A DNA stretch of 64,000 nt, taken from the NCBI RefSeq assembly GCF_024746795.1, contig NZ_CP080524.1, positions 2,768,001 to 2,832,000 on the forward strand, read 5' to 3'. Position 1 is the stretch's first letter; every line of letters begins with the position of its first letter. The translations under genes were made by a program, and so were the position numbers. Source of the DNA: Mesorhizobium sp. AR10 (GTDB lineage Bacteria; Pseudomonadota; Alphaproteobacteria; Rhizobiales; Rhizobiaceae). A model generated the notes under the pieces. It saw nothing but the letters and a program-made list of their open reading frames with translations, ran no database searches and was not told where the DNA came from. Positions 1 to 64,000 of the stretch are shown here, piece by piece.

Positions 1-1945
1 TGCAGATATAGTCTTCACGGCAGGGATGCGTCTTGTCGCAGGCGCGCAAGCCGGCGGTCTTGGTGAATTCCTTGGTGCAGAATTTGTGGTCCTTGCCGGA
101 GGCGATGCAGTCGTTGAAGCCGGTCTTGGCAAGCCGTCCGCAACTTGCCTCGTCAGGCAGTTTTTCGCAGCTCGCCTTGCGCAGCATGCCACCCGGAAAG
201 CCGCCGGTCTTCTGCTCGGGATTGTCATAGCGCTGGCGTGCGGCGCCATAGCCGGCCAGCTTTACCGGCGGTTTCTTGTCCCGCGCCGGGTCGATGCCGC
301 AGGCCTTTGCAGTCGCCGGTGAGAGGCGGCAATATTTGTCGTCGCCCCATTTCGACATCCTTATCTCGCCGAACTCCACGGGGTCGCCGACCGCGGTTCC
401 TGCTTCGCTGACGCATGTGCCGAAGCCCGGATGGATGGCGCTTTCGTGCACGCCGGCGCAGCGCAGGCCTTCGCTGCAGCTCCAGTCCTTGAAACTGGCA
501 TCGTCGCCGCGATAGCAGATCGAGCCCCAGCCATTGTAGAGATCGGTGCCTTTGAGCGCCTGGGCATATTTCTCGTCCGGGCGGGCGGCGAAGCCGCGCG
601 AGAAATCCGGGTGCCCGCCGGCGGCGAATTCCTCGACGATGGCGCGGCGGCGCGGCAGGTCGGCGAAGAACACCGCCGAACCCGGCACGAAGACCGCATT
701 GCGGCGTGGCTCGCTTGCCGGGTCGGCGCCGGTGTAGTGGAAGCCGGCGATGCCGTGCGTCTGGTGGCAGCCGGTGCAGCTCATCTCGTTGAGGCGCAGA
801 TTGAACCCGGCCGCCGATTTCATGCTGTTCAGCGTGTTGCCCCTGGCGACATAGTCCTTCAGCGCCTTGTCGACGGCATCGTCGTCGAGCAGCCCGTAGG
901 CGATGTTGTTCTGCGACCGGCTCATGCCGCCCGGCGCCACCGAGACGGCGCTGGTCGCCACAAATTTCTCGTCGATGACCAGCCGGCCGCGGTCCAGGTC
1001 GTAGATGTTGCGGTCGGTGAGCAGCCATTTTGCGAAAGCTTGCCTGTCGGCCAGCACGGTGTTCCTGTCGATCTGGTTTTCCATCTTCGATTCCTGGAAG
1101 GTGGCAGTCGCCGGATCCCATTTGAAGATTTTGAGCAGATATTCGGCATGGCCGCCGAAATCGCGGCGGCTCGAGGCCGAGAGGCGCAGAACCTGCATGT
1201 TGAGCTCGAGCCGCATGATCTGCGAGGAGTTCAGCATGGCGCCGGACAGCGGGCCTTCGCCCGAGCGTAGCCATGCTGCGAGTTGTTGGGGCTCAAGGTC
1301 TTTCTGCCCCGCGGCAAGCCAGCGTTTAGCGACGTCGGCGCAAGACACATCCGTCGCGCGCGGCAAGTCCTTCGAGGCGCGGGCCTGCGCCTGCGTGGGT
1401 TTGGCGTTGAACACCAGACTCATTGTCAGCGGCAGGCGCGAGGAAATGCGCTGGCCTGCCTTTCCCTTGGCTGGCTTTTCCTCGACCGAATAGTGGAAGC
1501 GGTAGATCAGCCTGATCTCGCCGCATTCGGTGTGGCCGAGATAGCCGCGATCCATGCGGTTGACGACGCCGGTCAGATCCAGCGTGGAGCCGTCATCATC
1601 GATGTATTTCGGATTGAATTTCTGGCTGGTGTCCTTCGACTTCGCCATGGCCGCGACATACGGATCGGGACTGTTTTTCGGCTCGTCGGCGATCTGCTGC
1701 TTGACGGTGTCGCGCACCGTGGCCAGCGCCGGCACCGAAAACAGGCCGCGATTGTCGACGTCGCGGGTGAGACCGAGTGCGGGTCCGAGCAGGCGGCTGA
1801 TCGAGAGGCCGCCACGCTCGAGCGCCTGCAATGTCTCGGGCTCGGTGACGGCAACGCTGGAATCAAGCGTGACGGCGCGGGCCGTCTCGGTGCCGAGACA
1901 AGTCAATGCCGCCAGCAACAGCAGGAATTGGCCGATCGTCCGCAA
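1..1945 (-). CDS. Secreted CxxCH-containing protein, C-terminus cut by window edge
   Basis: The open frame runs leftward from a TTG at 1945 and passes off the left edge without a stop, so at least 648 residues are encoded here. The TTG is chosen because a GAGGGG Shine-Dalgarno sits just upstream and the next residues form a signal peptide: a run rich in Leu and Ala ending near TARA, residue 24. A single haem-type motif, Cys-Thr-Gly-Cys-His, lies at residues 390-394 in the context SCTGCHQTHG. The C-terminal third is rich in cysteines. Seen: export signal and one CxxCH. Inferred: a periplasmic, possibly c-type cytochrome-like protein. I do not recognise a named family. The opposite-strand frames here are shadows. 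Confidence 0.75.
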   Translation of the reverse strand, partial: MRTIGQFLLLLAALTCLGTETARAVTLDSSVAVTEPETLQALERGGLSISRLLGPALGLTRDVDNRGLFSVPALATVRDTVKQQIADEPKNSPDPYVAAMAKSKDTSQKFNPKYIDDDGSTLDLTGVVNRMDRGYLGHTECGEIRLIYRFHYSVEEKPAKGKAGQRISSRLPLTMSLVFNAKPTQAQARASKDLPRATDVSCADVAKRWLAAGQKDLEPQQLAAWLRSGEGPLSGAMLNSSQIMRLELNMQVLRLSASSRRDFGGHAEYLLKIFKWDPATATFQESKMENQIDRNTVLADRQAFAKWLLTDRNIYDLDRGRLVIDEKFVATSAVSVAPGGMSRSQNNIAYGLLDDDAVDKALKDYVARGNTLNSMKSAAGFNLRLNEMSCTGCHQTHGIAGFHYTGADPASEPRRNAVFVPGSAVFFADLPRRRAIVEEFAAGGHPDFSRGFAARPDEKYAQALKGTDLYNGWGSICYRGDDASFKDWSCSEGLRCAGVHESAIHPGFGTCVSEAGTAVGDPVEFGEIRMSKWGDDKYCRLSPATAKACGIDPARDKKPPVKLAGYGAARQRYDNPEQKTGGFPGGMLRKASCEKLPDEASCGRLAKTGFNDCIASGKDHKFCTKEFTKTAGLRACDKTHPCREDYIC

Positions 1946-2147
1946 GCGCCCCTCGCATTTTTTGCTCGTGTCAGATGGTACAGGCCTTGCTTCGTCTCGG
2001 CCAGAGCGGCGAAGCTGCGATGCCGGCAGCACTTCTCGCGCGAAAAATGCTGTGACTTGGTGCAACCATTGGGATAATTGTTTGTTGGGTCGGACCGGGC
2101 CATGACATCGGCAGGTCAAGCGGAAATTTGCATCACGGGGAGTTGCC

Positions 2148-3068
2148 ATGCTCTGGAAGGGCCGCCGTCAGAGTGAGAATGTCGAGGACCAGCGCAGCGG
2201 CAGTGGCGGCGGTGGGTTCGGCGGCGGCAGCCCCGGCCAGTTCCGCATCCCGATCGGCGGACGCGCCGGCGGCGGTTCGAGCATCTTTATCGTGATCCTG
2301 GTTGTCCTTGCCGGATGGTATTTCGGCTTCGATCCGTCGCAGATTCTCGGCGGCGATGACGGCAGCGTGACGCCGGGTGGCGGCGGTCAGATCACCGACA
2401 ACAGCGGCGGGCAGGACGGCGCGCCCGCTTCCGACGAGATGAAGCAGTTCGTTTCGACGGTTCTGGCCGAAACCGAGGAGACCTGGACAGGCATATTCCA
2501 GGCCGAAGGCTTGAAATATGAAGACCCGAAGCTGGTTCTGTTCAGCGGCCAGATTCGCTCGGCCTGCGGCTTTGCCTCGGCGGCGTCCGGTCCGTTCTAT
2601 TGTCCCGGCGACCACAAGGTCTATCTCGACACCACCTTCTTCCAGCAGCTCGATCAGCAGTTCGGCGCGTCGGGCGATTTCGCCCAGGCCTATGTCATCG
2701 CGCATGAGATCGGCCACCACGTGCAGAACCTCACCGGCATCCTGCCCAAGTTCAACCAGATGCGGCAGCAGATGGGCGAGGCCGAGGCCAACCATATGTC
2801 GATGCAGGTCGAACTTCAGGCTGATTGCTTCGCCGGTGTCTGGGCGCATTTCACCGCCCAGAAAGGCATTCTGGAACAGGGTGACATCGAGGAAGCACTG
2901 AACGCAGCCCAGAAGATCGGCGACGACACGCTGCAGAAGAAGATGCAGGGCTATGTCGTGCCGGAAAGCTTCAACCATGGCACGTCGCAGCAGCGGCAGA
3001 CCTGGCTGGCGCGCGGCTACAAGAGCGGCAAGCTTTCGGATTGTGACACGTTCAACAACCCGATCTGA
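2148..3068 (+). CDS. YpfJ-type neutral zinc metallopeptidase
   Basis: 306 residues. A glycine-rich N-terminus is followed by one membrane segment (about residues 44-61), then a second Gly-rich linker and a conserved C-terminal domain carrying the zinc-protease motif HEIGH at 186-190, followed downstream by a glutamate-rich stretch (QADCFAGVW) that normally supplies the third ligand. This order matches the YpfJ / putative neutral zinc metallopeptidase family. The protein should be membrane-anchored with the peptidase domain in the periplasm. It stands alone on the plus strand, divergent from the CxxCH gene. Substrates of this family are not well established. Confidence 0.88.
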   Translation: MLWKGRRQSENVEDQRSGSGGGGFGGGSPGQFRIPIGGRAGGGSSIFIVILVVLAGWYFGFDPSQILGGDDGSVTPGGGGQITDNSGGQDGAPASDEMKQFVSTVLAETEETWTGIFQAEGLKYEDPKLVLFSGQIRSACGFASAASGPFYCPGDHKVYLDTTFFQQLDQQFGASGDFAQAYVIAHEIGHHVQNLTGILPKFNQMRQQMGEAEANHMSMQVELQADCFAGVWAHFTAQKGILEQGDIEEALNAAQKIGDDTLQKKMQGYVVPESFNHGTSQQRQTWLARGYKSGKLSDCDTFNNPI

Positions 3069-3212
3069 GGCGTTGGGACTTTCCTGACGACCGGCACATT
3101 TCCGACCTTTCATCACGGCAACTGATGTCAGGATGAGAATGCTTGGCGTGTTCCTCCATTGTTCCAAGAGGTGGGCTCGCCTATAACGAGCCTCCGAGGA
3201 GCCGACGCCATC

Positions 3213-4478
3213 ATGATCGAAGCCAAAACCGCCAGGCGGGGCCTTGCGCTTGTTTTCACCACGCTGCTGCTCGACATCACCGGCATCGGCATCATCATGC
3301 CGGTGCTGCCGACCTACCTCAGGGAATTAACCGGCGTCAGCGTCAGCGAGGCGGCGATCGAGGGCGGCTGGCTGTTCTTCGTCTATGCCGCCATGCAGTT
3401 CCTGTTTGCGCCGTTGATGGGCAATCTCAGCGATCGCTTCGGGCGCCGGCCGATCCTGCTGGCTTCGGTGCTGACCTTCGCCATCGACAATCTGATCTGC
3501 GCTGTGGCCTGGTCGTATTCGATCCTGTTCATCGGCCGGGTGCTGGCCGGCATCAGCGGTGCCAGCTATTCGACGGCTTCCGCCTTCATCGCCGATGTCA
3601 GCACCGACGAGAACCGGTCAAAGAACTTTGGGCTGCTCGGTATCGCCTTCGGCATCGGCTTTATCATCGGGCCGGTGCTGGGCGGGCTGCTTGGGACGTT
3701 CGGGCCGCGCGTGCCGTTCTGGGGGGCGGCGCTGCTTGCGCTCATCAATTTCATCGTCGGCTGGTTCTTCCTGCCCGAAACGCTCGAGCAGCATCACCGG
3801 CGCCGGTTCGAATGGCGGCGCGCCAACCCGCTCGGCGCGTTGAGGCAGATGCGCAACTATCATGGCATCGGCTGGATCGGGCTGGTGTTCTTCCTGATGA
3901 CGCTTGGCCATATGATGTATCCGGCGGTGTGGTCGTTCATCTGCAGCTACCGCTATGGCTGGAGCGAACAGCAGATCGGTTTCTCGCTCGGCGTGTTCGG
4001 CCTGGGCGGCGCGCTGGTGATGGGCTTTGTGCTGCCGCGCGTCATTCCGCGGCTCGGCGAATGGCGTACTGCGGCGATCGGGCTCGCGTTCACGGCGCTC
4101 GCCGCCTTTGGCTATGCCGCCGCCTGGAAGGGCTGGATGATCTATGCGGTGATCGTGGTTACCTGCCTTGAGGCGCTGGCCGACCCGCCGTTGCGCAGCC
4201 TTGCCGCCGCCAAGGTGCCGCCTTCGGCGCAAGGCGAATTGCAGGGCGCGATGACCAGTCTGTTTTCGATCACCAGCATCATCACGCCGCTGCTCTACAC
4301 CGGCATATTCGCCTGGTTCACCGGGCCAAGCGCGCCAGTGGTGTTCGGCGGCGCGCCCTTTGTGCTTGGTGGCGTTTTCATGACCCTGGCGCTGGTAGCG
4401 TTCATCCTCAAGGTTGAGAAGCCGGTAGTGCCCAGGAACGTCACCACAGCTACGGCGAACGATGGAGCACGGGTATGA
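3213..4478 (+). CDS. MFS transporter, TCR/Tet-like drug exporter
   Basis: 421 residues with twelve predicted membrane helices. Helix 1 has the DITGIGIIMPVLP pattern typical of DHA1 TetA-like antiporters, and the loop 2-3 motif A is GNLSDRFGRRP. The frame is open from a TTG at 3159, but ATG 3213 is preferred because a GAGGAG ribosome site lies about 10 bases upstream and translation from it begins directly before helix 1. The stop overlaps the next gene in an ATGA junction, so the two are translationally coupled. Known for the family: proton-driven efflux of tetracycline-like or other small hydrophobic compounds. The actual substrate cannot be read from the sequence. Confidence 0.87.
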   Translation: MIEAKTARRGLALVFTTLLLDITGIGIIMPVLPTYLRELTGVSVSEAAIEGGWLFFVYAAMQFLFAPLMGNLSDRFGRRPILLASVLTFAIDNLICAVAWSYSILFIGRVLAGISGASYSTASAFIADVSTDENRSKNFGLLGIAFGIGFIIGPVLGGLLGTFGPRVPFWGAALLALINFIVGWFFLPETLEQHHRRRFEWRRANPLGALRQMRNYHGIGWIGLVFFLMTLGHMMYPAVWSFICSYRYGWSEQQIGFSLGVFGLGGALVMGFVLPRVIPRLGEWRTAAIGLAFTALAAFGYAAAWKGWMIYAVIVVTCLEALADPPLRSLAAAKVPPSAQGELQGAMTSLFSITSIITPLLYTGIFAWFTGPSAPVVFGGAPFVLGGVFMTLALVAFILKVEKPVVPRNVTTATANDGARV

Positions 4479-5395
4479 GTGACCGCAGGCGCATTGTTCT
4501 GACGAAAGGCGCGGTGTCGCTTTCGCGCCTCGTCTTCGGCGCCTGGCGCCTGCTTGATGGTCCGGTGCGACCTGACGCCGAAGCCGTCGCCCGGCTGATC
4601 GGCACGGCGGTCGATCTAGGGCTGACCAGCTTCGACCATGCCGACATCTACGGAAACTACGAGGTGGAAGCAGCTTTCGGCGCCGGGCTGGCGCGCTGGA
4701 AGGGCAAGCGCGACAGCATCGAGCTGATCTCCAAATGCGACATCATGCTGCAGACCGCAAATCGTCCGGACAACAGGCTGAAGCATTATGACACCAGTGC
4801 TGCCCACGTCGTTGCGTCGGTGGAGCGATCGCTGACCAGTCTCGGCACCGACTATCTCGATCTGTTGCTGCTGCACAGGCCGGACCCGCTGATGAATGCC
4901 GACGAGACGGCGGCGGCGCTGGCCGGCCTGGCCAAATCAGGCAAGGTGCGGGCAGTCGGCGTTTCCAATTTCACGCCGTCGCAGTTCGACCTGTTGGCTT
5001 CGCGGCTGCCTTTCCCGTTGGTCACCAACCAGATCGAGATGTCGGTGCTGAAAACCACGGCGTTGACTGACGGCAGCCTCGACCATGCGCAGCGGCTAGC
5101 CTACGCGCCGATGATCTGGTCGCCGCTGGGCGGCGGTTCGCTTTTCACCGGCAATGGTGAACGCGAGGCGCGGGTGCGTGCTGCCCTTGCGGCGGTAGCG
5201 GCTGAAACGGGCGCCGGCGATCTCGCGGTTGTCGCCATCGCCTGGCTGCTGCGCCATCCGGCGCGGCTGGTGCCGGTGCTGGGCACGATGAAGCCGGAGC
5301 GATTGGCCGCCATGGTCAAGGCGCTGGATATCGGGCTCGACCGCCAGCAATGGTTCGCGATCCTGGAAGCCAGCGAAGGCCGGCCGGTGGCTTGA
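4475..5395 (+). CDS. Aldo/keto reductase, YdhF-like
   Basis: 306 residues, an AKR (alpha/beta)8 barrel. The catalytic Asp-Tyr pair is in DHADIYGNYEVE, the Lys in ISKCDI and the His in LLLLHRPDP, so the tetrad appears intact. The C-terminal NADPH-binding portion (VPVLGTMKPERL) is present. It starts four bases inside the MFS gene (ATGA), so one mRNA probably makes both an exporter and an NADPH-dependent carbonyl reductase. The product matches the YdhF-type oxidoreductase subfamily. The physiological substrate is unknown. It ends three bases from the convergent carA stop. Confidence 0.88.
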   Translation: MSDRRRIVLTKGAVSLSRLVFGAWRLLDGPVRPDAEAVARLIGTAVDLGLTSFDHADIYGNYEVEAAFGAGLARWKGKRDSIELISKCDIMLQTANRPDNRLKHYDTSAAHVVASVERSLTSLGTDYLDLLLLHRPDPLMNADETAAALAGLAKSGKVRAVGVSNFTPSQFDLLASRLPFPLVTNQIEMSVLKTTALTDGSLDHAQRLAYAPMIWSPLGGGSLFTGNGEREARVRAALAAVAAETGAGDLAVVAIAWLLRHPARLVPVLGTMKPERLAAMVKALDIGLDRQQWFAILEASEGRPVA

Positions 5396-5397
5396 AC

Positions 5398-6615
5398 TCA
5401 GGCCCGTTCGGCCAGCAATTCTTCGCCGCGTTTCTCGCGGATCAGATTGACGAAGCGGCGGAACAGATAGTGTGAATCCTGCGGCCCGGGCGAGGCTTCG
5501 GGGTGATGCTGAACCGAGAACACCGGGCGGCCGGTCAGCGCAATGCCGCAGTTCGAGCCGTCGAACAGTGAGACGTGGGTTTCCTCGACGCCCTCGGGCA
5601 GCGAGTCGGCATCGACGGCAAAGCCGTGGTTCATCGAGACGATCTCGACCTTGCCGGTGGTGTGGTCCTTGACCGGGTGGTTGGCGCCGTGGTGGCCCTG
5701 ATGCATCTTTGCGGTCTTGCCGCCCAGCGCCAGCGCCAGCATCTGGTGGCCGAGGCAGATGCCGAACACCGGAATGTCGGTCTTCAACAGATCCTGGATG
5801 ACCGGAACGGCATAGTCGCCGGTGGCCTCCGGGTCGCCGGGGCCGTTGGAGAGAAAGATGCCGTCGGGCTGCATGGCGAGGATCTCTTCCGCACCGGTGT
5901 TGGCCGGCACCACGGTGACCTTGGCGCCGAGCCCGGCAAGCAGGCGCAAGATGTTGCGCTTGACGCCATAGTCGATGGCGACGACATGCATGGACGGGTC
6001 GGCCTGTTCGCCAAAGCCCTCGTTCCACACCCATTGTGTCTCGCGCCAGACCGAAGACTGGCCGGAGGTGACTTCCTTGGCAAGGTCGAGCCCGATCAGG
6101 CCGGACCAAGCGGCGGCGCGGCGCTTCAGATCGTCAATATCGAACACGCCGTCGGGCGCATGGGCGATGACGGCGTTGGGCATGCCCTTTTCGCGGATCA
6201 GCGCAGTCAGCGCCCGGGTGTCGATGCCCGAAAGTGCGGCGACGCCGCGCTTCTTCAGCCACTGGTCGAGACCGGTTCCGGCCCGGTAATTGGACGGGTT
6301 GGTAACATCGGCCTTGAACACGGCACCGACGGCGCCGGCGCGAGCGGCGGGATTGAGGTCCTCAATGTCCTCATCATTGGTGCCGATGTTGCCGATATGC
6401 GGGAAGGTGAAGGTGACGATCTGGCCGGCATAGGACGGGTCGGTGAGGATTTCCTGGTAGCCGGTGAGCGCGGTGTTGAAGCAGACTTCGGCGACGGCTG
6501 AGCCTGTGGCGCCCAGGCCGCGACCCTCGATGACGGTGCCGTCGGCCAGGACCAGCAGGGCGGTCGGCTTTTCGGTGGCCCAAGCGGAGGTAGGGGCGGC
6601 GGTCATCTCGGCCAT
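5398..6615 (-). CDS. carA: Carbamoyl-phosphate synthase small (glutaminase) subunit
   Basis: 405 residues. The N-terminal CPSase small-chain domain begins ALLVLADGTVIEGRG. The C-terminal class I glutamine amidotransferase domain has the nucleophile in FGICLGHQ and the His-Glu pair in QHHPEASPG. It hydrolyses glutamine and passes ammonia to CarB for arginine and pyrimidine synthesis. The frame is open 15 codons further upstream, but ATG 6615 has AGGAG eight bases before it and gives the usual N-terminal length. It is divergent from the yqeY-type gene. carB is not in this window. Confidence 0.97.
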   Translation of the reverse strand: MAEMTAAPTSAWATEKPTALLVLADGTVIEGRGLGATGSAVAEVCFNTALTGYQEILTDPSYAGQIVTFTFPHIGNIGTNDEDIEDLNPAARAGAVGAVFKADVTNPSNYRAGTGLDQWLKKRGVAALSGIDTRALTALIREKGMPNAVIAHAPDGVFDIDDLKRRAAAWSGLIGLDLAKEVTSGQSSVWRETQWVWNEGFGEQADPSMHVVAIDYGVKRNILRLLAGLGAKVTVVPANTGAEEILAMQPDGIFLSNGPGDPEATGDYAVPVIQDLLKTDIPVFGICLGHQMLALALGGKTAKMHQGHHGANHPVKDHTTGKVEIVSMNHGFAVDADSLPEGVEETHVSLFDGSNCGIALTGRPVFSVQHHPEASPGPQDSHYLFRRFVNLIREKRGEELLAERA

Positions 6616-6877
6616 GGCGGCACTCCTAAAAAGCTGCGTGCGGACTGTCCCGCGCAGCAAACGGCGCGGCAGCGATTTCTCGAGCCTGCGCGCATCAATT
6701 CATTGTCTTATGCAAGGCCGAGTACATAGGGGAAGGCGCCAGAACGGTCAATGATGTGGCCAGCGACCGGCATCGATTTATTTCGTCGAACAATATCAGT
6801 GATTTGATGGCGTCTCCGGGGTTTGCCTTGCGCATTCGCCGGGGCTATTGTCCGCCGCGTTTGAAGGAGAAAGCATC

Positions 6878-7327
6878 ATGCGTGGCAAAATCGCCGAATC
6901 CCTGAAGAGCGCGATGAAGGCGCAGGACAAGCGCCGGTTGCCGACGCTGCGGCTGATCCAGGCCGCCATCCACGACCGCGACATCCTCAATCGCGGTTCA
7001 GCCAAGGAGCCGGCCAGCGACGAGGAGATCCTGCAGATCCTGGCCAAGATGGTGAAGCAGCGCGAGGAGTCGGCCAAGGCATTCGATGACGGCAAGCGCC
7101 CGGAACTTGCCGCGCAGGAGCGCGACGAGATGGCCATCATCCGTGACTTCCTGCCGACGCAGTTGGACGAGGCCGCGGTGACCGCTGCGGCGCGCGAGGC
7201 GATCGCTGCCACCGGTGCCGCCAGCCAGAAGGACATGGGCAAGGTGATCGCTGCGCTCAAGCAGAAATACGCCGGCCAGATGGATTTCGGCAAGGCAAGC
7301 GGGATCGTCAAGGTTCTGCTGCAGTAG
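6878..7327 (+). CDS. GatB/YqeY domain protein
   Basis: 149 residues, the full length of the stand-alone YqeY family. It is mostly helical, with a charged N-terminus (RGKIAESLKSAMKAQDKRR) and the conserved SQKDMGKVIAALKQKYAG segment near the C-terminus. The domain resembles the tRNA-binding tail of GatB in the Asp/Glu-tRNA amidotransferase, but stand-alone copies have no firmly established role. ATG 6878 follows AAGGAGAAA; the ten-codon extension to 6848 has no such site. It is divergent from carA, and the shared 262-base spacer must hold both promoters. Confidence 0.92.
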   Translation: MRGKIAESLKSAMKAQDKRRLPTLRLIQAAIHDRDILNRGSAKEPASDEEILQILAKMVKQREESAKAFDDGKRPELAAQERDEMAIIRDFLPTQLDEAAVTAAAREAIAATGAASQKDMGKVIAALKQKYAGQMDFGKASGIVKVLLQ

Positions 7328-7525
7328 AGGTTTTTTTCGCTTTTCCGAACGAGCGTGATTTTCGATCCGCAAGGATTAGGGTACCATTTGATTCTGGCGC
7401 GCCCACGCCTCCCCCCTCCACCGGGAAAGTATAATTCATGCGGGGCCATCCGATCACCGAACCGACTGTTCGAGCACCAGGCATAAGGAGGGGTTGCGAA
7501 AACTGCTCGCAATAGGAGGTTTTTG

Positions 7526-8278
7526 ATGAGGCTGTCCGCCCCTGTCTACAGTCTGAAGCGTCAAGCCAGACTTTTATCGCGCAAGGAAAACATCCCCCTT
7601 CACCAGGCCCTCGACCGCGTTGCGGCCATTGAAGGCTTCGCCGATTGGGGCCTGCTTCTGGCCAGGGCGGGCGCCACGACCCCAGCCGGCAGATTGTTCG
7701 CGCTGCTGACGCCCGGCGACCTGGTTCTGGTAGGCGCCCGGCCGGGTCATGGCAAAACACTGTTGAGTCTCGAACTCGCGGTGGAAGCCATGAAGTCCGG
7801 CTGCCGGGGTGTTTTCTTCACGCTGGAGTATACGCAGATTGATGTCCTGGAGCGGTTTCGAGCCATCGGGGTGGAGCCGGCACATTTCGACGGCCTGTTC
7901 GAATTCGACAACTCCGACGCCATCAGTGCCAACTACATTGTACGGACGTTGGAAGCGGCGCCGCGCGGCACGCTGGTTGTCATAGACTACCTGCAACTAC
8001 TCGATCAGAAGCGGGAAAACCCGGACCTGATGACTCAAGTTCGCACACTGAAGTCATTTGCGCGGGACAGAGGACTGATCTTCGTCTTTATCTCCCAGAT
8101 CGACCGGTCATATGATCCGGCGAAAAAGCCCTGTCCCGATATCAGCGATGTCCGGTTGCCGAACCCGCTGGATTTGTCGTTGTTCAACAAGACTTGTTTC
8201 CTGAACCAGGGCGAATTGCGTTTCCAGGCAGCGAGTTCGGTTCGGAACAAGCCTTTCGCCGCAAACATCCACACTTGA
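7526..8278 (+). CDS. DnaB-like RecA-fold ATPase
   Basis: 250 residues. The N-terminal 45 residues are a basic helical region. Then comes a RecA/DnaB-type core: Walker A GARPGHGKT around residues 73-81, a DnaB-like FFTLEY segment, Walker B-like VVIDYLQLL around 152-160, and a motif H3-like VFISQIDRS. Replicative DnaB is about 450-500 residues and has an N-terminal primase-binding domain; this protein lacks it, so it is not the replicative helicase. AGGAGGT precedes ATG 7526 by six bases; the TTG one codon earlier is too close to that site. Function unknown: a DNA repair or regulatory ATPase is possible. Confidence 0.8.
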   Translation: MRLSAPVYSLKRQARLLSRKENIPLHQALDRVAAIEGFADWGLLLARAGATTPAGRLFALLTPGDLVLVGARPGHGKTLLSLELAVEAMKSGCRGVFFTLEYTQIDVLERFRAIGVEPAHFDGLFEFDNSDAISANYIVRTLEAAPRGTLVVIDYLQLLDQKRENPDLMTQVRTLKSFARDRGLIFVFISQIDRSYDPAKKPCPDISDVRLPNPLDLSLFNKTCFLNQGELRFQAASSVRNKPFAANIHT

Positions 8279-8294
8279 GCATGGATCGGCCTCG

Positions 8295-8315
8295 GGCGCC
8301 GCCTATGGCGGCGCC
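8295..8315 (+). terminator. Terminator-like hairpin after the ATPase gene
   Basis: A perfect 9-bp stem (GGCGCCGCC paired with GGCGGCGCC) with a TAT loop lies about 17 bases after the stop. There is no T tract, so intrinsic termination is uncertain. Confidence 0.35.
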
Positions 8316-8365
8316 GAGAGCCTGCGCTACCGCATAGATTGTGAGAGCCGACATCTTCCCGGCGC

Positions 8366-9547
8366 TTACTCGGCGGCGGCCGGGACCGGTGGCGTCGCCT
8401 TGCTGCGCTCCTCCGAAATGTAAGAGGCAAGGGCGACTGCCACAGCGACCAGCATGGCCATGGCGCCGACCACAGGCAGACTTCGATAGCCATAGCCGCT
8501 ATTCAGCATGGCCGCCCCGAGCGAGGCAGCCAGCGCGATGCCGACATTGAAGCCGGAAGGGATCAACGACGAGGCGAGGTTGGATGCGTCCGCGGTCCAG
8601 GCCAGGATGCGGGTCTGGATCGGCGTACCGATGGCGAAGTTGAGCCCGCCCCAGATGACGATCGCCACGACCATCGGCAGGGGATAGGGGCTGACGGCAT
8701 AGATCACAGCGAGCGTTGCCGCCTGCAAGGCCAGCATGGTGATGAGCGACGGCATCAGTTTCCAGTCGGATAGCTTGCCGCCGAGGAAGACGCCGAGCGT
8801 GGCGCCGACGCCATTGAGCAGCAGCACCCACGGCACCAAGCCCTCGTCGAGCCCGGTGACCTCCAGCAGCGTGGGGGTGATGTAGGTGAAGAGGCCGAAC
8901 TGGCCGATCATCAGCATCAGCATCAGGATCAGCGAGGTCCAGACCTGCTGACGCGCCAGCACGCGGACCTCGCGGGCGAAGCTGACGGACGGGCTCGACG
9001 AACCCGTCGTGCGTGGCAGCAGCGCAAGCATGGCAGCGGTTGCCACCACGCCAAGCGCGCACATCACCCAGAACGTCGCGCGCCAGCCCCAGAGATTGCC
9101 GATCGCGGTGCCGGCCGGAACGCCGATGACGTTGGAGACGGTGAGGCCCGACAGGATGACCGCCACCGCCATGCCACGCTTGTCCTCGGGGACAAGGCCG
9201 ACCGCGACCACCATGGCGACGCCGAAATAGGCGCCATGCGCCACGGCGACGGCAATGCGCAACAGCAGCATGGAGGCGAAGTCGGGCGCCAGCGCGCAGG
9301 CGGCCTGGCCAATGGTGAAGGCGACGGCAAGGCCAAGCAGCAAGGTCTTGCGGGAAAGCTTCTTGGTAGCGAGCGCCAGCAGCGGGCCGCCGACGGCGAT
9401 GCCGGTGGCGTAGCCGGAGATGAGATAGCCTGATGTGGGGATGGAAACGCCGAGACCATTCGCGACCTGCGGCAGCACGCCAGCGATGACGAACTCGGTG
9501 GTGCCGAAGGCGAAGGCAGCGATGAACAGGGCGATGAGGGGAAGCAT
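8366..9547 (-). CDS. MFS transporter, AraJ/YdhP-like DHA1 exporter
   Basis: 393 residues with about twelve membrane helices. The N-terminus MLPLIALFIAAFAFGTTEFV and GVLPQVANGLGVS are hallmarks of the AraJ/YdhP/PbuE-like DHA1 group, which exports sugars, nucleosides or drugs by proton antiport. ATG 9547 is chosen because it begins just before helix 1; the 20-codon extension to 9607 is hydrophilic and has no evident ribosome site. It is convergent with the ATPase gene and in the same direction as the Na/Pi gene 107 bases upstream. The substrate is not determinable. Confidence 0.85.
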   Translation of the reverse strand: MLPLIALFIAAFAFGTTEFVIAGVLPQVANGLGVSIPTSGYLISGYATGIAVGGPLLALATKKLSRKTLLLGLAVAFTIGQAACALAPDFASMLLLRIAVAVAHGAYFGVAMVVAVGLVPEDKRGMAVAVILSGLTVSNVIGVPAGTAIGNLWGWRATFWVMCALGVVATAAMLALLPRTTGSSSPSVSFAREVRVLARQQVWTSLILMLMLMIGQFGLFTYITPTLLEVTGLDEGLVPWVLLLNGVGATLGVFLGGKLSDWKLMPSLITMLALQAATLAVIYAVSPYPLPMVVAIVIWGGLNFAIGTPIQTRILAWTADASNLASSLIPSGFNVGIALAASLGAAMLNSGYGYRSLPVVGAMAMLVAVAVALASYISEERSKATPPVPAAAE

Positions 9548-9653
9548 GGCGCGCAAAGCGATCCTCGACTGAGGGGGCCTCAAACCATGGATGGGCGCTG
9601 CGGGCAATGCAGAAATTGTCGACGCCGGTTTAGGTTTTCTTCAGCGGTTGAGC

Positions 9654-11318
9654 TCAACTGGCCTTCAGCCGGGAGCCGGTGAGCAAGCCGCGTTCCTCGA
9701 GCACGGGATAGGCCATCGAGGCGAGCAGCGAGTTGATCTGCTTGAGGTCGCGGATGGTGTCGAGATGGATAGAGCTGGTCTCGACGCTCTTGGCGGTGCC
9801 GTCGCGCAGCCGCACGAAGTGGCTGGCGCTGGTTTCCTTCTCGCGGTCGCGCAGCCGGTCCTTTTCCAGCACCAACTGGCGGGCGGTCTCGGGATCGCGT
9901 GAGACCAGAACGTTGAAGGCAAGCCGCGCATTGGCGAGCACCGAAGCGTGGAAGGCGGAAAGTTCGCGCCAGCCCTCGGGCGTGAATTCCAGCCCACGCT
10001 CCAGCTTCTTCCTGACATGCACCAGCATGTTGCGCACGATGATGTCGCCGACCTGTTCGAGCTTGACGCAGGCGCCGATCAGTTCCTGGCAGCGCAGTGC
10101 CTCGTCCTCGCTCAGCGGGTTCTTGGTGACCTTGGCCAGATAGAGCTTTATCGCCGCGTGCTTCCTGTCGACGCGGTCGTCAAGTGCCGCCAGCGCCTTG
10201 ATCTTGTCGGCGTCGGCGCTCTCATAAAGCTCGATGATGCGCTTCAGCATGATCTCGACCGTCTCGCAGACCCGCACCACTTCGCGGGTGGCGTTGGCCA
10301 GCGCCTGGCTGGGCATGTCCAGCGCACTGTCGTTGAGCGCTGACAACTCGGTGACGTCGAGCGCCTCGGCCGGCGCCGGCTTGGTGCCCAGCGCCACGAT
10401 CTTCTCCGAGGCGCGGTAGACAAGGCCGGCCAATGGCAGCCCGGCGAGCAGGATCAGGACATTGAACAGGATATGGGCGTTGACGATCTGGTCGGGCACG
10501 GTGGTGCCGAGAAAAGCGACCGGCGGCTTGAACGACAGGAACAGGATCAGGATGACCAGCGAACCCATGCCGCGCATCAACAGATTGCCGATCGGCACGA
10601 CGCGCACACCGGGCTCGGCATTGCGGGTGAGCAGCGGCGCGATGATCGACGAACCGAGATTGACGCCGAGCACCAGCACGATGCCGAGTTCGGGTGGGAT
10701 GAAACCGCGGCCGGCCAGCGTCACCATCAGCAGCACCGCGGCGATCGAGGAATGGAACAGCCAGGTGACCAGCGCCGCCAGGAGATAGGCGGTGACCGGG
10801 TCGCCGGAGAAATAATTGACGATGACCGGCATCAGCGTGCTCTGGCGCAGCGGCTCCGATGCCTGGCCGATCATTTCCAGTGACAGCAGAAGCAGCCCGA
10901 TGCCGACTAGGATGCGGCCGAACTGGCGCCAGTCGCGCCGCTCGGTGGCCATGAACATGACGGTGCCGGCGACCAGGCAGATCGGCACCAGCAGCGACAG
11001 GTCGAAGGTGAGCAGCTTGACCACCAGTGCCGAGCCGATCTCGGCGCCGCGCACGGCAAGCTGGCCCGATATGCCGCTGACGATGCCAGCACCGGCAAAG
11101 GAGCCGACGAGCAGAGTGACGGCGGTTGAACTCTGCAGCGCAATCGACAGGCCGCAGCCGGCGAGCACCGCCATCAGCGGATTGCGCATGGTGGCGCGCA
11201 GCTTGTGGCGCAGCACATCGCCATAGGCGCGCTCGACACCGGTCTTGACCAAGCGGGTGGCAAAAAGCATCAGCGCGACGGCGCCGGCAAGATGCAGCAG
11301 GACGACGGAGCCGCTCAT
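9654..11318 (-). CDS. Na/Pi cotransporter family protein with PhoU-like tail
   Basis: 554 residues. Two inverted Na/Pi-cotransporter repeats are visible: the first contains ALQSSTAVTLLVGS, the second LFHSSIAAVLLMVTLAGRG, matching the QSS signature of the NptA/SLC34-like family. After the last helix (about residue 315) comes a soluble helical PhoU-like region of about 220 residues. Known for the family: sodium-coupled phosphate uptake. The PhoU-like tail may sense phosphate. ATG 11318 gives an N-terminus that enters the first helix directly; 20 more codons are open upstream without a clear ribosome site. Confidence 0.88.
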   Translation of the reverse strand: MSGSVVLLHLAGAVALMLFATRLVKTGVERAYGDVLRHKLRATMRNPLMAVLAGCGLSIALQSSTAVTLLVGSFAGAGIVSGISGQLAVRGAEIGSALVVKLLTFDLSLLVPICLVAGTVMFMATERRDWRQFGRILVGIGLLLLSLEMIGQASEPLRQSTLMPVIVNYFSGDPVTAYLLAALVTWLFHSSIAAVLLMVTLAGRGFIPPELGIVLVLGVNLGSSIIAPLLTRNAEPGVRVVPIGNLLMRGMGSLVILILFLSFKPPVAFLGTTVPDQIVNAHILFNVLILLAGLPLAGLVYRASEKIVALGTKPAPAEALDVTELSALNDSALDMPSQALANATREVVRVCETVEIMLKRIIELYESADADKIKALAALDDRVDRKHAAIKLYLAKVTKNPLSEDEALRCQELIGACVKLEQVGDIIVRNMLVHVRKKLERGLEFTPEGWRELSAFHASVLANARLAFNVLVSRDPETARQLVLEKDRLRDREKETSASHFVRLRDGTAKSVETSSIHLDTIRDLKQINSLLASMAYPVLEERGLLTGSRLKAS

Positions 11319-11702
11319 GGCTGGCCGCGCAATCCGACAGACGCCAACGGCGCGAGCGTCGTTGCGGCAGAGGGGCAAGGGAGGGCACGAATCATGGACA
11401 TTGCGAAGCCGATATTACCGCGATTACTTTTAGCCGGATAATAAATTTTGTCCAATTCGTGCGGCTGTTGGCACGCGACAGGACGTGTCGGAAATGGATT
11501 TTGCCTTAGGGATTGTGCGTTCTTTTGGCGCCAGGGCGCGGCTTGGCGTCGGTGATCCTTGCACGCTTGCCCGATTTCTCCGCATTGTTGAATTAGCCGT
11601 TATAAATATAGGAAATCATTACAGAATTGTAATGCTGGCGTTCAGTTTCAGTTCATCCGTTGGCCGCTATTCCTGGGGCATCGACAACCAAGGAGTATCG
11701 TC
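11319..11702. other. Intergenic spacer with a 16-bp dyad
   Basis: 384 bases without a convincing gene between the divergent Na/Pi and RcnB-like genes. It is AT-richer than the flanks. It holds the inverted repeat ATTACAGAATTGTAAT at 11618-11633 about 70 bases before the RcnB-like start, and the AT-rich TATAAATATA at 11601-11610. Confidence 0.6.
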
Positions 11703-12071
11703 ATGAAACGCATTATTCTCTCTGCAATGGCCTTCTCGATGCTGGCTGCCACGTCCCTGCAGGGCCAGGCCGCGCCGCTGAATGCGCCGTCCGCGCCGCA
11801 GTCGAATTATACCCAGGTCGACTGGCAGAAGTCCGGCAAGCATGTCGACGTGAGGAAGCGCGTGGTCAAGAAGAAGGTGGTCGTGAAGCGCAGCCATTGG
11901 CGCAACGGCCAGAAGTATTCCAGCTGGAAGCGCCACCAGCCGATCCGCGACTACGGTCGTTATGGTCTGCATCGCCCCGGCCGCGGCCAGGAGTGGATCC
12001 GCGTCGGTAACGACTATGTGCTGGTCAGCATCCTCTCTGGCGTCATCTTTGGCGCAATCGCCGCGCACTGA
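11703..12071 (+). CDS. RcnB-like secreted protein
   Basis: 122 residues. A signal peptide (residues 1-23, ending QGQAA) is followed by a very basic middle (KRVVKKKVVVKR) and a C-terminal part with WIRVGNDYVLVSILSGVI, the pattern of the RcnB / DUF3315 family. In E. coli RcnB is a small periplasmic protein that modulates Ni/Co efflux; rhizobial homologues are numerous and mostly untested. ATG 11703 follows AAGGAG. A strong terminator follows the stop, so it is monocistronic. Confidence 0.85.
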   Translation: MKRIILSAMAFSMLAATSLQGQAAPLNAPSAPQSNYTQVDWQKSGKHVDVRKRVVKKKVVVKRSHWRNGQKYSSWKRHQPIRDYGRYGLHRPGRGQEWIRVGNDYVLVSILSGVIFGAIAAH

Positions 12072-12097
12072 TCCGGGGATACTCCGGGCCATAAAAG

Positions 12098-12130
12098 GAA
12101 GGCGGTCAGCAATGGCCGCCTTCTTTTTTT
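12098..12130 (+). terminator. Rho-independent terminator of the RcnB-like gene
   Basis: GAAGGCGG pairs with CCGCCTTC across a 10-base loop and is followed by a run of seven T. Confidence 0.9.
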
Positions 12131-12214
12131 GCCCTGTGGAAACCGGGTATGGTCCGTATTAGGGGTCGTCGGCCCCGGCAAGCGTGATTATATGGGGGAG
12201 ACAAAGAGTTTCCC

Positions 12215-14164
12215 ATGCGCTTTCCGCCCGCCTTCCTCGACGAGATTCGCGACCGCGTGCCGATTTCCTCGGTGATCGGTCAGCGTGTCGCATGGGACAG
12301 GAAGAAGACCAACGCGCCGCGCGGCGACTACTGGGCTTGCTGTCCGTTCCACGGCGAGAAGAGCCCGTCCTTTCACTGCGAGGACAAGAAGGGCCGCTAT
12401 CATTGTTTCGGCTGCTCGGTTTCTGGCGATCATTTCAAGTTCCTGACCGAGCTCGACGGGATGAGCTTTCCCGAAGCGGTCGAAAAGATCGCCGACATGG
12501 CAGGCGTGCCGATGCCGGTTCGCGATGCCCAGGAAGAACGGCGCGAAAAGGAACGCGCCAGCCTGACCGATGTCATGGAAATGGCGACTGCCTTCTTCCA
12601 GGAGCGATTGCAGGGACCGGAAGGCGCGAAAGCCCGCGCCTATCTGCGCGACCGCGGGCTGACGCCGGCGACGCAGCAATCGTTCCGGCTCGGCTATGCG
12701 CCCGACAGCCGCAACGCACTGAAGGAGCATCTTGCTGCCAAGGGCGTCGGCAAGGCCGATATCGAGGCCTGCGGGCTGGTGCGCCATGGCGACGACATTC
12801 CGGTCTCCTACGACTGGTTCCGTGATCGCATCATGTTCCCGATCCCGGATTCGCGCGGCAAGATCATCGCCTTTGGCGGCCGTGCGCTGGCGCCTGATGC
12901 GCTGGCCAAATACATGAACTCGCCCGACACCGAGCTCTTCCACAAGGGCAATGTGCTTTATAATTTCGCCCGCGCCCGCAAGGCGTTGGCCAAGGGCGGC
13001 ACGGTTATCGCCGTCGAAGGCTATATGGACGTGATCGCGCTGGCGCAGGCCGGCTTCGAGAATGTGGTGGCGCCACTCGGCACCGCGCTGACAGAAAACC
13101 AGCTTGAACTTCTGTGGCGGATGGCGGCCGAGCCGATGCTGTGCTTCGACGGCGACCAGGCCGGGCTGAAGGCGGCGTGGCGCGCCGCCGACATGGCGCT
13201 GCCGGTGGTTCAGGCCGGCCGTTCGGTGCGTTTCGCCTTGCTGCCCGAAGGCAAGGACCCCGACGATCTGGTCAAGGCCGACGGGCCGGACGCATTTCGC
13301 GCCGTGCTCGCTGACGCTCGGCCGCTGGCAGATCTGTTGTGGATGCGCGAGACATCAGGCGGCGTCTTCGACACGCCGGAGCGGCGGGCGGAGCTGGAGA
13401 AGACGCTGCGCGAGCTGACCAGCCGCATCCGCGACGAAAGCCTGCGCTATCATTACCAACAGGAGATGCGCGAGCGGGTGCTGAGCTTCTTCGGCGCCCA
13501 GCGCGGCGCCCGCCAGGGGCGTCAGGATGGGCGGCCCGGCGAGCGTTTCCAAGGCAAGGCCCCGACGCCGGGCGGACAATTCGCGCGGGGCGGCGGCGCC
13601 GGTGCCCGTACGGCGATCACCGAAAGCCTCGGCCGCTCTGCCATGGTCAAGCGCGGCGGCGAGATGATGTCGGTGCGCGAGGCGACGATCATCGTCGCGC
13701 TGGTCAACCATCCGGCGCTGATCGACGAGAATTTCGCCCATGTCGAGTTTCTCGATCTGGCCAATACCGATCTGAAGCGGCTGCACGCTGCTATCCTCGA
13801 CGCCATGGCGCATGACATGGCAAACGACCGCAACGCGGTGATCGCGACGATCGAGCGCGCCAGCTGCGGCGACATCTGGGAGCGCGCGGTGGGGTTGATC
13901 AAACGGGCGCGGCAGTGGCCGGCACTGGAAACCGCCGGACTTGACGATGCCCGCGACGCCTTCAGCCAGGCGCTGCACTTGCAGCGCAGCGCGCGCACCT
14001 TACATAGAGAGCTGAAACAGGCGCAAGCGGCGCTCGATGCGGACCCTTCGGACGAAAATTTCCGGCATCTGGTCGAGATTCAGGCGCAATTCAATGATGT
14101 GCAGGCAACAGAAGCGTTGATCGAAGGGTTTGGCGTGTCCTCGGGCAGAGCCGGGCGCGTGTAG
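12215..14164 (+). CDS. dnaG: DNA primase
   Basis: 649 residues, full length. The N-terminal CHC2 zinc finger has ligands C43, H46, C64 and C67. The primase core and TOPRIM domain follow, with the acidic residue in VIAVEGYMDVIAL and the DxD motif in LCFDGDQAG. The C-terminal third is the helicase-binding domain. It makes RNA primers for the replication fork with DnaB. Its position just upstream of rpoD is the usual macromolecular-synthesis arrangement. ATG 12215 gives the standard N-terminus. It begins about 85 bases after the RcnB terminator. Confidence 0.98.
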   Translation: MRFPPAFLDEIRDRVPISSVIGQRVAWDRKKTNAPRGDYWACCPFHGEKSPSFHCEDKKGRYHCFGCSVSGDHFKFLTELDGMSFPEAVEKIADMAGVPMPVRDAQEERREKERASLTDVMEMATAFFQERLQGPEGAKARAYLRDRGLTPATQQSFRLGYAPDSRNALKEHLAAKGVGKADIEACGLVRHGDDIPVSYDWFRDRIMFPIPDSRGKIIAFGGRALAPDALAKYMNSPDTELFHKGNVLYNFARARKALAKGGTVIAVEGYMDVIALAQAGFENVVAPLGTALTENQLELLWRMAAEPMLCFDGDQAGLKAAWRAADMALPVVQAGRSVRFALLPEGKDPDDLVKADGPDAFRAVLADARPLADLLWMRETSGGVFDTPERRAELEKTLRELTSRIRDESLRYHYQQEMRERVLSFFGAQRGARQGRQDGRPGERFQGKAPTPGGQFARGGGAGARTAITESLGRSAMVKRGGEMMSVREATIIVALVNHPALIDENFAHVEFLDLANTDLKRLHAAILDAMAHDMANDRNAVIATIERASCGDIWERAVGLIKRARQWPALETAGLDDARDAFSQALHLQRSARTLHRELKQAQAALDADPSDENFRHLVEIQAQFNDVQATEALIEGFGVSSGRAGRV

Positions 14165-14541
14165 GTTGAAAGCTTGCGCAAGAGTGAAATGTAGGAACGT
14201 GCTTGCGCGTCGAATTGGCCGCGCGGCGCGCTAAGTCGGGTAATTGATTCGCTTTTTTCATGCGAATCATGCGAGAGGCGCTTGACCTTCCGGCAGAATG
14301 GCGGAATCAGGACGATTCGAAACGTTAACCCGCACCCGGCGTCGACGGGCAATGAGCGATGTGAGGTACTGGTCACTGGACAGGCTGTCGGTCTGCCACA
14401 GATATCAGGGTTAATCTGGACTTAACGAGAGATGCAGTTACTGGCCCGGTGAAGCGCGTTTCTAGTGCGAGCGCATCCGATTTGACCGGTCCGGCAGCGT
14501 ACGCGGCTTCGATGCTGAGCCGCCAGGAGAAAACAAAGACT
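14165..14541. other. dnaG-rpoD intergenic leader
   Basis: 377 bases with no gene I can support. It separates two genes that are often co-transcribed, so rpoD probably has its own promoter here. The rpoD frame stays open back to a GTG at 14449, but those 31 codons lack the acidic RpoD character and are treated as leader. Confidence 0.5.
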
Positions 14542-16563
<2,022 letters not shown>

Positions 16564-16587
16564 GGCAAGCAGGGGCTCAAGCAGTTC

Positions 16588-16616
16588 AAAGGGCGCCACG
16601 GGCGCCCTTTTTCGTT
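16588..16616 (+). terminator. Rho-independent terminator of rpoD
   Basis: AAAGGGCGCC and GGCGCCCTTT form a 10-bp stem with an ACG loop, followed by TT-rich sequence. Confidence 0.92.
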
Positions 16617-16759
16617 TCTCCGCACTGCTCTTGAAGATGGTGCCGGCCGGGAGGATACTTCCCGTGTCGGATGCGTTTTCCGGGCGACAAGCCGGATGCC
16701 CGCCCCGGTGGAGGTCTCGACCAGCCGCCGTGCACCGTGGCGCCGGAGGGAGGTGTGCC

Positions 16760-17053
16760 ATGACGACTTACATCCTGCTCATCAACTGGACGGAGCAAGG
16801 CGCCAAGAACCTGCGCGACTCGCCGAAGCGGCTCGATGCGGCCAAGAAACAGCTGGCCGATATGGGCGGATCGTTCAAGGCGTTCTATCTGACCATGGGG
16901 GAATGCGACATGGTGGCCGTGGTCGAGGCGCCAGATGATGCGGTGCTTGCCCGTTTTGCGCTGATGCTGGCGACTGGCGGCAGTATCAGGACGCGGACGC
17001 TAAAGGCGTTTCCGGAATTTGCCTATCGCGAGATCATAACTTCGCTCGGGTAG
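16760..17053 (+). CDS. GYD domain protein
   Basis: 97 residues, matching the small GYD family: an N-terminal beta strand [13 protein letters not shown], then KNLRDSPKR, and the signature segment around [18 protein letters not shown]. It resembles a ferredoxin-like dimeric alpha/beta barrel. The family has no established function. ATG 16760 follows GGAGGGAGG; the 43-codon upstream extension is a non-coding read-through. Confidence 0.88.
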
Positions 17054-17127
17054 CGCCTGGCGCGGCACGGGTTCGTGTGGCGCTGCGTCATATTGCGGGG
17101 CCGTGCCGTCTCGCCGATAGTCGCTCC

Positions 17128-17508
17128 ATGTCGGGATCCCTGCTGACCGTCTGGTACAACACGCGCTGTCCGGTTTGCGATGCCGGCATCAGCCGGCAGA
17201 AACGGCGGCTGATCGATGCGATCAAGGCCGGGCGGATCGAGTTTCGCGACATCAATGGGGAGCCGGCGGCATTGGCTAGGTACAATGTTTCGCTGGCGGA
17301 CATCCGCCGCCGGCTGCATGCAACCGACGCGGATGGCAAACTTCTGATCGGCGCCGATGTTGCGGTTGCCGTCTGGAGGGCGACGCCGGGCGAGGGCTGG
17401 CTGGCGTCACTGTTCGGCAACCCCATCGCGCTGCCGCTGACTCGTCTTGCCTATGATCGCTTCGCCGATCTTCTCTATGCCTGGAACCGGCGCAAGGGTC
17501 GCTGGTAG
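17128..17508 (+). CDS. DCC-family (DUF393) thiol-disulfide oxidoreductase-like protein
   Basis: 126 residues. The family motif near the N-terminus is YNTRCPVCDAGI, a CxxC preceded by a hydrophobic strand, as in the DCC family. A predicted thioredoxin-like redox activity is known only by homology. ATG 17128 places the strand at the very N-terminus, as in relatives; 17 further upstream codons are open but unlike the family. It ends just before a hairpin that separates it from the convergent DUF2798 gene. Confidence 0.85.
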   Translation: MSGSLLTVWYNTRCPVCDAGISRQKRRLIDAIKAGRIEFRDINGEPAALARYNVSLADIRRRLHATDADGKLLIGADVAVAVWRATPGEGWLASLFGNPIALPLTRLAYDRFADLLYAWNRRKGRW

Positions 17509-17536
17509 CCGGCGCTCGGGCAGACGTCGATGAGAA

Positions 17537-17558
17537 GGCCCGGAGGTGTCTCCGGGCC
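17537..17558. terminator. Hairpin between convergent DCC and DUF2798 genes
   Basis: GGCCCGGAG and CTCCGGGCC form a 9-bp stem. T runs are weak on both sides, so it may serve as a bidirectional terminator or simply insulate the two genes. Confidence 0.55.
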
Positions 17559-17571
17559 CTCTTGCGGACCT

Positions 17572-17829
17572 TTATCTGGTCGCAGGTTCGCACAGCCAGC
17601 CGACGATACGGCGCACCACCGGCAGAACCAGCAGCAGCGTCGGAAAGGCCACCAGCCAGGACAGACCCCAGGCGGTCAGCCAGATGGCCGGCAGGCCGGG
17701 CTGGAAGCCGAGGCTCTTCAGCGTCGAGATGAACGAGACGATGAAGGTCATCAGCAGCGACAGCACCAGCGGGCTGACGATTGCGGCATAGCGCGCGGGC
17801 AGTTTCCCGCGTTTGTTGGTCGTGGTCAT
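17572..17829 (-). CDS. DUF2798 small membrane protein
   Basis: 85 residues with two membrane helices: YAAIVSPLVLSLLMTFIVSFIST and the segment from LTAWGLSWLVAF to VVRRIV. This is the layout of DUF2798 proteins, whose function is unknown. ATG 17829 is used; the 14-codon extension to 17871 lacks a ribosome site. It is divergent from the PadR gene, and the shared 274-base spacer contains two copies of a likely PadR operator, so it may be under PadR control. Confidence 0.8.
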   Translation of the reverse strand: MTTTNKRGKLPARYAAIVSPLVLSLLMTFIVSFISTLKSLGFQPGLPAIWLTAWGLSWLVAFPTLLLVLPVVRRIVGWLCEPATR

Positions 17830-18020
17830 TTGGGATTTTCCCTGAAGTGTCCGGTCCGTCGCATTTGGCATCCGCTGGCCGAATTCTCGGCGAACTGCCC
17901 GGAAAGACCGGGTTGGATGCGTTGCTTGACGTCAGACGCTTACGGAGCGGTCTTTCGACCGTCGGGCGCCTTTTAGCTGCCGCGCTTGGCGAAATCAATC
18001 CTGCTGGAGCCATAGTCAGA

Positions 18021-18036
18021 TACATCGCAAGATATA
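18021..18036. promoter_or_regulatory. Candidate PadR operator, copy 1
   Basis: TACATCGCAAGATATA, matching TATATCGTAAGACATA exactly 50 bases downstream at 13 of 16 positions. It overlaps the perfect palindrome CAAGATATATCTTG at 18028-18041. It lies between the divergent DUF2798 and padR genes. Confidence 0.7.
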
Positions 18037-18070
18037 TCTTGACTCGATCATAGCGCTCGCTTAATTAAGA

Positions 18071-18086
18071 TATATCGTAAGACATA
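18071..18086. promoter_or_regulatory. Candidate PadR operator, copy 2
   Basis: TATATCGTAAGACATA ends four bases before the AAAGGAG ribosome site of the PadR gene, a position suited to autorepression. Same orientation as copy 1. Confidence 0.7.
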
Positions 18087-18103
18087 ACTCAAAGGAGTAA
18101 GCG

Positions 18104-18775
18104 ATGCACAGACATCATCATTTTGGCGAGCACCCGTTGCGCGCATTCATTCACATGGCCGGCAAGTTCGGCGGTCGTGGTGGTGGCTCGGGCACATTCG
18201 GGCACGGAATGAGGGGTGGCGGGCGCGGCGGGCCGGGCGACATGTTCCGCGCCGGACGCATGCTGGCCGACGGCGATCTCAAGCTGATCACGCTGTCACT
18301 GCTGGCCGAGGCGCCGCGCCACGGCTACGACATCATCAAAGCGCTGGAAGAGCGCACCAGCGGCATCTACAGCCCAAGCCCGGGCGTCGTCTATCCGACG
18401 CTGACCTTCCTGGAAGAGGCCGGCTATGCCGCCTCTGCCGCCGACGGCAACAAGAAGGTGTTTTCGATCACCGAGGCAGGGCAGGCGCATCTCACCGAAA
18501 ATCGCGAGATGATCGACGGCGTGCTCGAGCATCTCGAGCGCTTCGGCCGCAAAATGGCCAAGGCGCGCGACTGGTTCGGCTGGAACGACGAAAGCGAGGA
18601 GGGCGGACGGCGTGGCCGCGGCCGTTCGGACGCGCGCGACGAATTCCGCGCCGTGCGCCATCGGCTGCGCGCTGCCCTCGGCGAGATCGTCGATGCGCCG
18701 GCCGAAAAGCAGGCCGAGGCGATCAGCATCCTGGAAGCGGCAGCCGAAGCCCTGGAAGCGCTGTCGCGCAACTGA
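18104..18775 (+). CDS. PadR family transcriptional regulator
   Basis: 223 residues. A His- and Gly-rich N-terminal extension (MHRHHHFGEHP and a GGRGGG stretch, residues 1-50) precedes the PadR winged-helix domain: LKLITLSLLAEAPRHGYDIIKALEERTSGIYSPSPGVVYPTL. The C-terminus is a helical dimerisation region. PadR proteins are usually repressors of detoxification or efflux genes. AAAGGAG lies six bases upstream. The two operator-like repeats in front of it predict autoregulation and control of the divergent DUF2798 gene. The His-rich head could bind metal, but that is only a suggestion. Confidence 0.9.
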   Translation: MHRHHHFGEHPLRAFIHMAGKFGGRGGGSGTFGHGMRGGGRGGPGDMFRAGRMLADGDLKLITLSLLAEAPRHGYDIIKALEERTSGIYSPSPGVVYPTLTFLEEAGYAASAADGNKKVFSITEAGQAHLTENREMIDGVLEHLERFGRKMAKARDWFGWNDESEEGGRRGRGRSDARDEFRAVRHRLRAALGEIVDAPAEKQAEAISILEAAAEALEALSRN

Positions 18776-18789
18776 CCAGGTTTCTGTTC

Positions 18790-18834
18790 ATGCATGTCGC
18801 CCAAAACCGCTACGCGCTTTTGGGCGACATGCAT
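18790..18834. repeat. Palindromic intergenic repeat, copy 1
   Basis: Arms TGCATGTCGCCCAAAA and TTTTGGGCGACATGCA are perfectly complementary around an 11-base loop. Related but degenerate elements occur at 26358-26407 and 26414-26492, so this is a dispersed palindromic repeat rather than a plain terminator, although it lies just after padR. Confidence 0.75.
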
Positions 18835-18886
18835 AGCAAGCGACCCGGTGGGCCCCTTGCCCGTTCGACGAAGGACCGCTAGTGAA

Positions 18887-18923
18887 AATCATCCTGCATC
18901 ACCCTATGTGATGCAGGATGATT
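18887..18923. repeat. Perfect 15-bp hairpin in the hlyU leader
   Basis: AATCATCCTGCATCA pairs perfectly with TGATGCAGGATGATT around a 7-base loop. It ends 17 bases before the hlyU-type start codon, so it would be in the 5' leader or act as a terminator or operator upstream of the promoter. Confidence 0.7.
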
Positions 18924-18940
18924 GCCGTTGGAGGGCTCCC

Positions 18941-19234
18941 ATGTCTTTTCTGAAACGTCTTTTCGGCGGTGGCGGCGGTGACGCGGGCGAGCCAAAGAAT
19001 GCTGCTCCGGCAAAGCAGATCGAGCACAAGGGATTCTTGATCAGCGCCACGCCCTACAAGGCAGATGGACAGTACCAGACCTGCGGCGTGGTTTCGAAGG
19101 AAATCGGCGGCGTGATGAAGGAACACAGGTTCATCCGCGCCGACCGTTTTGCCGGGCTGGACGATGCCGTCGACATTTCGATCAAGAAGGGCATCCAACT
19201 GGTCGATGAGCAAGGCGAGAAGATGTTCGGGTAG
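18941..19234 (+). CDS. HlyU family protein
   Basis: 97 residues: MSFLKRLFGGGGG, then a compact domain with HKGFLISATPYKADGQYQTCGVVSKE and RFIRADRFAG, the HlyU family pattern. In Vibrio a protein also called HlyU activates haemolysin genes, but this Pfam family of short proteins is functionally poorly defined in alphaproteobacteria. ATG 18941 follows TTGGAGGG. The longer frame from 18794 runs through the two hairpins and is rejected. Confidence 0.85.
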   Translation: MSFLKRLFGGGGGDAGEPKNAAPAKQIEHKGFLISATPYKADGQYQTCGVVSKEIGGVMKEHRFIRADRFAGLDDAVDISIKKGIQLVDEQGEKMFG

Positions 19235-19304
19235 GGTATGTCGATATTCAGGTGATGGCGGCCTGACCTGAATCTCAGCACACTTCGTTGGCGGATGGAC
19301 AAGA

Positions 19305-19336
19305 AAAAGGCAGGCGCCGGGCGCCTGCCTTTTCAA
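19305..19336. terminator. Bidirectional terminator between hlyU and azoR
   Basis: AAAAGGCAGGCGC and GCGCCTGCCTTTT form a 13-bp stem with a CGG loop. The A run before it and T run after it allow termination on both strands, serving the two convergent genes. Confidence 0.88.
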
Positions 19337-19360
19337 TTCGGGTGAGTGACAGCTGGCCTT

Positions 19361-20002
19361 TTATGCCGCCGCAGCGACATGCGCGCTCGCGGTCGCAGCC
19401 ACCACGGCGTCGACCTTGGCGGTCGCCTTGGCCAGAGCGGCGGTCACCGCGTCAGGACCCATGCCGACGCCTTCAATGCGGATGACATCGACATCGGTCA
19501 TGCCGATGAAGCCAAGCACGGCGCGCAGGTAAGGAATGGCGTGGTCCATCTGTACGGCCGCACCCTCGGAATAGATGCCGCCCGAGGCCAGGACGATGTA
19601 GACCTTCTTGCCGGTGACGAGGCCCTTGGGGCCATTCTCGCCATAGGAAAAGGTCTTGCCGGAGCGAGCGACGTGATCGACCCAGGATTTCAGGGTCGAC
19701 GAGATGCCGAAATTGATGAAGCCGGTGGCCAGGATGATGGTGTCGGCGGCAAACAGTTCGTCGAGCGCGGTGTCGGAAACGCCGACGACCTCGGACTGGC
19801 GCTGGGTGCGGGCTTCGACGGGCGTGTAGATGCCGGTCGAATAGTCGGGATCGATATGCGGCAGCGGGTTGGCAACGAGATCGCGCACGACAAGCGTCGC
19901 CGACGGATCGGCGGCAAGCAGCTTTTCGGCGAATTCGGTGGCGATGCGGGTCGAGTGCGAGGCGTTGCCGCGCGGGCTGGACGTGACGAGAAGGATGGAC
20001 AT
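19361..20002 (-). CDS. azoR: FMN-dependent NADH-azoreductase
   Basis: 213 residues, a flavodoxin-like fold. The FMN phosphate loop is SSPRGNASHSTRIA at residues 8-21, with later FMN contacts in the FINFGISSTLKSWVDHV and ASGGIYSE segments, as in AzoR. It reduces azo bonds and quinones with NADH in the cytoplasm and typically serves in quinone stress. It is divergent from a LysR gene 110 bases away, which is the likely regulator. Confidence 0.92.
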   Translation of the reverse strand: MSILLVTSSPRGNASHSTRIATEFAEKLLAADPSATLVVRDLVANPLPHIDPDYSTGIYTPVEARTQRQSEVVGVSDTALDELFAADTIILATGFINFGISSTLKSWVDHVARSGKTFSYGENGPKGLVTGKKVYIVLASGGIYSEGAAVQMDHAIPYLRAVLGFIGMTDVDVIRIEGVGMGPDAVTAALAKATAKVDAVVAATASAHVAAAA

Positions 20003-20096
20003 GGCTGGTCTCCAGGGCTGGAATGAATTTGTCCACCCAGATATGGGGCCATCGACCCATTTGAAAAACTGGTATATTTTGTATAGTATCCATCTA

Positions 20097-20108
20097 TTAT
20101 CTGGATAA
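20097..20108. promoter_or_regulatory. Short dyad before the LysR gene
   Basis: TTATCTGGATAA is an inverted repeat (TTATC/GATAA) ending four bases before the LysR start codon in the azoR-LysR spacer. It could be an autoregulatory site; the classic T-N11-A LysR box was not resolved by eye. Confidence 0.35.
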
Positions 20109-20112
20109 GACG

Positions 20113-21066
20113 ATGCAGCCGAACCCGACCCTCGACCAGCTTCAGATCCTTGTGGCCGTTGCCGACACCGGCAGTTTCTCGGCCGCCGGCCGCAAACTCA
20201 ACCGCGCACAATCGGTGATCAGCTATGCCATCGCCAATCTCGAGGCGCAGCTTGGGCTGAAGCTGTTCGAGCGCGAAGGCACGCGCGAGCCGCAGCTGAC
20301 CGATGTCGGCCGAGCGACGCTTGAAGATGCACGGCGCATGGTCGGCGTGCTGCAGCGCATCCGCTCGCGCGTTGACGGCCACCGGCAAGGGCTGGAGGCC
20401 GAAGTCGTCCTGTCGGTCGACATGGCGCTGCCGTCACCGGTGTTGGTTCGGGTGCTGAAGGCGTTCGAGGCGCAGTTCCCGACCGTGGCGCTGCGCCTGC
20501 ATATCGGCTCGCTGGGACTGATCGTCGACCAAGTCGTCGAGGGGCAAGCCGATCTCGGTGTCGGCGGTATTCCGGGGGATGCCGATGTGCACCTTCTGCG
20601 CATCGGCTTCACCTCGATGGTGCCGGTCGCGGCGCCAAATCATCCCTTGGCGCTTCTGCCAAAGCCGGTGTCGGTGGAGGATGTGCGCGAACACACACAG
20701 CTGGTCGTCTCCGATCTGTCGGAGCGCACGCGTGGGCGCGACTACGGCGTGTTCGCCTACCGCACCTGGCGGCTGACGGATGTGCGCACCAAGCATGCGC
20801 TGATGCGCGAGGGGCTGGGATGGGGCGGGCTGCCGCGATGGCTGGTCGCCGACGATCTGGCCAGCGGCCGGCTGGTGGAACTCGATCTGGAGCCCTACAG
20901 CGAGGTGCGTTCGCCGTTGTTTGCCATGCACCGCGCCGACCGCAGCCCGAAGCCCGCGGCTGCCTGGCTGATCGACCAGTTCAAGCGCCAGCTCGGCTGC
21001 TTCAACGAGTTCGAGCCGGACCGGGTGCCTGACGAGGAACCGTGGTCGGAGACAGTCCATCGATAA
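20113..21066 (+). CDS. LysR family transcriptional regulator
   Basis: 317 residues. The N-terminal winged HTH reads LDQLQILVAVADTGSFSAAGRKLNRAQSVISYAIANLEAQLG, and a periplasmic-binding-like effector domain follows from about residue 90. Its divergent partner is azoR, so it probably controls that gene in response to quinone or azo-type stress; this is inferred from position only. The last 65 bases overlap the 3' end of the convergent TetR gene. Confidence 0.9.
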   Translation: MQPNPTLDQLQILVAVADTGSFSAAGRKLNRAQSVISYAIANLEAQLGLKLFEREGTREPQLTDVGRATLEDARRMVGVLQRIRSRVDGHRQGLEAEVVLSVDMALPSPVLVRVLKAFEAQFPTVALRLHIGSLGLIVDQVVEGQADLGVGGIPGDADVHLLRIGFTSMVPVAAPNHPLALLPKPVSVEDVREHTQLVVSDLSERTRGRDYGVFAYRTWRLTDVRTKHALMREGLGWGGLPRWLVADDLASGRLVELDLEPYSEVRSPLFAMHRADRSPKPAAAWLIDQFKRQLGCFNEFEPDRVPDEEPWSETVHR

Positions 21067-21634
21067 GCGCCATGAGGACGGCGCGATAGTCTTCAGCTGA
21101 AGCGCCGGCCTCGATGGCAAGTGCCGCTCGGTCGAAAGCGGACGCCAGCAGGGCGGTCAGCACCCCCGCCGGCAGCTTCGTCATCGTTTGCGCGCGCATC
21201 GCCGCGACGAGGCCCTCATGTAAGGAACGATTGCCGTGGCGATTGTCGATTTCGTCCATGGCGGCGCGGCCGAGCACCGCCGGTCCGTCGAGCAGCAAGA
21301 GCCGCGTGCGACCGGGGACGCGCATGGCGACAAGATAGGCATCCGAGCCGGCAATCAGCGCGTCGCGGGCAAATAGCGAGGGTGGCGAGGCGCGTTCGAT
21401 TTCGGCGGCGACGGCAGCCGCTTCCTGCTCGACGACTGCGGCAAACAGCGCCTGCTTGTCAGCAAAGTGGTGATAGAGCGCGCCGCGCGTGACACCGGCA
21501 GCTGCGACAATCTCGGGCGTGCCAGTCTCGGCATAGGGTTTTTCAATGAACAGTTTTCGTGCCGCGGCGATCAGGTCGGCGCGCGTCGCTTCGGTGCGAT
21601 CGCGGTTGGAGCGGCGCGCGGATTCCTGTTGCAT
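21002..21634 (-). CDS. TetR/AcrR family transcriptional regulator
   Basis: 210 residues. The N-terminal HTH is [14 protein letters not shown] and [29 protein letters not shown]; the rest is a helical ligand domain. It is divergent from a VOC/glyoxalase gene, and the spacer has two copies of a near-palindromic site, one directly abutting its own start codon. This predicts autorepression and control of the VOC gene. Its 3' end overlaps the LysR coding sequence by 65 bases in antisense. Confidence 0.92.
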
Positions 21635-21651
21635 ACATGCAGCCTGTATGT
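21635..21651. promoter_or_regulatory. TetR operator, copy 1
   Basis: ACATGCAGCCTGTATGT, an imperfect palindrome of ACATRCAG and CTGYATGT halves around one base. It begins at the base next to the tetR start codon. Confidence 0.82.
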
Positions 21652-21662
21652 TAATTCAATTT

Positions 21663-21679
21663 ACATGCAGACTGTATGT
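21663..21679. promoter_or_regulatory. TetR operator, copy 2
   Basis: ACATGCAGACTGTATGT, identical to copy 1 except at the centre, 28 bases away and 21 bases before the VOC gene start. Confidence 0.82.
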
Positions 21680-21700
21680 TATCTGACGGGAGAAGGAAAG

Positions 21701-22123
21701 ATGAAGACGACGAGCTATTATCCGGTGCTCATGACCGGCGATGTTGCCGGCACGGCGGCGTTCTATATCGAGCACTTTCGCTTCAAGTCGCTGTTTGAGA
21801 GTGACTGGTACGTGCATCTGCAATCGGCTGAGGACAAGCGCGTCAATCTCGGCATCGTCCAGGGCGACCACGAGACGATCCCTGAGGAGGGGCGGGGCCG
21901 CACTTCAGGCCTGCTGATCAACTTTGAGGTCCGGGATCCGGATGCCGTCTATGAGCGGGTGATAGCCGCCGGCCTGCCGATCCTGCGCTCCTTGCGCGAC
22001 GAACCCTTCGGCCAGCGCCATTTCATCACCAAAGACCCCAATGGCGTGCTGATCGACGTGATCAAGCCGATCCCGCCCAGCCCGGAGTTTCAGGCGCAAT
22101 TTGTTGAAGGGACCGCAGCTTAG
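21701..22123 (+). CDS. VOC family (glyoxalase/bleomycin resistance-like) protein
   Basis: 140 residues with the vicinal-oxygen-chelate pattern: [24 protein letters not shown] at the N-terminus, and two beta-alpha-beta modules ending in [15 protein letters not shown]. Such proteins are small metal-dependent lyases, dioxygenases or drug-binding proteins. ATG 21701 follows GGGAGAAGGAAAG. Control by the divergent TetR protein is strongly suggested by the two operators. The substrate is unknown. Confidence 0.88.
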
Positions 22124-22132
22124 GCGGACGCC

Positions 22133-23083
22133 TCAGCTTGCCCTCGCCACCGGTGTCACCGCGACCTGGCTGACGCCGGTGCGGCGCACCACGGTGCACA
22201 GCGTCTCGCGGCCGATGCGCTCGGCATCGAGCATGCGCACCAGATCGTCGACGCCGGTGACCGGGCGGCCGTCGATGGCGGCGATGATGTCACCTTCCCT
22301 CAGGCCGGCCTTGGCTGCCGGGCCGTTTTTCTCGACACTGCGCAGCCGCACCGCCGTGCTACTCGACACTTGCGACAGCAAAGCTGCGCGGCGCGGCAGG
22401 TTGGCGGTGTCGGCGGAGACGCCGATGAAGGCGCGGCGCACGCGGCCGAAGCGGATGATCTCCGATATGACGAAATTGGCGGTGTTGGAGGCAACCGCGA
22501 AGGCGATGCCTTGCGCGCCGTGGATCATGGCGGTGTTGACGCCGATGACCTCGCCCGCCGAAGACACCAGCGGTCCACCGGAATTGCCGGGGTTAAGTGC
22601 GGCGTCAGTCTGGATGACATCGTCGATCAGCCGGCCTGTGGAGGCGCGCATCGAGCGGCCGAGCGCCGAGACGACGCCTGATGTGACCGTCCATTCGAAG
22701 CCGAGCGGATTGCCGATGGCGATGGCGATCTGGCCGCGCCGCAGGCGCTTGGAATCGCCAAGGGGTGCGACATCGGCAAAGCTGCCATCGGCGCGCACCA
22801 GTGCGATGTCGGTGTCCGGATCGCGACCAAGCACGCGGCCTTCGCTGGAGGCACCGTCCGGCATCGAGACGCGCACCGTGCGCGCATCACCAACGACGTG
22901 AAAATTGGTGACCACCAGCCCGTCCGGCGCAATGACGAAGCCCGAGCCATGGCCGCCGGCGCCGCCGATGCGCTCGATGCGGCAGACGGCGGGACCGATG
23001 CGGTCGACAGCATCGGCGACCGTCGTCGAATAGGCATCGAGCAAGGTGTCGTCGGATTGGAATTTCTGGGCGGGCAGGGCCAT
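22133..23083 (-). CDS. S1C serine protease, HtrA/Deg-like, with PDZ domain
   Basis: 316 residues. The trypsin-like domain has an intact triad: His in TNFHVVG (about residue 60), Asp in DPDTDIALVR (about 92), Ser in the DAALNPGNSGGPLV segment (about 168). One C-terminal PDZ domain has SVEKNGPAAKAGLREGDIIAAIDG. Unlike DegP/DegQ there is no signal peptide or membrane anchor at the N-terminus (MALPAQKFQSDD), so it is probably cytoplasmic. It is divergent from a degenerate homologue at 23254, and the pair may act together. Confidence 0.9.
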   Translation of the reverse strand: MALPAQKFQSDDTLLDAYSTTVADAVDRIGPAVCRIERIGGAGGHGSGFVIAPDGLVVTNFHVVGDARTVRVSMPDGASSEGRVLGRDPDTDIALVRADGSFADVAPLGDSKRLRRGQIAIAIGNPLGFEWTVTSGVVSALGRSMRASTGRLIDDVIQTDAALNPGNSGGPLVSSAGEVIGVNTAMIHGAQGIAFAVASNTANFVISEIIRFGRVRRAFIGVSADTANLPRRAALLSQVSSSTAVRLRSVEKNGPAAKAGLREGDIIAAIDGRPVTGVDDLVRMLDAERIGRETLCTVVRRTGVSQVAVTPVARAS

Positions 23084-23253
23084 CGGCGGGGCTCCGTGTC
23101 ATTGGGCTTAACGATGACTATATGTGCGAAGCGGCCCGATCGGCCGCGACCTGACCAGATGGCCAGTCAAACCAGCAACTAGCCGTCAGGCGAGTACAAG
23201 CGGACGCGCTGCCGAGCGATATCTGGGGCATGGATGAACCCAGGAGAACCATC

Positions 23254-24126
23254 ATGAGCGATTTCAACCTGAACGCATTTTCCGACGCCATCGCCGATAT
23301 CGCGGCTGCTGCAGCACCGGCGACGGCGAGTTTGCCCACGCATCATCATCGCACGGCAAGCGCCTTCCATTGGCGCGATGGCTATTTCGTCACCGCCGAG
23401 GAGGCGGTCGAGAGCGGTGAAGAGGTCGAACTGATGCTGGCTTCCGGCGAGACCGTGAAGGCCGAGCTTATCGGCCGCGATCCGTCGACCGGTGTCGCGC
23501 TGCTGAAGCCGGCGGGCGCGCCAGATGCGCCGTCACTGGCCAAGGCGGGTGCAGTGCGGCCGGGCCATCTGGCCGTTGCGGTCGGCAGCAGTGACGGCTC
23601 GGCGCTCGCCGTGTTCGGCACGGTGGGTGAGGTCGGTCCGGCCTGGCGCTCGATGCGTGGCGGCACGATCGACCGGCGCATCAATCTTTCCGTCGGTGCC
23701 GGCGGCAGTTTCGAGGGCGGTCCGGTGCTCGACGCCAAGGGCGCGCTGGTCGGCATGCTCTTGTTCGGGCCGCGCCGGCGGGCGCTGGTCATGCCCTACG
23801 AGACCATCGAGCGGGCAGTGGCGACGCTGCGCGAGAAGGGCCATGTCGCGCGTGGTTATCTCGGCGCCGGCCTGCACCCGATCCGCGATGGTGACGCGCA
23901 TGGCGCGATGGTGATGAGCCTCGACGACAATGGCCCGGCCAAGGCCGCAGGCCTCTCGCTCGGCGACATCATCGTGTCGTGGAATGGCGAAGCCGTGCAT
24001 GGGCCGCGGGAGCTGATCCGCAGGCTCGGGCCGGACAGCGCCGGCGCTTCGGTGGCGCTGGGTGTGATGCGTGGTGGCGAGACGCGCGAAGTCGCCTTGA
24101 CCATCGGCGAAAAGCCGCTGAGCTGA
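23254..24126 (+). CDS. Catalytically degenerate HtrA-like (S1C) protein with PDZ domain
   Basis: 290 residues aligned with the same fold as its divergent neighbour. All three triad positions are changed: the TNFHVV His region reads TAEEAVES, the DTDIALV Asp region reads PSTGVALLK, and the GNSGGP Ser loop reads GGSFEGGPV. The PDZ domain remains (SLDDNGPAKAAGLSLGDIIVSWNG). No signal peptide. ATG 23254 follows CAGGAGAACC. Seen: loss of catalytic residues with retention of the PDZ fold and an intact frame. Inferred: a non-proteolytic regulator or adaptor. It lies eight bases before the LuxR gene, so it is probably co-transcribed with it. Confidence 0.85.
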   Translation: MSDFNLNAFSDAIADIAAAAAPATASLPTHHHRTASAFHWRDGYFVTAEEAVESGEEVELMLASGETVKAELIGRDPSTGVALLKPAGAPDAPSLAKAGAVRPGHLAVAVGSSDGSALAVFGTVGEVGPAWRSMRGGTIDRRINLSVGAGGSFEGGPVLDAKGALVGMLLFGPRRRALVMPYETIERAVATLREKGHVARGYLGAGLHPIRDGDAHGAMVMSLDDNGPAKAAGLSLGDIIVSWNGEAVHGPRELIRRLGPDSAGASVALGVMRGGETREVALTIGEKPLS

Positions 24127-24134
24127 GAGGGTCG

Positions 24135-24800
24135 ATGGCAGGCAGCGAAGCTGACGGGATCGCGAGTGGCGGGGTCATGGGGCGACGGTTGAGAGTGCTG
24201 ATCGCGCTCGGCGATGCCGTGCGCGCCGAGCGCTTGTCGGCTGGGCTTGCCGTGAACGACGATCTGCTGCCGGTTCTGACGGGCGGCAGCGACGCGGCTG
24301 ATGTCGCCATCGTCGATGGCCATGCGCTGGAAAATGTCCCCCTGAGCGGCGGTGCCATCGACGCGCGAATACCGCGCGTGGTGCTGTCCTCGCGGGCAAG
24401 CCGCGAGCGGCCGGCTGGTGCGGTGTTTGCCGTGCTGCCAACGGCAGCGGACGATCTGCTGATTGCGGCTGCGGTGCGGCTGGCGGCGGCGGGCTATCGG
24501 ATTTCCGGCGATGGAGAGCCCTTTCCGATTGGGCATGACGACTTCCATGACGGTGGTGGCGATCTGTTTGAGGATGAGGGGCTCGACGGCGTTTCAACGA
24601 GGCCGTCGCTTTCGCCGCGTGAGAGCGAAGTGCTGGCGCTGCTGGCCGAGGGCGCGCCCAACAAGGTGATCGCGCGGCGGCTGAACATCTCGGTGCATAC
24701 GGCGAAGTTCCACGTCGCTGCGATCCTGATCAAGCTGGGTGCCGCCAACCGCACTGACGCGATCGCCATCGCCATGCGGCAAGGCCTGGTGCTGGTCTAG
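24135..24800 (+). CDS. LuxR family HTH regulator
   Basis: 221 residues. The C-terminal 60 residues are a GerE/LuxR HTH (SLSPRESEVLALLAEGAPNKVIARRLNISVHTAKFHV). The N-terminal 130 residues resemble a response-regulator receiver in size and strand pattern (RLRVLIALGD, DVAIVDG) but lack a clear phospho-acceptor Asp pocket, so a degenerate receiver is likely. It starts eight bases after the pseudo-protease gene, with GAGAGGG before ATG 24135. The context suggests it governs a stress operon that includes the PDZ protein. Confidence 0.82.
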   Translation: MAGSEADGIASGGVMGRRLRVLIALGDAVRAERLSAGLAVNDDLLPVLTGGSDAADVAIVDGHALENVPLSGGAIDARIPRVVLSSRASRERPAGAVFAVLPTAADDLLIAAAVRLAAAGYRISGDGEPFPIGHDDFHDGGGDLFEDEGLDGVSTRPSLSPRESEVLALLAEGAPNKVIARRLNISVHTAKFHVAAILIKLGAANRTDAIAIAMRQGLVLV

Positions 24801-24919
24801 CCGGATATGTCTTCAAAAGCCGACGCAGCGTAACCTGGCTCCGGGGTGTTGGGCCTTGCGCGACGGTTGCCTGCCGCGCAAAGGTTCGCGTCTGTGATGT
24901 TGCAAGGGAGGCGCAAATC

Positions 24920-25786
24920 ATGTCGCTCAAGGGAAAGACGCTGTTCATCTCCGGCGGGTCGCGCGGCATCGGGCTGGCGATCGCGCTGCGCGCGGCGCGC
25001 GACGGCGCCAATGTGACGATAGCGGCCAAGACCTCCGAGCCGCATCCGAAGCTGCCGGGCACGATCTACACGGCCGCGCAGGAGATCGAGCAGGCCGGCG
25101 GCAAGGCGCTGCCTGTGCTGTGCGATATCCGCGAGGAGGCGCAGGTCGCCGAGGCAGTCGCCAGAACCGTGGAGAAGTTCGGCGGCATCGATATCTGCAT
25201 CAACAATGCCAGCGCCATCCAGCTCACCGGCACGCTGGAGACCGACATGAAGCGCTACGATCTGATGCACCAGATCAACACGCGCGGCACCTTCCTGGTT
25301 TCCAAAATGTGCATTCCGCACCTGAAGTTGGCGCAAAATCCTCATATCTTGAATCTGGCGCCGCCGCTCGACATGAAGGCCAAGTGGTTCAAGAACCACG
25401 TCGCCTACACGATGGCCAAGTTCGGCATGTCGATGTGCACTCTGGGCATGAGCGCGGAGTTCGCCAAGGACGGTATTGCGGTCAATTCGCTGTGGCCGAT
25501 CTCGACCGTCGACACGGCGGCGGTGCGCAATCTTCTGGGTGGCGCGAGCGTGGCGGCGATGAGCCGTTCGCCCGACATCATGGCCGATGCGGCGCACGCG
25601 ATCCTGATGCGGCCGTCGCGTGAGGCGACCGGCAATTTCTATATCGACGAGGAAGTACTGCGCGCCGAGGGCGTCAGCGATTTCTCAGCCTATGCGCCGG
25701 GCGCGACAGGGCCGCTGGCCGGCGACTTTTTCGTGCCGGACGATGTGTTCGTGAATTCAGGCACGAACATAAAGAGAATTTATTAG
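24920..25786 (+). CDS. SDR family oxidoreductase, HSDL2-like
   Basis: 288 residues. The cofactor loop GGSRGIG is at residues 12-18, NNASA follows at about 95, and the catalytic Y-x3-K is in YTMAKFGMSM. The segments around ILNLAPPLDMKAKWFKNH and SLWPISTVDTAA match the hydroxysteroid-dehydrogenase-like 2 group. Where HSDL2 relatives usually have Ser before PPL, this copy has Ala, so catalysis may be altered or the Ser supplied elsewhere. ATG 24920 follows GGGAGG. It stands alone between the LuxR gene and a convergent membrane-protein gene. Confidence 0.88.
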   Translation: MSLKGKTLFISGGSRGIGLAIALRAARDGANVTIAAKTSEPHPKLPGTIYTAAQEIEQAGGKALPVLCDIREEAQVAEAVARTVEKFGGIDICINNASAIQLTGTLETDMKRYDLMHQINTRGTFLVSKMCIPHLKLAQNPHILNLAPPLDMKAKWFKNHVAYTMAKFGMSMCTLGMSAEFAKDGIAVNSLWPISTVDTAAVRNLLGGASVAAMSRSPDIMADAAHAILMRPSREATGNFYIDEEVLRAEGVSDFSAYAPGATGPLAGDFFVPDDVFVNSGTNIKRIY

Positions 25787-25806
25787 CGGGAGCGGTGCTG
25801 CCAGCG

Positions 25807-26325
25807 TCACTCCTCCCCTGCCTTCTTGGCTTTGCCCAAGCCCATGAGCCTGTCGATATAGGCGAGCATGAACGCCGAGGCGACGAAGGCCAGATGGATA
25901 ATGGTCAGCCACATCAACTGGTCGGTCGTATAGGACGCCGAGTTCAGGAAAACCTGCAGGAGGTGGATGGAGGAGATGGCGACGATGGTCGAGGCGACCT
26001 TGACCTTCAGCGAGCCGACATCGATCGTGCCTAGCCAGTGGACCTCGCCGTCATTCTCGTCGAAACGGCTGACGAAGTTTTCGTAGCCGGAGATGATGAC
26101 CATCACCACCAGCGAGGCGACCAGCGCCGCGTCGATCAGGCTGAGCATCTTCAGGATGGTGTCGGTCTCGCCGAGCGTGAACGCCATGATGACGAACTCA
26201 TAGAGCTTCTTGCCAAAGGACAGCGCATAGATGGCGAGCGCGACGCCCAGCCCGAGATAGAAGACGACCAGCAGCCAGCGGGAGGCGAGAATGATCGATT
26301 CGATTGCGAGTTCGAGGCGTTTCAT
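25807..26325 (-). CDS. YqhA / UPF0114 (TIGR00645) membrane protein
   Basis: 172 residues with four predicted helices: ILASRWLLVVFYLGLGVALA, the MLSLIDAALVASLVVMVIISGYENFVSRF segment characteristic of the family, VASTIVAISSIHLL, and TIIHLAFVASAFMLAYIDRL. The family is widespread in proteobacteria and has no established function. It is convergent with the SDR gene, 20 bases between stops. Confidence 0.9.
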   Translation of the reverse strand: MKRLELAIESIILASRWLLVVFYLGLGVALAIYALSFGKKLYEFVIMAFTLGETDTILKMLSLIDAALVASLVVMVIISGYENFVSRFDENDGEVHWLGTIDVGSLKVKVASTIVAISSIHLLQVFLNSASYTTDQLMWLTIIHLAFVASAFMLAYIDRLMGLGKAKKAGEE

Positions 26326-26357
26326 AAAGCGGTTCCGGATTTATTTCATTTTGTTTT

Positions 26358-26407
26358 GATGCATGTCGGTCTGCCAAAACCGCCAGGCAATTTTTGGGCG
26401 ACCTGCG
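26358..26407. repeat. Palindromic intergenic repeat, copy 2 (degenerate)
   Basis: Starts GATGCATGTCGGTCTGCCAAAA and closes with TTTTTGGGCGACCTGC, the same architecture as the perfect copy at 18790-18834 but with mismatches in both arms. Confidence 0.6.
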
Positions 26408-26413
26408 CTGCTT

Positions 26414-26492
26414 TAATGCATGTCGTTCTCCCAAAAATCGCAAAGCACCCTGGGGTCGCGCCCGAGGGCATGCTTTTTGCGCGATATGCATT
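26414..26492. repeat. Palindromic intergenic repeat, copy 3 (long loop)
   Basis: Left arm AATGCATGTCGTTCTCCCAA and right arm TTTTTGCGCGATATGCATT enclose a longer, GC-rich internal hairpin. It directly follows copy 2 in tandem. Confidence 0.55.
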
Positions 26493-26610
26493 AAGAGCCG
26501 TATTTCGGGCAAACCGCCGCTGTTTGCAAGGCCCGAGCGGCAAAAGGACCTGGAGTCCCCGGCCTGAGACTCGTTGAGGCGCGAGGTGTCATTCCTCAAT
26601 CGAAGGCGAG

Positions 26611-26643
26611 GAAAAAGCCCCACCGGGAGGGACCGGCGGGGCT
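26611..26643 (-). terminator. Rho-independent terminator for the OmpA gene
   Basis: On the minus strand AGCCCC and CCGG arms pair with CCGG and GGGGCT across one mismatch, followed by TTTTT. It lies downstream of the OmpA stop. Confidence 0.7.
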
Positions 26644-26704
26644 CATTTGTCCCGCTGGAGTCGGGACAGGGCAGGGAACGCCCTTGGTAAAATCTGGGGT
26701 GAGC

Positions 26705-26742
26705 AACCGCGCGATTCAATAAGCGTTTCGAATCGCGCGGTT
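26705..26742. terminator. Perfect 13-bp hairpin just after the OmpA stop
   Basis: AACCGCGCGATTC and GAATCGCGCGGTT are exact complements with a 12-base loop, 10 bases beyond the OmpA stop codon. No T run follows on the minus strand; it may block exonucleases or aid the terminator further on. Confidence 0.6.
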
Positions 26743-26752
26743 CACTTTTTGG

Positions 26753-28834
26753 TCAGTTGGCGCTGGCCACCGGGGCCACCAGCGAGGTGATGCGGCGGAT
26801 GCCGACGCGGCGGTTTTCGCGATTGGGCGCCGTCGTGTCCACCTTGAGATATTCCTCGCCATAGCCTTGCGTCGTCAGGTTCTCCGGCGGGATGCCGAAG
26901 GCACTGGTCAAGGCCTCCGCGACCGATTCGGCGCGGCGGTCGGACAGGGCAAGGTTCGCCTCCGGCCTGCCGACCGCGTCGGTATGACCTTCGATCAGGA
27001 AGGTTTCCGCCGGGTTCTTCGCCAACAGCTTCTCCATGGCGCCGGCGACGCCCTCGAGTTTCTGCACCTCGGTATCGGAGATCGAGGCCGAACCGAATTC
27101 GAAGTTCAGCGTGTCGAGGTCGACACGGCGGGCGATATCGCGCACGCGCGCCGAGCGCTTGACCTCGTCGATCGAATAGAGGCGCTGGACTTTCTCCACC
27201 GGCGGCTGTTCGAGGAAGGTGTAGTAGTCGTCCGGATCCTCCACATCCTCCGAATCCAGAATGTAGTCCCGACGCGCGATGTCGAGCCGCATCGGCGGCA
27301 GGTCGTCGCCGGGATCGCGCCAGTCGTCAACGTCCTCATAGCGTCGCTCGTCGACATAGCTCAGCACATATTCGCGGCCGTCCGGCGTGATACGCGAACG
27401 CTGGATGACGTCGCCGTTGCGGTTGCGGATGGTGACGATCTGGTTGCCGTTTTCGCGCACCACGGTTTCGCGGATACGGCCGCGCGGCAGATCCTCGTAG
27501 TAGACATCCTTGGCGCCGCGGTTCATGCGCGGGCCATCATTGCTTTCGACGATGGTCTGGTTGTTGAACTGGATGATGACCCGATCGCCGATTTCCTTGA
27601 GCACGTCGGCGCCCTTGGGACGCCGACGGTCGCGGACGTTCTCATCGGGTGCACGCTCGACGCGCTTGCCCTTTTCCTCCGTCACCGGAACGAGCTTTTC
27701 AGGCTGGATCTCCTGCTGGGCCGATTTGTCGTCGGTGGGCGGCGGTCCCTGGTCGACCGGAGCCGGCTTTGGTGCCTGCGCCTGCTCGCCATTCGGCTCG
27801 GCGGGCTGGTTGGCCTGTTCGCCATTCGCATTCTCGCCTCCCTGCTGGCCGTTCTTGCCCTTGCGCTTGCGCAGGACATCCTTCTGGCTGTCGAGGATAG
27901 GCGCTGCGTTCTCGTCGGCCGGGGCTTCGCCCTGGGCCGCATTTTCACCCTGGGCCGGCTGTTCGCCGGTCACGGGCTGCTGGCCATTGGCGGGCTGTTC
28001 GGCCGTCGATGGCTGTTCTCCGGTGGTGGCCGGCTGCTCTCCGGTCACCGGCTGTTCGATGACAGGCTTCTTGCCGCGCTTTTTCTTGTCCTGAGGCTGT
28101 TCGCCCTGGGCAGGCGCCGCCTGCTGCTCGCCCTGAAGGGGCTCGGCCTGCGGAACAGGCTCTCCGGCAGGCGCTTCCTTTGTGGTCGGCGCCTGTTCGG
28201 CTGGGGCCGCTTCAATTTGCTGGTCCTGCTTGCGCTTCTTGCGCGGCTTGACCGGTTGCTCTTCGGTTGCCGGAGCGGCCTGCTCGGCCGGCTGCTCGGC
28301 AGGCGCAGCCTCGATCTGCTGTTGCTGGTCGCGCTTCTTCTTGCGCGGCTTGACCGGCTGCTCCTCGTTTGCCGGAGCGGCCTGCTCGACCGGCTGCTCG
28401 GCAGGCGCAGCCTCGATCTGCTGTTGCTGGTCGCGCTTCTTCTTGCGCGGCTTGATCGGCTGCTCCTCGTTTGCCGGTGCGGCCTGCTCGGCAGGCTGTT
28501 CGGCGGCAGGCGCGGCCTGTTCGGCAGGAGCCTGTTCGGTCTGCTGCTGTTGATCGCGCTTCTTCTTGCGCGGCTGCTGTTCCTGCTCGCCCTGCGCCGG
28601 CGCGGCCTGCTGTTCCGGTTCGGGCTTCTGCGCCGGCTCCAGCTGCTGTTTTTGTGCGCAGGCCTCAGCCGATTCGCCTTCGGCGCAGGCTGCTTGCGCT
28701 GGGATCAGCGGCGCTGTGGTGTGTTGCAAGGGGCCGAATGCGGCACTGCCCTGCAGCGGGTACGCGCCCAACGGCGCGGATGCCATCAACAGGCCAAGTG
28801 CTGTGCCTGCCAGAATCCGTGGTTGGCGTTTCAT
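26753..28834 (-). CDS. OmpA family protein with repeat-rich Pro/Gln/Ala/Lys region
   Basis: 693 residues. A signal peptide (residues 1-30) is followed by about 370 residues of low-complexity sequence. This includes imperfect repeats of [20 protein letters not shown] type, then runs of GEQP/NGEQ. The C-terminal domain is OmpA-like, with [25 protein letters not shown] binding peptidoglycan and ending near VGIRRI. The exported protein should sit in the envelope with the C-terminus on peptidoglycan and the charged repeat as a spacer. ATG 28834 follows AAGGAGAAC; a 13-codon longer start at 28873 would put a hydrophilic head before the signal peptide. The 688-residue frame on the opposite strand is a shadow of the repeats. 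Confidence 0.9.
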
Positions 28835-29039
28835 CTCAAAAAGTTCTCCTTGTGGGGTCCCATCCCTGCCCAAACTTCCATCATCCGGATTGGTTCCGGT
28901 TTGCAGACATTACCGGCAACGAAGGGCGATTGACCGGCGTTTTGAAGGCGACTTCATGTTTTTCGTATGGTGCGCGCCCGCATTTGCGGCCATCGCCATG
29001 CTTGACCTTGGCGCGGGCGGGGGCCACATCATCGGCACG

Positions 29040-29486
29040 ATGGACACGCCTTTCTGGAAAACCAAGACGCTCGAGGCGATGACCCCAGCCGAGTGGGAAT
29101 CGCTCTGCGACGGCTGCGGTAAATGCTGTCTGTCGAAACTCGAGGACGAGGACACCGGCGAGATCTACTGGACAAGTGTCGGCTGCCAGCTGTTCGACGC
29201 CGAAAGCTGCCGCTGCTCCGACTATGCCAACCGGCTGGCGCGCGTTCCGGACTGCGTCGGGCTGACGCCGCAGAATGTGCGCACCATCAGCTGGTTGCCC
29301 CAGACCTGCGCCTATCGGCTGGTTGCCGAAGGCCGCGATCTCTACTGGTGGCACAGGCTGGTTTCGGGAAGTGCCGAGACCGTCCACGAGGCCGGCATCT
29401 CGATTCGGGGTCGGGTTAGCGCCAACGAGACCGACCTTGCCGCACCGGACGACTATTTGGAGCACATGCTCGACGACGAGCCTTGA
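29040..29486 (+). CDS. YcgN / UPF0260 cysteine-cluster protein
   Basis: 148 residues. The N-terminal [29 protein letters not shown] and later [17 protein letters not shown] are diagnostic of the YcgN family, whose many Cys residues probably bind a metal or iron-sulfur cluster. Function is not established. ATG 29040 matches the family N-terminus although no strong ribosome site is visible. The 3' end, including the stop, is the first half of a 32-bp tandem duplication. Confidence 0.87.
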
Positions 29487-29520
29487 GATTGGAGCACATG
29501 CTCGACGACGAGCCTTGAGA
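29457..29520. repeat. Exact 32-bp tandem duplication at the ycgN-type stop
   Basis: Bases 29457-29488 are repeated without change at 29489-29520. The unit contains the last codons and the TGA of the YcgN-type gene, so the second copy lies outside the reading frame and does not alter the protein. Confidence 0.95.
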
Positions 29521-29727
29521 GCTACAAGGTCCGGAACCGACTGCGCGACCGTGCGTTTCGACATTGAGGGGTTCGGAACGGTCGCAGAAGGAGAAACTGC
29601 CGAAATCTCCCTCTTGTTGCCACATGAACCGCAAATGAACGACCAGTTCGTAATGAGTTCAGATACGGAAGTGCATTCTCGCCCCATCGTTTCCACCGGG
29701 TGAGAGCCCCCAACAAGGAGAGAAGCA

Positions 29728-30087
29728 ATGTTCAACACCATCAAGACGGCAGCCCTTTCGGGTCTTATCGCCCTCGGCACGTTTGCCGCCATCCCCGCCG
29801 CCCATGCCGACAGCATCTATCTCGGCTTTGGCAACAACAACGAACCCCGCGTCGGCGTCTATAGCGGAGACGATGACGGCTACCGTCGCGACCATCGCCG
29901 TGACGACCGCGGCTGGCGCCGGTGCTCGCCCGAGCGTGCCCTCGGCAAGGCCGAGCGCATGGGCCTGCACCGCGTCCGCATCGTCGACGTCAACCGCCGT
30001 ACCGTGAAGGTCGCGGGCCGCCAGTACGGCGACCGTGTGATTGTCGTGTTTGCCAATCAGCGCGGTTGCCCGACCCTCTCCCGCTAA
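29728..30087 (+). CDS. Small secreted protein of unknown function
   Basis: 119 residues. Residues 1-27 form a signal peptide ending in AHADS. The mature part has an Asp/Arg-rich stretch (DDGYRRDHRRDDRGWRR) and a C-terminal domain CSPERALGKAERMGLHRVRIVDVN with two cysteines that could form a disulfide. I do not recognise a named family; similar short exported proteins are common in rhizobia. AAGGAGAG precedes ATG 29728. It is followed by a strong bidirectional terminator. Confidence 0.8.
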   Translation: MFNTIKTAALSGLIALGTFAAIPAAHADSIYLGFGNNNEPRVGVYSGDDDGYRRDHRRDDRGWRRCSPERALGKAERMGLHRVRIVDVNRRTVKVAGRQYGDRVIVVFANQRGCPTLSR

Positions 30088-30178
30088 AGCGAAGATCAGC
30101 TTGGAGACATGACCTTCTCCGAAGGTCAGTCTGGAGTAGTATGAGCTCCTCCACACTGATGGAATGCGCGGCTCAAAC

Positions 30179-30211
30179 AAAACCCCGGAGGATCGATCCT
30201 CCGGGGTTTTT
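30179..30211. terminator. Strong bidirectional terminator
   Basis: A perfect 32-base palindrome, AAAACCCCGGAGGATC and its complement, with A and T runs at the ends. It separates the convergent secreted-protein and SIMPL genes. Confidence 0.93.
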
Positions 30212-30244
30212 CATTTGTCTCACAAATGATGTTTCAGGCAGCGG

Positions 30245-30955
30245 TCACTTCAGCTCGAAGGTGACGGTGACCTGCACCGCATAGGAATTCTCGCCAGCCT
30301 GCACCGGAACCGCCGCACCGGCCGCGTCGAAGGCCTTGGCGTTGATCGGCATTGGTGGCGGAGCGATGTTCTGGTCGGTGATTTCGAGCACGCGCCCGAT
30401 GCTGACACCGGCCGCTTCGGCCAGCGTCTTGGCCTTGGCGACGGCGTTTGCGACCGCCTTCTTGCGGGCTTCGGTGACGGCGGCCGCCGGATCCTCATTG
30501 GTGAAGGAGATGCCGCCGCCCTGGTTGACGCCAAGCGACACCGCCTTGTCGAGGATGTCGCCGGTCTTGTCGATGTCACGGATGCGCACCGAAAGCGTGT
30601 TGGTCACCTGATAGGCAACGAGCTCGGCCTCCTGGCTGCCGTCCGGCTTGTTGGTGTAGACGTAGCGCGGGTTGATCTGGATGCCGGCGGTCTGCAGATC
30701 GCGTTCCTTGATGCCGGCCGATTTCATCGCCGCGATCACGGCGGCCATGGCGTCGTTGTTGGCATCGAGCGCGGCGCGCGCGGTCTTGGCCTCGCGCATG
30801 ACGCTGAGCGACAGCAGCGCCAGATCCGGCGCCATTGTCGCTTCGCCTTCGCCGGAAACGACGATGCGAGGCGAGGGCGGCGAATCGGCAGCACCGGCCA
30901 TCGCTGGAAAAGCGATTGCGGCGGCAAGTGCGAGGGGCAAAAGATGTCTGGTCAT
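30245..30955 (-). CDS. SIMPL (DUF541) domain periplasmic protein
   Basis: 236 residues. A signal peptide (1-22, MAGAADS cleavage region) precedes the SIMPL domain: RIVVSGEGEATMAPDLALLSLSV at the start, and NAVAKAKTLAEAAGVSIGRVLEI near the end. SIMPL proteins such as E. coli YggE are periplasmic or outer-membrane-linked, and several affect oxidative stress. The biochemical role is not known. It is transcribed away from the tRNA. Confidence 0.9.
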   Translation of the reverse strand: MTRHLLPLALAAAIAFPAMAGAADSPPSPRIVVSGEGEATMAPDLALLSLSVMREAKTARAALDANNDAMAAVIAAMKSAGIKERDLQTAGIQINPRYVYTNKPDGSQEAELVAYQVTNTLSVRIRDIDKTGDILDKAVSLGVNQGGGISFTNEDPAAAVTEARKKAVANAVAKAKTLAEAAGVSIGRVLEITDQNIAPPPMPINAKAFDAAGAAVPVQAGENSYAVQVTVTFELK

Positions 30956-31088
30956 GAAAATCTCCTTGGCTGCGATCCGGTCGCACCTGCCAACTAGGGC
31001 GCGAATATGGGCTGATTTGGGCGATCGCTTTCCAGCCCTTCGGGAAAGCCTTGTGCCGCTCGGGGAAAAACACTAATCCAGCCGCGTG

Positions 31089-31164
31089 GGGCCTGTAGCT
31101 CAATGGTTAGAGCCGGCGGCTCATAACCGCTTGGTTGGGGGTTCGAGTCCCTCCGGGCCCACCA
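31089..31164 (+). tRNA. tRNA with CAU anticodon, probably tRNA-Ile2 (lysidine type)
   Basis: 76 bases with CCA encoded. Acceptor GGGCCTG pairs with CGGGCCC; D stem GCTC/GAGC; anticodon stem GGCGG/CCGCT with loop CTCATAA (anticodon CAT at 31122-31124); T stem GGGGG/CCCTC. A CAU anticodon is normally called Met, but the C4-G69 and C5-G68 acceptor pairs are TilS identity elements of tRNA-Ile2, and the anticodon arm and variable loop resemble E. coli tRNA-Ile2 more than elongator tRNA-Met. It is the likely integration site of the adjacent island. Confidence 0.93.
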
Positions 31165-31230
31165 TGACCATTGATTTTATTACTAAAAAGTGACCTTGGC
31201 CCAAAACGTTTTGGGCCCATTATGGGCCCA
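31139..31230. other. Probable attachment-site region (attL side)
   Basis: The 3' half of the tRNA plus flanking DNA up to the integrase. GGGCCCA at the tRNA acceptor end recurs at 31213-31219 and 31224-31230, and GGCCCAAAACGTTTTGGGCC at 31198-31217 is a perfect 20-base palindrome. These are plausible integrase core or arm sites. No second copy of the tRNA 3' end was seen to the right, so the other junction is probably outside the window. Confidence 0.5.
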
Positions 31231-31260
31231 AAGAAAAAGGCGGCCAGAAGCCGCCTTTCC
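31231..31260 (-). terminator. Rho-independent terminator of the integrase gene
   Basis: On the minus strand AAAGGCGG pairs with CCGCCTTT around a 7-base loop, followed by TTCTT-type sequence; it lies 22 bases after the integrase stop. Confidence 0.8.
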
Positions 31261-31281
31261 TTTTGGCTGGGGCTCAATCGG

Positions 31282-32472
31282 CTATTTGATGATGCGCAGG
31301 AGTGTCCGCTGACGCATGGCATCGCGTTTGGCTTCACGTTCGTTGATCGCCCGGGCGATATCGACAGCCATCCGCTTCTTGTTGGCCTCCCGCACGTATT
31401 CGTCGGTCACAGTCATCGAGGAATGGCCCATCGCCTCCATGATAGCTCGCGCCTGGATGTTGCACTCGGCGAGATAGGTGCCGAAGGTGCGGCGCAGACC
31501 ATGCAGGGTGTAGCCTTCGGGAATGCCGGCCTGTTTGTTCCAGTGTGCGATCATTCCGGTGAGGCTTTTTTCAGCGAAGGGTTTCCCGTAGGCATTCTTT
31601 AGTACCGCCCCACCTTTCGAACGATCGAGCGGCGCCAACGCCTGCGCCAACTTGTCGACGATCGGGATGAACATCTCGCGACCGCCGTGACGGTTGCGAT
31701 TTTTTTGCTGTCGGAAGTCGAAGGCTTCGATCATCTCCAGTGAACCGTCGAAAAGTTCGATTTCCTCGACCACGAGATGCTCCCAATCGAGCGCCGCGAC
31801 ATCGCCGCGCCGATTGCCAAGCCAGAACCCAAGCGCATAGCAGGTGCGCGCGGCAGTGCCGATTGGATGGCGCGCCTCGAATTTCTCACGGATCGAAATC
31901 GGCCAGGCCGGATTGGCCGTGGATTTGGGCACGCGCACGCGGATGGACAGCGACGGATCGTTCTGCGGCTTGATCCACCTTTCTATATGGATCGCCACCC
32001 ACAGAAGCTTCTTGATTGCGACCAGCATGTGTTTAGCGACCGTCCGGTTGGTCCCGAAGAAACCTTCGATGATGACGCGCAGGCGATCGGCATCGAGATG
32101 TTCCACCGGGGTATCACGCCAGGTCAATGGATATGCAGGATCGATCCGCAACTTAAGGAAACGCTCGATGAGCCGCGCGTTCTTTCGTCGGGTCGCTTCA
32201 TCAAAGTCCAACCATTCCATCGTCGTTTCGAGTCGCCGGGCTGCATGCCCGAAGGTCTTTGGCAGCGCCCTGCCGGGCAGGTCGATAATAATTGCCTTGT
32301 GGTCTTGGCCTTGCGTCGCCTTTTCATAGGCAGCTTCGAATTCCGGATCTCCGGGCTGACCGGGAAGACGGATTTCGGGCATTCCCTTTGCACGATAGCG
32401 ATAGACCAGTTTTCCGTTCTTGAGGCGCGACGAAACGCCGGGGTAGCTGGCATCCTTGAATGGCCGGGCCAT
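31282..32472 (-). CDS. Tyrosine-type site-specific integrase
   Basis: 396 residues. The catalytic domain shows the box I Arg region (ALGFWLGNRRGDVAALDW), HGLRRTFGTYL with the H-x-x-R pair, GHSSMTVTDEYV with the box II His and the Tyr nucleophile about ten residues later. The N-terminal 180 residues are the arm- and core-binding part. ATG 32472 overlaps the stop of the upstream HTH gene (TGATG) and follows GGAGGG, so it is translationally coupled; a TTG one codon earlier is less likely. It points toward the tRNA 3' end, the standard layout for an island integrated there. Confidence 0.95.
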   Translation of the reverse strand: MARPFKDASYPGVSSRLKNGKLVYRYRAKGMPEIRLPGQPGDPEFEAAYEKATQGQDHKAIIIDLPGRALPKTFGHAARRLETTMEWLDFDEATRRKNARLIERFLKLRIDPAYPLTWRDTPVEHLDADRLRVIIEGFFGTNRTVAKHMLVAIKKLLWVAIHIERWIKPQNDPSLSIRVRVPKSTANPAWPISIREKFEARHPIGTAARTCYALGFWLGNRRGDVAALDWEHLVVEEIELFDGSLEMIEAFDFRQQKNRNRHGGREMFIPIVDKLAQALAPLDRSKGGAVLKNAYGKPFAEKSLTGMIAHWNKQAGIPEGYTLHGLRRTFGTYLAECNIQARAIMEAMGHSSMTVTDEYVREANKKRMAVDIARAINEREAKRDAMRQRTLLRIIK

Positions 32473-32723
32473 CAAACCCTCCTTCCAGTCTTCTGCTGCC
32501 GTGGTGTCACGCGCGGGGAGACTTCAATCTTCGCCTGAGGCGATAGGTTTTCGCTTTTAAGGGCAACGCGTAGGAGTATCGGGTACGGGAAGCCTCGACC
32601 TTGCTCTATGCCCTCGTAGGTGCGTTTCGGTATTCCCAATGCCTTAGCTGCGCCTTCGGCAGTGAATCCCTCCTTCGCCCGCCAAGCTTTTACATCTCGT
32701 GCAAGCGCCTCACTCTCGTTCAC
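32472..32723 (-). CDS. Small HTH (Cro/XRE-like) protein coupled to the integrase
   Basis: 83 residues. The HTH segment is VKAWRAKEGFTAEGAAKALGIPKRTYEGIEQGRGFPYP, Cro/C1-like; the C-terminal tail is basic. Its stop overlaps the integrase start, so the two proteins are made together. Small DNA-binding proteins at this position commonly act as regulators or recombination directionality factors; which applies here is not determinable. Confidence 0.82.
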   Translation of the reverse strand: MNESEALARDVKAWRAKEGFTAEGAAKALGIPKRTYEGIEQGRGFPYPILLRVALKSENLSPQAKIEVSPRVTPRQQKTGRRV

Positions 32724-32788
32724 GTCATCCTGTCCGCTCAGGCGATCACTGTACTACGCCGACAGCGTATACGCAACGTGCGTAGTCA

Positions 32789-33040
32789 CTAACTTGTTGC
32801 CGCCTTCCGCTCGCTCCGCTCCAACAGTTCTTGGAGACCGTTATCTTTATCAGGCAAGGAGGTGAAAGCGATATCGAGGGTGACACGATCCCAAATCGTG
32901 CGACTGTTAATGAGCTTGGGCCTCGGCATGCGACCGTCAGCGACCATTTCGTCGAACAATGTCGGTCCAACGCCGACATAGCGCGCTGCTTCCTCGCGGG
33001 AGAGACCTCGCGGCGGGTACGAAATTGCATCGCTCTTCAC
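32789..33040 (-). CDS. AlpA/excisionase-like HTH protein
   Basis: 83 residues from GTG 33040, preceded by GAGG eight bases away. The core, PRGLSREEAARYVGVGPTLFDEMVADGRMPRP, is the MerR-like winged HTH of AlpA/Xis proteins. The frame stays open to 33271, but those 77 upstream codons do not look like a conserved domain, and an 80-residue product is typical for the family. Predicted to regulate integrase expression or direct excision. Confidence 0.78.
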   Translation of the reverse strand: MKSDAISYPPRGLSREEAARYVGVGPTLFDEMVADGRMPRPKLINSRTIWDRVTLDIAFTSLPDKDNGLQELLERSERKAATS

Positions 33041-34285
33041 AATTGTTGCCTCGAAGACCGTGGGGCCGCCGTTGTGCGAGACCTGATAACCTTGGCTACG
33101 GCCGATCTCGACGGAGATCGCCACAAAACCGTTGATCCGGCTAAGCCACACACCGCAATGGTCGGTCATCCATACGGGGATGCACCTTTGCTTGGAAGCT
33201 GCCTCAACACACATTCGGCAAAAGGCAACAGTGGCGTGCAAATCGGATAAAGTATCGTTCGGACACAACAAGACACCAGCGTATCAAAACTGCGCCATTT
33301 CGTCTTAGCCAATGGCAGAGACGGGATACGGCAGAGTCAATGAAATGACTGAAAATTCGAGGGCAAGTTTTGTTCGTATCTAAAACCTAACAACGCGCGT
33401 CGGGGGTTCATTTCGGGAGGGCGCTACCAAACCCTGTCCGTTCGAGAATTGGCCTACGCGGCTTCACCCCAACATCGCGCGCCACTGTCCCGGCGAGGGG
33501 CTACCCCGTGGTGTCGAAGGTCTCCTGGTTACTGCATCGCAACATCTCCGTTCCGTCCCGTCTTTTTGGCCAACGCACCCGCATCTTGCGCGTGACGATT
33601 AGTTAGCGCGCTTGCAACGATACTTAGCGCATCCATCTCAACGCCGGAATGTCTGCGACACACGCGTGCGGCGAAGGCGTGCAGCGGCGTGCTAACAGGA
33701 CGGTTTGTTTCGGATACTCGTCCCGCAGGGATGAGGTGAATGCCGACGATTGCAGAATAGGGCTTGAAGAACCAGCGGCAGGGTGGCGGAGATACGTGAC
33801 AGGCATATGCGAATGCCTTAGATATCTGCCGCGTCCTTTTTCGGTTTCGTATTGCCTTGTACGAGCTGATTTTATTCCAAACGCAGTCGGGGGCCTCACT
33901 ATGGCGCGAAACCCCCAGTTCGATTCTTCACGGCCGATGGCGTCGAGGTGGAAACCATCCTCGATTTGGCCGGCCCTCACAAGGATGAGCTGGTGAAGCG
34001 AATCGTTGCGGCGCTGGCGCGAGACGGGGCGAGGCGGGATTTTCTCGCCGAGCGCGGCCTGCTCTCGCGTCAAGCCTAACGGGCCGTCGCCGGATTCGTT
34101 CAGAATGCGAGGGTTGCCGTTCAACGCGCGCGAGCCGTATAAACTCCGAGAGCCCCGGCTCCGAGGATGATGTAATCGTACGTATCCGCGATCAATTTGG
34201 CCGCCGCAATTCAAATCAGTGGGCCACGCCAGGAGCCGAATGTCTGTCTGTGATGAGACGACGGCGCTGAGACGCATGTGGCCCA
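33041..34285. other. Gene-poor island segment with decayed coding remnant
   Basis: About 1.2 kb with no intact gene I can support. A stop-free frame at 33870-34079 on the plus strand, ending in TAA, reads like real protein (VEVETILDLAGPHKDELVKR, then a LLSRQA C-terminus) but has no start codon or upstream domain, suggesting the tail of a lost gene. Longer frames here have no conserved sequence character. Confidence 0.5.
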
Positions 34286-35512
34286 TCACAGAGCCCGATC
34301 GTGCCGTGCCATCGCAGCCAGGCCCACTACCGCGAGTGCCGAGAATGCGGCCGGAAACCAGAACACGTACGGCAGGCCGACCATGGCGACGCCCAGCCCG
34401 CCCGTTACACCGCCGAGCGCGGAACTGACCGCCGATGAACTCATGAATATGGCGGAGGCCGTCGCCACAGCTGTGGGCAGGAGCCGCTGCGCGACGATGA
34501 TGCCCAGGGCCGCAAACACGCCCCATACTCCGCCCATCAGGATCTGGCCGGCGAACATCCCGCCAGCGCTTGGCCACGCCGCAAAGCATATGTTGGCAGC
34601 CACACCGAGGCCTGCCGCCATGCACATGAGCCACAGCATTCCGAATCGCTGACCGAGAATGACGCTGAACGGCATGATCAGCAGCTCTATAAGCGGCTGG
34701 ATGCCGATAACTGCACCCCGGATCGTGGCATCGAGCTTGAGGCTTTGTTCCATGTAGAGCGGAAGAAAGCCGTACTTCACCGATTCACCCGCAGTGACGA
34801 GGACGAAGAGGCCTGTAAATGCCAGTAGCGGCAGTATAGGGCGCCAATTCGCAAAATCCGCATTGTCGCCCTGGTATTCGGCATCGTCCTTCCTCGCAGG
34901 CGCAGCCGCGCTCAGCGTACCCAGGGGAAGGATCTGCAGGAGGGAGCAGATGGCAGTGCCCCAAAGCATCGTACGGAGGCTTGTCCCCGCAGCTAGCCAA
35001 GCTCCGGCCACGGGGCCAACAACCCATCCAGCGGTCAGCGCCATTCGGACAACGGCCACGACACTCTCGTCAGTGCGTGCCGGCGTCCTGCTGAGTTCAT
35101 CATGAATTGCCGCGAAAACCTGCGAAGCCGCAGCACCAGAGAAAGCCAAGACCACCGCGCTGATCGCGAAAGGCATCCAAACTTGAGTTGAAATGGCAAT
35201 GCCGGCCCAGCCGAGAAATCCGGCAATGGCACAAAGACGGAATAGACCGAGCCGGATACCGCTGCGGTCCGAGTAGCTACCGACGGCGTACCCTATCACG
35301 GGTGCCACCAGGCTCGTCAGGTAGAAGAGGCCGGCGACTGGAAGCGATGCGCCCAACTCGTGCACGAGGAAAAGTACGATTTGGGGAGCAGCAGCCGAGA
35401 CCCCTACACCGGATAGAAACATGGCAATCGTGGCACCGCGGTATAGCGGCGAAGAAAGGATTCGGCTGAACGCCGAAGGGTTACCGGGTGAGGCGATCGT
35501 CCTGGCTTCCAC
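34286..35512 (-). CDS. MFS sugar efflux transporter, SetA-like
   Basis: 408 residues with about twelve helices. LYRGATIAMFLSGVGVSAAAPQ at helix 1 and YSDRSGIRLGLF as motif A resemble the SET sugar-efflux group. Family knowledge: export of sugars or sugar analogues. The start is a GTG at 35512 with a weak AAGAAAG site; an inner ATG would cut into helix 1. It is divergent from a LacI gene, and a perfect 14-bp palindrome between them is the likely shared operator. Confidence 0.83.
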   Translation of the reverse strand: MEARTIASPGNPSAFSRILSSPLYRGATIAMFLSGVGVSAAAPQIVLFLVHELGASLPVAGLFYLTSLVAPVIGYAVGSYSDRSGIRLGLFRLCAIAGFLGWAGIAISTQVWMPFAISAVVLAFSGAAASQVFAAIHDELSRTPARTDESVVAVVRMALTAGWVVGPVAGAWLAAGTSLRTMLWGTAICSLLQILPLGTLSAAAPARKDDAEYQGDNADFANWRPILPLLAFTGLFVLVTAGESVKYGFLPLYMEQSLKLDATIRGAVIGIQPLIELLIMPFSVILGQRFGMLWLMCMAAGLGVAANICFAAWPSAGGMFAGQILMGGVWGVFAALGIIVAQRLLPTAVATASAIFMSSSAVSSALGGVTGGLGVAMVGLPYVFWFPAAFSALAVVGLAAMARHDRAL

Positions 35513-35603
35513 GATATTACTTTCTTGCGCAATGAAGGCAGGTCTCTGGGAGCCTCAGCGGTGACGTCTGACCAGCGATTGCGACCAGGCGCTGATTTCC
35601 GAT

Positions 35604-35617
35604 AGTAACCGGTTACT
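35604..35617. promoter_or_regulatory. LacI-type operator palindrome
   Basis: AGTAACCGGTTACT is a perfect 14-bp palindrome with the central CpG typical of LacI-family sites. It lies between the divergent MFS and LacI genes. No second copy was noticed in the window. Confidence 0.8.
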
Positions 35618-35678
35618 GCCTTGGATATCCTCGGTGTTGACTCTCGGCAACGGCGTTGCGATGGGTTATTCACGCCTC

Positions 35679-36698
35679 ATGCCGCCACGCCGCACCAAAG
35701 AGATCAGCATTCGCGACGTAGCTCGCGCAGCGGGGGTGTCTGTGGCGACGGCATCGCGAGCTATGTCGAAAACCGACTATCCGGTAGCAGCGGGCACACG
35801 CCAGCAGGTAATCGACGCGGCGCGCGCCCTGGGCTTCGTTCCCAATGCGATGGCCCGGGGCCTGGCCCGGTCGCGGTCGGACAGTGTCGGCGTCGTCATC
35901 CCCTCGGCCAACGCCTACTATGCGGCCATGATGTCGGGCATTGAAGCCGCCACCCACGCGCAGGGCCTCACCATGCTGCTAGGGTTGACGAACGGCGACG
36001 AAGGCCGGCGCGAGGCTTATATCACCGCGTTCCTCGAGCGGCGTGTGGATGGCATACTCGTTTGCGCGGCAGCCCACGATCAGCGGCCTAGCCGGCCACC
36101 TGAAGAGATGCCGGTGCCCGTGGTGCTGATCGGCCAGCAACCCAATGCCGGCTATTCGATCATCCGGACGGACAACGTGGCGGCTGGCCACACCGCCGCG
36201 CGCCATCTCTGGTCGCTGGGGCATCGCCGGTACGCGTACATTACGCCCGACGACGCCTGGTATGATTTCCGAGACCGCCGCCTCGGCATGATGGGCTTCC
36301 TGGAATCCACCGGCGAGCCTTTTTCAGTCGAACTGCTTGATGAGATCCGTGGTGAGACCGACGCCTACCGCCGTGTTTCGGATGCTTGCCGAAATGGGTT
36401 TGACGCCACAGCTATTGTCGCCTCTACGGACCGGCATGCGCTGGGTGCGCTCGCAGCGCTGGCGGATGCCGGCGTTCGTGTCCCGGAGGACAAGGCAGTG
36501 ATGGGTTTCGACAACTACATCACTAGCAGCTTCCTGAGACCCTCCCTCACTTCGATGAGCATGCCGGCGATGGAGATGGGCCGGCTGGGCATCGAATATC
36601 TCCGGCAGAAAATCAACGGCTCTGCGGTGCCGCAGGACACCGTCCTGCAGGCGGCACTTGTCGCGCGCCAATCGACTGGCTCATCTCACGGAGCGTGA
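35679..36698 (+). CDS. LacI family transcriptional regulator
   Basis: 339 residues from ATG 35679. The N-terminal HTH is SIRDVARAAGVSVATASRAM with hinge helix PNAMARGLARSRS; then a periplasmic-binding-like effector domain (VGVVIPSANAYYAAMMSGIE to FDNYITSSFLRPSLTS). Alternative starts are ATG 35661 and GTG 35634; none has a strong ribosome site, and 35679 gives the usual eight residues before the HTH. Probably a repressor of itself and the divergent MFS gene, and perhaps of catabolic genes in the island, with a sugar-type inducer. Confidence 0.9.
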   Translation: MPPRRTKEISIRDVARAAGVSVATASRAMSKTDYPVAAGTRQQVIDAARALGFVPNAMARGLARSRSDSVGVVIPSANAYYAAMMSGIEAATHAQGLTMLLGLTNGDEGRREAYITAFLERRVDGILVCAAAHDQRPSRPPEEMPVPVVLIGQQPNAGYSIIRTDNVAAGHTAARHLWSLGHRRYAYITPDDAWYDFRDRRLGMMGFLESTGEPFSVELLDEIRGETDAYRRVSDACRNGFDATAIVASTDRHALGALAALADAGVRVPEDKAVMGFDNYITSSFLRPSLTSMSMPAMEMGRLGIEYLRQKINGSAVPQDTVLQAALVARQSTGSSHGA

Positions 36699-36834
36699 CG
36701 ACGATCGGACTCGGACGCGACCAAATACGATATTGTCGAAGACTATCCGGCGCCTGTAGCGCGCATGGTGAAACTGGCGGGGCAGAAAGGTGATGGTAGC
36801 ACGCACAGGCGGCCATTTGCCCGCTTGCCTGTCG

Positions 36835-37599
36835 TCAAAAGAATGCGCTTCGACAAGCGGCGACTGACTGGGCCGTTGGCGCAATAGGTCTATACTCCAG
36901 CCCAACGAAACCGCTGTAGCCTTGGGTGAAAAGCCAGTCCAACCGCTTCTTCAGATCGATGCCACCAGTCCCTGGTTCGTTGCGCCCGGGATGATCGGCA
37001 ATATGAATGTGGAACACGCGATCAATATTGCTGCCAATAACGACGTCGGTTTCTTCGCTCATAACAGCAGAGTGGTAGATATCGTAAACGATCCCGATCT
37101 CCGGGCGCCCGGTTGCGGCAACGATCTCCAGGCCCTCGACAGTCGAAGGCAGGAAATATCCGGGGTGATCTATCAGTGTGTTGAGTGGTTCAAGACCAAT
37201 ACGAACGCCGCTTCCCTCCAGCATTTCGCCAGCGAGGGCCAATGTTTCGACCAGCGCCTTCTTCTGATCATGTCGGGGGACATCAGGAAGCTCATCGCCT
37301 GCCTGGACAATAAGCACCGGTGCACCAAGTCTCCTTGCTGTGGCAATCGAGCGTCTAAGACCTTCGAGAAAAATGCTCTGGTTCCGGATATCCGTCAGCG
37401 GGATCATCGGTTCAGCTACGATGCTGCTTAGTTCCATCTCGGCCGCCCGCAATGCGAGTTCGATGCTGCCCAGATCCTTGTCGGTCCACCTCCAGAATTC
37501 GACGGCTGTCAGCCCGCTTAGCCGTGCAAGCGATATACGATCTGCCAGATTTGCCGTTTCAGGGGCGTAGAGCCATTCTATGCAAGCCGAAAGTTTCAC
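36835..37599 (-). CDS. Hydroxypyruvate isomerase-like TIM-barrel protein
   Basis: 254 residues. Xylose-isomerase-like TIM barrel with the Hyi-type N-terminus LSACIEWLYAPETANLADRI, GLEPLNTLIDHPGYFL carrying a metal-ligand Glu, IVYDIYHSAVM with Asp/His, and the HIHIADHPGRNEPGTG segment. Family members isomerise hydroxypyruvate/tartronate semialdehyde or related keto sugars. The start is GTG 37599 with a poor ribosome site. It is the last gene of the leftward HisD-like operon and lies convergent to LacI. Its pairing with a TPP carboligase recalls gcl-hyi, but the substrate here is unknown. Confidence 0.85.
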   Translation of the reverse strand: MKLSACIEWLYAPETANLADRISLARLSGLTAVEFWRWTDKDLGSIELALRAAEMELSSIVAEPMIPLTDIRNQSIFLEGLRRSIATARRLGAPVLIVQAGDELPDVPRHDQKKALVETLALAGEMLEGSGVRIGLEPLNTLIDHPGYFLPSTVEGLEIVAATGRPEIGIVYDIYHSAVMSEETDVVIGSNIDRVFHIHIADHPGRNEPGTGGIDLKKRLDWLFTQGYSGFVGLEYRPIAPTAQSVAACRSAFF

Positions 37600-37681
37600 A
37601 GCTGGCTCACAGCTTCTTGGCCGCCGCGGCTGCTGTCAGCCGGTACAGTGCGACCTCGCTGCGATTTTGCATTCCGCATCG

Positions 37682-38476
37682 TCACCTGCCGTCGTTGAGC
37701 ATTTCCAGCGCAGCTTCGTGGAGTGACCGATTGGCTGACGCCAGTATTCTGCCGCCCTGCTCGGCTCGACAGCCGTCGAAGCGAGTGACAACACCGCCAG
37801 CCGATTCAATGATCGGAATAAGCGGCACAATGTCGTAGGGCTGCATCGATGGTTCAACGCACAAGTCGATTTGGCCGGCAGCCAACATCGCAAATGCGTA
37901 GCACTCCCCTCCATATCTAGTGAACTTGACTGCCGACGAGAGCTTTGCAAAACCTCGGTCTGAACGCCGGGCGAAAGGCTCGGGCGAGGTCGTGTGGCAG
38001 ATCGCGTCGGGTAGAGCCTGAACACTGCTTGTGCGCAGTTTTGATCTCCCGCGTGCGCTCTCGCAAAATGCTTCAGACTGGTCGCCCCAGAAGAACTCAC
38101 CCGTGTAAGGCTGGCTCATTATTCCGCGTACCGCACGGCCGGCTACTGTGATTCCGATGAGTGTTCCCCATACGGGGATGCCGCATAGATATGGTTTTGT
38201 TCCGTCTATCGGATCTATGACCCATTGTATTGGTCCGGCTCCCGTTGTGCCGAACTCTTCACCGAGTATCGAGTGGTGCGGATAGGTTGAGCTGATAATT
38301 TCGCGGATGGCGATTTCAGCTTCTCGGTCGGCGTCAGTCACCGGGTCGAACTTGACGCCAGCCTTGACCTTTGCATCAGCAGCCAGTCGAGTCCGAAACC
38401 TCGGGAGAGTGATACGACCTGCCGCCTCTACCAAGCCAAGAAAGAACTCCAGGGAAGGGAGGGTTTCGTTCGACAT
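37682..38476 (-). CDS. Inositol monophosphatase / HisN-like phosphatase
   Basis: 264 residues. Metal-binding motifs of the Li-sensitive phosphatase superfamily are present: DPVTDADREAE, GEEFG (the Glu ligand), WVIDPIDGTKPYL (the DPIDGT signature) and a C-terminal MQPYDIVPLIPIIESAGG. The sequence is closest in pattern to HisN-type histidinol phosphatases and IMPases. ATG 38476 is chosen; the open frame continues 98 codons upstream without family similarity. In this operon, next to a HisD-like gene, a role in carbohydrate or cyclitol phosphate metabolism is more likely than in histidine synthesis. Confidence 0.87.
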   Translation of the reverse strand: MSNETLPSLEFFLGLVEAAGRITLPRFRTRLAADAKVKAGVKFDPVTDADREAEIAIREIISSTYPHHSILGEEFGTTGAGPIQWVIDPIDGTKPYLCGIPVWGTLIGITVAGRAVRGIMSQPYTGEFFWGDQSEAFCESARGRSKLRTSSVQALPDAICHTTSPEPFARRSDRGFAKLSSAVKFTRYGGECYAFAMLAAGQIDLCVEPSMQPYDIVPLIPIIESAGGVVTRFDGCRAEQGGRILASANRSLHEAALEMLNDGR

Positions 38477-38816
38477 GAGCGCGATCCTGTCTCGGACAAA
38501 GTGTGTTTTGTAACGGCTGCAGGCTATCGTCTGGACGTTTGGTCGGACCCGGCCGCCATAGAAGTGGTCACGTGTGTCCCGGAAGACTTCGACCATTCCG
38601 AGAGAGTCCGACTCCTGACAAATGTCCGGACGACCTGATCTGAGAAGTCGACTGTCCACGCGAAAGCTCCAAGGAGAGAAGTTGCTGAGCCTGAACAACA
38701 AAGACAGCGCAGGGATGTATCTCGGGGCGCGGCCGCAAAAAAGCGGGTTGCATCCACCACCACCGCGCATATTTCAGGCTCTGCTGCTGTCTCGAGCTTT
38801 CTGCGTTTGTGAGACG
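38477..38816. other. 340-base spacer inside the HisD-like operon
   Basis: No gene I can support. The phosphatase frame stays open across it on the minus strand, which could reflect a remnant of another coding sequence. No copy of the 39-bp element was found here. Confidence 0.4.
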
Positions 38817-39008
38817 CTATTTTTCACCGAAGTAGTAGTTGAGCAAAGCAACTTGGGATTCCGCGAGTCGGCCCCGCAATTCACTTTGCTCGCCGAGAGT
38901 TCTTATTGCTGCCGGAAAAAGTGGAGACAGCAGAATCGCAACGATCGCGATCCACAACAGCTGGCGCAAGTGGCCATTTTTGACATTCGGCCGTCGGTTT
39001 TCTGTCAT
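38817..39008 (-). CDS. Small single-span membrane protein
   Basis: 63 residues. A basic cytoplasmic start (MTENRRPNVKNGHLRQ) precedes one helix (LLWIAIVAILLSPLFPAAI), then a short polar tail ending in YYFGEK. GGAG lies eight bases before ATG 39008. It sits 59 bases after the TPP enzyme gene in the same direction. No known family; it could be an accessory membrane peptide or chance, but the ribosome site and topology support it. Confidence 0.55.
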   Translation of the reverse strand: MTENRRPNVKNGHLRQLLWIAIVAILLSPLFPAAIRTLGEQSELRGRLAESQVALLNYYFGEK

Positions 39009-39067
39009 TGGACAACTCCAAACATCTGGAGTGAGAGCCAGCTGTTGCCGACTGGCTCCCAGGTCGA

Positions 39068-40900
39068 TCAGAAGCCGCGCCCCTTCACGTATTTGGCGCG
39101 CAGGTCACCCAGATAAGCGGGTACAGTTATGTCCCACCAGCCTGTCACATGCATGTTGGAGTATGGCCTTTCGATCGCGCAGATCGCGTCGATGACATAC
39201 GGCTTCCCGGACGCCAGAGCCCGTTCAATCGCAGCACCAAGCTGTGAGGCGTCGACCACGCGCTCACCTTCGCAGCCGAGAGATTTAGCGACGCCAGCTA
39301 TGTCGGCCATCCACTTCGAGCCGTCCGGTGTCTTGAACTCCGTGATGATCTCGCGATCCTCCCCGAACATGTTCAGCTGCAGGTTCCGGATTGCTCCCCA
39401 GCCGCCATTGTTGATGACAAGAAAGATCACCGGCGTGCCAAGCATCGCGGCGGTGGCGAGTTCAGTTCCTGTCTGGAGAAACGCGCCGTCGCCGAAGATG
39501 GCGCAGACTGTTACCTCCGGCTTGCCCAGCTTGGCGCCGATGGCGGCGGGTAGTGCAAAGCCGATCCCCGACATTCCGCCCGGCGTGATGTGCTGGCGAG
39601 GACCATAAACCGGGAATTCGTTGAATACCTGGTTCTGCGGATTGGATGAATCGGTAACGACTATCGTGTCACGCGGCAACGCCTTGCGCGCCTCGACGAG
39701 TACCTGGGAGGCGGTCATGGGCTGGACGTTGGCCGTACGCAGAGGACGGAGGAATTCCTCCCATTCCACTTTGCGCTGCTCCAGTTCCTTGAACTGCGCA
39801 GTGGATTTATAGTCTCGCTGTTTTCCCTTGGCCTTGAGCTCCGCCAGGACAGCTCCCAACACGGCCTTGGCGTCGCCAACGATTCCGACTTCAACGGGAT
39901 AGTTCTTGCCGATTTCGAAGCCGTCGAGATCGACCTGGATCAGCTTCGTCTTCGGAATGTCGAATGTGATCCCCGGCTGGTAAGAGGACGTGATGCGGTC
40001 CGAGAAACGACAGCCAACCGCCAGAAGCACGTCGGCCGATCGTGTCATTGCATTGCCAGGGATCGAACCAAGGTCGCCGCAGGCACAAGCGAACAATTCG
40101 TGGTCTTCAGGGAATGCGCCCTTGCCCATGAAGGAGGAGGTGACCGGAGCGCCGAGAAATTCAGCGATGGCTTTCAACTCGTCTGTTGCTTCTGCCTGAA
40201 TGACACCCCCGCCGGCCAGAAGTACCGGGCGCTCCGCCGAAAGGAGCAGCTCGACGGCGTGGGTGATGTATTCTGGATCACCGAAGGCACGCGCGGCGGT
40301 ACGGCGCTTTTTGCTGTCGCCGATTGTGACCGTTGCAAACTCGGCCTGCACATCCTGCGGCACGTTCAAGAGGACTGGCCCTTTACGTCCTTCGAGCATG
40401 GCGTTGAACGCCTGCTCCATCATGTTTGGAATCTGCTCGACATGGCTTGGATTGAACCAGCGCTTGACCACGGGCTCGGCCATGCGCGGAAAGTTGTCCG
40501 AATGCGGTCGATCGACTTCTTGAAGAACGCCACGCCCCATCATGTAGGTGTGAACACCGCCAGTGATGACAAGCTGCGGCAACGAGTCCGCGAATGCGGT
40601 GGCAATGCCGGTCAGGGTGTTTGTGGCTCCCGGGCCGATTGATGTCACGACGCAGGCTACGTTGCCCGAAGACCGGTAGAATCCGTCAGCCATGTGCGAA
40701 GCATTCTGCTCATGCATGGCCGGCAAAAGCTGGATCTCATCCTTTCGGTCTACGAACGCGTCGATAAGCGCCGTATCGCCGTGACCGGGGATGCCAAAAA
40801 CATGAGTCACGCCCTCGCGGATCAGGTGATCCACGATAATCTGGCCGCCAGTCATCTCCTTTGCGACGACTTCGCCTTTCACGTTCTTATCGTGTTTCAT
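39068..40900 (-). CDS. Thiamine-diphosphate-dependent enzyme, acetolactate-synthase-like (copy 1)
   Basis: 610 residues with the three ThDP-enzyme domains. The Pyr domain has the catalytic Glu in [14 protein letters not shown]; the central Rossmann-like domain follows; the PP domain has the GDG...NN motif in [19 protein letters not shown] to INNGG. Unlike glyoxylate carboligase, the Glu is retained. It ends with [13 protein letters not shown], a tail shared with the copy at 61492 (VTGWWDFPSPEYY). ATG 40900 follows GGAGGAAACC and overlaps the HisD-like gene by 14 bases, so the two are coupled. Likely cleaves or ligates a 2-keto acid or alpha-hydroxy ketone. Confidence 0.88.
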
Positions 40901-42236
40901 TGGTTTCCTCCATTTGCTTGCTCGCGGCCAACGGATGGGCTGCAGTGGCGTATTCGATGTTTCGATGACCGTAACGCCGCACTCGGACATTGGCTTGCTC
41001 GGCGTGGCCGGCAAATCCTTCCATGATGCACAGCCTTGATGCGTATTCACCGACCATCGCGGAGGCCTGATCGGTCAAGATTCGCTGATAGGTGCAGGTC
41101 TTGATGAACTTGCCGACCCATAGCCCGCCAGTGTAGCGCGCGGCGCGCATGGTTGGCAGAGTATGGTTGGTGCCAATCACTTTGTCGCCATAGGCGACGG
41201 TCGTGCGGGCGCCAAGGAACAGCGCACCGTAGTTCCTCATCTTGTCGAGGAACCAGTCATCATCCGCGGTCATAACCTGAACGTGCTCGGAAGCGATGCG
41301 ATCGGCCTCGGCCAGCATCTCTTCCCGCGTCTCGCAAAGGATTATCTCGCCGTGATTGCGCCAGGCCGTTCCTGCGATTTCGGCGGTCGGCATGATCCGG
41401 AGCAGGCGCTCGATTTCAGCCACGGTGTTTTTGGCGAGCTTCTCGGAATTGGTCACCAGGACGGCCGGCGAATTCGTACCGTGCTCCGCCTGCCCAAGCA
41501 GGTCTGTCGCGACCAATTCTCCGTCAACGGTATCATCGGCCAGGATGAGAACCTCAGTCGGACCGGCGAAAAGGTCGATGCCGACGCGTCCGAAAAGGAG
41601 ACGCTTGGCCTCGGCAACGTAGGCGTTGCCAGGGCCAGCCAGCATATCGACAGGCTCGATGGTCTCTGTGCCAAGTGCCATTGCGGCCACGGCCTGCACG
41701 CCACCAAGCACATAGATCTCGTCCGCACCGGCCAGGTGTTGGGCAGCGACGATCAGCGGTGCGGGCTTGCCCTTGAATGGCGGAGCGCAAGTGATAACGC
41801 GCTCGCAGCCTGCCACCTTGGCGGTCAATACCGACATGTGTGCCGAGGCAAGCAGCGGGTACTTGCCGCCGGGCACATAGCAGCCGACGCTCTGCACGGG
41901 AACATTGCGGTGACCGAGTATGACGCCGGGCAGGGTCTCCACCTCGATGTCGGTCAAAGCGGCTTTCTGGGCTTCCGCGAAATTGCGCACCTGCTCTTGT
42001 GCGAACTCGATGTCTTCTCGCTCTTGTTTGGATACGCTGTTCAGGCAGGCTTCGATCTCGGTTTTGGTGAGCCTATAGCTGTCTCGATCCACGCCGTCGA
42101 AGCGGACGGCAACCTTGCGAACCGCTGCGTCTCCGCCCTTCTCCACCTCGTCGAGAAGTGCCTGGACGGTTTTGGTGAGAGCTTCGTCCTGAAAGTTGGA
42201 GGCCTGCGCCTCCGCTGTCTTGATATGTCTGATCAT
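40887..42236 (-). CDS. Histidinol dehydrogenase family (HisD/HpsN-like) enzyme
   Basis: 449 residues. Zinc ligands and catalytic residues of the HisD fold are recognisable: LLGQAEHG (Gln and His), SEHVQVM (Glu-His pair) and [23 protein letters not shown]. The nucleotide-binding [17 protein letters not shown] is intact. In an accessory catabolic island it is more likely a polyol dehydrogenase of the type seen in HpsN (sulfopropanediol dehydrogenase) than a histidine enzyme. AGGCGG lies six bases before ATG 42236. It is first in an operon whose promoter carries a copy of the 39-bp element. Confidence 0.88.
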
Positions 42237-42325
42237 TCGCATCCGCCTTTGCCCGGCAGCTCTTCGCACAATTGGGGCGCTCGAACGCCGGCCGTCCCGA
42301 GATTGCGACAGCCCCACCAGGGTCA

Positions 42326-42364
42326 CAATTTCGCAAGGCCTTGATACTTGGCGCAAACTGACGC
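42326..42364 (-). promoter_or_regulatory. 39-bp island element, site A
   Basis: Read toward the HisD-like gene: GCGTCA at position 1, GCGCCA at 11, ATC at 20-22, TGCGAAATTG at 30-39. The TGCGAAATTG end is 90 bases from the HisD start. It also lies 44 bases before the HTH regulator gene on the other strand. Confidence 0.85.
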
Positions 42365-42407
42365 ATATCGGACCCATAAACTTTTGCGGTGGGCAGCAGT
42401 AAACTGA

Positions 42408-43238
42408 ATGGAAACGGATGAGGATACGGGTCTTTTAGCGGTAAACTTCGCTGCCAATCTCAGATTTTTGTGTGAGCGAAGCGGTTCCATTTCGGACATC
42501 TGCCGCAAAATGAAAATAAACCGACAGCAATTTAATAAGTATATGTCGGGTCTGCATATTCCATCGATGCAGAATAGAAGGATAATTGCAAAATACTTTG
42601 GACTAAGCCAGGACGTGCTCTTTGTGGAGCACGAAGAATTTAGGATGCTTATCGAGGGAAACTATTTTCATACCCTCGAGGCGCTCCGCCATGCAGCAAG
42701 GTTTAGCGGATTCCTGGAAACAGGCCTTCTTCATCAGAGATCAACGCCGGATGGATATTTAGGAATATATGATCGATACCAGTACTCCAGTATCTACAAA
42801 GGAAAAATATTACGCTCTGCATTCTGCATCTACCGCAACAGAGACTTTCTTCAGCACTATTATGTGGAGCGGTTTCCGAGTTTCGATCGCCCGTCGAAGG
42901 CAGATTATGTCTTTAAATACCACGGGTTCACAATTCCATTGGACGGGCGAATATTCTCTGTCGATTTCGAAGTCAGCCAAAAGAACGAGATGACATTTGG
43001 AATTTATGCACCCGTTCAGCGAAGCGCGAAAAACTTCATGTTCGGCATCACCTCGGGGATCGCGGCAACAATGCTGCGACCTCCCTACGCTACGAAGGTC
43101 GCGATGCATTACCGAGCTCCCGGTATGCTCCGGAAAGAGCATCTGAAGCGGCTGACCACACTCGAGGAAAACGACTCGTCAATTCCAGTTGAGGTTAGGC
43201 AATTCCTAGGTAGCGACGAAATGCTGCCGCGATCTTGA
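42408..43238 (+). CDS. HTH transcriptional regulator of the island (candidate activator)
   Basis: 276 residues, visibly more AT-rich than its neighbours. N-terminal XRE-like [40 protein letters not shown], then a linker ([17 protein letters not shown]). The C-terminal 190 residues are of unknown fold, with many aromatic residues ([16 protein letters not shown]). ATG 42408 has only a weak ribosome site. It is transcribed away from the HisD-like operon across site A and ends 32 bases from the convergent GMC gene. It is the only regulator amid the five 39-bp elements and is the best candidate to bind them. Confidence 0.8.
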
Positions 43239-43270
43239 TTAGCGCCCAACCGGTGACAGTCGCTCGTCCA

Positions 43271-44773
43271 TCACGCTAGATCGGTCGCCAGCATGTGGTC
43301 GGCCGTGCGCAAAGCTTGTGCGGCAATTGTCAAGGCTGGGTTCACGGCTGCGGCAGATGGAAAGAATGAAGCATCCACAACAAACAGATTCTGCTGATCC
43401 CATGCACGGCAGAACGGATCCAGGGCCGACTTTCCAGGGTCATTGCCCATTCGTACCGTGCCGCATTGATGGCCCGTAGCGTGGGCGACAAGCGATTTGG
43501 TGATGACGATGGGATATCCCGCCTGCCGAAGCGCACGCTTCATCCGACGGACGAGTTCGAGATGTCCGTCCATATTGTTCAAGGTCACTGAGAGCTTGAT
43601 GCGATCTCCGTCGAGTGTCACACGATTGTTGGGGTCGGGGAGATCTTCGGAAAGGCCGATCCAGTCCATCCCGTGCCGGGCCAGTCGATCCCCCAGGATA
43701 CTCGGCAGATAAGGCACATTTGCGGTCAGCATGCCTCCTTGCAGCTTGCCGAGCATCTGCATCTGTCCCATGGGCCAGCGAAAGGCATCATCGCCGAAAT
43801 ACCAATCATTGAGGGCGAGGGTCTTCTGAAAGACCGTGGAGTTCACATGGTGTGACAGACCCATCAAAGCGGTCTGATTGTGTACCATGTAATGCCGTCC
43901 GACGATATCGGAACTGTTCGCCACGCCCTTTGGGGCTCCACTGTCTGCCGAGCGGAGCAGCAAGGCCGAGCTGTTTACGGCGTTGCAGGAAACAACGAAA
44001 AGCGGGGCCTGCAGTCGCTTTATCGTGCCGGCGTGATCGACCTCGACCGCGGTGATCCGCTTGCCATCAGGTGTGGTCAAAAGACGACGCGCAAAGGCCT
44101 GGGTCATCAAATCGACCCGACCAGTTGCCAGCGCAGGTTCGACACCACAGGTTTCCGCATCGTTCTTCTGGCCGATCTTGCATGGAAAGCCGTCACAGGT
44201 TTGGCATAGGATGCATGTGCCCGCCGGCGCCGCGTTCACTGCAAGCGGCAAAGCCGAGGGCGAGAGACCACGCTCTCGAAAACGCTGCGCCATGCGCTCG
44301 ACGATCGGCTCCGATTTTACTGGTCCGTATGGAAAAGGTGCGCCACGCGGTGGCGCCGTCTTGTCGAGGCGGTCGTCCCCATGAACGCCGAATATCCGCT
44401 CAGCCTCTTCGTAGTAGGGGGCGAGATCGGCATAGCGATATGGCCAAGCGGGAGATACGCCGCGTTTGTGTGCCAGATCCTCGAAGTCCCGTTCTCGCAA
44501 GCGAAACATCGCCGCGCCGTAGAATTTTGTGGAGCCGCCGACATTGTAAAACATGCCGGGATCGAAACTGTTGCCATGACGGTCCAGCCAAGTTTCCCTT
44601 GCTTTGTATTTCTTCTCAAAGAAGACCGCGTCGACGCTCCAGTTGTCTCGCTCACGAGGAACAAAGTCACCGCGCTCGATGATGAGCACCCGCGCACCTT
44701 TTTCGGCGAGACGGCGAGCGGTAGTGCCGCCTCCAACGCCGCTACCGATAACAATGACGTCATACTCTCTCAT
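43271..44773 (-). CDS. GMC family FAD-dependent oxidoreductase with cysteine cluster (copy 1)
   Basis: 500 residues. The FAD dinucleotide motif is IVIGSGVGGGTTARRLAEKG, and the C-terminal GMC domain has HQCGTVRMGNDP and VDASFFPSAAAVNPALTIAAQA. A central Cys cluster, CILCQTCDGFPCKIGQKND, distinguishes it from choline-dehydrogenase-like GMCs; it is shared with the protein at 50083. Membership points to pyranose-oxidase / sugar-3-oxidase relatives. The electron acceptor is unknown. Divergent from the ABC importer genes, with site C between. Confidence 0.88.
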   Translation of the reverse strand: MREYDVIVIGSGVGGGTTARRLAEKGARVLIIERGDFVPRERDNWSVDAVFFEKKYKARETWLDRHGNSFDPGMFYNVGGSTKFYGAAMFRLRERDFEDLAHKRGVSPAWPYRYADLAPYYEEAERIFGVHGDDRLDKTAPPRGAPFPYGPVKSEPIVERMAQRFRERGLSPSALPLAVNAAPAGTCILCQTCDGFPCKIGQKNDAETCGVEPALATGRVDLMTQAFARRLLTTPDGKRITAVEVDHAGTIKRLQAPLFVVSCNAVNSSALLLRSADSGAPKGVANSSDIVGRHYMVHNQTALMGLSHHVNSTVFQKTLALNDWYFGDDAFRWPMGQMQMLGKLQGGMLTANVPYLPSILGDRLARHGMDWIGLSEDLPDPNNRVTLDGDRIKLSVTLNNMDGHLELVRRMKRALRQAGYPIVITKSLVAHATGHQCGTVRMGNDPGKSALDPFCRAWDQQNLFVVDASFFPSAAAVNPALTIAAQALRTADHMLATDLA

Positions 44774-44902
44774 TCAAAATCCAATGTTCGAGATTTTGTG
44801 TGCGAGCTCCTCTCAGGAGCGCGTGGGAGCACAGCAGAGGTGTCCGGATGAAAAAAGCATACCGTCGATACATCTCCGACAAAAGCGGGTTTCACGCGGG
44901 TT

Positions 44903-44941
44903 GCGTCAGGTCGCGTCAAATATCCAACGTCTGCGAAATTG
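44903..44941 (+). promoter_or_regulatory. 39-bp island element, site C
   Basis: Reading rightward: GCGTCA at position 1, GCGTCA at 11, ATC at 20-22, TGCGAAATTG at 30-39. The last two bases with the following GTGA make a TTGTGA hexamer that could be a -35 box for the ABC importer operon, whose first start is 90 bases on. Confidence 0.88.
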
Positions 44942-45030
44942 TGACAGCCTCACAACAGCATAGCCTCTCCTTCAAAGAAAAAAGAGATGGTCGAGAACGT
45001 CCAACCAAGCTTCAGAGGGAGAATCAAACC

Positions 45031-46032
45031 GTGGCCGACAGCGTAGCTTCACCCTTCAAGGAGAACCCTTTCTGGGGCCGGCTCCATCAGTGGGTGGCTC
45101 CTCGATCGCCGTCGCAGGTTGTGCAGCGCGTCATGCTTGCCCTTCTCGTCCTGAGCATAGTTGCTTTGGCGGTTGCCAATCCCAATTTCAGGAATCCAGC
45201 CAATCTTCTCAACGTCGTTCAGCAGGCATCGATGGTAGGTATCGTTGCCTGCGGGATGCAGATGATGATCATATCCGGCGGGTTTGATCTGTCCGTTGGC
45301 GCAACCGCCGCGGCCGCGAGCTGTACTGCCGCAGCCATCTCTCTGGTAGCTGGAATTCCCGCCGGCATCGTGGGCGCACTCGTCGTCGGCCTTTTGATTG
45401 GAACTATCAACGGCAACCTGATCGCGAAGGTTGGCATCAATCCTTTCGTATCGACCTTCGGTGCGCAAGCGATCATTACAGGCACACTATATGCGATGAC
45501 GGAGGCCAAACCGATCGCGCCGCTGCCTCGCGAGTGGCGCGAACTCGGCTTCTTCAATGTCGGTGGGTTTTCCTTTTCCAGCATGGTCTTCGTCCTCGTT
45601 GTAGTTGTGCTGGCTTCGGTGCTGCGTTTCACGCGCTATGGGCAGCATGTCTATGCCGTTGGCAGCAACAAGACCGGCACAAGCCGTGCCGGCGTCAATG
45701 TGGATCGCGTCATTATAGCCACTTACGCCATCGGAGGCGTGACGGCTGCGATCGCGGGCGTTCTGCTGACCTGCATCGCCGGTATCGGCAGTCCGCAAGC
45801 TGGCACCACTTGGGCGCTGTTGTCCATAGCGGCGGTCGTTATCGGTGGCACACCGCTGACCGGCGGCGTGGGAGGCATCGCCTCCGCCGTGATCGGCATC
45901 TTCGCCCTGACCGTCTTAAACAATGCGATGACGCTCTACAGCATTTCGGCCTTCTGGCAGCCAGCTTTCATGGGGGGAGCTGTGCTACTGGCAGTCGGCT
46001 ACGAAGCGTTGCAGCGAGGCCGCAAATCCTGA
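45031..46032 (+). CDS. Ribose/fructose-type ABC transporter permease
   Basis: 333 residues, about ten helices. The family signature GGFDLSVGATAA is near residue 90, and VGSNKTGTSRAGVNVDRV and GTTWALLSIAAVVIGGTPLTGG are the conserved loops of RbsC/FrcC-type permeases (BPD_transp_2). GTG 45031 follows AGAGGGA; the longer frame from 44800 would run through the regulatory region. First gene of the importer operon: permease, binding protein, ATPase. Substrates of this family are pentoses, hexoses and cyclitols. Confidence 0.9.
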   Translation: MADSVASPFKENPFWGRLHQWVAPRSPSQVVQRVMLALLVLSIVALAVANPNFRNPANLLNVVQQASMVGIVACGMQMMIISGGFDLSVGATAAAASCTAAAISLVAGIPAGIVGALVVGLLIGTINGNLIAKVGINPFVSTFGAQAIITGTLYAMTEAKPIAPLPREWRELGFFNVGGFSFSSMVFVLVVVVLASVLRFTRYGQHVYAVGSNKTGTSRAGVNVDRVIIATYAIGGVTAAIAGVLLTCIAGIGSPQAGTTWALLSIAAVVIGGTPLTGGVGGIASAVIGIFALTVLNNAMTLYSISAFWQPAFMGGAVLLAVGYEALQRGRKS

Positions 46033-46082
46033 CCGGAACTCAGTGTCGACTGGTGAATCCGCAACAGAAGAGGAGAACTGAA

Positions 46083-47021
46083 ATGAACCTTACAAGACGT
46101 TTGTTCGGCGTCGCGACATTGGCTACGGCGCTGGCCGTTTCGACCGCATCACCGCTGTTCGCACAGGCGAACAAGCTGGGGGTAATGATCTATAACATCG
46201 GCGTCGATCCATGGATGAACGTGGCGGTTAAGGCGCTGGAAGAAAATGCAAAAGCTTTGGGATATGAGGTAACGGTTGCGGATGGTCGGAACGACGTGGC
46301 GCAGATGAATGCGGCCATCGACCAGTTCGTGGTGCAAGGCGTGAAGGCGATTGTTATCTGCCCGGCTGACCCGGACAGTCTGGTAGGCAGTATTTCAAAG
46401 GCTGTCGCGGCCGGCGTCCCAGTGGTGGCGTTTTCTCTCGGTGTCTCAAAGGATGCCAATTTGACCTCCTTCGTGGGTGCCGACGAGGTTGGCATGGGTC
46501 GCACCGCAGCACAGGCTGCCCTTAAGGCAATGGGCGGCAAGGGCAATGTCGCTCTCATGACCGGCATTTTGGGCACCTCGGCGCAAATCGGCCGAACCCA
46601 GGGCCAGCATGAGGTGTTCGACAAGGAAGCCGGCGTAAAGGTCGTTGAAGAACAGCCGAACGATTGGGCTCACGACAAGACCGTCGCCCTAATCCAGGAC
46701 TGGCTGTCCAAGTATCCGAAGGGCGAGCTCAACGCAGTGCTGGCACATGGGCCCGAGATCGTCGCCGCGGCCGAATACGCAAAGTCACAGGGACGCGACG
46801 AGGTCGTCTTTGTCGGCATCGACTATCCCGAGGATGCTCGCCGCGCCATCCAGGAAGGGACGCTTCTGGCCACGATCAGCCAGGATCCCAAACTTCTCGC
46901 CAAGTTGGCTGTCGAGATTGCGGACAAGGCTGCGAAGGGTGAGACGGTGGAAAAAGAGATCATGATCGAGACCACTCTCATGACAAAGGAAAACGTCGAA
47001 CAAAAGCCCGCCGACTATTAA
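46083..47021 (+). CDS. Sugar ABC transporter substrate-binding protein
   Basis: 312 residues. A signal peptide (residues 1-27, ending LFAQA) is followed by a periplasmic-binding type 4 (RbsB-like) protein: LGVMIYNIGVDPWMNV, AIDQFVVQGVKAIVICPADPDS, VVAFSLGVSKDANLTSFVGAD. AGAGGAGA precedes ATG 46083. It has the highest expected expression of the importer and is followed by a hairpin that could stabilise its mRNA. The ligand could be a sugar or inositol-like compound. Confidence 0.92.
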   Translation: MNLTRRLFGVATLATALAVSTASPLFAQANKLGVMIYNIGVDPWMNVAVKALEENAKALGYEVTVADGRNDVAQMNAAIDQFVVQGVKAIVICPADPDSLVGSISKAVAAGVPVVAFSLGVSKDANLTSFVGADEVGMGRTAAQAALKAMGGKGNVALMTGILGTSAQIGRTQGQHEVFDKEAGVKVVEEQPNDWAHDKTVALIQDWLSKYPKGELNAVLAHGPEIVAAAEYAKSQGRDEVVFVGIDYPEDARRAIQEGTLLATISQDPKLLAKLAVEIADKAAKGETVEKEIMIETTLMTKENVEQKPADY

Positions 47022-47030
47022 AGCAAAATC

Positions 47031-47057
47031 GTCTGCGGGAGATTGTCTCCCGCAGAC
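47031..47057 (+). terminator. Hairpin after the substrate-binding protein gene
   Basis: GTCTGCGGGAGA and TCTCCCGCAGAC form a perfect 12-bp stem with a TTG loop and no T tract. It more probably stabilises the upstream mRNA or attenuates read-through to the ATPase than terminates fully. Confidence 0.75.
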
Positions 47058-47092
47058 TAACCCATCGATCGACAAGTCCAAGGTTGGACAAC

Positions 47093-47890
47093 ATGTTAGA
47101 TGTTCACAAGACTCCCGCTTTCTCTGTTTCTTCAGCAGTTGTTCCGATCCTTGAATCACAAGGAATCGCGAAGCACTATGGTGGCGTGATCGCACTGACC
47201 GGCGCAGACTTGAGAGTCATGCCGGGAGAAATCGTAGCGATCGTGGGCGACAACGGCGCCGGAAAATCTACCTTCGTCAAGATCGTCTCAGGTGCGCAAC
47301 CTGCGGACGACGGCAAGCTCTTCGTTACCGGACGGGAGATGTCTTTCCACAGGCCGAGCGATGCGCGTGAGGCGGGGATCGAAACCGTCTACCAGGATTT
47401 GTCGCTCGCCGAGCATCTGGATGTTTTATCCAATTTGTTTCTTGGGCGAGAGGAATTCTACGTCAATTTCGGCGGTTTGAGCATTCTTAACCGGAAGAAG
47501 ATGGCGACCCGCGCCGAGGAATTGCTCAATGAAATAGGCGTGAATGTTCCAGGTGTGCGCGACATTGTCGGAGGGCTATCTGGCGGACAGCGGCAGGGTG
47601 TCGCCATCGCGCGTGCGGCCGGGTGGGGCTCCCAGCTGATCATCATGGACGAACCGACCGCTGCGCTGGGCGTGCAGGAAACCGCGCATGTGCACGACAT
47701 CATCCGTGCATTGCAAGGACGCGGCGTGGCTGTGCTTCTGGTCAGCCACAACATGAAACAGGTCATGGAATTGAGCGACCGGGTCTATGTGTTCAGGCGC
47801 GGGCGCATCGTCCGAGAACTCGTCACCAAGGACACGTCGACCGACGAGATCATCGGCTATATTACAGGCGCTCGGGGTTCGAGCCAGTGA
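47093..47890 (+). CDS. Sugar ABC transporter ATP-binding protein (single-domain, FrcA-like)
   Basis: 265 residues with one nucleotide-binding domain: Walker A GDNGAGKST, signature LSGGQRQG, Walker B LIIMDEPTAAL, H-loop LVSHN. RbsA-type partners are about 500 residues with two such domains; the half-length form is like FrcA in rhizobia, so a homodimer is expected. ATG 47093 follows AAGG. It is 71 bases after the binding protein and completes the importer. Confidence 0.92.
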   Translation: MLDVHKTPAFSVSSAVVPILESQGIAKHYGGVIALTGADLRVMPGEIVAIVGDNGAGKSTFVKIVSGAQPADDGKLFVTGREMSFHRPSDAREAGIETVYQDLSLAEHLDVLSNLFLGREEFYVNFGGLSILNRKKMATRAEELLNEIGVNVPGVRDIVGGLSGGQRQGVAIARAAGWGSQLIIMDEPTAALGVQETAHVHDIIRALQGRGVAVLLVSHNMKQVMELSDRVYVFRRGRIVRELVTKDTSTDEIIGYITGARGSSQ

Positions 47891-48415
47891 CGGTTGTCAA
47901 TTCACAGCAACGCAACCGCCATTGGAGCTGGCTGGGCCGTTGCTCGCAAGCAGACTGCCGGCCTTTCGATTGTGGACTTCTCCACCTGCGGTCGAAAAAT
48001 CTATCCACCAGCGGAGGCCGTCAACGCCTGATCCTACGGACATAATTGGTGGCCTTCTCGGCGATCACGATAGCGACGCCGTTCGTGTTGCCCGAGACGA
48101 GATTCGGTCCGACCGAATGTTGCAGACGCGCAGTACTGGCCCGATGCGGATGTATGGTTTCATGAATTCCGTGGCCATCAACTATGGCGCGGTCGCGGCG
48201 TTTTCGATCCTGTTTCGCTGCCCGTGGTCATACCTTCGGATGTCGCGCAGTTTCCGGGCAGGCTTCGTTCTCGGCGGTGGCCGTTCGCTGACCAGCCGGT
48301 GACTTGGCTGGAGGCGCTTCTCTGAGCTGCTGTGCAGCCTCAAGCCAAGAAAGCTGTTGCGCAGGGCAAGCGCATTGCAGCAGTGTCTGCGAGATTTCAC
48401 CCGCGACGTGTCCTG
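47891..48415. other. Spacer with a decayed GMC fragment
   Basis: 525 bases without an intact gene between convergent units. Apart from the GMC remnant listed next, the remaining sequence shows no recognisable protein. Confidence 0.5.
48034..48130 (-). pseudogene. Frameshifted remnant of a GMC oxidoreductase C-terminus
   Basis: Minus-strand translation gives LRVCN, then after a one-base deletion SVGPNLVSGNTNGVAIVI and AEKATNYVRRI. This matches the C-terminus of the adjacent gene (LRICDNSAGPNLVSGNTNGVAIMI). Only the tail is left and it is out of frame. It lies just beyond the stop of the intact GMC gene, indicating a former tandem copy. Confidence 0.82.
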
Positions 48416-50023
48416 TCAGCCGCCGGCATACGCTTTCATGCCATGGTCCTTGCGGATATGGTCTGCCGCCTTCTCGGCAATCATGATCGCCACACCGTTG
48501 GTGTTACCGGAAACCAGGTTCGGCCCAGCGGAATTATCGCAGATACGAAGGCCGTCAATACCGTGCACCTTCAAACTTGCGTCGACGACGGACATATCAT
48601 CGCGCCCTATCTTGCAGGTTCCCATCGGATGCAAAGCGGCATGGGCCTGCTTTAGCACATACGCACGAACATCCTCTCGTGTGCGGATGCCGCCAGGTGC
48701 GTACTCGCGCCTCAGATGCTTGGCAATAATCGGCTGAGACATCATCTCACGGCCGAACTCGACACCCTCGCACATGACTTCGACATCGTACTCTTCGGTG
48801 AGATAGTTCGGTCTGATATAGGGCAGGTCGAAGGGATCGTTGCTGCGCAATCCGATCCAGCCCACTGACTTTGGCCTGGTCTGGCAGATATTCAGTGTCG
48901 TTCCGTTGCCACCGGGAACAGTATCAACGCCCTCCTCGATACCCGCGCCTGGCATAAAGCAGCATTGGAGATCCGGTCGTTCTTCGTTGAGCGAGGAACG
49001 GAAGAAAGCGCCACCCTCCACGACGTTGGCGGTGCAAGGTCCCCTGCGGAACAAAAGATACTCGAGCCCTGCGGCGGCCTGCCAGTGCAGCTTCTTGTAT
49101 TTGTCATAGCTGAAAGGGCCGTTCACCTCATGAATAATGGACACTTCGACATGATCTTGCAGATTCTGCCCAACACCCGGCAGATGGTGCACCGGCTCCA
49201 CGCCTTTTTGTTTCAGGTGATCGACGTTGCCGAGACCGGAAATCATCAAGAGCCTGGGTGTGGCGATGGCTCCCGCGGTCACAATAACCTCCCGATCTGC
49301 GCGCAGCAGCGTCCGTTTCCCGCCGAGCATGACTTCCACCCCGGTGGCGCGCTTGCTTTCGAAGGTGATACGCAAGACGCTGGCGCCGGTGTGAACGGCA
49401 AGGTTTCCTCGCTTTCGAGCCGGCTTGAGGTAGCTCACGGCCGTGCTCCCACGGCGTCCGTTGCGTGCATTGATTTGGTAGAGACCGCAGCCTTCCTGAT
49501 GACCTGAATTGAAATCAGGGTTGAACGGCAAGCCCGCTTGCTGGCAGGCCTGCACCCAGAGGCGGCTCATGGGGTGCGTGAACTCCTGATCGGAAACCGG
49601 CAAAGGGCCGTCCGTGCCGTGCAGTTCGTTGGCGAAACGGTCATTGGATTCGCATCGTTTGAAGTAAGGAAGGACATCCTTCCAGCCCCATCCTTCGGCC
49701 CCGGCAGCTTGCCATTGATCGTAGTCGCGTGGCTGACCACGCAGATAGACCATGGCATTGACCGAGCTTCCGCCGCCCAGCACGCGTGCCTGGACCATTG
49801 TCGGATTGGGATCGCCTCTATGGCCCGAGCTTGGAGCCCATGGATAACGCGCAACCAGATTGCCTTGACCGGTCTTGTAGTAGGTCACCGGCAGGTGAAT
49901 CCACGGGCTCGTGTCCGCTGGCCCTTCTTCGAGCAAAAGTACGGAAACGTCGGGATCTTCGCTCAAGCGAGAAGCCAATACACAACCGGACGAACCACCA
50001 CCGACGATTATGAAGTGCGGCAT
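48416..50023 (-). CDS. GMC family oxidoreductase, choline-dehydrogenase-like (copy 2)
   Basis: 535 residues. FAD motif FIIVGGGSSGCVLASRLSED, GMC signature 1 region ARVLGGGSSVNAMVYLRGQ, signature 2 GAIATPRLLMISGLG, catalytic His region HPMGTCKIG and the C-terminal VSGNTNGVAIMIAEKAAD. It is most similar within the window to the protein at 52697. Such enzymes oxidise alcohol groups of polyols, choline or glycosides. AAGGA lies eight bases before ATG 50023. Last gene of a five-gene leftward operon starting at 55607. Confidence 0.9.
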   Translation of the reverse strand: MPHFIIVGGGSSGCVLASRLSEDPDVSVLLLEEGPADTSPWIHLPVTYYKTGQGNLVARYPWAPSSGHRGDPNPTMVQARVLGGGSSVNAMVYLRGQPRDYDQWQAAGAEGWGWKDVLPYFKRCESNDRFANELHGTDGPLPVSDQEFTHPMSRLWVQACQQAGLPFNPDFNSGHQEGCGLYQINARNGRRGSTAVSYLKPARKRGNLAVHTGASVLRITFESKRATGVEVMLGGKRTLLRADREVIVTAGAIATPRLLMISGLGNVDHLKQKGVEPVHHLPGVGQNLQDHVEVSIIHEVNGPFSYDKYKKLHWQAAAGLEYLLFRRGPCTANVVEGGAFFRSSLNEERPDLQCCFMPGAGIEEGVDTVPGGNGTTLNICQTRPKSVGWIGLRSNDPFDLPYIRPNYLTEEYDVEVMCEGVEFGREMMSQPIIAKHLRREYAPGGIRTREDVRAYVLKQAHAALHPMGTCKIGRDDMSVVDASLKVHGIDGLRICDNSAGPNLVSGNTNGVAIMIAEKAADHIRKDHGMKAYAGG

Positions 50024-50082
50024 ATCAAAATCCTTGTGATGGCGCTGGAATCATTTCCTCGCCATGCATCGGGAGCTTCCGT

Positions 50083-51642
50083 TCAGGACAGTCTTCTTCC
50101 CCGAACGCGGCCATGGCTTGCCTTCTCGATCCCGAACTCCACCCGCGCGATGTGCTGGGCCACGCGCAGGGCTTGCGCAGCAATGGTCAGGGAGGGGTTT
50201 GTCGCGGCGGAGGTGGGCATGAACGACGCGTCCACCACGAAGAGATTGGGGTGGTCCCACGATCGGCAATAGGGATCGAGCGCCGAATGCTGGGGATCCA
50301 GGCCCATTCGGACGGTGCCGCATTGTGCAGCGGTAAAATTGACCGGAAGTGTCTTCGTGAGCACGAGCGGAAATCCGATGTCGTGCAGAATTCGTTTGAC
50401 CCGCTTGTTAAGACGAGCATGGCATTTCAAGTTGTTTGGCTGGACGGAGATGTGCACGTTTCCGTCCCGCAGCATCACACGGTTTTCCGCTTTCGGAAGG
50501 TCCTCGGACATTATCAGGATGTCGAAGCTGCGCTTCGTCAAAGCGCGGGCGATGGTCTGAGGCAGATATTTTGCCCCGGCCACCAGCATGCCCGACTGCA
50601 ACTTGCCCAGCGTCTGGACATTTCCCATCGGGAATGGATATCCCGGCTCGCCGTCGTAGAAATCGTTGAAGGCCAGCGTCTTCTGGAATTTGGTCGGATT
50701 CTCCCGCGTCGACACGGCCATCATCGTGGTCAGGTTGTGCGTCATGTAATGACGTCCAACGATATCTGTGCTGTTGGCCAAGCCGTCCGGGAACGAGCCG
50801 GTAGCAGAGCGCATCAGAATGAGAGCCGAATTTACTGCGCCGGCAGAGAGGACAAATATGCCGGCAGAAACGGTTTTAATGTTGCCCTGGTGTTCGACCT
50901 CAACGGCGTTGATGGTGCGACCATCATCCGCGACAAGCAGGCGACGTACGAAAGCGCCGGCCCACAGGGTGACACGCCCCGTCTCGAGGGCTGGCTCTAT
51001 GCAACGGGTCTCCGCATCGTTCTTGCCGCCGACTGCGCAGGGAAAACCGTCACACGTGCCACACCGCACGCACTTGCCCCCGGGATGCAGGTCAACAGCG
51101 ACCGGAAGCGGGAAGGGGTGCAGACCTTTCGCCCGCAGGCGTTCTTCGATCCGGGCGACGTAGGGTTCCGACCCAACGGCGCTATAGGGAAGTTGTTCGG
51201 AACGGGGTGGTTCCCATGGGTCGAGCGATGGGTCACCATGAATGCCGAAGAGATGTTCCGCCTCGCCGTAGTAAGGCTCCAGCTCCTCATAGGAAAAAGG
51301 CCAGGCCGGCGACAGGCCTTCAGCGTGTTCGACAGCTTCGAAGTCGCTCGCGCGCAGGCGCATCATCACGGTGCCGAAAAACTTCGTCGATCCACCAATG
51401 TTATACCAGCTGGAAGGACGGAAGTTTTTGCCGGCCCGATCCTTCCAGATCTCGAACGGGCTGTACTTACGCTCCTTAAAGACCTTGCCGACATTCCAGT
51501 TATCGGCTTCACGCGGCACGGCCGAGCCCCGTTCCAGAAGGAGAACATTCAAACCCAATTCCGCCAGTTGCCTCACCAGAGGGCCGCCGCCGGCTCCGCT
51601 GCCGATGACGACGACGTCCGGTGAAGGTGCGCTCATACGCAT
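50083..51642 (-). CDS. GMC family oxidoreductase with cysteine cluster (copy 3)
   Basis: 519 residues, a close paralogue of the protein at 43271. FAD motif VVVIGSGAGGGPLVRQLAELG, cysteine cluster CVRCGTCDGFPCAVGGKND, and C-terminal QCGTVRMGLDPQHSALDP and SAATNPSLTIAAQA. Two such Cys-cluster GMCs in one island, each next to a different operon, suggest oxidation of different positions or related substrates. ATG 51642 follows CAGGA; the frame is open 61 codons further but unlike the family. Confidence 0.9.
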   Translation of the reverse strand: MRMSAPSPDVVVIGSGAGGGPLVRQLAELGLNVLLLERGSAVPREADNWNVGKVFKERKYSPFEIWKDRAGKNFRPSSWYNIGGSTKFFGTVMMRLRASDFEAVEHAEGLSPAWPFSYEELEPYYGEAEHLFGIHGDPSLDPWEPPRSEQLPYSAVGSEPYVARIEERLRAKGLHPFPLPVAVDLHPGGKCVRCGTCDGFPCAVGGKNDAETRCIEPALETGRVTLWAGAFVRRLLVADDGRTINAVEVEHQGNIKTVSAGIFVLSAGAVNSALILMRSATGSFPDGLANSTDIVGRHYMTHNLTTMMAVSTRENPTKFQKTLAFNDFYDGEPGYPFPMGNVQTLGKLQSGMLVAGAKYLPQTIARALTKRSFDILIMSEDLPKAENRVMLRDGNVHISVQPNNLKCHARLNKRVKRILHDIGFPLVLTKTLPVNFTAAQCGTVRMGLDPQHSALDPYCRSWDHPNLFVVDASFMPTSAATNPSLTIAAQALRVAQHIARVEFGIEKASHGRVRGRRLS

Positions 51643-51670
51643 GGGGTTGTCCTGAGGTAGGGGATGACAT

Positions 51671-52684
51671 TCATGCTTGCCACGCACTGCTGGCCAGAGA
51701 ACGAACGGCGTTCGCCGCACGAGCGAGCGATTCCCGTCGGAGATCGCCACCCTCGACCGACCGAGTGATGCGTGTGGCAACCTCATCAACCTGAGGGCCG
51801 GATGCGAGAAGCAGAAGGTCGACACCGGCTTTCAGCGACGCGATTGCGACATCGGCCACGGTCCGTCCCCGCAAAGTACCCGGCAAATCAATGTCGTCCG
51901 AAACGATGAGGCCTTTGAAATTGTGGGCCCCTCGCAGCATGCCTACGACCTTGGCCGAGGAGGAGGAAGGCTCATCGGGATCGATCGCGTCGACAGGAAT
52001 GGGGCCGGTCATGATTGCGCGCACACCCGCCGCGATGGTCGCATCGAAGCAGCGCAAATTCGGTGCGAGTTCTTCCAGCGTTGCCGTCACAGTGACGGTG
52101 TCGCTGTCGAACGGATCGACCAGAACATGGGGATGACCAGGGAAATGCTTTGCCGTTGCGACCAGGCCTTCTTCCTGTACACCGCGAATGAAGGCGCTCG
52201 CGACACGACCTACGATATCCGCGTCGGTGGAAAAGGTGCGATCGCGCAACCACGGATTTCTGCCGGTCACCAGATCAACAACCGGCCCCAGAAAGAAATT
52301 GACCCCGCAGAGCTTGGCTGCTCGCGCCGCTTCAGAACCGAAGCTCCTGATCTCGTCATCGTTCATTTCCAGCACATCGCGAGGGTGCGCCAGCTGAGGT
52401 CCGAAGTGGTGCAAACGATGCACGCCTCCCACTTCGTAATCGACGGCGATCAGCACGTCGCCAGCGAGAGCACGAGCGCGGTCGGCATAAGCCGACAGTT
52501 GCTCCCGGGTCTCATGCCGCTGCCGTTCAGGCGACATGCGGCGTGCCATGTACTCCCCGCGCGTTGATCCGAGGAGCGAGGCGACGCCGCCTGACCGAAA
52601 GAAGGACGCAGAGTCCACAGTGAAATCGGCATCGCCGAAAGCTGGGAGCAATACGGCATAGGCATCGCGGTAAATCTGATCCAT
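51671..52684 (-). CDS. Glycoside hydrolase family 3-like protein (NagZ-like, altered dyad)
   Basis: 337 residues of the GH3 N-terminal TIM barrel type. The substrate-loop motif ATAKHFPGHPHVLVDPFDSD and the nucleophile region GLIVSDDIDLPG are visible. NagZ-type enzymes use a flexible D-S-H dyad after KHFPGH; here the corresponding stretch is D-P-F, without the His, so a canonical beta-N-acetylglucosaminidase activity is doubtful. No signal peptide, thus cytoplasmic. It lies between two GMC genes (12 and 28 bases), so it probably acts on oxidised glycosides. Confidence 0.83.
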   Translation of the reverse strand: MDQIYRDAYAVLLPAFGDADFTVDSASFFRSGGVASLLGSTRGEYMARRMSPERQRHETREQLSAYADRARALAGDVLIAVDYEVGGVHRLHHFGPQLAHPRDVLEMNDDEIRSFGSEAARAAKLCGVNFFLGPVVDLVTGRNPWLRDRTFSTDADIVGRVASAFIRGVQEEGLVATAKHFPGHPHVLVDPFDSDTVTVTATLEELAPNLRCFDATIAAGVRAIMTGPIPVDAIDPDEPSSSSAKVVGMLRGAHNFKGLIVSDDIDLPGTLRGRTVADVAIASLKAGVDLLLLASGPQVDEVATRITRSVEGGDLRRESLARAANAVRSLASSAWQA

Positions 52685-52696
52685 CGTCCAACAGTC

Positions 52697-54349
52697 CTAC
52701 AATCTCTGTGCTTCGAGCGAGCGCGCGTCGGGCAGGCTGATGCCGTTTGCGGCGGCAGGCCGATCTCGGAGAAGGTCCGCAGCCTTCTCGCCAATCATGA
52801 TGACGACCGAATTGAGGTTGCCCGATATGACATCGGGCATCACCGACGCGTCAGCGATCCTGAGCCCTTCCACACCATGGACACGCAATTGCGGATCGAC
52901 CACTGCCATGGAATCGCGCCCCATACGGCAAGTGCCGCAAGGATGCAGGCCGGGGTGGGCCTGCGAGCGTACGAACGCATCAAACTCGGCCGTGGTCGAG
53001 AGAGGCCTGGGTGGGATGTGTGCCTGTTCGACGTATCGGGACAGCACTGGCTGCCCCATAATGTCCTGAACGAGGCGAACTCCATCCGCCAGGCAGTGGA
53101 TGTCGTCCGGATGAGTGAGATAGTTCGGTACGATCCTCGGCGGCCGGCTGGTGTCCCCACCCGCCAGCTCGATGAAACCACGCGACTTCGGTCGAGTCTG
53201 CGAAACACTGATCGTGCAGCCGTTGCCACCGGGCACGGTACCGACACCTTCTTCGACGCCGGCGCCAGCAAGAAAAAAGAGCTGGATGTCTGGATTGGTC
53301 GTTCCGTTCGAACTCCACCAGAAGCCTCCGGCTTCCGCGACGTTGGACGTCACAGGCCCGCTGCGGAAGAGCATATACTCAAGGCCGGCCTTCGCAGCCC
53401 ACCATGGCTTCTTGTATTTGTCATAGCTGTACGGGCCGCTCAGGCCGTACACGAGCGACATTTCCATGTGGTCCTGATAATTCTGCCCCACCCCCGGAAG
53501 GTCGCAAACGACCGGAATGCTGTGAGTTTCAAGATGGTCAGCAGGCCCCACTCCCGAGAGCAAGAGCAAGTGTGGGGTGGCGATCGCGCCTGCCGACAGG
53601 ATGACCTCACGCTCGGCCCTGAGACGATGGCGCGTGCCTCGCTCTACAAACTCGACCCCGACGGCGCGCTGTCCTTCGAACAGAATGCGGCGCACCTGGC
53701 ACTTCGTCCTTAGATCGAGGTTGGGCCGACCCATCGCGGGGCGGATGTAGGCAACCGCTGCGGAAGAGCGACGCCCATCCCGGGTGGTGACCTGATAAAG
53801 CCCAACCCCCGACTGGTCACCTGAATTGAAATCGGAATTGTAGGGCAGGCCGGCCTGTTGGCAGGCCTGAAGCCACACCCGCGTCAGCGGATGTATGTAT
53901 CGTGCATCCGAGACGCCGAGCGGTCCCTGGCTGCTATGCGCCTCTCCCTGAAAACGGTTGTTTCCTTCGGCCCGCTTGAAGTACGGGAGAACGTCCGCGT
54001 AACTCCAGCCTTCTGCGCCCCCGGCAGCCCATCCGTCGTAGTCGTCGGGCACGCCGCGGACGTACAGCATCGCGTTCACCGAGCTGCCGCCGCCAAGCAC
54101 GCGCGCCTGGATCATTGTCGGGCTCTCAGCCGGCGCCTGCTCCGGGCTGCGCTCGTAGGAGTATCGCGACAGAAGCGGACCTTTGCACACCTTGTAGTAG
54201 GTAACCGGGAGATGGATCCATGGGTTGCGATCCGCCGGGCCCTGCTCGAAGAGCGTGACATGCGTGTCGGCATCTTCCGTCAATCGACCGGCCAGCGTGC
54301 AGCCGGTGGAGCCGCCACCCACAATGATGTAGTCGGGACGTCGTCTCAT
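52697..54349 (-). CDS. GMC family oxidoreductase, choline-dehydrogenase-like (copy 4)
   Basis: 550 residues. FAD motif YIIVGGGSTGCTLAGRLTED, ARVLGGGSSVNAMLYVRG, GAIATPHLLLLSGVG, and HPCGTCRMGRDSMAVVD. The central SGPYSYDKYKKPWWAAKAGLEYMLF segment is nearly the same as in the protein at 48416 (GPFSYDKYKKLHWQAAAGLEYLLF), so the two are recent paralogues. Second gene of the operon led by the Gfo/Idh gene, 88 bases upstream. Substrate unknown; a ring hydroxyl or polyol alcohol is likely. Confidence 0.9.
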   Translation of the reverse strand: MRRRPDYIIVGGGSTGCTLAGRLTEDADTHVTLFEQGPADRNPWIHLPVTYYKVCKGPLLSRYSYERSPEQAPAESPTMIQARVLGGGSSVNAMLYVRGVPDDYDGWAAGGAEGWSYADVLPYFKRAEGNNRFQGEAHSSQGPLGVSDARYIHPLTRVWLQACQQAGLPYNSDFNSGDQSGVGLYQVTTRDGRRSSAAVAYIRPAMGRPNLDLRTKCQVRRILFEGQRAVGVEFVERGTRHRLRAEREVILSAGAIATPHLLLLSGVGPADHLETHSIPVVCDLPGVGQNYQDHMEMSLVYGLSGPYSYDKYKKPWWAAKAGLEYMLFRSGPVTSNVAEAGGFWWSSNGTTNPDIQLFFLAGAGVEEGVGTVPGGNGCTISVSQTRPKSRGFIELAGGDTSRPPRIVPNYLTHPDDIHCLADGVRLVQDIMGQPVLSRYVEQAHIPPRPLSTTAEFDAFVRSQAHPGLHPCGTCRMGRDSMAVVDPQLRVHGVEGLRIADASVMPDVISGNLNSVVIMIGEKAADLLRDRPAAANGISLPDARSLEAQRL

Positions 54350-54437
54350 GTCAGCGCAGCCATTGGTGAAGCGAGGTCAAGGTCAACGGAACTGTCTTTC
54401 AGGGGGCCAGGATCGATGGGCATAGCGTTTGTCACGA

Positions 54438-55607
54438 TCAAGAATCGGGAAAGGGAACCCAGGACCTTAGCGACGAGGACTTGACGCAAATCTCGGACAA
54501 CAGCACGCCGCGCAGCCCCTCGTTTATGTCCGCAAGCGGAATAGGCAGTGCCTCACGCCAGTTGCTGCCGGCTTCCAGGGCTGTCGCGTAGTCCGAATAG
54601 AGCACAGCCAGTGCCTCAAGATAGGCTTCGGGATTGCCGGCAGGCAGGCTGATTGAGCTGGCTGCGTCTGCGGTCATGTCCCGGTGTCCGCGGCGATAGA
54701 TCAGATCAGCCTCGCCGAGACGCGAAACATGGAGTGTCTCCGGTGCCTCTTGCTGCCACTCAATGGTTGCCTTCGTGCCAACTATCTTGAAACGCAAACC
54801 ATTGCGGTGCCCGGGCGCGGCGAGGGCAGCCCACAACAGCCCGTTGGCGCCGCCGTCGAACTCCATCTGCACCACATCGGTATCATCAAGACCGAACGAA
54901 TCGATGGTTTGCATCAGCTTGGCGCTAAGCGCCGTGCATCGCTGCCCTGACAGAAACTCGAGAATGTTGAAGGCGTGTGTGCCGATGTCTCCAAGTGCAC
55001 CGGTCAGCCCGGCCTTTGCTGGATCACCACGCCAGACAGCGCCCTTGCCAAGGCTCGAAGGACCGTTGGCGAGCCATTCCAGCAGATACTCGACATACAT
55101 GAACCGGATCTGCCCGATTTCTCCCGCGCGGATGCGCGCACGGGCATCGCGGACCATTGGGTAACCCGTATAGGTGTAGGTCATGGCGAAGAACGTGTCA
55201 TTCGCCGCCGCCAGTCTTTGGAGTTCGCGAGCCTCGTCCGATGAATTGACGAGCGGTTTGTCGCATATGACCGGGATGCCTGCCTCGAGAAACAGCTTGC
55301 ACGGTTCGAAATGCAAATGATTGGGCGTCACAATGATCGCAACGTCTATGGCGTCGTCTCGCGCCGCCTCGGCTGACGCCATGTCGCGGAAGTTCAGGTA
55401 ATTCCTGTCTGTTGATATGCCCAAGGCTTCTCCTGCCTCCAGGCAGGTTTGCGGGTTGGAGGAGAAGGCCCCTGCCACGAGGTCGAAACGGTTTGCGAGG
55501 CGCATGGCCGCCCTGTGGATACCCGCGAAAAAAGATCCACGGCCGCCTCCCACCATTCCAGCGCGGAAGCGGCGCTTGCGCGGAATATCACTCGTCAACA
55601 GGCCCAT
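54438..55607 (-). CDS. Gfo/Idh/MocA family oxidoreductase
   Basis: 389 residues. The Rossmann domain has GMVGGGRGSFFAGIHRAAMRL, VTPNHLHFEPCKLFLEAGIPVICDKPLVNSSDEA (the catalytic DKP Lys) and a C-terminal GALGDIGTHAFNILEFLSG segment. NAD(P)-dependent oxidation or reduction of sugars or inositols is the family activity. GGAG lies seven bases before ATG 55607. First gene of a five-gene operon with two GMC paralogues, GH3 and a Cys-cluster GMC; its promoter carries site D. Confidence 0.92.
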   Translation of the reverse strand: MGLLTSDIPRKRRFRAGMVGGGRGSFFAGIHRAAMRLANRFDLVAGAFSSNPQTCLEAGEALGISTDRNYLNFRDMASAEAARDDAIDVAIIVTPNHLHFEPCKLFLEAGIPVICDKPLVNSSDEARELQRLAAANDTFFAMTYTYTGYPMVRDARARIRAGEIGQIRFMYVEYLLEWLANGPSSLGKGAVWRGDPAKAGLTGALGDIGTHAFNILEFLSGQRCTALSAKLMQTIDSFGLDDTDVVQMEFDGGANGLLWAALAAPGHRNGLRFKIVGTKATIEWQQEAPETLHVSRLGEADLIYRRGHRDMTADAASSISLPAGNPEAYLEALAVLYSDYATALEAGSNWREALPIPLADINEGLRGVLLSEICVKSSSLRSWVPFPDS

Positions 55608-55740
55608 GAATATCTCCCCGCCCAGGGGAAGTCCTCAGCGTCGGTCTGAAGATCTCGCATGGGTGCCGGCTTCTAGTCGGGCCGGAGTTGTCTCCGGAAA
55701 CTCCCAACTCGCGCATCCTTCCATGCGCCAAATTGGTCAG

Positions 55741-55779
55741 CAATTTCGCAGACTTGAATTGACTGGCGCAAACTGAAGC
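55741..55779 (-). promoter_or_regulatory. 39-bp island element, site D
   Basis: Toward the Gfo/Idh gene: GCTTCA at position 1, GCGCCA at 11, TGCGAAATTG at 30-39; the TGCGAAATTG end is 133 bases from the start codon. The central ATC position is AAT here. Confidence 0.8.
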
Positions 55780-55880
55780 ACTTGGAATACAGGCCTGAAC
55801 GCCCCGCGAGCATCGACCGGTGCTTGGGTCGCGCGTTTGACGACTACTCCAACGCGCGAATGTGGAGAAACAGCGCGCTG

Positions 55881-57500
55881 CTAGCCGCCTGTTTTCCGAT
55901 TGCCCAGGATGATATCCGCCCCCTTCATCGCGATCATCGCCGTCGGCGTATTGGTGTTTCCGGAGACGATCAGAGGCATGACGGATGCATCCACAACACG
56001 AAGCCCATCCACGCCGTGGAAGCGAAGAGAAGCGTCAACCACAGCCTGCCTGTCTGCCGCCTTACCCATCCGCGCCGTGCCCACTGGATGGAAGATTGTC
56101 GTTCCTATGTCGCCAGCTGCCTTCGCGAGGGCTTCGGCATCGTCTCCGATCGACTGTCCTGGCAGATACTCTTCGGGGTGGAGGTGGCGCAGGGCCTCTT
56201 GTTTCATCAGCCGACGCGTGACGCGTATCGCATCGGCGGCCACCTGACGATCCTCGTCGGTGCTCAGATAGTTAGGTTTGATGGAAGGAGGCTTCGCCGG
56301 GTCAGGCGACGTAATTTTGACGTTGCCGCGCGAAGTCGGGCGCAGATTGCATGCTGCGACCGTTATCGCCGAGAAACGGTGCAGCGGGTCACCGAATTTA
56401 TCCAGCGAAAGCGGCTGCACATGGAACTCGATGTTTGCTCGATCTTGCGTTGGATCCGAACGCGTGAAGATGCCAAGCTGTGATGGGGCCATTGTCAGCG
56501 GTCCCCGCCGCCGCACGGCGTAGTCCAGGCCCATCAGTCCCTTCTGGAAGAGGGAGTGATAGGTATCGTTGAGTGTTCGCGCCCCGCGGACCTTGTATAT
56601 TGCGCGCTGCTGAAGGTGGTCCTGCAGGTTTTGTCCGACGCCCGGACGATCGATGATGCAGTCGACGCCGGCCTCTCGAAGCCACTTGCCTGGCCCGATA
56701 CCGGAGCGATGCAGAATCTGCACCGAGCCGATTGCTCCGGCGCTCAGGATTATTTCGCCGCGCGTGTGTGCCACTTGCTGCGAGCCGTCTGCGCGGTAAA
56801 AGCGGACTCCGCTGACGCGATTGTCCTTCACCAACAGCCGATCGACGAGGACATCGGTTGCAAGTTCCAGGTTGGATCTGCCGAGCGCCGGTTTGAGAAA
56901 GCCCCTCGCGGATGACCAGCGGCGGCCCCGCTTCTGGTTCACGTGGAAATAGCCGGCGCCTTCATTGTCGCCGGTGTTGAAGTCGTCCGATCTGGGTACC
57001 CCCATTTCGATCGCGGCATCGCGCACGGCGTCAAGGATCGGCCATGAAAGCCGCGGAGCCTCTACGCGCCATCCTCCGCCGACACCGTGATGCGGCCCAT
57101 TCCCCAGGAAGTGATCCTCAAGCCGGCGAAACACCGGAAGCACATCGCTCCAGCCCCAGCCGGGCAAGCCGAGGTTACGCCAGGTGTCATAGTCGGCGGC
57201 CTGACCGCGCATCGCGATCATTGCGTTGATTGCCGACGACCCGCCAATGACCTTTCCACGCGGATAGGCAAGGCTCCGGCCATTCAGGCCAGGCTCGGCC
57301 TCGGTGCGAAACATCCAATCCGATTTTGGATTGCCGATCGCGAAGAGATAGCCGACTGGTATGTGAAACCAGATCCAGTTGTCTCGCCCTCCGGCCTCGA
57401 GAAGCAGGACCCGGTTCGCCGGGTCTTCCGAAAGCCGGTTCGCCAGAATGCACCCCGCGGTCCCCGCGCCGACAATGATGTAGTCGTAAGCGTCCTGCAT
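55881..57500 (-). CDS. GMC family oxidoreductase, BetA-like (copy 5)
   Basis: 539 residues. FAD motif YIIVGAGTAGCILANRLSED, YPRGKVIGGSSAINAMIAMRGQ, GAIGSVQILHRSGIGPG and HPVGTARMGKAADRQAVVDASLR. It is nearer to choline/alcohol dehydrogenases than to the other two island groups. ATG 57500 follows GAGGATCAAGG. It lies 68 bases after the 233-residue protein in the same direction and probably shares its promoter with sites B and E. Confidence 0.92.
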   Translation of the reverse strand: MQDAYDYIIVGAGTAGCILANRLSEDPANRVLLLEAGGRDNWIWFHIPVGYLFAIGNPKSDWMFRTEAEPGLNGRSLAYPRGKVIGGSSAINAMIAMRGQAADYDTWRNLGLPGWGWSDVLPVFRRLEDHFLGNGPHHGVGGGWRVEAPRLSWPILDAVRDAAIEMGVPRSDDFNTGDNEGAGYFHVNQKRGRRWSSARGFLKPALGRSNLELATDVLVDRLLVKDNRVSGVRFYRADGSQQVAHTRGEIILSAGAIGSVQILHRSGIGPGKWLREAGVDCIIDRPGVGQNLQDHLQQRAIYKVRGARTLNDTYHSLFQKGLMGLDYAVRRRGPLTMAPSQLGIFTRSDPTQDRANIEFHVQPLSLDKFGDPLHRFSAITVAACNLRPTSRGNVKITSPDPAKPPSIKPNYLSTDEDRQVAADAIRVTRRLMKQEALRHLHPEEYLPGQSIGDDAEALAKAAGDIGTTIFHPVGTARMGKAADRQAVVDASLRFHGVDGLRVVDASVMPLIVSGNTNTPTAMIAMKGADIILGNRKTGG

Positions 57501-57568
57501 CCTTGATCCTCAGTGTTACCAGATGCAATGCGCGCCGCACGAGCGTGAAAGCATACCCGATCGGCGGG

Positions 57569-58270
57569 TCAGGCCTGCTTCGGATGCAACTCGATTGCCA
57601 TCCAGATGCAGTCTTCGTCCGTCCAGCCTCTGTGCCAGGGATAGATATAGTTTCGCCTGCCCGTTACCCTCACGATCGGGTCATGAGTGTCACCCGGCGC
57701 GGTTGAAATCTCGCGATACACTTCGGCTCCTGTCTGGTCCTTGAAAATCTGTATGCGGCCGAGTCCGAAGATTTGGGTGTGTATCTCCAGGAAGGAGTGC
57801 GTGTTGTGGATGCCCGCATCCGTTCGAGCCGGCGCCCACCAGAGATTGAGCTGTATATCGTATCGTTCGGTTTCCTCGAGCGGTTCCGGATGATTGGAGA
57901 ACCGCCACGGATTGAGCGTCACCTCGCCGACGATGTCATGCTTGGAGATATAGAGGGGCGTGGTCCTGGGAAATTCTGCCATGCGGTTCCCGAACCAATC
58001 CCAGCCGTCAAGCGTGACGCCGCCGAGGTTTGTGGGGTCCGGGACGTCGACGATTGATACGCGTTCGGCCTGCGCAATCGTGCCGCCTTTCAAGATCGTG
58101 GACTTCCAGGGCGGTATCACGCCTGGGACGTCGCCAGCGACAATTATCGCCTGATTGGACAGATTGGTTACGACGCCATTCGCAGCATAGTCACGCACCC
58201 TTTCGACGAGATGCGCTCGGACAAATTTCCCGTCGAACGAAAGCGGGCGGCTGCGATTTTCTTCCTTCAT
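57569..58270 (-). CDS. Unknown-family protein with cupin-like histidine pattern
   Basis: 233 residues, soluble. I do not recognise a family. The C-terminal half has a suggestive pattern for a metal-binding cupin: HNTHSFLEIHTQIFGLGRIQIF, then GDTHDPIVRVTGRRNYIYPWHRGWTDEDCIWMAIELHP. The N-terminal part contains GDVPGVIPPWKSTILKGGT. GGAG lies six bases before ATG 58270. Co-directional with the BetA-like GMC 68 bases downstream, and 190 bases from site B. Possibly an isomerase, lyase or accessory protein of the oxidation pathway. Confidence 0.75.
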   Translation of the reverse strand: MKEENRSRPLSFDGKFVRAHLVERVRDYAANGVVTNLSNQAIIVAGDVPGVIPPWKSTILKGGTIAQAERVSIVDVPDPTNLGGVTLDGWDWFGNRMAEFPRTTPLYISKHDIVGEVTLNPWRFSNHPEPLEETERYDIQLNLWWAPARTDAGIHNTHSFLEIHTQIFGLGRIQIFKDQTGAEVYREISTAPGDTHDPIVRVTGRRNYIYPWHRGWTDEDCIWMAIELHPKQA

Positions 58271-58461
58271 TTCTTACTCCGAAAGCCAAGTGGTGCCGAG
58301 AGCCAGGCCCGTGAAAATCAGGAAGCGAAGCCTTTGGTGCTCTTGGTGAGTACATAGCTGAAATGCGGGCGCAGGTATCTTACCAACCAATGCCACCCAA
58401 CCAATGCCGTGCATGTCAGAACGGTGCATCTTCGCAACATGGGGGAGGCTGGGGGTAATCA

Positions 58462-58500
58462 CAATTTCGCATCGTTCCGATACTTGGCGCAAATTGAAGC
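58462..58500 (-). promoter_or_regulatory. 39-bp island element, site B
   Basis: Toward the 233-residue gene: GCTTCA at position 1, GCGCCA at 11, ATC at 20-22, TGCGAAATTG at 30-39, then TGA. Identical to site A at the inner half-sites and at TGCGAAATTG. Confidence 0.85.
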
Positions 58501-58628
58501 ATCGCCCAAGCCGCTTACCAAAGGGGCGGCTGTCGCGGGTTCGGCAAGGGTGGGGCCAGACAGCAGAAGTCAGGCCTGCCCAGGCTACCAAGAGGCGCGT
58601 CCCGACCTGACGACACACAGTCACACGC

Positions 58629-58667
58629 ACGCCAACCTGCGTCAGAAATCATCGTTTTGCGAAATTG
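58629..58667 (+). promoter_or_regulatory. 39-bp island element, site E
   Basis: Toward the isomerase gene: ACGCCA at position 1, GCGTCA at 11, ATC at 20-22, TGCGAAATTG at 30-39; the TGCGAAATTG end is 101 bases before ATG 58768. Confidence 0.78.
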
Positions 58668-58767
58668 CGTCGTTCTTCCGGATCAGGGAACCTACCTTGT
58701 CGACGCGGGCTAGCGTGTGCAGGCACGAACTTTCCTTCGCTCCGAAGTCCATCGCAGAAAGTGGAAG

Positions 58768-59655
58768 ATGACGCTCCAGGCCGAGAACGCCCTGATATTC
58801 AACACAACCGCCGCCAAGCGTGCGACGCTTTCTAAAGAGATCGACGTGGCGCGCTACGCGGGCTTCACCGGGATCGAGACAACCGCTGCGAAGGTCCTTA
58901 GCTACCTCGATGCAGATCATTCCGTTTCCGATCTCAAAGCGGCCCTCGGCGGACTTCCCATTTATGGGATCGGCACGGTCTTGAACATTGAGCGCCACGG
59001 TGGGGACGCCCGGTCGTTGATTTCGGACGCCCGCTCCATCTTTGAACTCGCACATCATGTCGGTGCAGGCGGCGTGCAGGTCATTACCGGCCCGCTAGAC
59101 TATCGTGAAGTCGTGCGTTTCAGGGAAGGCAAGCCAAAGGCGGGCTACCGGGGTGTGCTCGACTATGAGGAAGAAGATCGTATCGAGATCACTGCGGGAA
59201 ATCTGAAGATGCTCGCCGAGATCGCGCAAGAGTTCGATCTGATCGTTTATCTCGAGGCCCTCGCATGGTCGCCGGTCAATTCCCTGGCGCATCAAGTTGC
59301 ACTCCTGCGGAAGGCAAGCCAGGACAACCTCAAAATGGTGGTTGATTATTGGCATTGCTATGCATCCGGGGACCATCCTGAGGACGTCGCCAGGATCGAC
59401 GGTGATCTAATCTATGGGGTCCACGTTTGTGACTCCTTGCCGCTTGCAGGCGGTGTTCCGAATGAATCGGTGTTGCGCGACATACCGACGGGCGAGGGCG
59501 TTCTTGACCTCAAAGCCTGGACCGACGCCGTCAAGGCCACGGGATATGCGGGCTGGTGGTGCTCTGAGACTTTCTGTCGGAAGCTCCAGCAGGAAAATAG
59601 CTATGACGTCGCCAGCCAAATGAGGGCGCAACTGGCTAGCCTTATATCGAGCTAG
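58768..59655 (+). CDS. Sugar phosphate isomerase/epimerase family TIM-barrel protein
   Basis: 295 residues. Xylose-isomerase-like barrel: GFTGIETTAAKVLSYLD, GAGGVQVITGPLDYREVV, IVYLEALAWSPVNSLAHQ with a metal-ligand Glu, MVVDYWHCYASGDHPEDV with Asp and His, and HVCDSLPLAGGVPNES. Relatives include IolE/IolH and 3-keto-glycoside-processing enzymes. ATG 58768 has a modest AGTGGAAG site. First gene of a rightward unit headed by site E. The substrate may be a keto-sugar or keto-inositol made by the GMC enzymes. Confidence 0.85.
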   Translation: MTLQAENALIFNTTAAKRATLSKEIDVARYAGFTGIETTAAKVLSYLDADHSVSDLKAALGGLPIYGIGTVLNIERHGGDARSLISDARSIFELAHHVGAGGVQVITGPLDYREVVRFREGKPKAGYRGVLDYEEEDRIEITAGNLKMLAEIAQEFDLIVYLEALAWSPVNSLAHQVALLRKASQDNLKMVVDYWHCYASGDHPEDVARIDGDLIYGVHVCDSLPLAGGVPNESVLRDIPTGEGVLDLKAWTDAVKATGYAGWWCSETFCRKLQQENSYDVASQMRAQLASLISS

Positions 59656-59960
59656 GCAGCAAGCCGCGCTTCGGCTGGAAGTCTGGAGTGGCGGTTGGCG
59701 CTATCCGTGAAGTCTTCAGTGTGGCTGATGATGGCGACTTGGATGCCCACAATAGGTCCTTGCTGGGATTTGCAGAGCAAACGTGGATCTCCGATGCCGA
59801 GTGGCTGCGTGGGGCAGTTCGAGAGCTACGCCATATCGAAAGGGAAGGCGCCGTCAGCTATCGCATTCGCATGAACTATGCCGAAAGCGGCGGCGGCCTG
59901 CCGTACCAGCCCGTGCGCTACCGAAATCTTGTCCTCGATGCTGATCGAAACGCGGAGCTA

Positions 59961-60836
59961 ATGCAGTTGAAACGTTCTGTCACGGTCATCGGTCTTGGTT
60001 TCATGGGTTCGGCTCTCGCCCGCGCCCTGGCTTCCGCCGGTTTTAGTGTCTGCGCATGGACGCGGTCCGCCACCCGGCGAGCCGAGTTCTCGAGCGAGTT
60101 TTATGTACCCGCCTCGGCAGTCGACGCCGTCAAGGCGGCCGACGTCATTGTCCTTTGCATCACCAATTTCGACGCCTCAGCGGAGTTCCTGGGGTTAGCC
60201 GGCCTGGCTGAAGCGCTCAGAGGCAAGACACTTTTACAATTGACATCCGAGTCCCCCGAGGAAGCTCGGCGTTTCGCGGCCTTGGCCGAGCCGTTGGGTG
60301 TGGCCGTCCTCGATGGCGCGATCGCCACCATGCCGGCAAGCATCGGCAATCGCGACGCCGTCATCTATTACTCTGGCGACAGAGCCATCTTCGATCGCGC
60401 ACACGACATCCTGGCTGCAATGGCTGGCAAGCCAACATATTGCGGCGCCGATCCGTCGGATGCTTCATCGATGGACATGGCGTGGCTGAGCTTGTTCTAC
60501 AGCGCAGCGCTTGGCCTCATCCAAGGCATCGCGATCTGTCAGGCCGCCCGGCTCGATCCTTCGACCTATCTCAACGCGACCCCTTCCTATCTGCCGGAGA
60601 TCCTGGCGATGTCGAAGGATTTCGAGCGTCAGACGCGGTTGGACAATTTCACCGGCAACCAAGCCAACATGACGCTGCATCTGGGCGGTGCGGCGCAAGT
60701 GCTCGCCATCTGCGCGGCAAAAGGACTGGATACTCGACTGCCGCAGGCCGCGGTCGACCTGATCCAGAAATCCATCGACGCCGGCTGCGCGGAGCTCGAA
60801 TTCGCCGTTGCGGCCAAAGTCATCAGGCCGTCGTGA
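59961..60836 (+). CDS. NAD(P)-binding dehydrogenase, imine-reductase/6PGDH-like
   Basis: 291 residues from ATG 59961. The Rossmann motif is VTVIGLGFMGSALARALASAGFSVCAWTRS, followed by VIVLCITNFDAS and LDGAIATMPASIG. The C-terminal helical domain has SMDMAWLSLFYSAALGLIQGIAICQA, the pattern of imine reductases within the beta-hydroxyacid dehydrogenase superfamily. The frame stays open 91 codons further to GTG 59688, 32 bases past the previous stop; that stretch reads like protein but not like this family, so the true N-terminus is uncertain. Confidence 0.8.
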   Translation: MQLKRSVTVIGLGFMGSALARALASAGFSVCAWTRSATRRAEFSSEFYVPASAVDAVKAADVIVLCITNFDASAEFLGLAGLAEALRGKTLLQLTSESPEEARRFAALAEPLGVAVLDGAIATMPASIGNRDAVIYYSGDRAIFDRAHDILAAMAGKPTYCGADPSDASSMDMAWLSLFYSAALGLIQGIAICQAARLDPSTYLNATPSYLPEILAMSKDFERQTRLDNFTGNQANMTLHLGGAAQVLAICAAKGLDTRLPQAAVDLIQKSIDAGCAELEFAVAAKVIRPS

Positions 60837-60948
60837 TCGCCGACAACCGGTTTCGAGCGATGGCTGTGAAGGCAGGTGAAGCAGGCATGCAAATGGCCGA
60901 ACATCATCAACAAGCTCTATGGCGGTTTCCATTACGCAGTTCGCCTCC

Positions 60949-60986
60949 TTTCTAAAATTCTTGCAAATTTCTAAAATTCTTGCAAA
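60949..60986. repeat. Exact 19-bp tandem repeat
   Basis: TTTCTAAAATTCTTGCAAA occurs twice in a row (60949-60967 and 60968-60986), then a partial degenerate third copy. The second TTGCAA is a -35-like box for the downstream promoter. Confidence 0.85.
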
Positions 60987-61015
60987 TTCCTAAAAATCTG
61001 GTTGTATCGATCTAA
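60980..61015 (+). promoter_or_regulatory. Promoter with operator O2, copy 1
   Basis: -35-like TTGCAA at 60980, 16-base spacer, then TTGTATCGATCTAA at 61002-61015, which matches TTAGATCGATCTAA at 12 of 14 positions. Same layout as the promoter of the second TPP enzyme. Confidence 0.7.
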
Positions 61016-61040
61016 TCGTAACCAATTGTGAGGGTTGGAA

Positions 61041-61304
61041 GTGCGTCGTAGTGCTCTTGGCTGCTTGCTAAAGAGGTATGCGAAGGACGTTCGATCGTTT
61101 GTCGACAGTGCGTCAGAGCGGTCACGGTATCTGGTGAGGGTTCATGGAATTGCGCGACGCCTGGTGGACAAGCGCGGTGCAGGCTACGCGGTCAAATTCA
61201 CAAAGTTGGCCGCCGCTCGATCGTCCGGCAAGCGCGGAACTATGCTCAAGGCAATCGCGCAATCGGTTTACGATTTGACCCGACTGGACATCTACTACCA
61301 CTGA
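61041..61304 (+). CDS. Small basic protein of unknown function (uncertain)
   Basis: 87 residues from GTG 61041. The sequence is basic and helical (LLKRYAKDVRSFVDSASERSRYLVRVHGI, broken into short helices) with no known motif. An operator-bearing promoter lies 26 bases upstream and AGGG about seven bases before the GTG, which favours expression. It may equally be the leader of the downstream TPP gene. Codon character is unremarkable. Confidence 0.4.
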   Translation: MRRSALGCLLKRYAKDVRSFVDSASERSRYLVRVHGIARRLVDKRGAGYAVKFTKLAAARSSGKRGTMLKAIAQSVYDLTRLDIYYH

Positions 61305-61429
61305 CTGGCCAGGGTCCGGCACACCAGCGGCCGTTGGTCTGCAACGCCCGACCAGGTCGGTCGCGTCGTGACGACAGTCGTCTCAATCTGCCATATTTGA
61401 CTGACGCGTTGAGGTCTTGAAAAAAACTA

Positions 61430-61465
61430 TTGCAAAATCGCTCTGGGTTCGTTAGATCGATCTAA
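61430..61465 (+). promoter_or_regulatory. Promoter with operator O2, copy 2
   Basis: -35-like TTGCAA at 61430-61435, 16-base spacer, -10-like TTAGAT inside the perfect palindrome TTAGATCGATCTAA at 61452-61465. It lies 26 bases before the TPP start. The operator covers the -10 box, fitting repression. Confidence 0.8.
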
Positions 61466-61491
61466 TTGCCTAATAAGCACGGGGAACAAAA

Positions 61492-63294
61492 GTGCGGCTT
61501 ACCGGTGGACAGATCGTAGCGAAGGCCCTCAAGGCCTATGGCGTTGAGTATGTTGCGGGCATTCCCGGTCACGGGATATGGTCGTTGTTCGACGCCTTTC
61601 TTGAGGAAGGATCGAACATCCCGTTCATTCAGGTGATGCACGAGCAAAGCGCGGTCCATCTTGCTGACGGCTACTACAGGGCAAGCGGAAAAGTCATGGC
61701 CTGCTCCACGTCGATCGGGCCAGGCGCAGCGAACACCATCATCGGGCTTGCCACCTGCTACACGGACTCCGTCCCGGTCTTCTATGTTTCCGGCGGACCC
61801 GCAACCCACATGAAGGGCCATGGGGTGATGCAGGAGATCGAGCGCCAGCAGGAGAATGCTTTTCCCCGCATTACCGAGCAGGTTACCAAGCGTGCCTACA
61901 AGGCGGGGCGGGTTGACGAGCTTCCCTTCATCATGCACCGGGCCTTCAACACCATGCTGTCCGGAAGGCCGGGCCCGGTCCATGTGGAGGTACCGATGGA
62001 CCTGCAGACCGATGCCGCCGACGTGTCGATCCATCCGCTCGAGTTTCGCATGGCGACAGGCGTCGCTTATCCTGATCCTGTCGCCGTCGAGCGGGCGGCA
62101 GCTCTGCTGCTTGCCGCCGAACGTCCCGTCATCCTGGCCGGCGGGGGCGTAATCACTGCAAATGCCTCAGATGTCTTGAGCAAGCTCGCCGCCAAGGTCG
62201 GCGCAGCCGTCTCCACCACATGGAACGGCAAGGGTGCGATCCCTGAAGATCATGCGCTCAGCATCGGGGCAATCGGCCAGACCGGTACGCTCTGCGGCAA
62301 TCAGATAACCGCCGGAGCCGATGTGGTGATGTCGGTCGGCTGCCGGTTCACCGACTGGTCGGCGTCGAGCTACCGCAAGGGCGCAAGTCTATCGATCCCG
62401 CCGGCAAGGCTGATACACGTCGACATTGATCACCACGAGATCGGAAAGAACTATCCAGTAGAGGTCGGCATCGTCGCCGATGCGCGGGCGACGCTGGAGG
62501 CGATCCTCGCACTGATCTCCGATCAGCAGTCGCGGCGCTGCCTCGATAGGCGGCAAGGCTATTTTGCACGAATTCAGGCCAGCAAGTCCGATTGGGAAGC
62601 CATGCTGGCGCCGCGGCGCGACTCGCGCGAGGCGCCATTCACCTCGCAGTTTCCACTCGGCGAATTGCGCAAGGTCATGGATCGCGATGGCATCGTACTA
62701 GCGGGTTCCGGCAACACGCAAGGCGCGGTCAAGCAGACTTTCCCGGTTTATCAGCCGCGCACGCACATCACGTCCGGCTCATTCTCGCCGATGGGATGGG
62801 TGCTGCCGGCAGCCCTTGGTGCCAAGCTCGCTCAACCAGATCGCCAGGTGGTCGCGGTCATGGGCGACGGCGACTTCATGATGTCGCTACCTGAAATGGC
62901 GACCGCCGTCATGAATGACATCGGCGCCGTGTTCCTGGTTCAGAACAACCGTGGCTACATGTCGATCCGCGGCGGACAACGCAAATTTCTTGGCCGTCAC
63001 CTTGCCAGTGAGTTCAACTACCACAAGGGCAACGGGGAGCCCTATACGGCCGATCTTTCGGAGATAGCCAAAAATTTTGGGCTACCGTCCTGGAAGGTGA
63101 ATGAGGCCGACGACCTGCGCCCGGCGCTGGAGCGGGCGCTCGCTTCCGGTGGTCCTGCCCTCGTCGAGGTTACAACTGCACGGGACGCGGCCGGACCGTT
63201 TGTCACCGGATGGTGGGATTTCCCTTCGCCCGAATACTACGAAAAGGAGCAGGCCGAATACCAGGCGGGACGTGCTCTCGAACAGCATTTGTAA
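61492..63294 (+). CDS. Thiamine-diphosphate-dependent enzyme, acetolactate-synthase-like (copy 2)
   Basis: 600 residues. Same three domains as the copy at 39068: catalytic Glu in HEQSAVHLADGYYRASGK, central domain ILAGGGVITANASDVLSK, PP motif MGDGDFMMSLPEMATAVMN to QNNRG. The two proteins share VEVGIVADARATLEAIL and the VTGWWD tail, so they are paralogues in different regulons. GTG 61492 follows GGGGAAC. Controlled by the O2 operator 27 bases upstream. Likely cleaves a 2-keto or acyloin intermediate. Confidence 0.9.
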   Translation: MRLTGGQIVAKALKAYGVEYVAGIPGHGIWSLFDAFLEEGSNIPFIQVMHEQSAVHLADGYYRASGKVMACSTSIGPGAANTIIGLATCYTDSVPVFYVSGGPATHMKGHGVMQEIERQQENAFPRITEQVTKRAYKAGRVDELPFIMHRAFNTMLSGRPGPVHVEVPMDLQTDAADVSIHPLEFRMATGVAYPDPVAVERAAALLLAAERPVILAGGGVITANASDVLSKLAAKVGAAVSTTWNGKGAIPEDHALSIGAIGQTGTLCGNQITAGADVVMSVGCRFTDWSASSYRKGASLSIPPARLIHVDIDHHEIGKNYPVEVGIVADARATLEAILALISDQQSRRCLDRRQGYFARIQASKSDWEAMLAPRRDSREAPFTSQFPLGELRKVMDRDGIVLAGSGNTQGAVKQTFPVYQPRTHITSGSFSPMGWVLPAALGAKLAQPDRQVVAVMGDGDFMMSLPEMATAVMNDIGAVFLVQNNRGYMSIRGGQRKFLGRHLASEFNYHKGNGEPYTADLSEIAKNFGLPSWKVNEADDLRPALERALASGGPALVEVTTARDAAGPFVTGWWDFPSPEYYEKEQAEYQAGRALEQHL

Positions 63295-63335
63295 TTCATA
63301 TCCGTCGCTTCTCTCCTCCCTGAGACGACGGCCTC

Positions 63336-63375
63336 GCCGGTGCGCGGAAACAAGTCGCCGCGCACCGGCATTTCT
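63336..63375 (+). terminator. Terminator after the second TPP enzyme gene
   Basis: GCCGGTGCGCGG and CCGCGCACCGGC form a 12-bp stem with a 10-base loop, followed by ATTTCTCTT. Confidence 0.75.
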
Positions 63376-63477
63376 CTTGAGAAAGGTACGTGCCGCTCAG
63401 TATGGCGGCATCGGCGCGGCCGGGCCCTGTGAGGCTGATGACAAAGACGAGATTCGGCCGGGAACGCCGGGCAGATA

Positions 63478-63491
63478 ATAGATCGATCTAA
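63478..63491. promoter_or_regulatory. Operator O2, copy 3
   Basis: ATAGATCGATCTAA, differing from the perfect palindrome at one base, 32 bases before the permease start. No clear TTGCAA -35 box precedes this copy. Confidence 0.75.
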
Positions 63492-63523
63492 TACCGCCTA
63501 TTAAAGGCAAATGGGAGATCACA

Positions 63524-64000
63524 ATGGCAGGGTTACTGGCCGAATTGTATGGCGGTGCCGACGCTGCGCGAACCGAAAAACTGCCGGGCCGCTTCAGGGT
63601 TGGTTTGGCGCGGATGATGTCGCTGATCGTGCTGTCGCCGTCTCTGCTCATCCTCAGCGTCTTCGTCTACGGTTTTGCGATCTGGTCCCTGGTGATTTCG
63701 ATGACGTCGTCGAAACTGGCGCCGAAATACGACTTCGTTGGGCTTGACCAATATTTTGCGCTCTGGTCGATGGATCGCTGGCACGTCGCAGTCAGCAATC
63801 TCGCGATCTTCGCCGGTCTGTTCATTTCGCTGTCCGTCGGGCTTGGCCTCTTGCTCGCCATCTTTCTCGATCAGCGCATCCGCGCCGAAAATGTCATTCG
63901 CTCGATCTACCTTTATCCAATGGCGATTTCCTTCATCGTCACTGGAACCGCCTGGAAATGGATTCTCAATCCTGGCCTAGGCATTGAGAAACTGGTTCGC
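63524..64000 (+). CDS. Carbohydrate ABC transporter permease (MalF-type), 3' end cut
   Basis: 159 codons to the right edge. Helices: SLIVLSPSLLILSVFVYGFAIWSLVIS, LAIFAGLFISLSVGLGLLLAIFL and YLYPMAISFIVTGTAWKWILN; the EAA-type region lies beyond the edge. This is the membrane subunit of a binding-protein-dependent sugar importer of the MalFGK/CUT1 class, different from the ribose-type importer at 45031. GGGAGATCACA precedes ATG 63524, and operator O2 is upstream, so it starts a second import unit. Confidence 0.87.
   Translation, partial: MAGLLAELYGGADAARTEKLPGRFRVGLARMMSLIVLSPSLLILSVFVYGFAIWSLVISMTSSKLAPKYDFVGLDQYFALWSMDRWHVAVSNLAIFAGLFISLSVGLGLLLAIFLDQRIRAENVIRSIYLYPMAISFIVTGTAWKWILNPGLGIEKLVR

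Follow-up and report, generated by a model that had tools for sequence, protein, structure and literature searches.

A head-to-tail 39-bp element in a Mesorhizobium catabolic island as the probable operator of an adjacent XRE-type regulator

The window analysed here – a 64,000-nucleotide stretch of the Mesorhizobium sp. AR10 genome (contig NZ_CP080524.1, positions 2,768,001 to 2,832,000) – carries an island of catabolic and transport genes, called from open reading frames with Pfam and NCBIfam and grouped into five putative operons (for site A by gene order and strand), each behind one copy of a 39-bp element. Site A (42326–42364, minus strand) lies between an operon to its left (36835–42242, minus strand), which encodes a HisD-like dehydrogenase (start about 42242), ThDP enzyme 1, an inositol-phosphatase family protein and a TIM-barrel protein, and a helix–turn–helix (HTH) regulator gene to its right (42408–43238, plus strand, 276 residues), whose product is the proposed binder of the element. 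Site C (44903–44941, plus strand) heads a sugar ABC transport unit (45031–47890, plus strand) of permease (start about 45031), substrate-binding protein and ATP-binding protein, and site D (55741–55779, minus strand) heads a unit (48416–55607, minus strand) of Gfo/Idh oxidoreductase, GMC, GH3, small GMC and GMC genes. Site B (58462–58500, minus strand) precedes genes for a 233-residue protein and a GMC oxidoreductase (55881–58270, minus strand), and site E (58629–58667, plus strand) precedes those for a TIM-barrel protein and a 6-phosphogluconate-dehydrogenase-like protein (58717–60836, plus strand). A LacI protein (35634–36698) is encoded in the same island; Rfam, at its gathering threshold, finds one tRNA only in the window.

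The nearest PDB entry to the HisD-like protein is (R)-DHPS dehydrogenase (8wwe, E 3.5e-118); because the island also holds GMC, Gfo/Idh, GH3 and sugar-ABC genes, we do not name the pathway substrate from this match. At E 0.001 neither Pfam nor NCBIfam matches the 233-residue protein, and the idea that it might be a C-glycoside deglycosidase beta subunit was dropped, with no supporting match in Pfam, NCBIfam or PDB.

Re-reading of the sequence confirmed the five copies where the initial annotation had placed them, aligned without gaps, with GCGYCA at element positions 11–16 and TGCGAAATTG at positions 30–39 in all five. The further GCGYCA that it read at positions 1–6 is exact only in A and C (2/5), whereas D and B have GCTTCA and E has ACGCCA, so that the corrected five-site consensus there is RCKYCA; its ATC at positions 20–22 holds in four sites and gives way to AAT in D. 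Mean pairwise identity is 0.68 within the element, compared with 0.26–0.27 in the 100-base flanks on each side. The repeat has a period of 10 and the unit GCGTCA: in site A (minus strand), units at 42364–42359 and 42354–42349 are followed by a degenerate third place (42344–42339) and the terminal TGCGAAATTG (42335–42326). The units are direct, not inverted, and form no palindrome, which sets the element apart from LacI-type operators. With the starts chosen here, the gap between element end and start codon is 84 bases for A, 90 for C, 134 for D, 192 for B and 101 for E; alternative start codons are possible for the genes behind A, C and E, and the longest mechanical reading frames of the A and C genes begin upstream of the element.

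The pattern GCGYCA-N13-TGCGAAATTG has six exact matches in the whole 6.88-Mb genome and none with one mismatch, rather than the random genome-wide scatter that would have spoken against the initial annotation. The sixth site, unused in defining the motif, lies 38 kb outside the window, heads a sugar-transporter gene and also has GCGTCA at position 1; the match counts and this independent site exclude chance. When each site in turn was left out of the matrix and 117 kb were scanned, A, B, C and D came fifth, right behind the four training sites, and E came sixth, behind the sixth site as well. That the element heads every main transcription unit of the island, as first claimed, is nevertheless too strong: some island genes have another operator or none. 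ThDP enzyme 2 (61492–63294) has a palindrome upstream in place of the element – a separate, LacI-like one at 61452 – although its orthologues in many mapped loci do have the element, and the small GMC gene at 43271–44773, and the LacI and MFS genes have no element of their own.

The regulator combines an XRE-type HTH of the Cro/C1 class (about residues 8–77) with a predicted eight-strand beta barrel (about 119–237); its C-terminal half models as an avidin/lipocalin-like (calycin), up-and-down antiparallel barrel, which on this model is plausibly a sensor domain. Pfam places the window regulator's HTH below its cut-off (best E 0.095) and has no domain for the sensor half, NCBIfam scores the HTH at 24 bits against a cut-off of 80, and PDB sequence searches return weak HTH matches only; the HTH model does align with the HTHs of ComR and DdrO. 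Among the 120 homologues listed, public names, where given, are XRE, helix-turn-helix or hypothetical only. All 24 aligned orthologues contain the recognition segment NRQQFN[KR]Y, which a simple frame scan also picks up in 15 of 23 paralogues.

The element accompanies the regulator. At a threshold of at least 15 bits, the element occurs in all 49 orthologue loci fetched (139 matches; three loci, L065, L066 and L077, contain sites that trained the matrix), and at 24 bits in 43 of them, against no match when the same 49 loci are read backwards. In 43/49 it lies on the strand opposite to the regulator gene, 20–330 bp upstream of it, and across the mapped loci it sits before catabolic genes; it is conserved in many genera. 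Among 12 genomes, a relaxed 39-mer was found in 7/7 with an orthologue and 0/5 without (training sites came from G000, G057, G206 and G213, none from G073, G103 or G218). A scan of 297 genomes, in which the reversed pattern had no match, gave 10 genomes with a single match at no more than one mismatch yet no orthologue or paralogue at E 1e-20; one of these, G175, resembles a true site. G200, which has a 37% relative, carries reversed units plus TGCGAAATTG, and a match in G216 (score 15.75), whose neighbours are only distant ThDP and Gfo relatives, was taken as chance.

Paralogues extend the picture. The best element match lies 59–139 bp upstream of the paralogue match, on the opposite strand, in 14 of 23 loci, and seven of these 14 exceed the top score of 46 reversed controls (highest 23.9, second 15.7, mean 6.4); five others (L124, L129, L131, L133 and L138) keep the recognition segment and have no such upstream match. 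Six paralogues have four contiguous 10-bp units, and we therefore read the window element as a four-place array whose third place has been lost. Of nine class-level distant relatives, one carries upstream units; these score no better than background and lack the terminal unit. A binomial calculation made alongside used a window picked once the matches were known and is given no weight. Missing from the initial annotation were the adjacent regulator, this four-unit origin, the second promoter within site A, that of the regulator, and the island units that have no element.

The geometry of the sites suggests how they may work. In a non-redundant set of 59 (81 matches of at least 24 bits, reduced at 75% identity), an xAxxxT −10 signal, read in columns unused for site detection, follows the TTG of the element at a spacer of 17 in 25 sites, against a maximum of 11 in 2000 permutations, and at 17 or 18 in 33; the −10 agrees with consensus only modestly, at 2.97 of 6 against a background of 2.09, and the −35 fit beyond TTG is slight (0.83 of the last 3). 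A possible −35 box had at first been seen in A, B and C only; its substance holds, but the restriction does not, since, with a −10 signal following at 17 bp, the TTG at positions 37–39 behaves as the start of a −35 across the whole set. From the 59-site signal, an outward promoter is predicted at site A (42300–42328, minus strand) with −35 TTGTGA (42328–42323) and −10 CAATCT (42305–42300); the corresponding hexamers are a −10-like TAGCCT at C (spacer 16), and AAGGAT, CATGTT and GAACCT at D, B and E (spacer 17 each). Transcription is predicted to start near 42293, 44974, 55708, 58429 and 58700 for A, C, D, B and E. A −10 at 17 bp puts the units near −70, −60 and −40; the element adjoins or overlaps the −35 at a fixed distance from the −10, as class II activator sites do.

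Across site A also runs the predicted promoter of the regulator itself (42341–42369, plus strand; −35 TTGATA, 42341–42346; −10 CATATC, 42364–42369, without the T6 of the comparison set). In 25 non-redundant loci, drawn from 48 after exclusion of L105 (best upstream score 3.9), TTGA is present in 20 and xAxxxT at spacer 17 in 13. Because A2/T6 also peaks at spacers of 7, 23 and 29, which we ascribe to other conserved repeats, the spacer-17 peak is weaker evidence here than in the 59-site set. As the element overlaps this opposite-facing promoter, the regulator would appear to repress itself.

Taken together, genome-wide specificity, conservation with the regulator gene in 49/49 loci and position before catabolic genes make it well supported that the element defines a regulon. 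Of the initial proposal of an activator site defining one, the regulon thus stands, and activation is the likelier sign, by geometry alone. We consider it probable that the element is the operator through which the XRE-type protein encoded at 42408–43238 activates the catabolic and transport operons and limits its own synthesis. Its HTH would read GCGTCA-type units 10 bp, or one helical turn, apart; of four places in the element, units 1, 2 and 4 would be kept, unit 4 (TGCGAANTTG) running into the target −35 hexamer (TTG at 37–39, 17-bp spacer, xAxxxT). Bound head to tail along a single face of the DNA, near −70, −60 and −40, the protein would then contact RNA polymerase and switch the operons on when its barrel senses a pathway metabolite; at the regulator gene, where the element faces the divergent gene, binding would cover the regulator promoter and so limit synthesis. 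The set of sites, its association with the regulator gene, the −10 signals, the relatives with four units and the predicted barrel come from computation; direct binding, activation, autorepression and ligand sensing are what we infer. Against this reading count the ten genomes with a match but neither orthologue nor paralogue, the paralogues that keep the recognition segment yet show no upstream match, the distant relatives, the absence of the element before ThDP enzyme 2, the sub-threshold scores of the HTH and the modest −10 matches.

The same protein might instead repress the outward promoters by covering their −35, to be released by an inducer in the barrel. We think this rather unlikely, even though unit 4 does overlap the −35, the element also overlaps the regulator's own promoter, and many XRE proteins are repressors, which favours it. 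A repressor would need neither units 1–2, some 20–35 bp upstream of the −35, nor the single orientation kept throughout, nor a −10 signal held in one register over 59 sites; that the −35 has little likeness to consensus beyond TTG also counts against a repressor. That a different regulator binds the element – the LacI protein at 35634–36698, say, or a chromosomal one such as PhoB – seems to us very improbable. The LacI gene does lie in the same island, and PHO boxes are likewise direct repeats (PMC4415409); however, the 49 mapped loci (which were chosen by the HTH gene) show no LacI homologue at E 1e-15 and a distinct LacI-like palindrome exists at 61452, so that LacI is disfavoured as the binder, and PHO boxes have a period of 11 where the element has one of 10. 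One would, moreover, expect a core regulator to leave sites in the five relatives without an HTH orthologue, in which the relaxed 39-mer finds none. Several alike copies close together might also suggest a dispersed repeat, or chance, to which we give almost no credence: flanks at random identity and the genome match counts refute it, the spacer is free, the copies hold register to the −10 signal, and conservation spans many genera.

More broadly, activation by the XRE-type regulator would fit an undescribed one-component family (XRE HTH plus avidin/lipocalin-like barrel) with a modular one-unit-per-turn code, in which catabolic operons are activated from arrays of three or four GCGTCA-type units whose last, TGCGAANTTG, is fused to the −35, the same array, read from its other side, shuts the regulator's own promoter, and paralogues vary the number and letters of the units; we put this generalisation at about an even chance. 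Among the matches listed from the open-licence literature, no title or abstract start describes the element motif, and the listed papers that print the 10-mers are, by title, unrelated. RhizoBindingSites, a collection of footprint-derived predicted matrices for nine rhizobia (PMC7674921), may include an automatic matrix for an orthologue. XrpA, a 120-residue XRE protein (PMC11999139), does not belong to this family.

What was a bare pattern becomes a testable regulator–operator pair, with predicted starts for five operons in the window and relatives in 49 loci. The regulator is a little-studied protein that probably turns on genes of sugar-type breakdown, the same pairing of protein and site recurs in many related bacteria, the paralogue series from four units to three is a natural experiment on the evolution of head-to-tail operators, and the operator gives a starting point in the search for what an uncharacterised pathway breaks down.

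Several known systems resemble parts of this arrangement. Class II activators bind a site adjoining the −35, with further upstream sites in helical register; the element likewise adjoins the −35 and has more units upstream in register, but fills three of four 10-bp places and has no palindrome. XRE-cupin proteins and ComR join an N-terminal Cro/C1 HTH to a C-terminal sensor domain, as the window regulator does with its putative one, yet its C-terminus models as an avidin/lipocalin-like barrel without a Pfam match and its operators are tandem. The PHO box (PMC4415409) is built of short head-to-tail units, spaced by 4 nt, to which a sigma-contacting regulator binds in tandem. The element shares the head-to-tail short units and the 4-nt spacers; it is not itself a PHO box, having GCGTCA at a 10-nt period instead of CTGTCAT-like units at 7 + 4 = 11 nt, a terminal unit with its own sequence, TGCGAANTTG, and, as proposed binder, an XRE-type one-component protein rather than a response regulator.

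The five 39-base copies lie where the initial annotation had placed them – sites A, C, D, B and E, beginning at window positions 42326, 44903, 55741, 58462 and 58629 – and align without gaps around the core RCKYCA-N4-GCGYCA-N13-TGCGAAATTG. Identity is 0.68 within the element versus 0.26–0.27 in the 100-base flanks, which is the random level. The layout first proposed needs amending in places: GCGYCA at position 1 is exact in just two of the five copies, and ATC at positions 20–22 holds in four and fails in one. A search of the whole 6.88-Mb genome for GCGYCA-N13-TGCGAAATTG yields six exact matches and none with a single mismatch. The sixth site (C2:2869691–2869729, minus strand), 38 kb past the window end, heads the gene of a 434-aa protein that we read as a sugar-type binding protein, and has GCGTCA at 1 and 11, although this site played no part in defining the motif.

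Comparative evidence makes it very probable that the element is bound by the XRE-type protein encoded at 42408–43238, a gene that is single-copy in this genome and is transcribed away from the HisD-like operon, site A lying between the two. A four-member alignment of this protein was used to fetch 49 named ortholog loci, by record title mostly from rhizobia and their kin, others including Azospirillum, Tabrizicola and Fuscibacter. With a 22-position matrix, all 49 contain at least one match of ≥15 bits (139 in all) and the same loci read backwards contain none; a match of ≥24 bits occurs in 43 (counted from the listing). In the 49 gene maps, sites precede ThDP–HisD or HisD–ThDP operons, the 233-aa protein, GMC, Gfo/Idh and sugar ABC genes, in an order that varies among genera. 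In one near relative (L065), the gene headed by the copy beside the small GMC gene is only 30% like the window's ATPase; the binding protein and ATPase are encoded together elsewhere, behind a separate copy.

Among 12 genomes, the relaxed 39-mer (≤1 mismatch) is present in all seven with an ortholog – four of which supplied matrix training sites, G073, G103 and G218 supplying none – and in none of the five without; its reversal finds nothing. Two genomes with orthologs of the enzymes but not of the regulator, G164 (ThDP2 52%, HisD 61%) and G200 (72% and 71%), lack the 39-bp element in the fetched stretches. Between LacI and ThDP2, however, G200 carries four reverse-oriented GCGTCA-type units plus TGCGAAATTG (L152:6320–6430), which we read as a rearranged operator, and it also encodes a regulator relative (37%) whose recognition segment is identical; the case weakens the clean contrast between genomes with and without the regulator, yet fits the proposed binder. 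A stricter pattern (≤1 mismatch) applied to 297 genomes matched 17: five with an ortholog, two with a paralog (which in G040 immediately follows the match) and ten with neither; it missed two further ortholog genomes, G073 and G103. As the reversed pattern gave no match, those ten may exceed a composition effect alone. One of them, a full-length orphan element in G175 (L063:9926–9964), followed by a short open frame and with no regulator match at E 1e-20, is possibly a remnant.

In the window's own genome, ThDP2 (61492–63294) has, instead of the element, a LacI-like palindrome, TTAGATCGATCTAA, around it at 61002–61015, 61452–61465 (exact) and 63478–63491. Its five window matches at ≤3 mismatches, against 0.96 expected, suggest a second regulatory system alongside the element. 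The island's LacI protein (35634–36698) has no homolog in the 49 locus maps (tblastn, E 1e-15). Also ahead of ThDP2 is a perfect 19-bp tandem duplication, TTTCTAAAATTCTTGCAAA (60949–60986). The 233-aa protein (57569–58270), which we count in 43 of the 49 gene maps, is a candidate uncharacterised enzyme: neither Pfam nor NCBIfam matches it at E 0.001, and PDB gives nothing meaningful. Close to the island, 8.5–12.2 kb past the window end (L031:8538–12184), further Gfo/Idh-like, 233-aa-paralog (44%) and GMC genes form a second set, which is devoid of the element. Elsewhere, a tRNA-Met (31089–31164) followed by an integrase-like ORF (31282–32475, judged by eye) is a possible island edge.

From 81 sites of ≥24 bits, 59 under 75% identity were kept, and a −10 signal was sought downstream of the element, in columns unused for detection. 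At a 17-bp spacer, 25 of the 59 have A as the second and T as the sixth base of the hexamer, and 10 do so at 18 (maximum over offsets in 2000 permutations, 11), so TTG at 37–39 is the likely start of a −35 box, which puts the GCG cores at about −40, −60 and −70. The hexamers are CAATCT (A), AAGGAT (D), CATGTT (B) and GAACCT (E) at spacer 17, TAGCCT (C) at 16 and AACACT (sixth site) at 18. Because the element sits ahead of a poor −35 in a constant orientation and register, the regulator, if it binds there, probably activates; operons were deduced from gene order, and for three target genes the start codon is one that we chose.

In 43 of the 49 loci, the regulator gene is also preceded by the element, on the opposite strand. 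TCAA at 21–24 marks 16 of 20 non-redundant regulator-upstream sites versus 1 of 38 elsewhere; read toward the regulator it is TTGA (20 of 25 in a wider set), and in 13 of 25 xAxxxT comes 17 bp later (at most 10 in permutations, 4.5 on average), which implies a regulator promoter embedded in the operator and would agree with self-repression. The window's version, TTGATA-N17-CATATC, has A2 and lacks T6. Past this promoter, many regulator-upstream loci, but not the window, have an additional GCGTCA-N4-GCGT pair on the same strand as the regulator.

In 289 genomes of the class, nine distant relatives were found besides the window's own regulator. Units stand upstream of only one, where they score no better than background and the terminal unit is missing; the code thus belongs to a subfamily. 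Among 23 fetched paralogs (E 3e-63 to 4e-24), 14 have the best match of their locus 59–139 bp upstream of the paralog on the opposite strand, seven of these scoring above the top of 46 reversed controls (23.9; next 15.7); the other nine, some sharing the recognition segment, have no such match. Six paralog loci carry four contiguous 10-bp units ending [GA]CGAANTTG, and the window element is therefore a four-place array that has lost place 3 (position 21).
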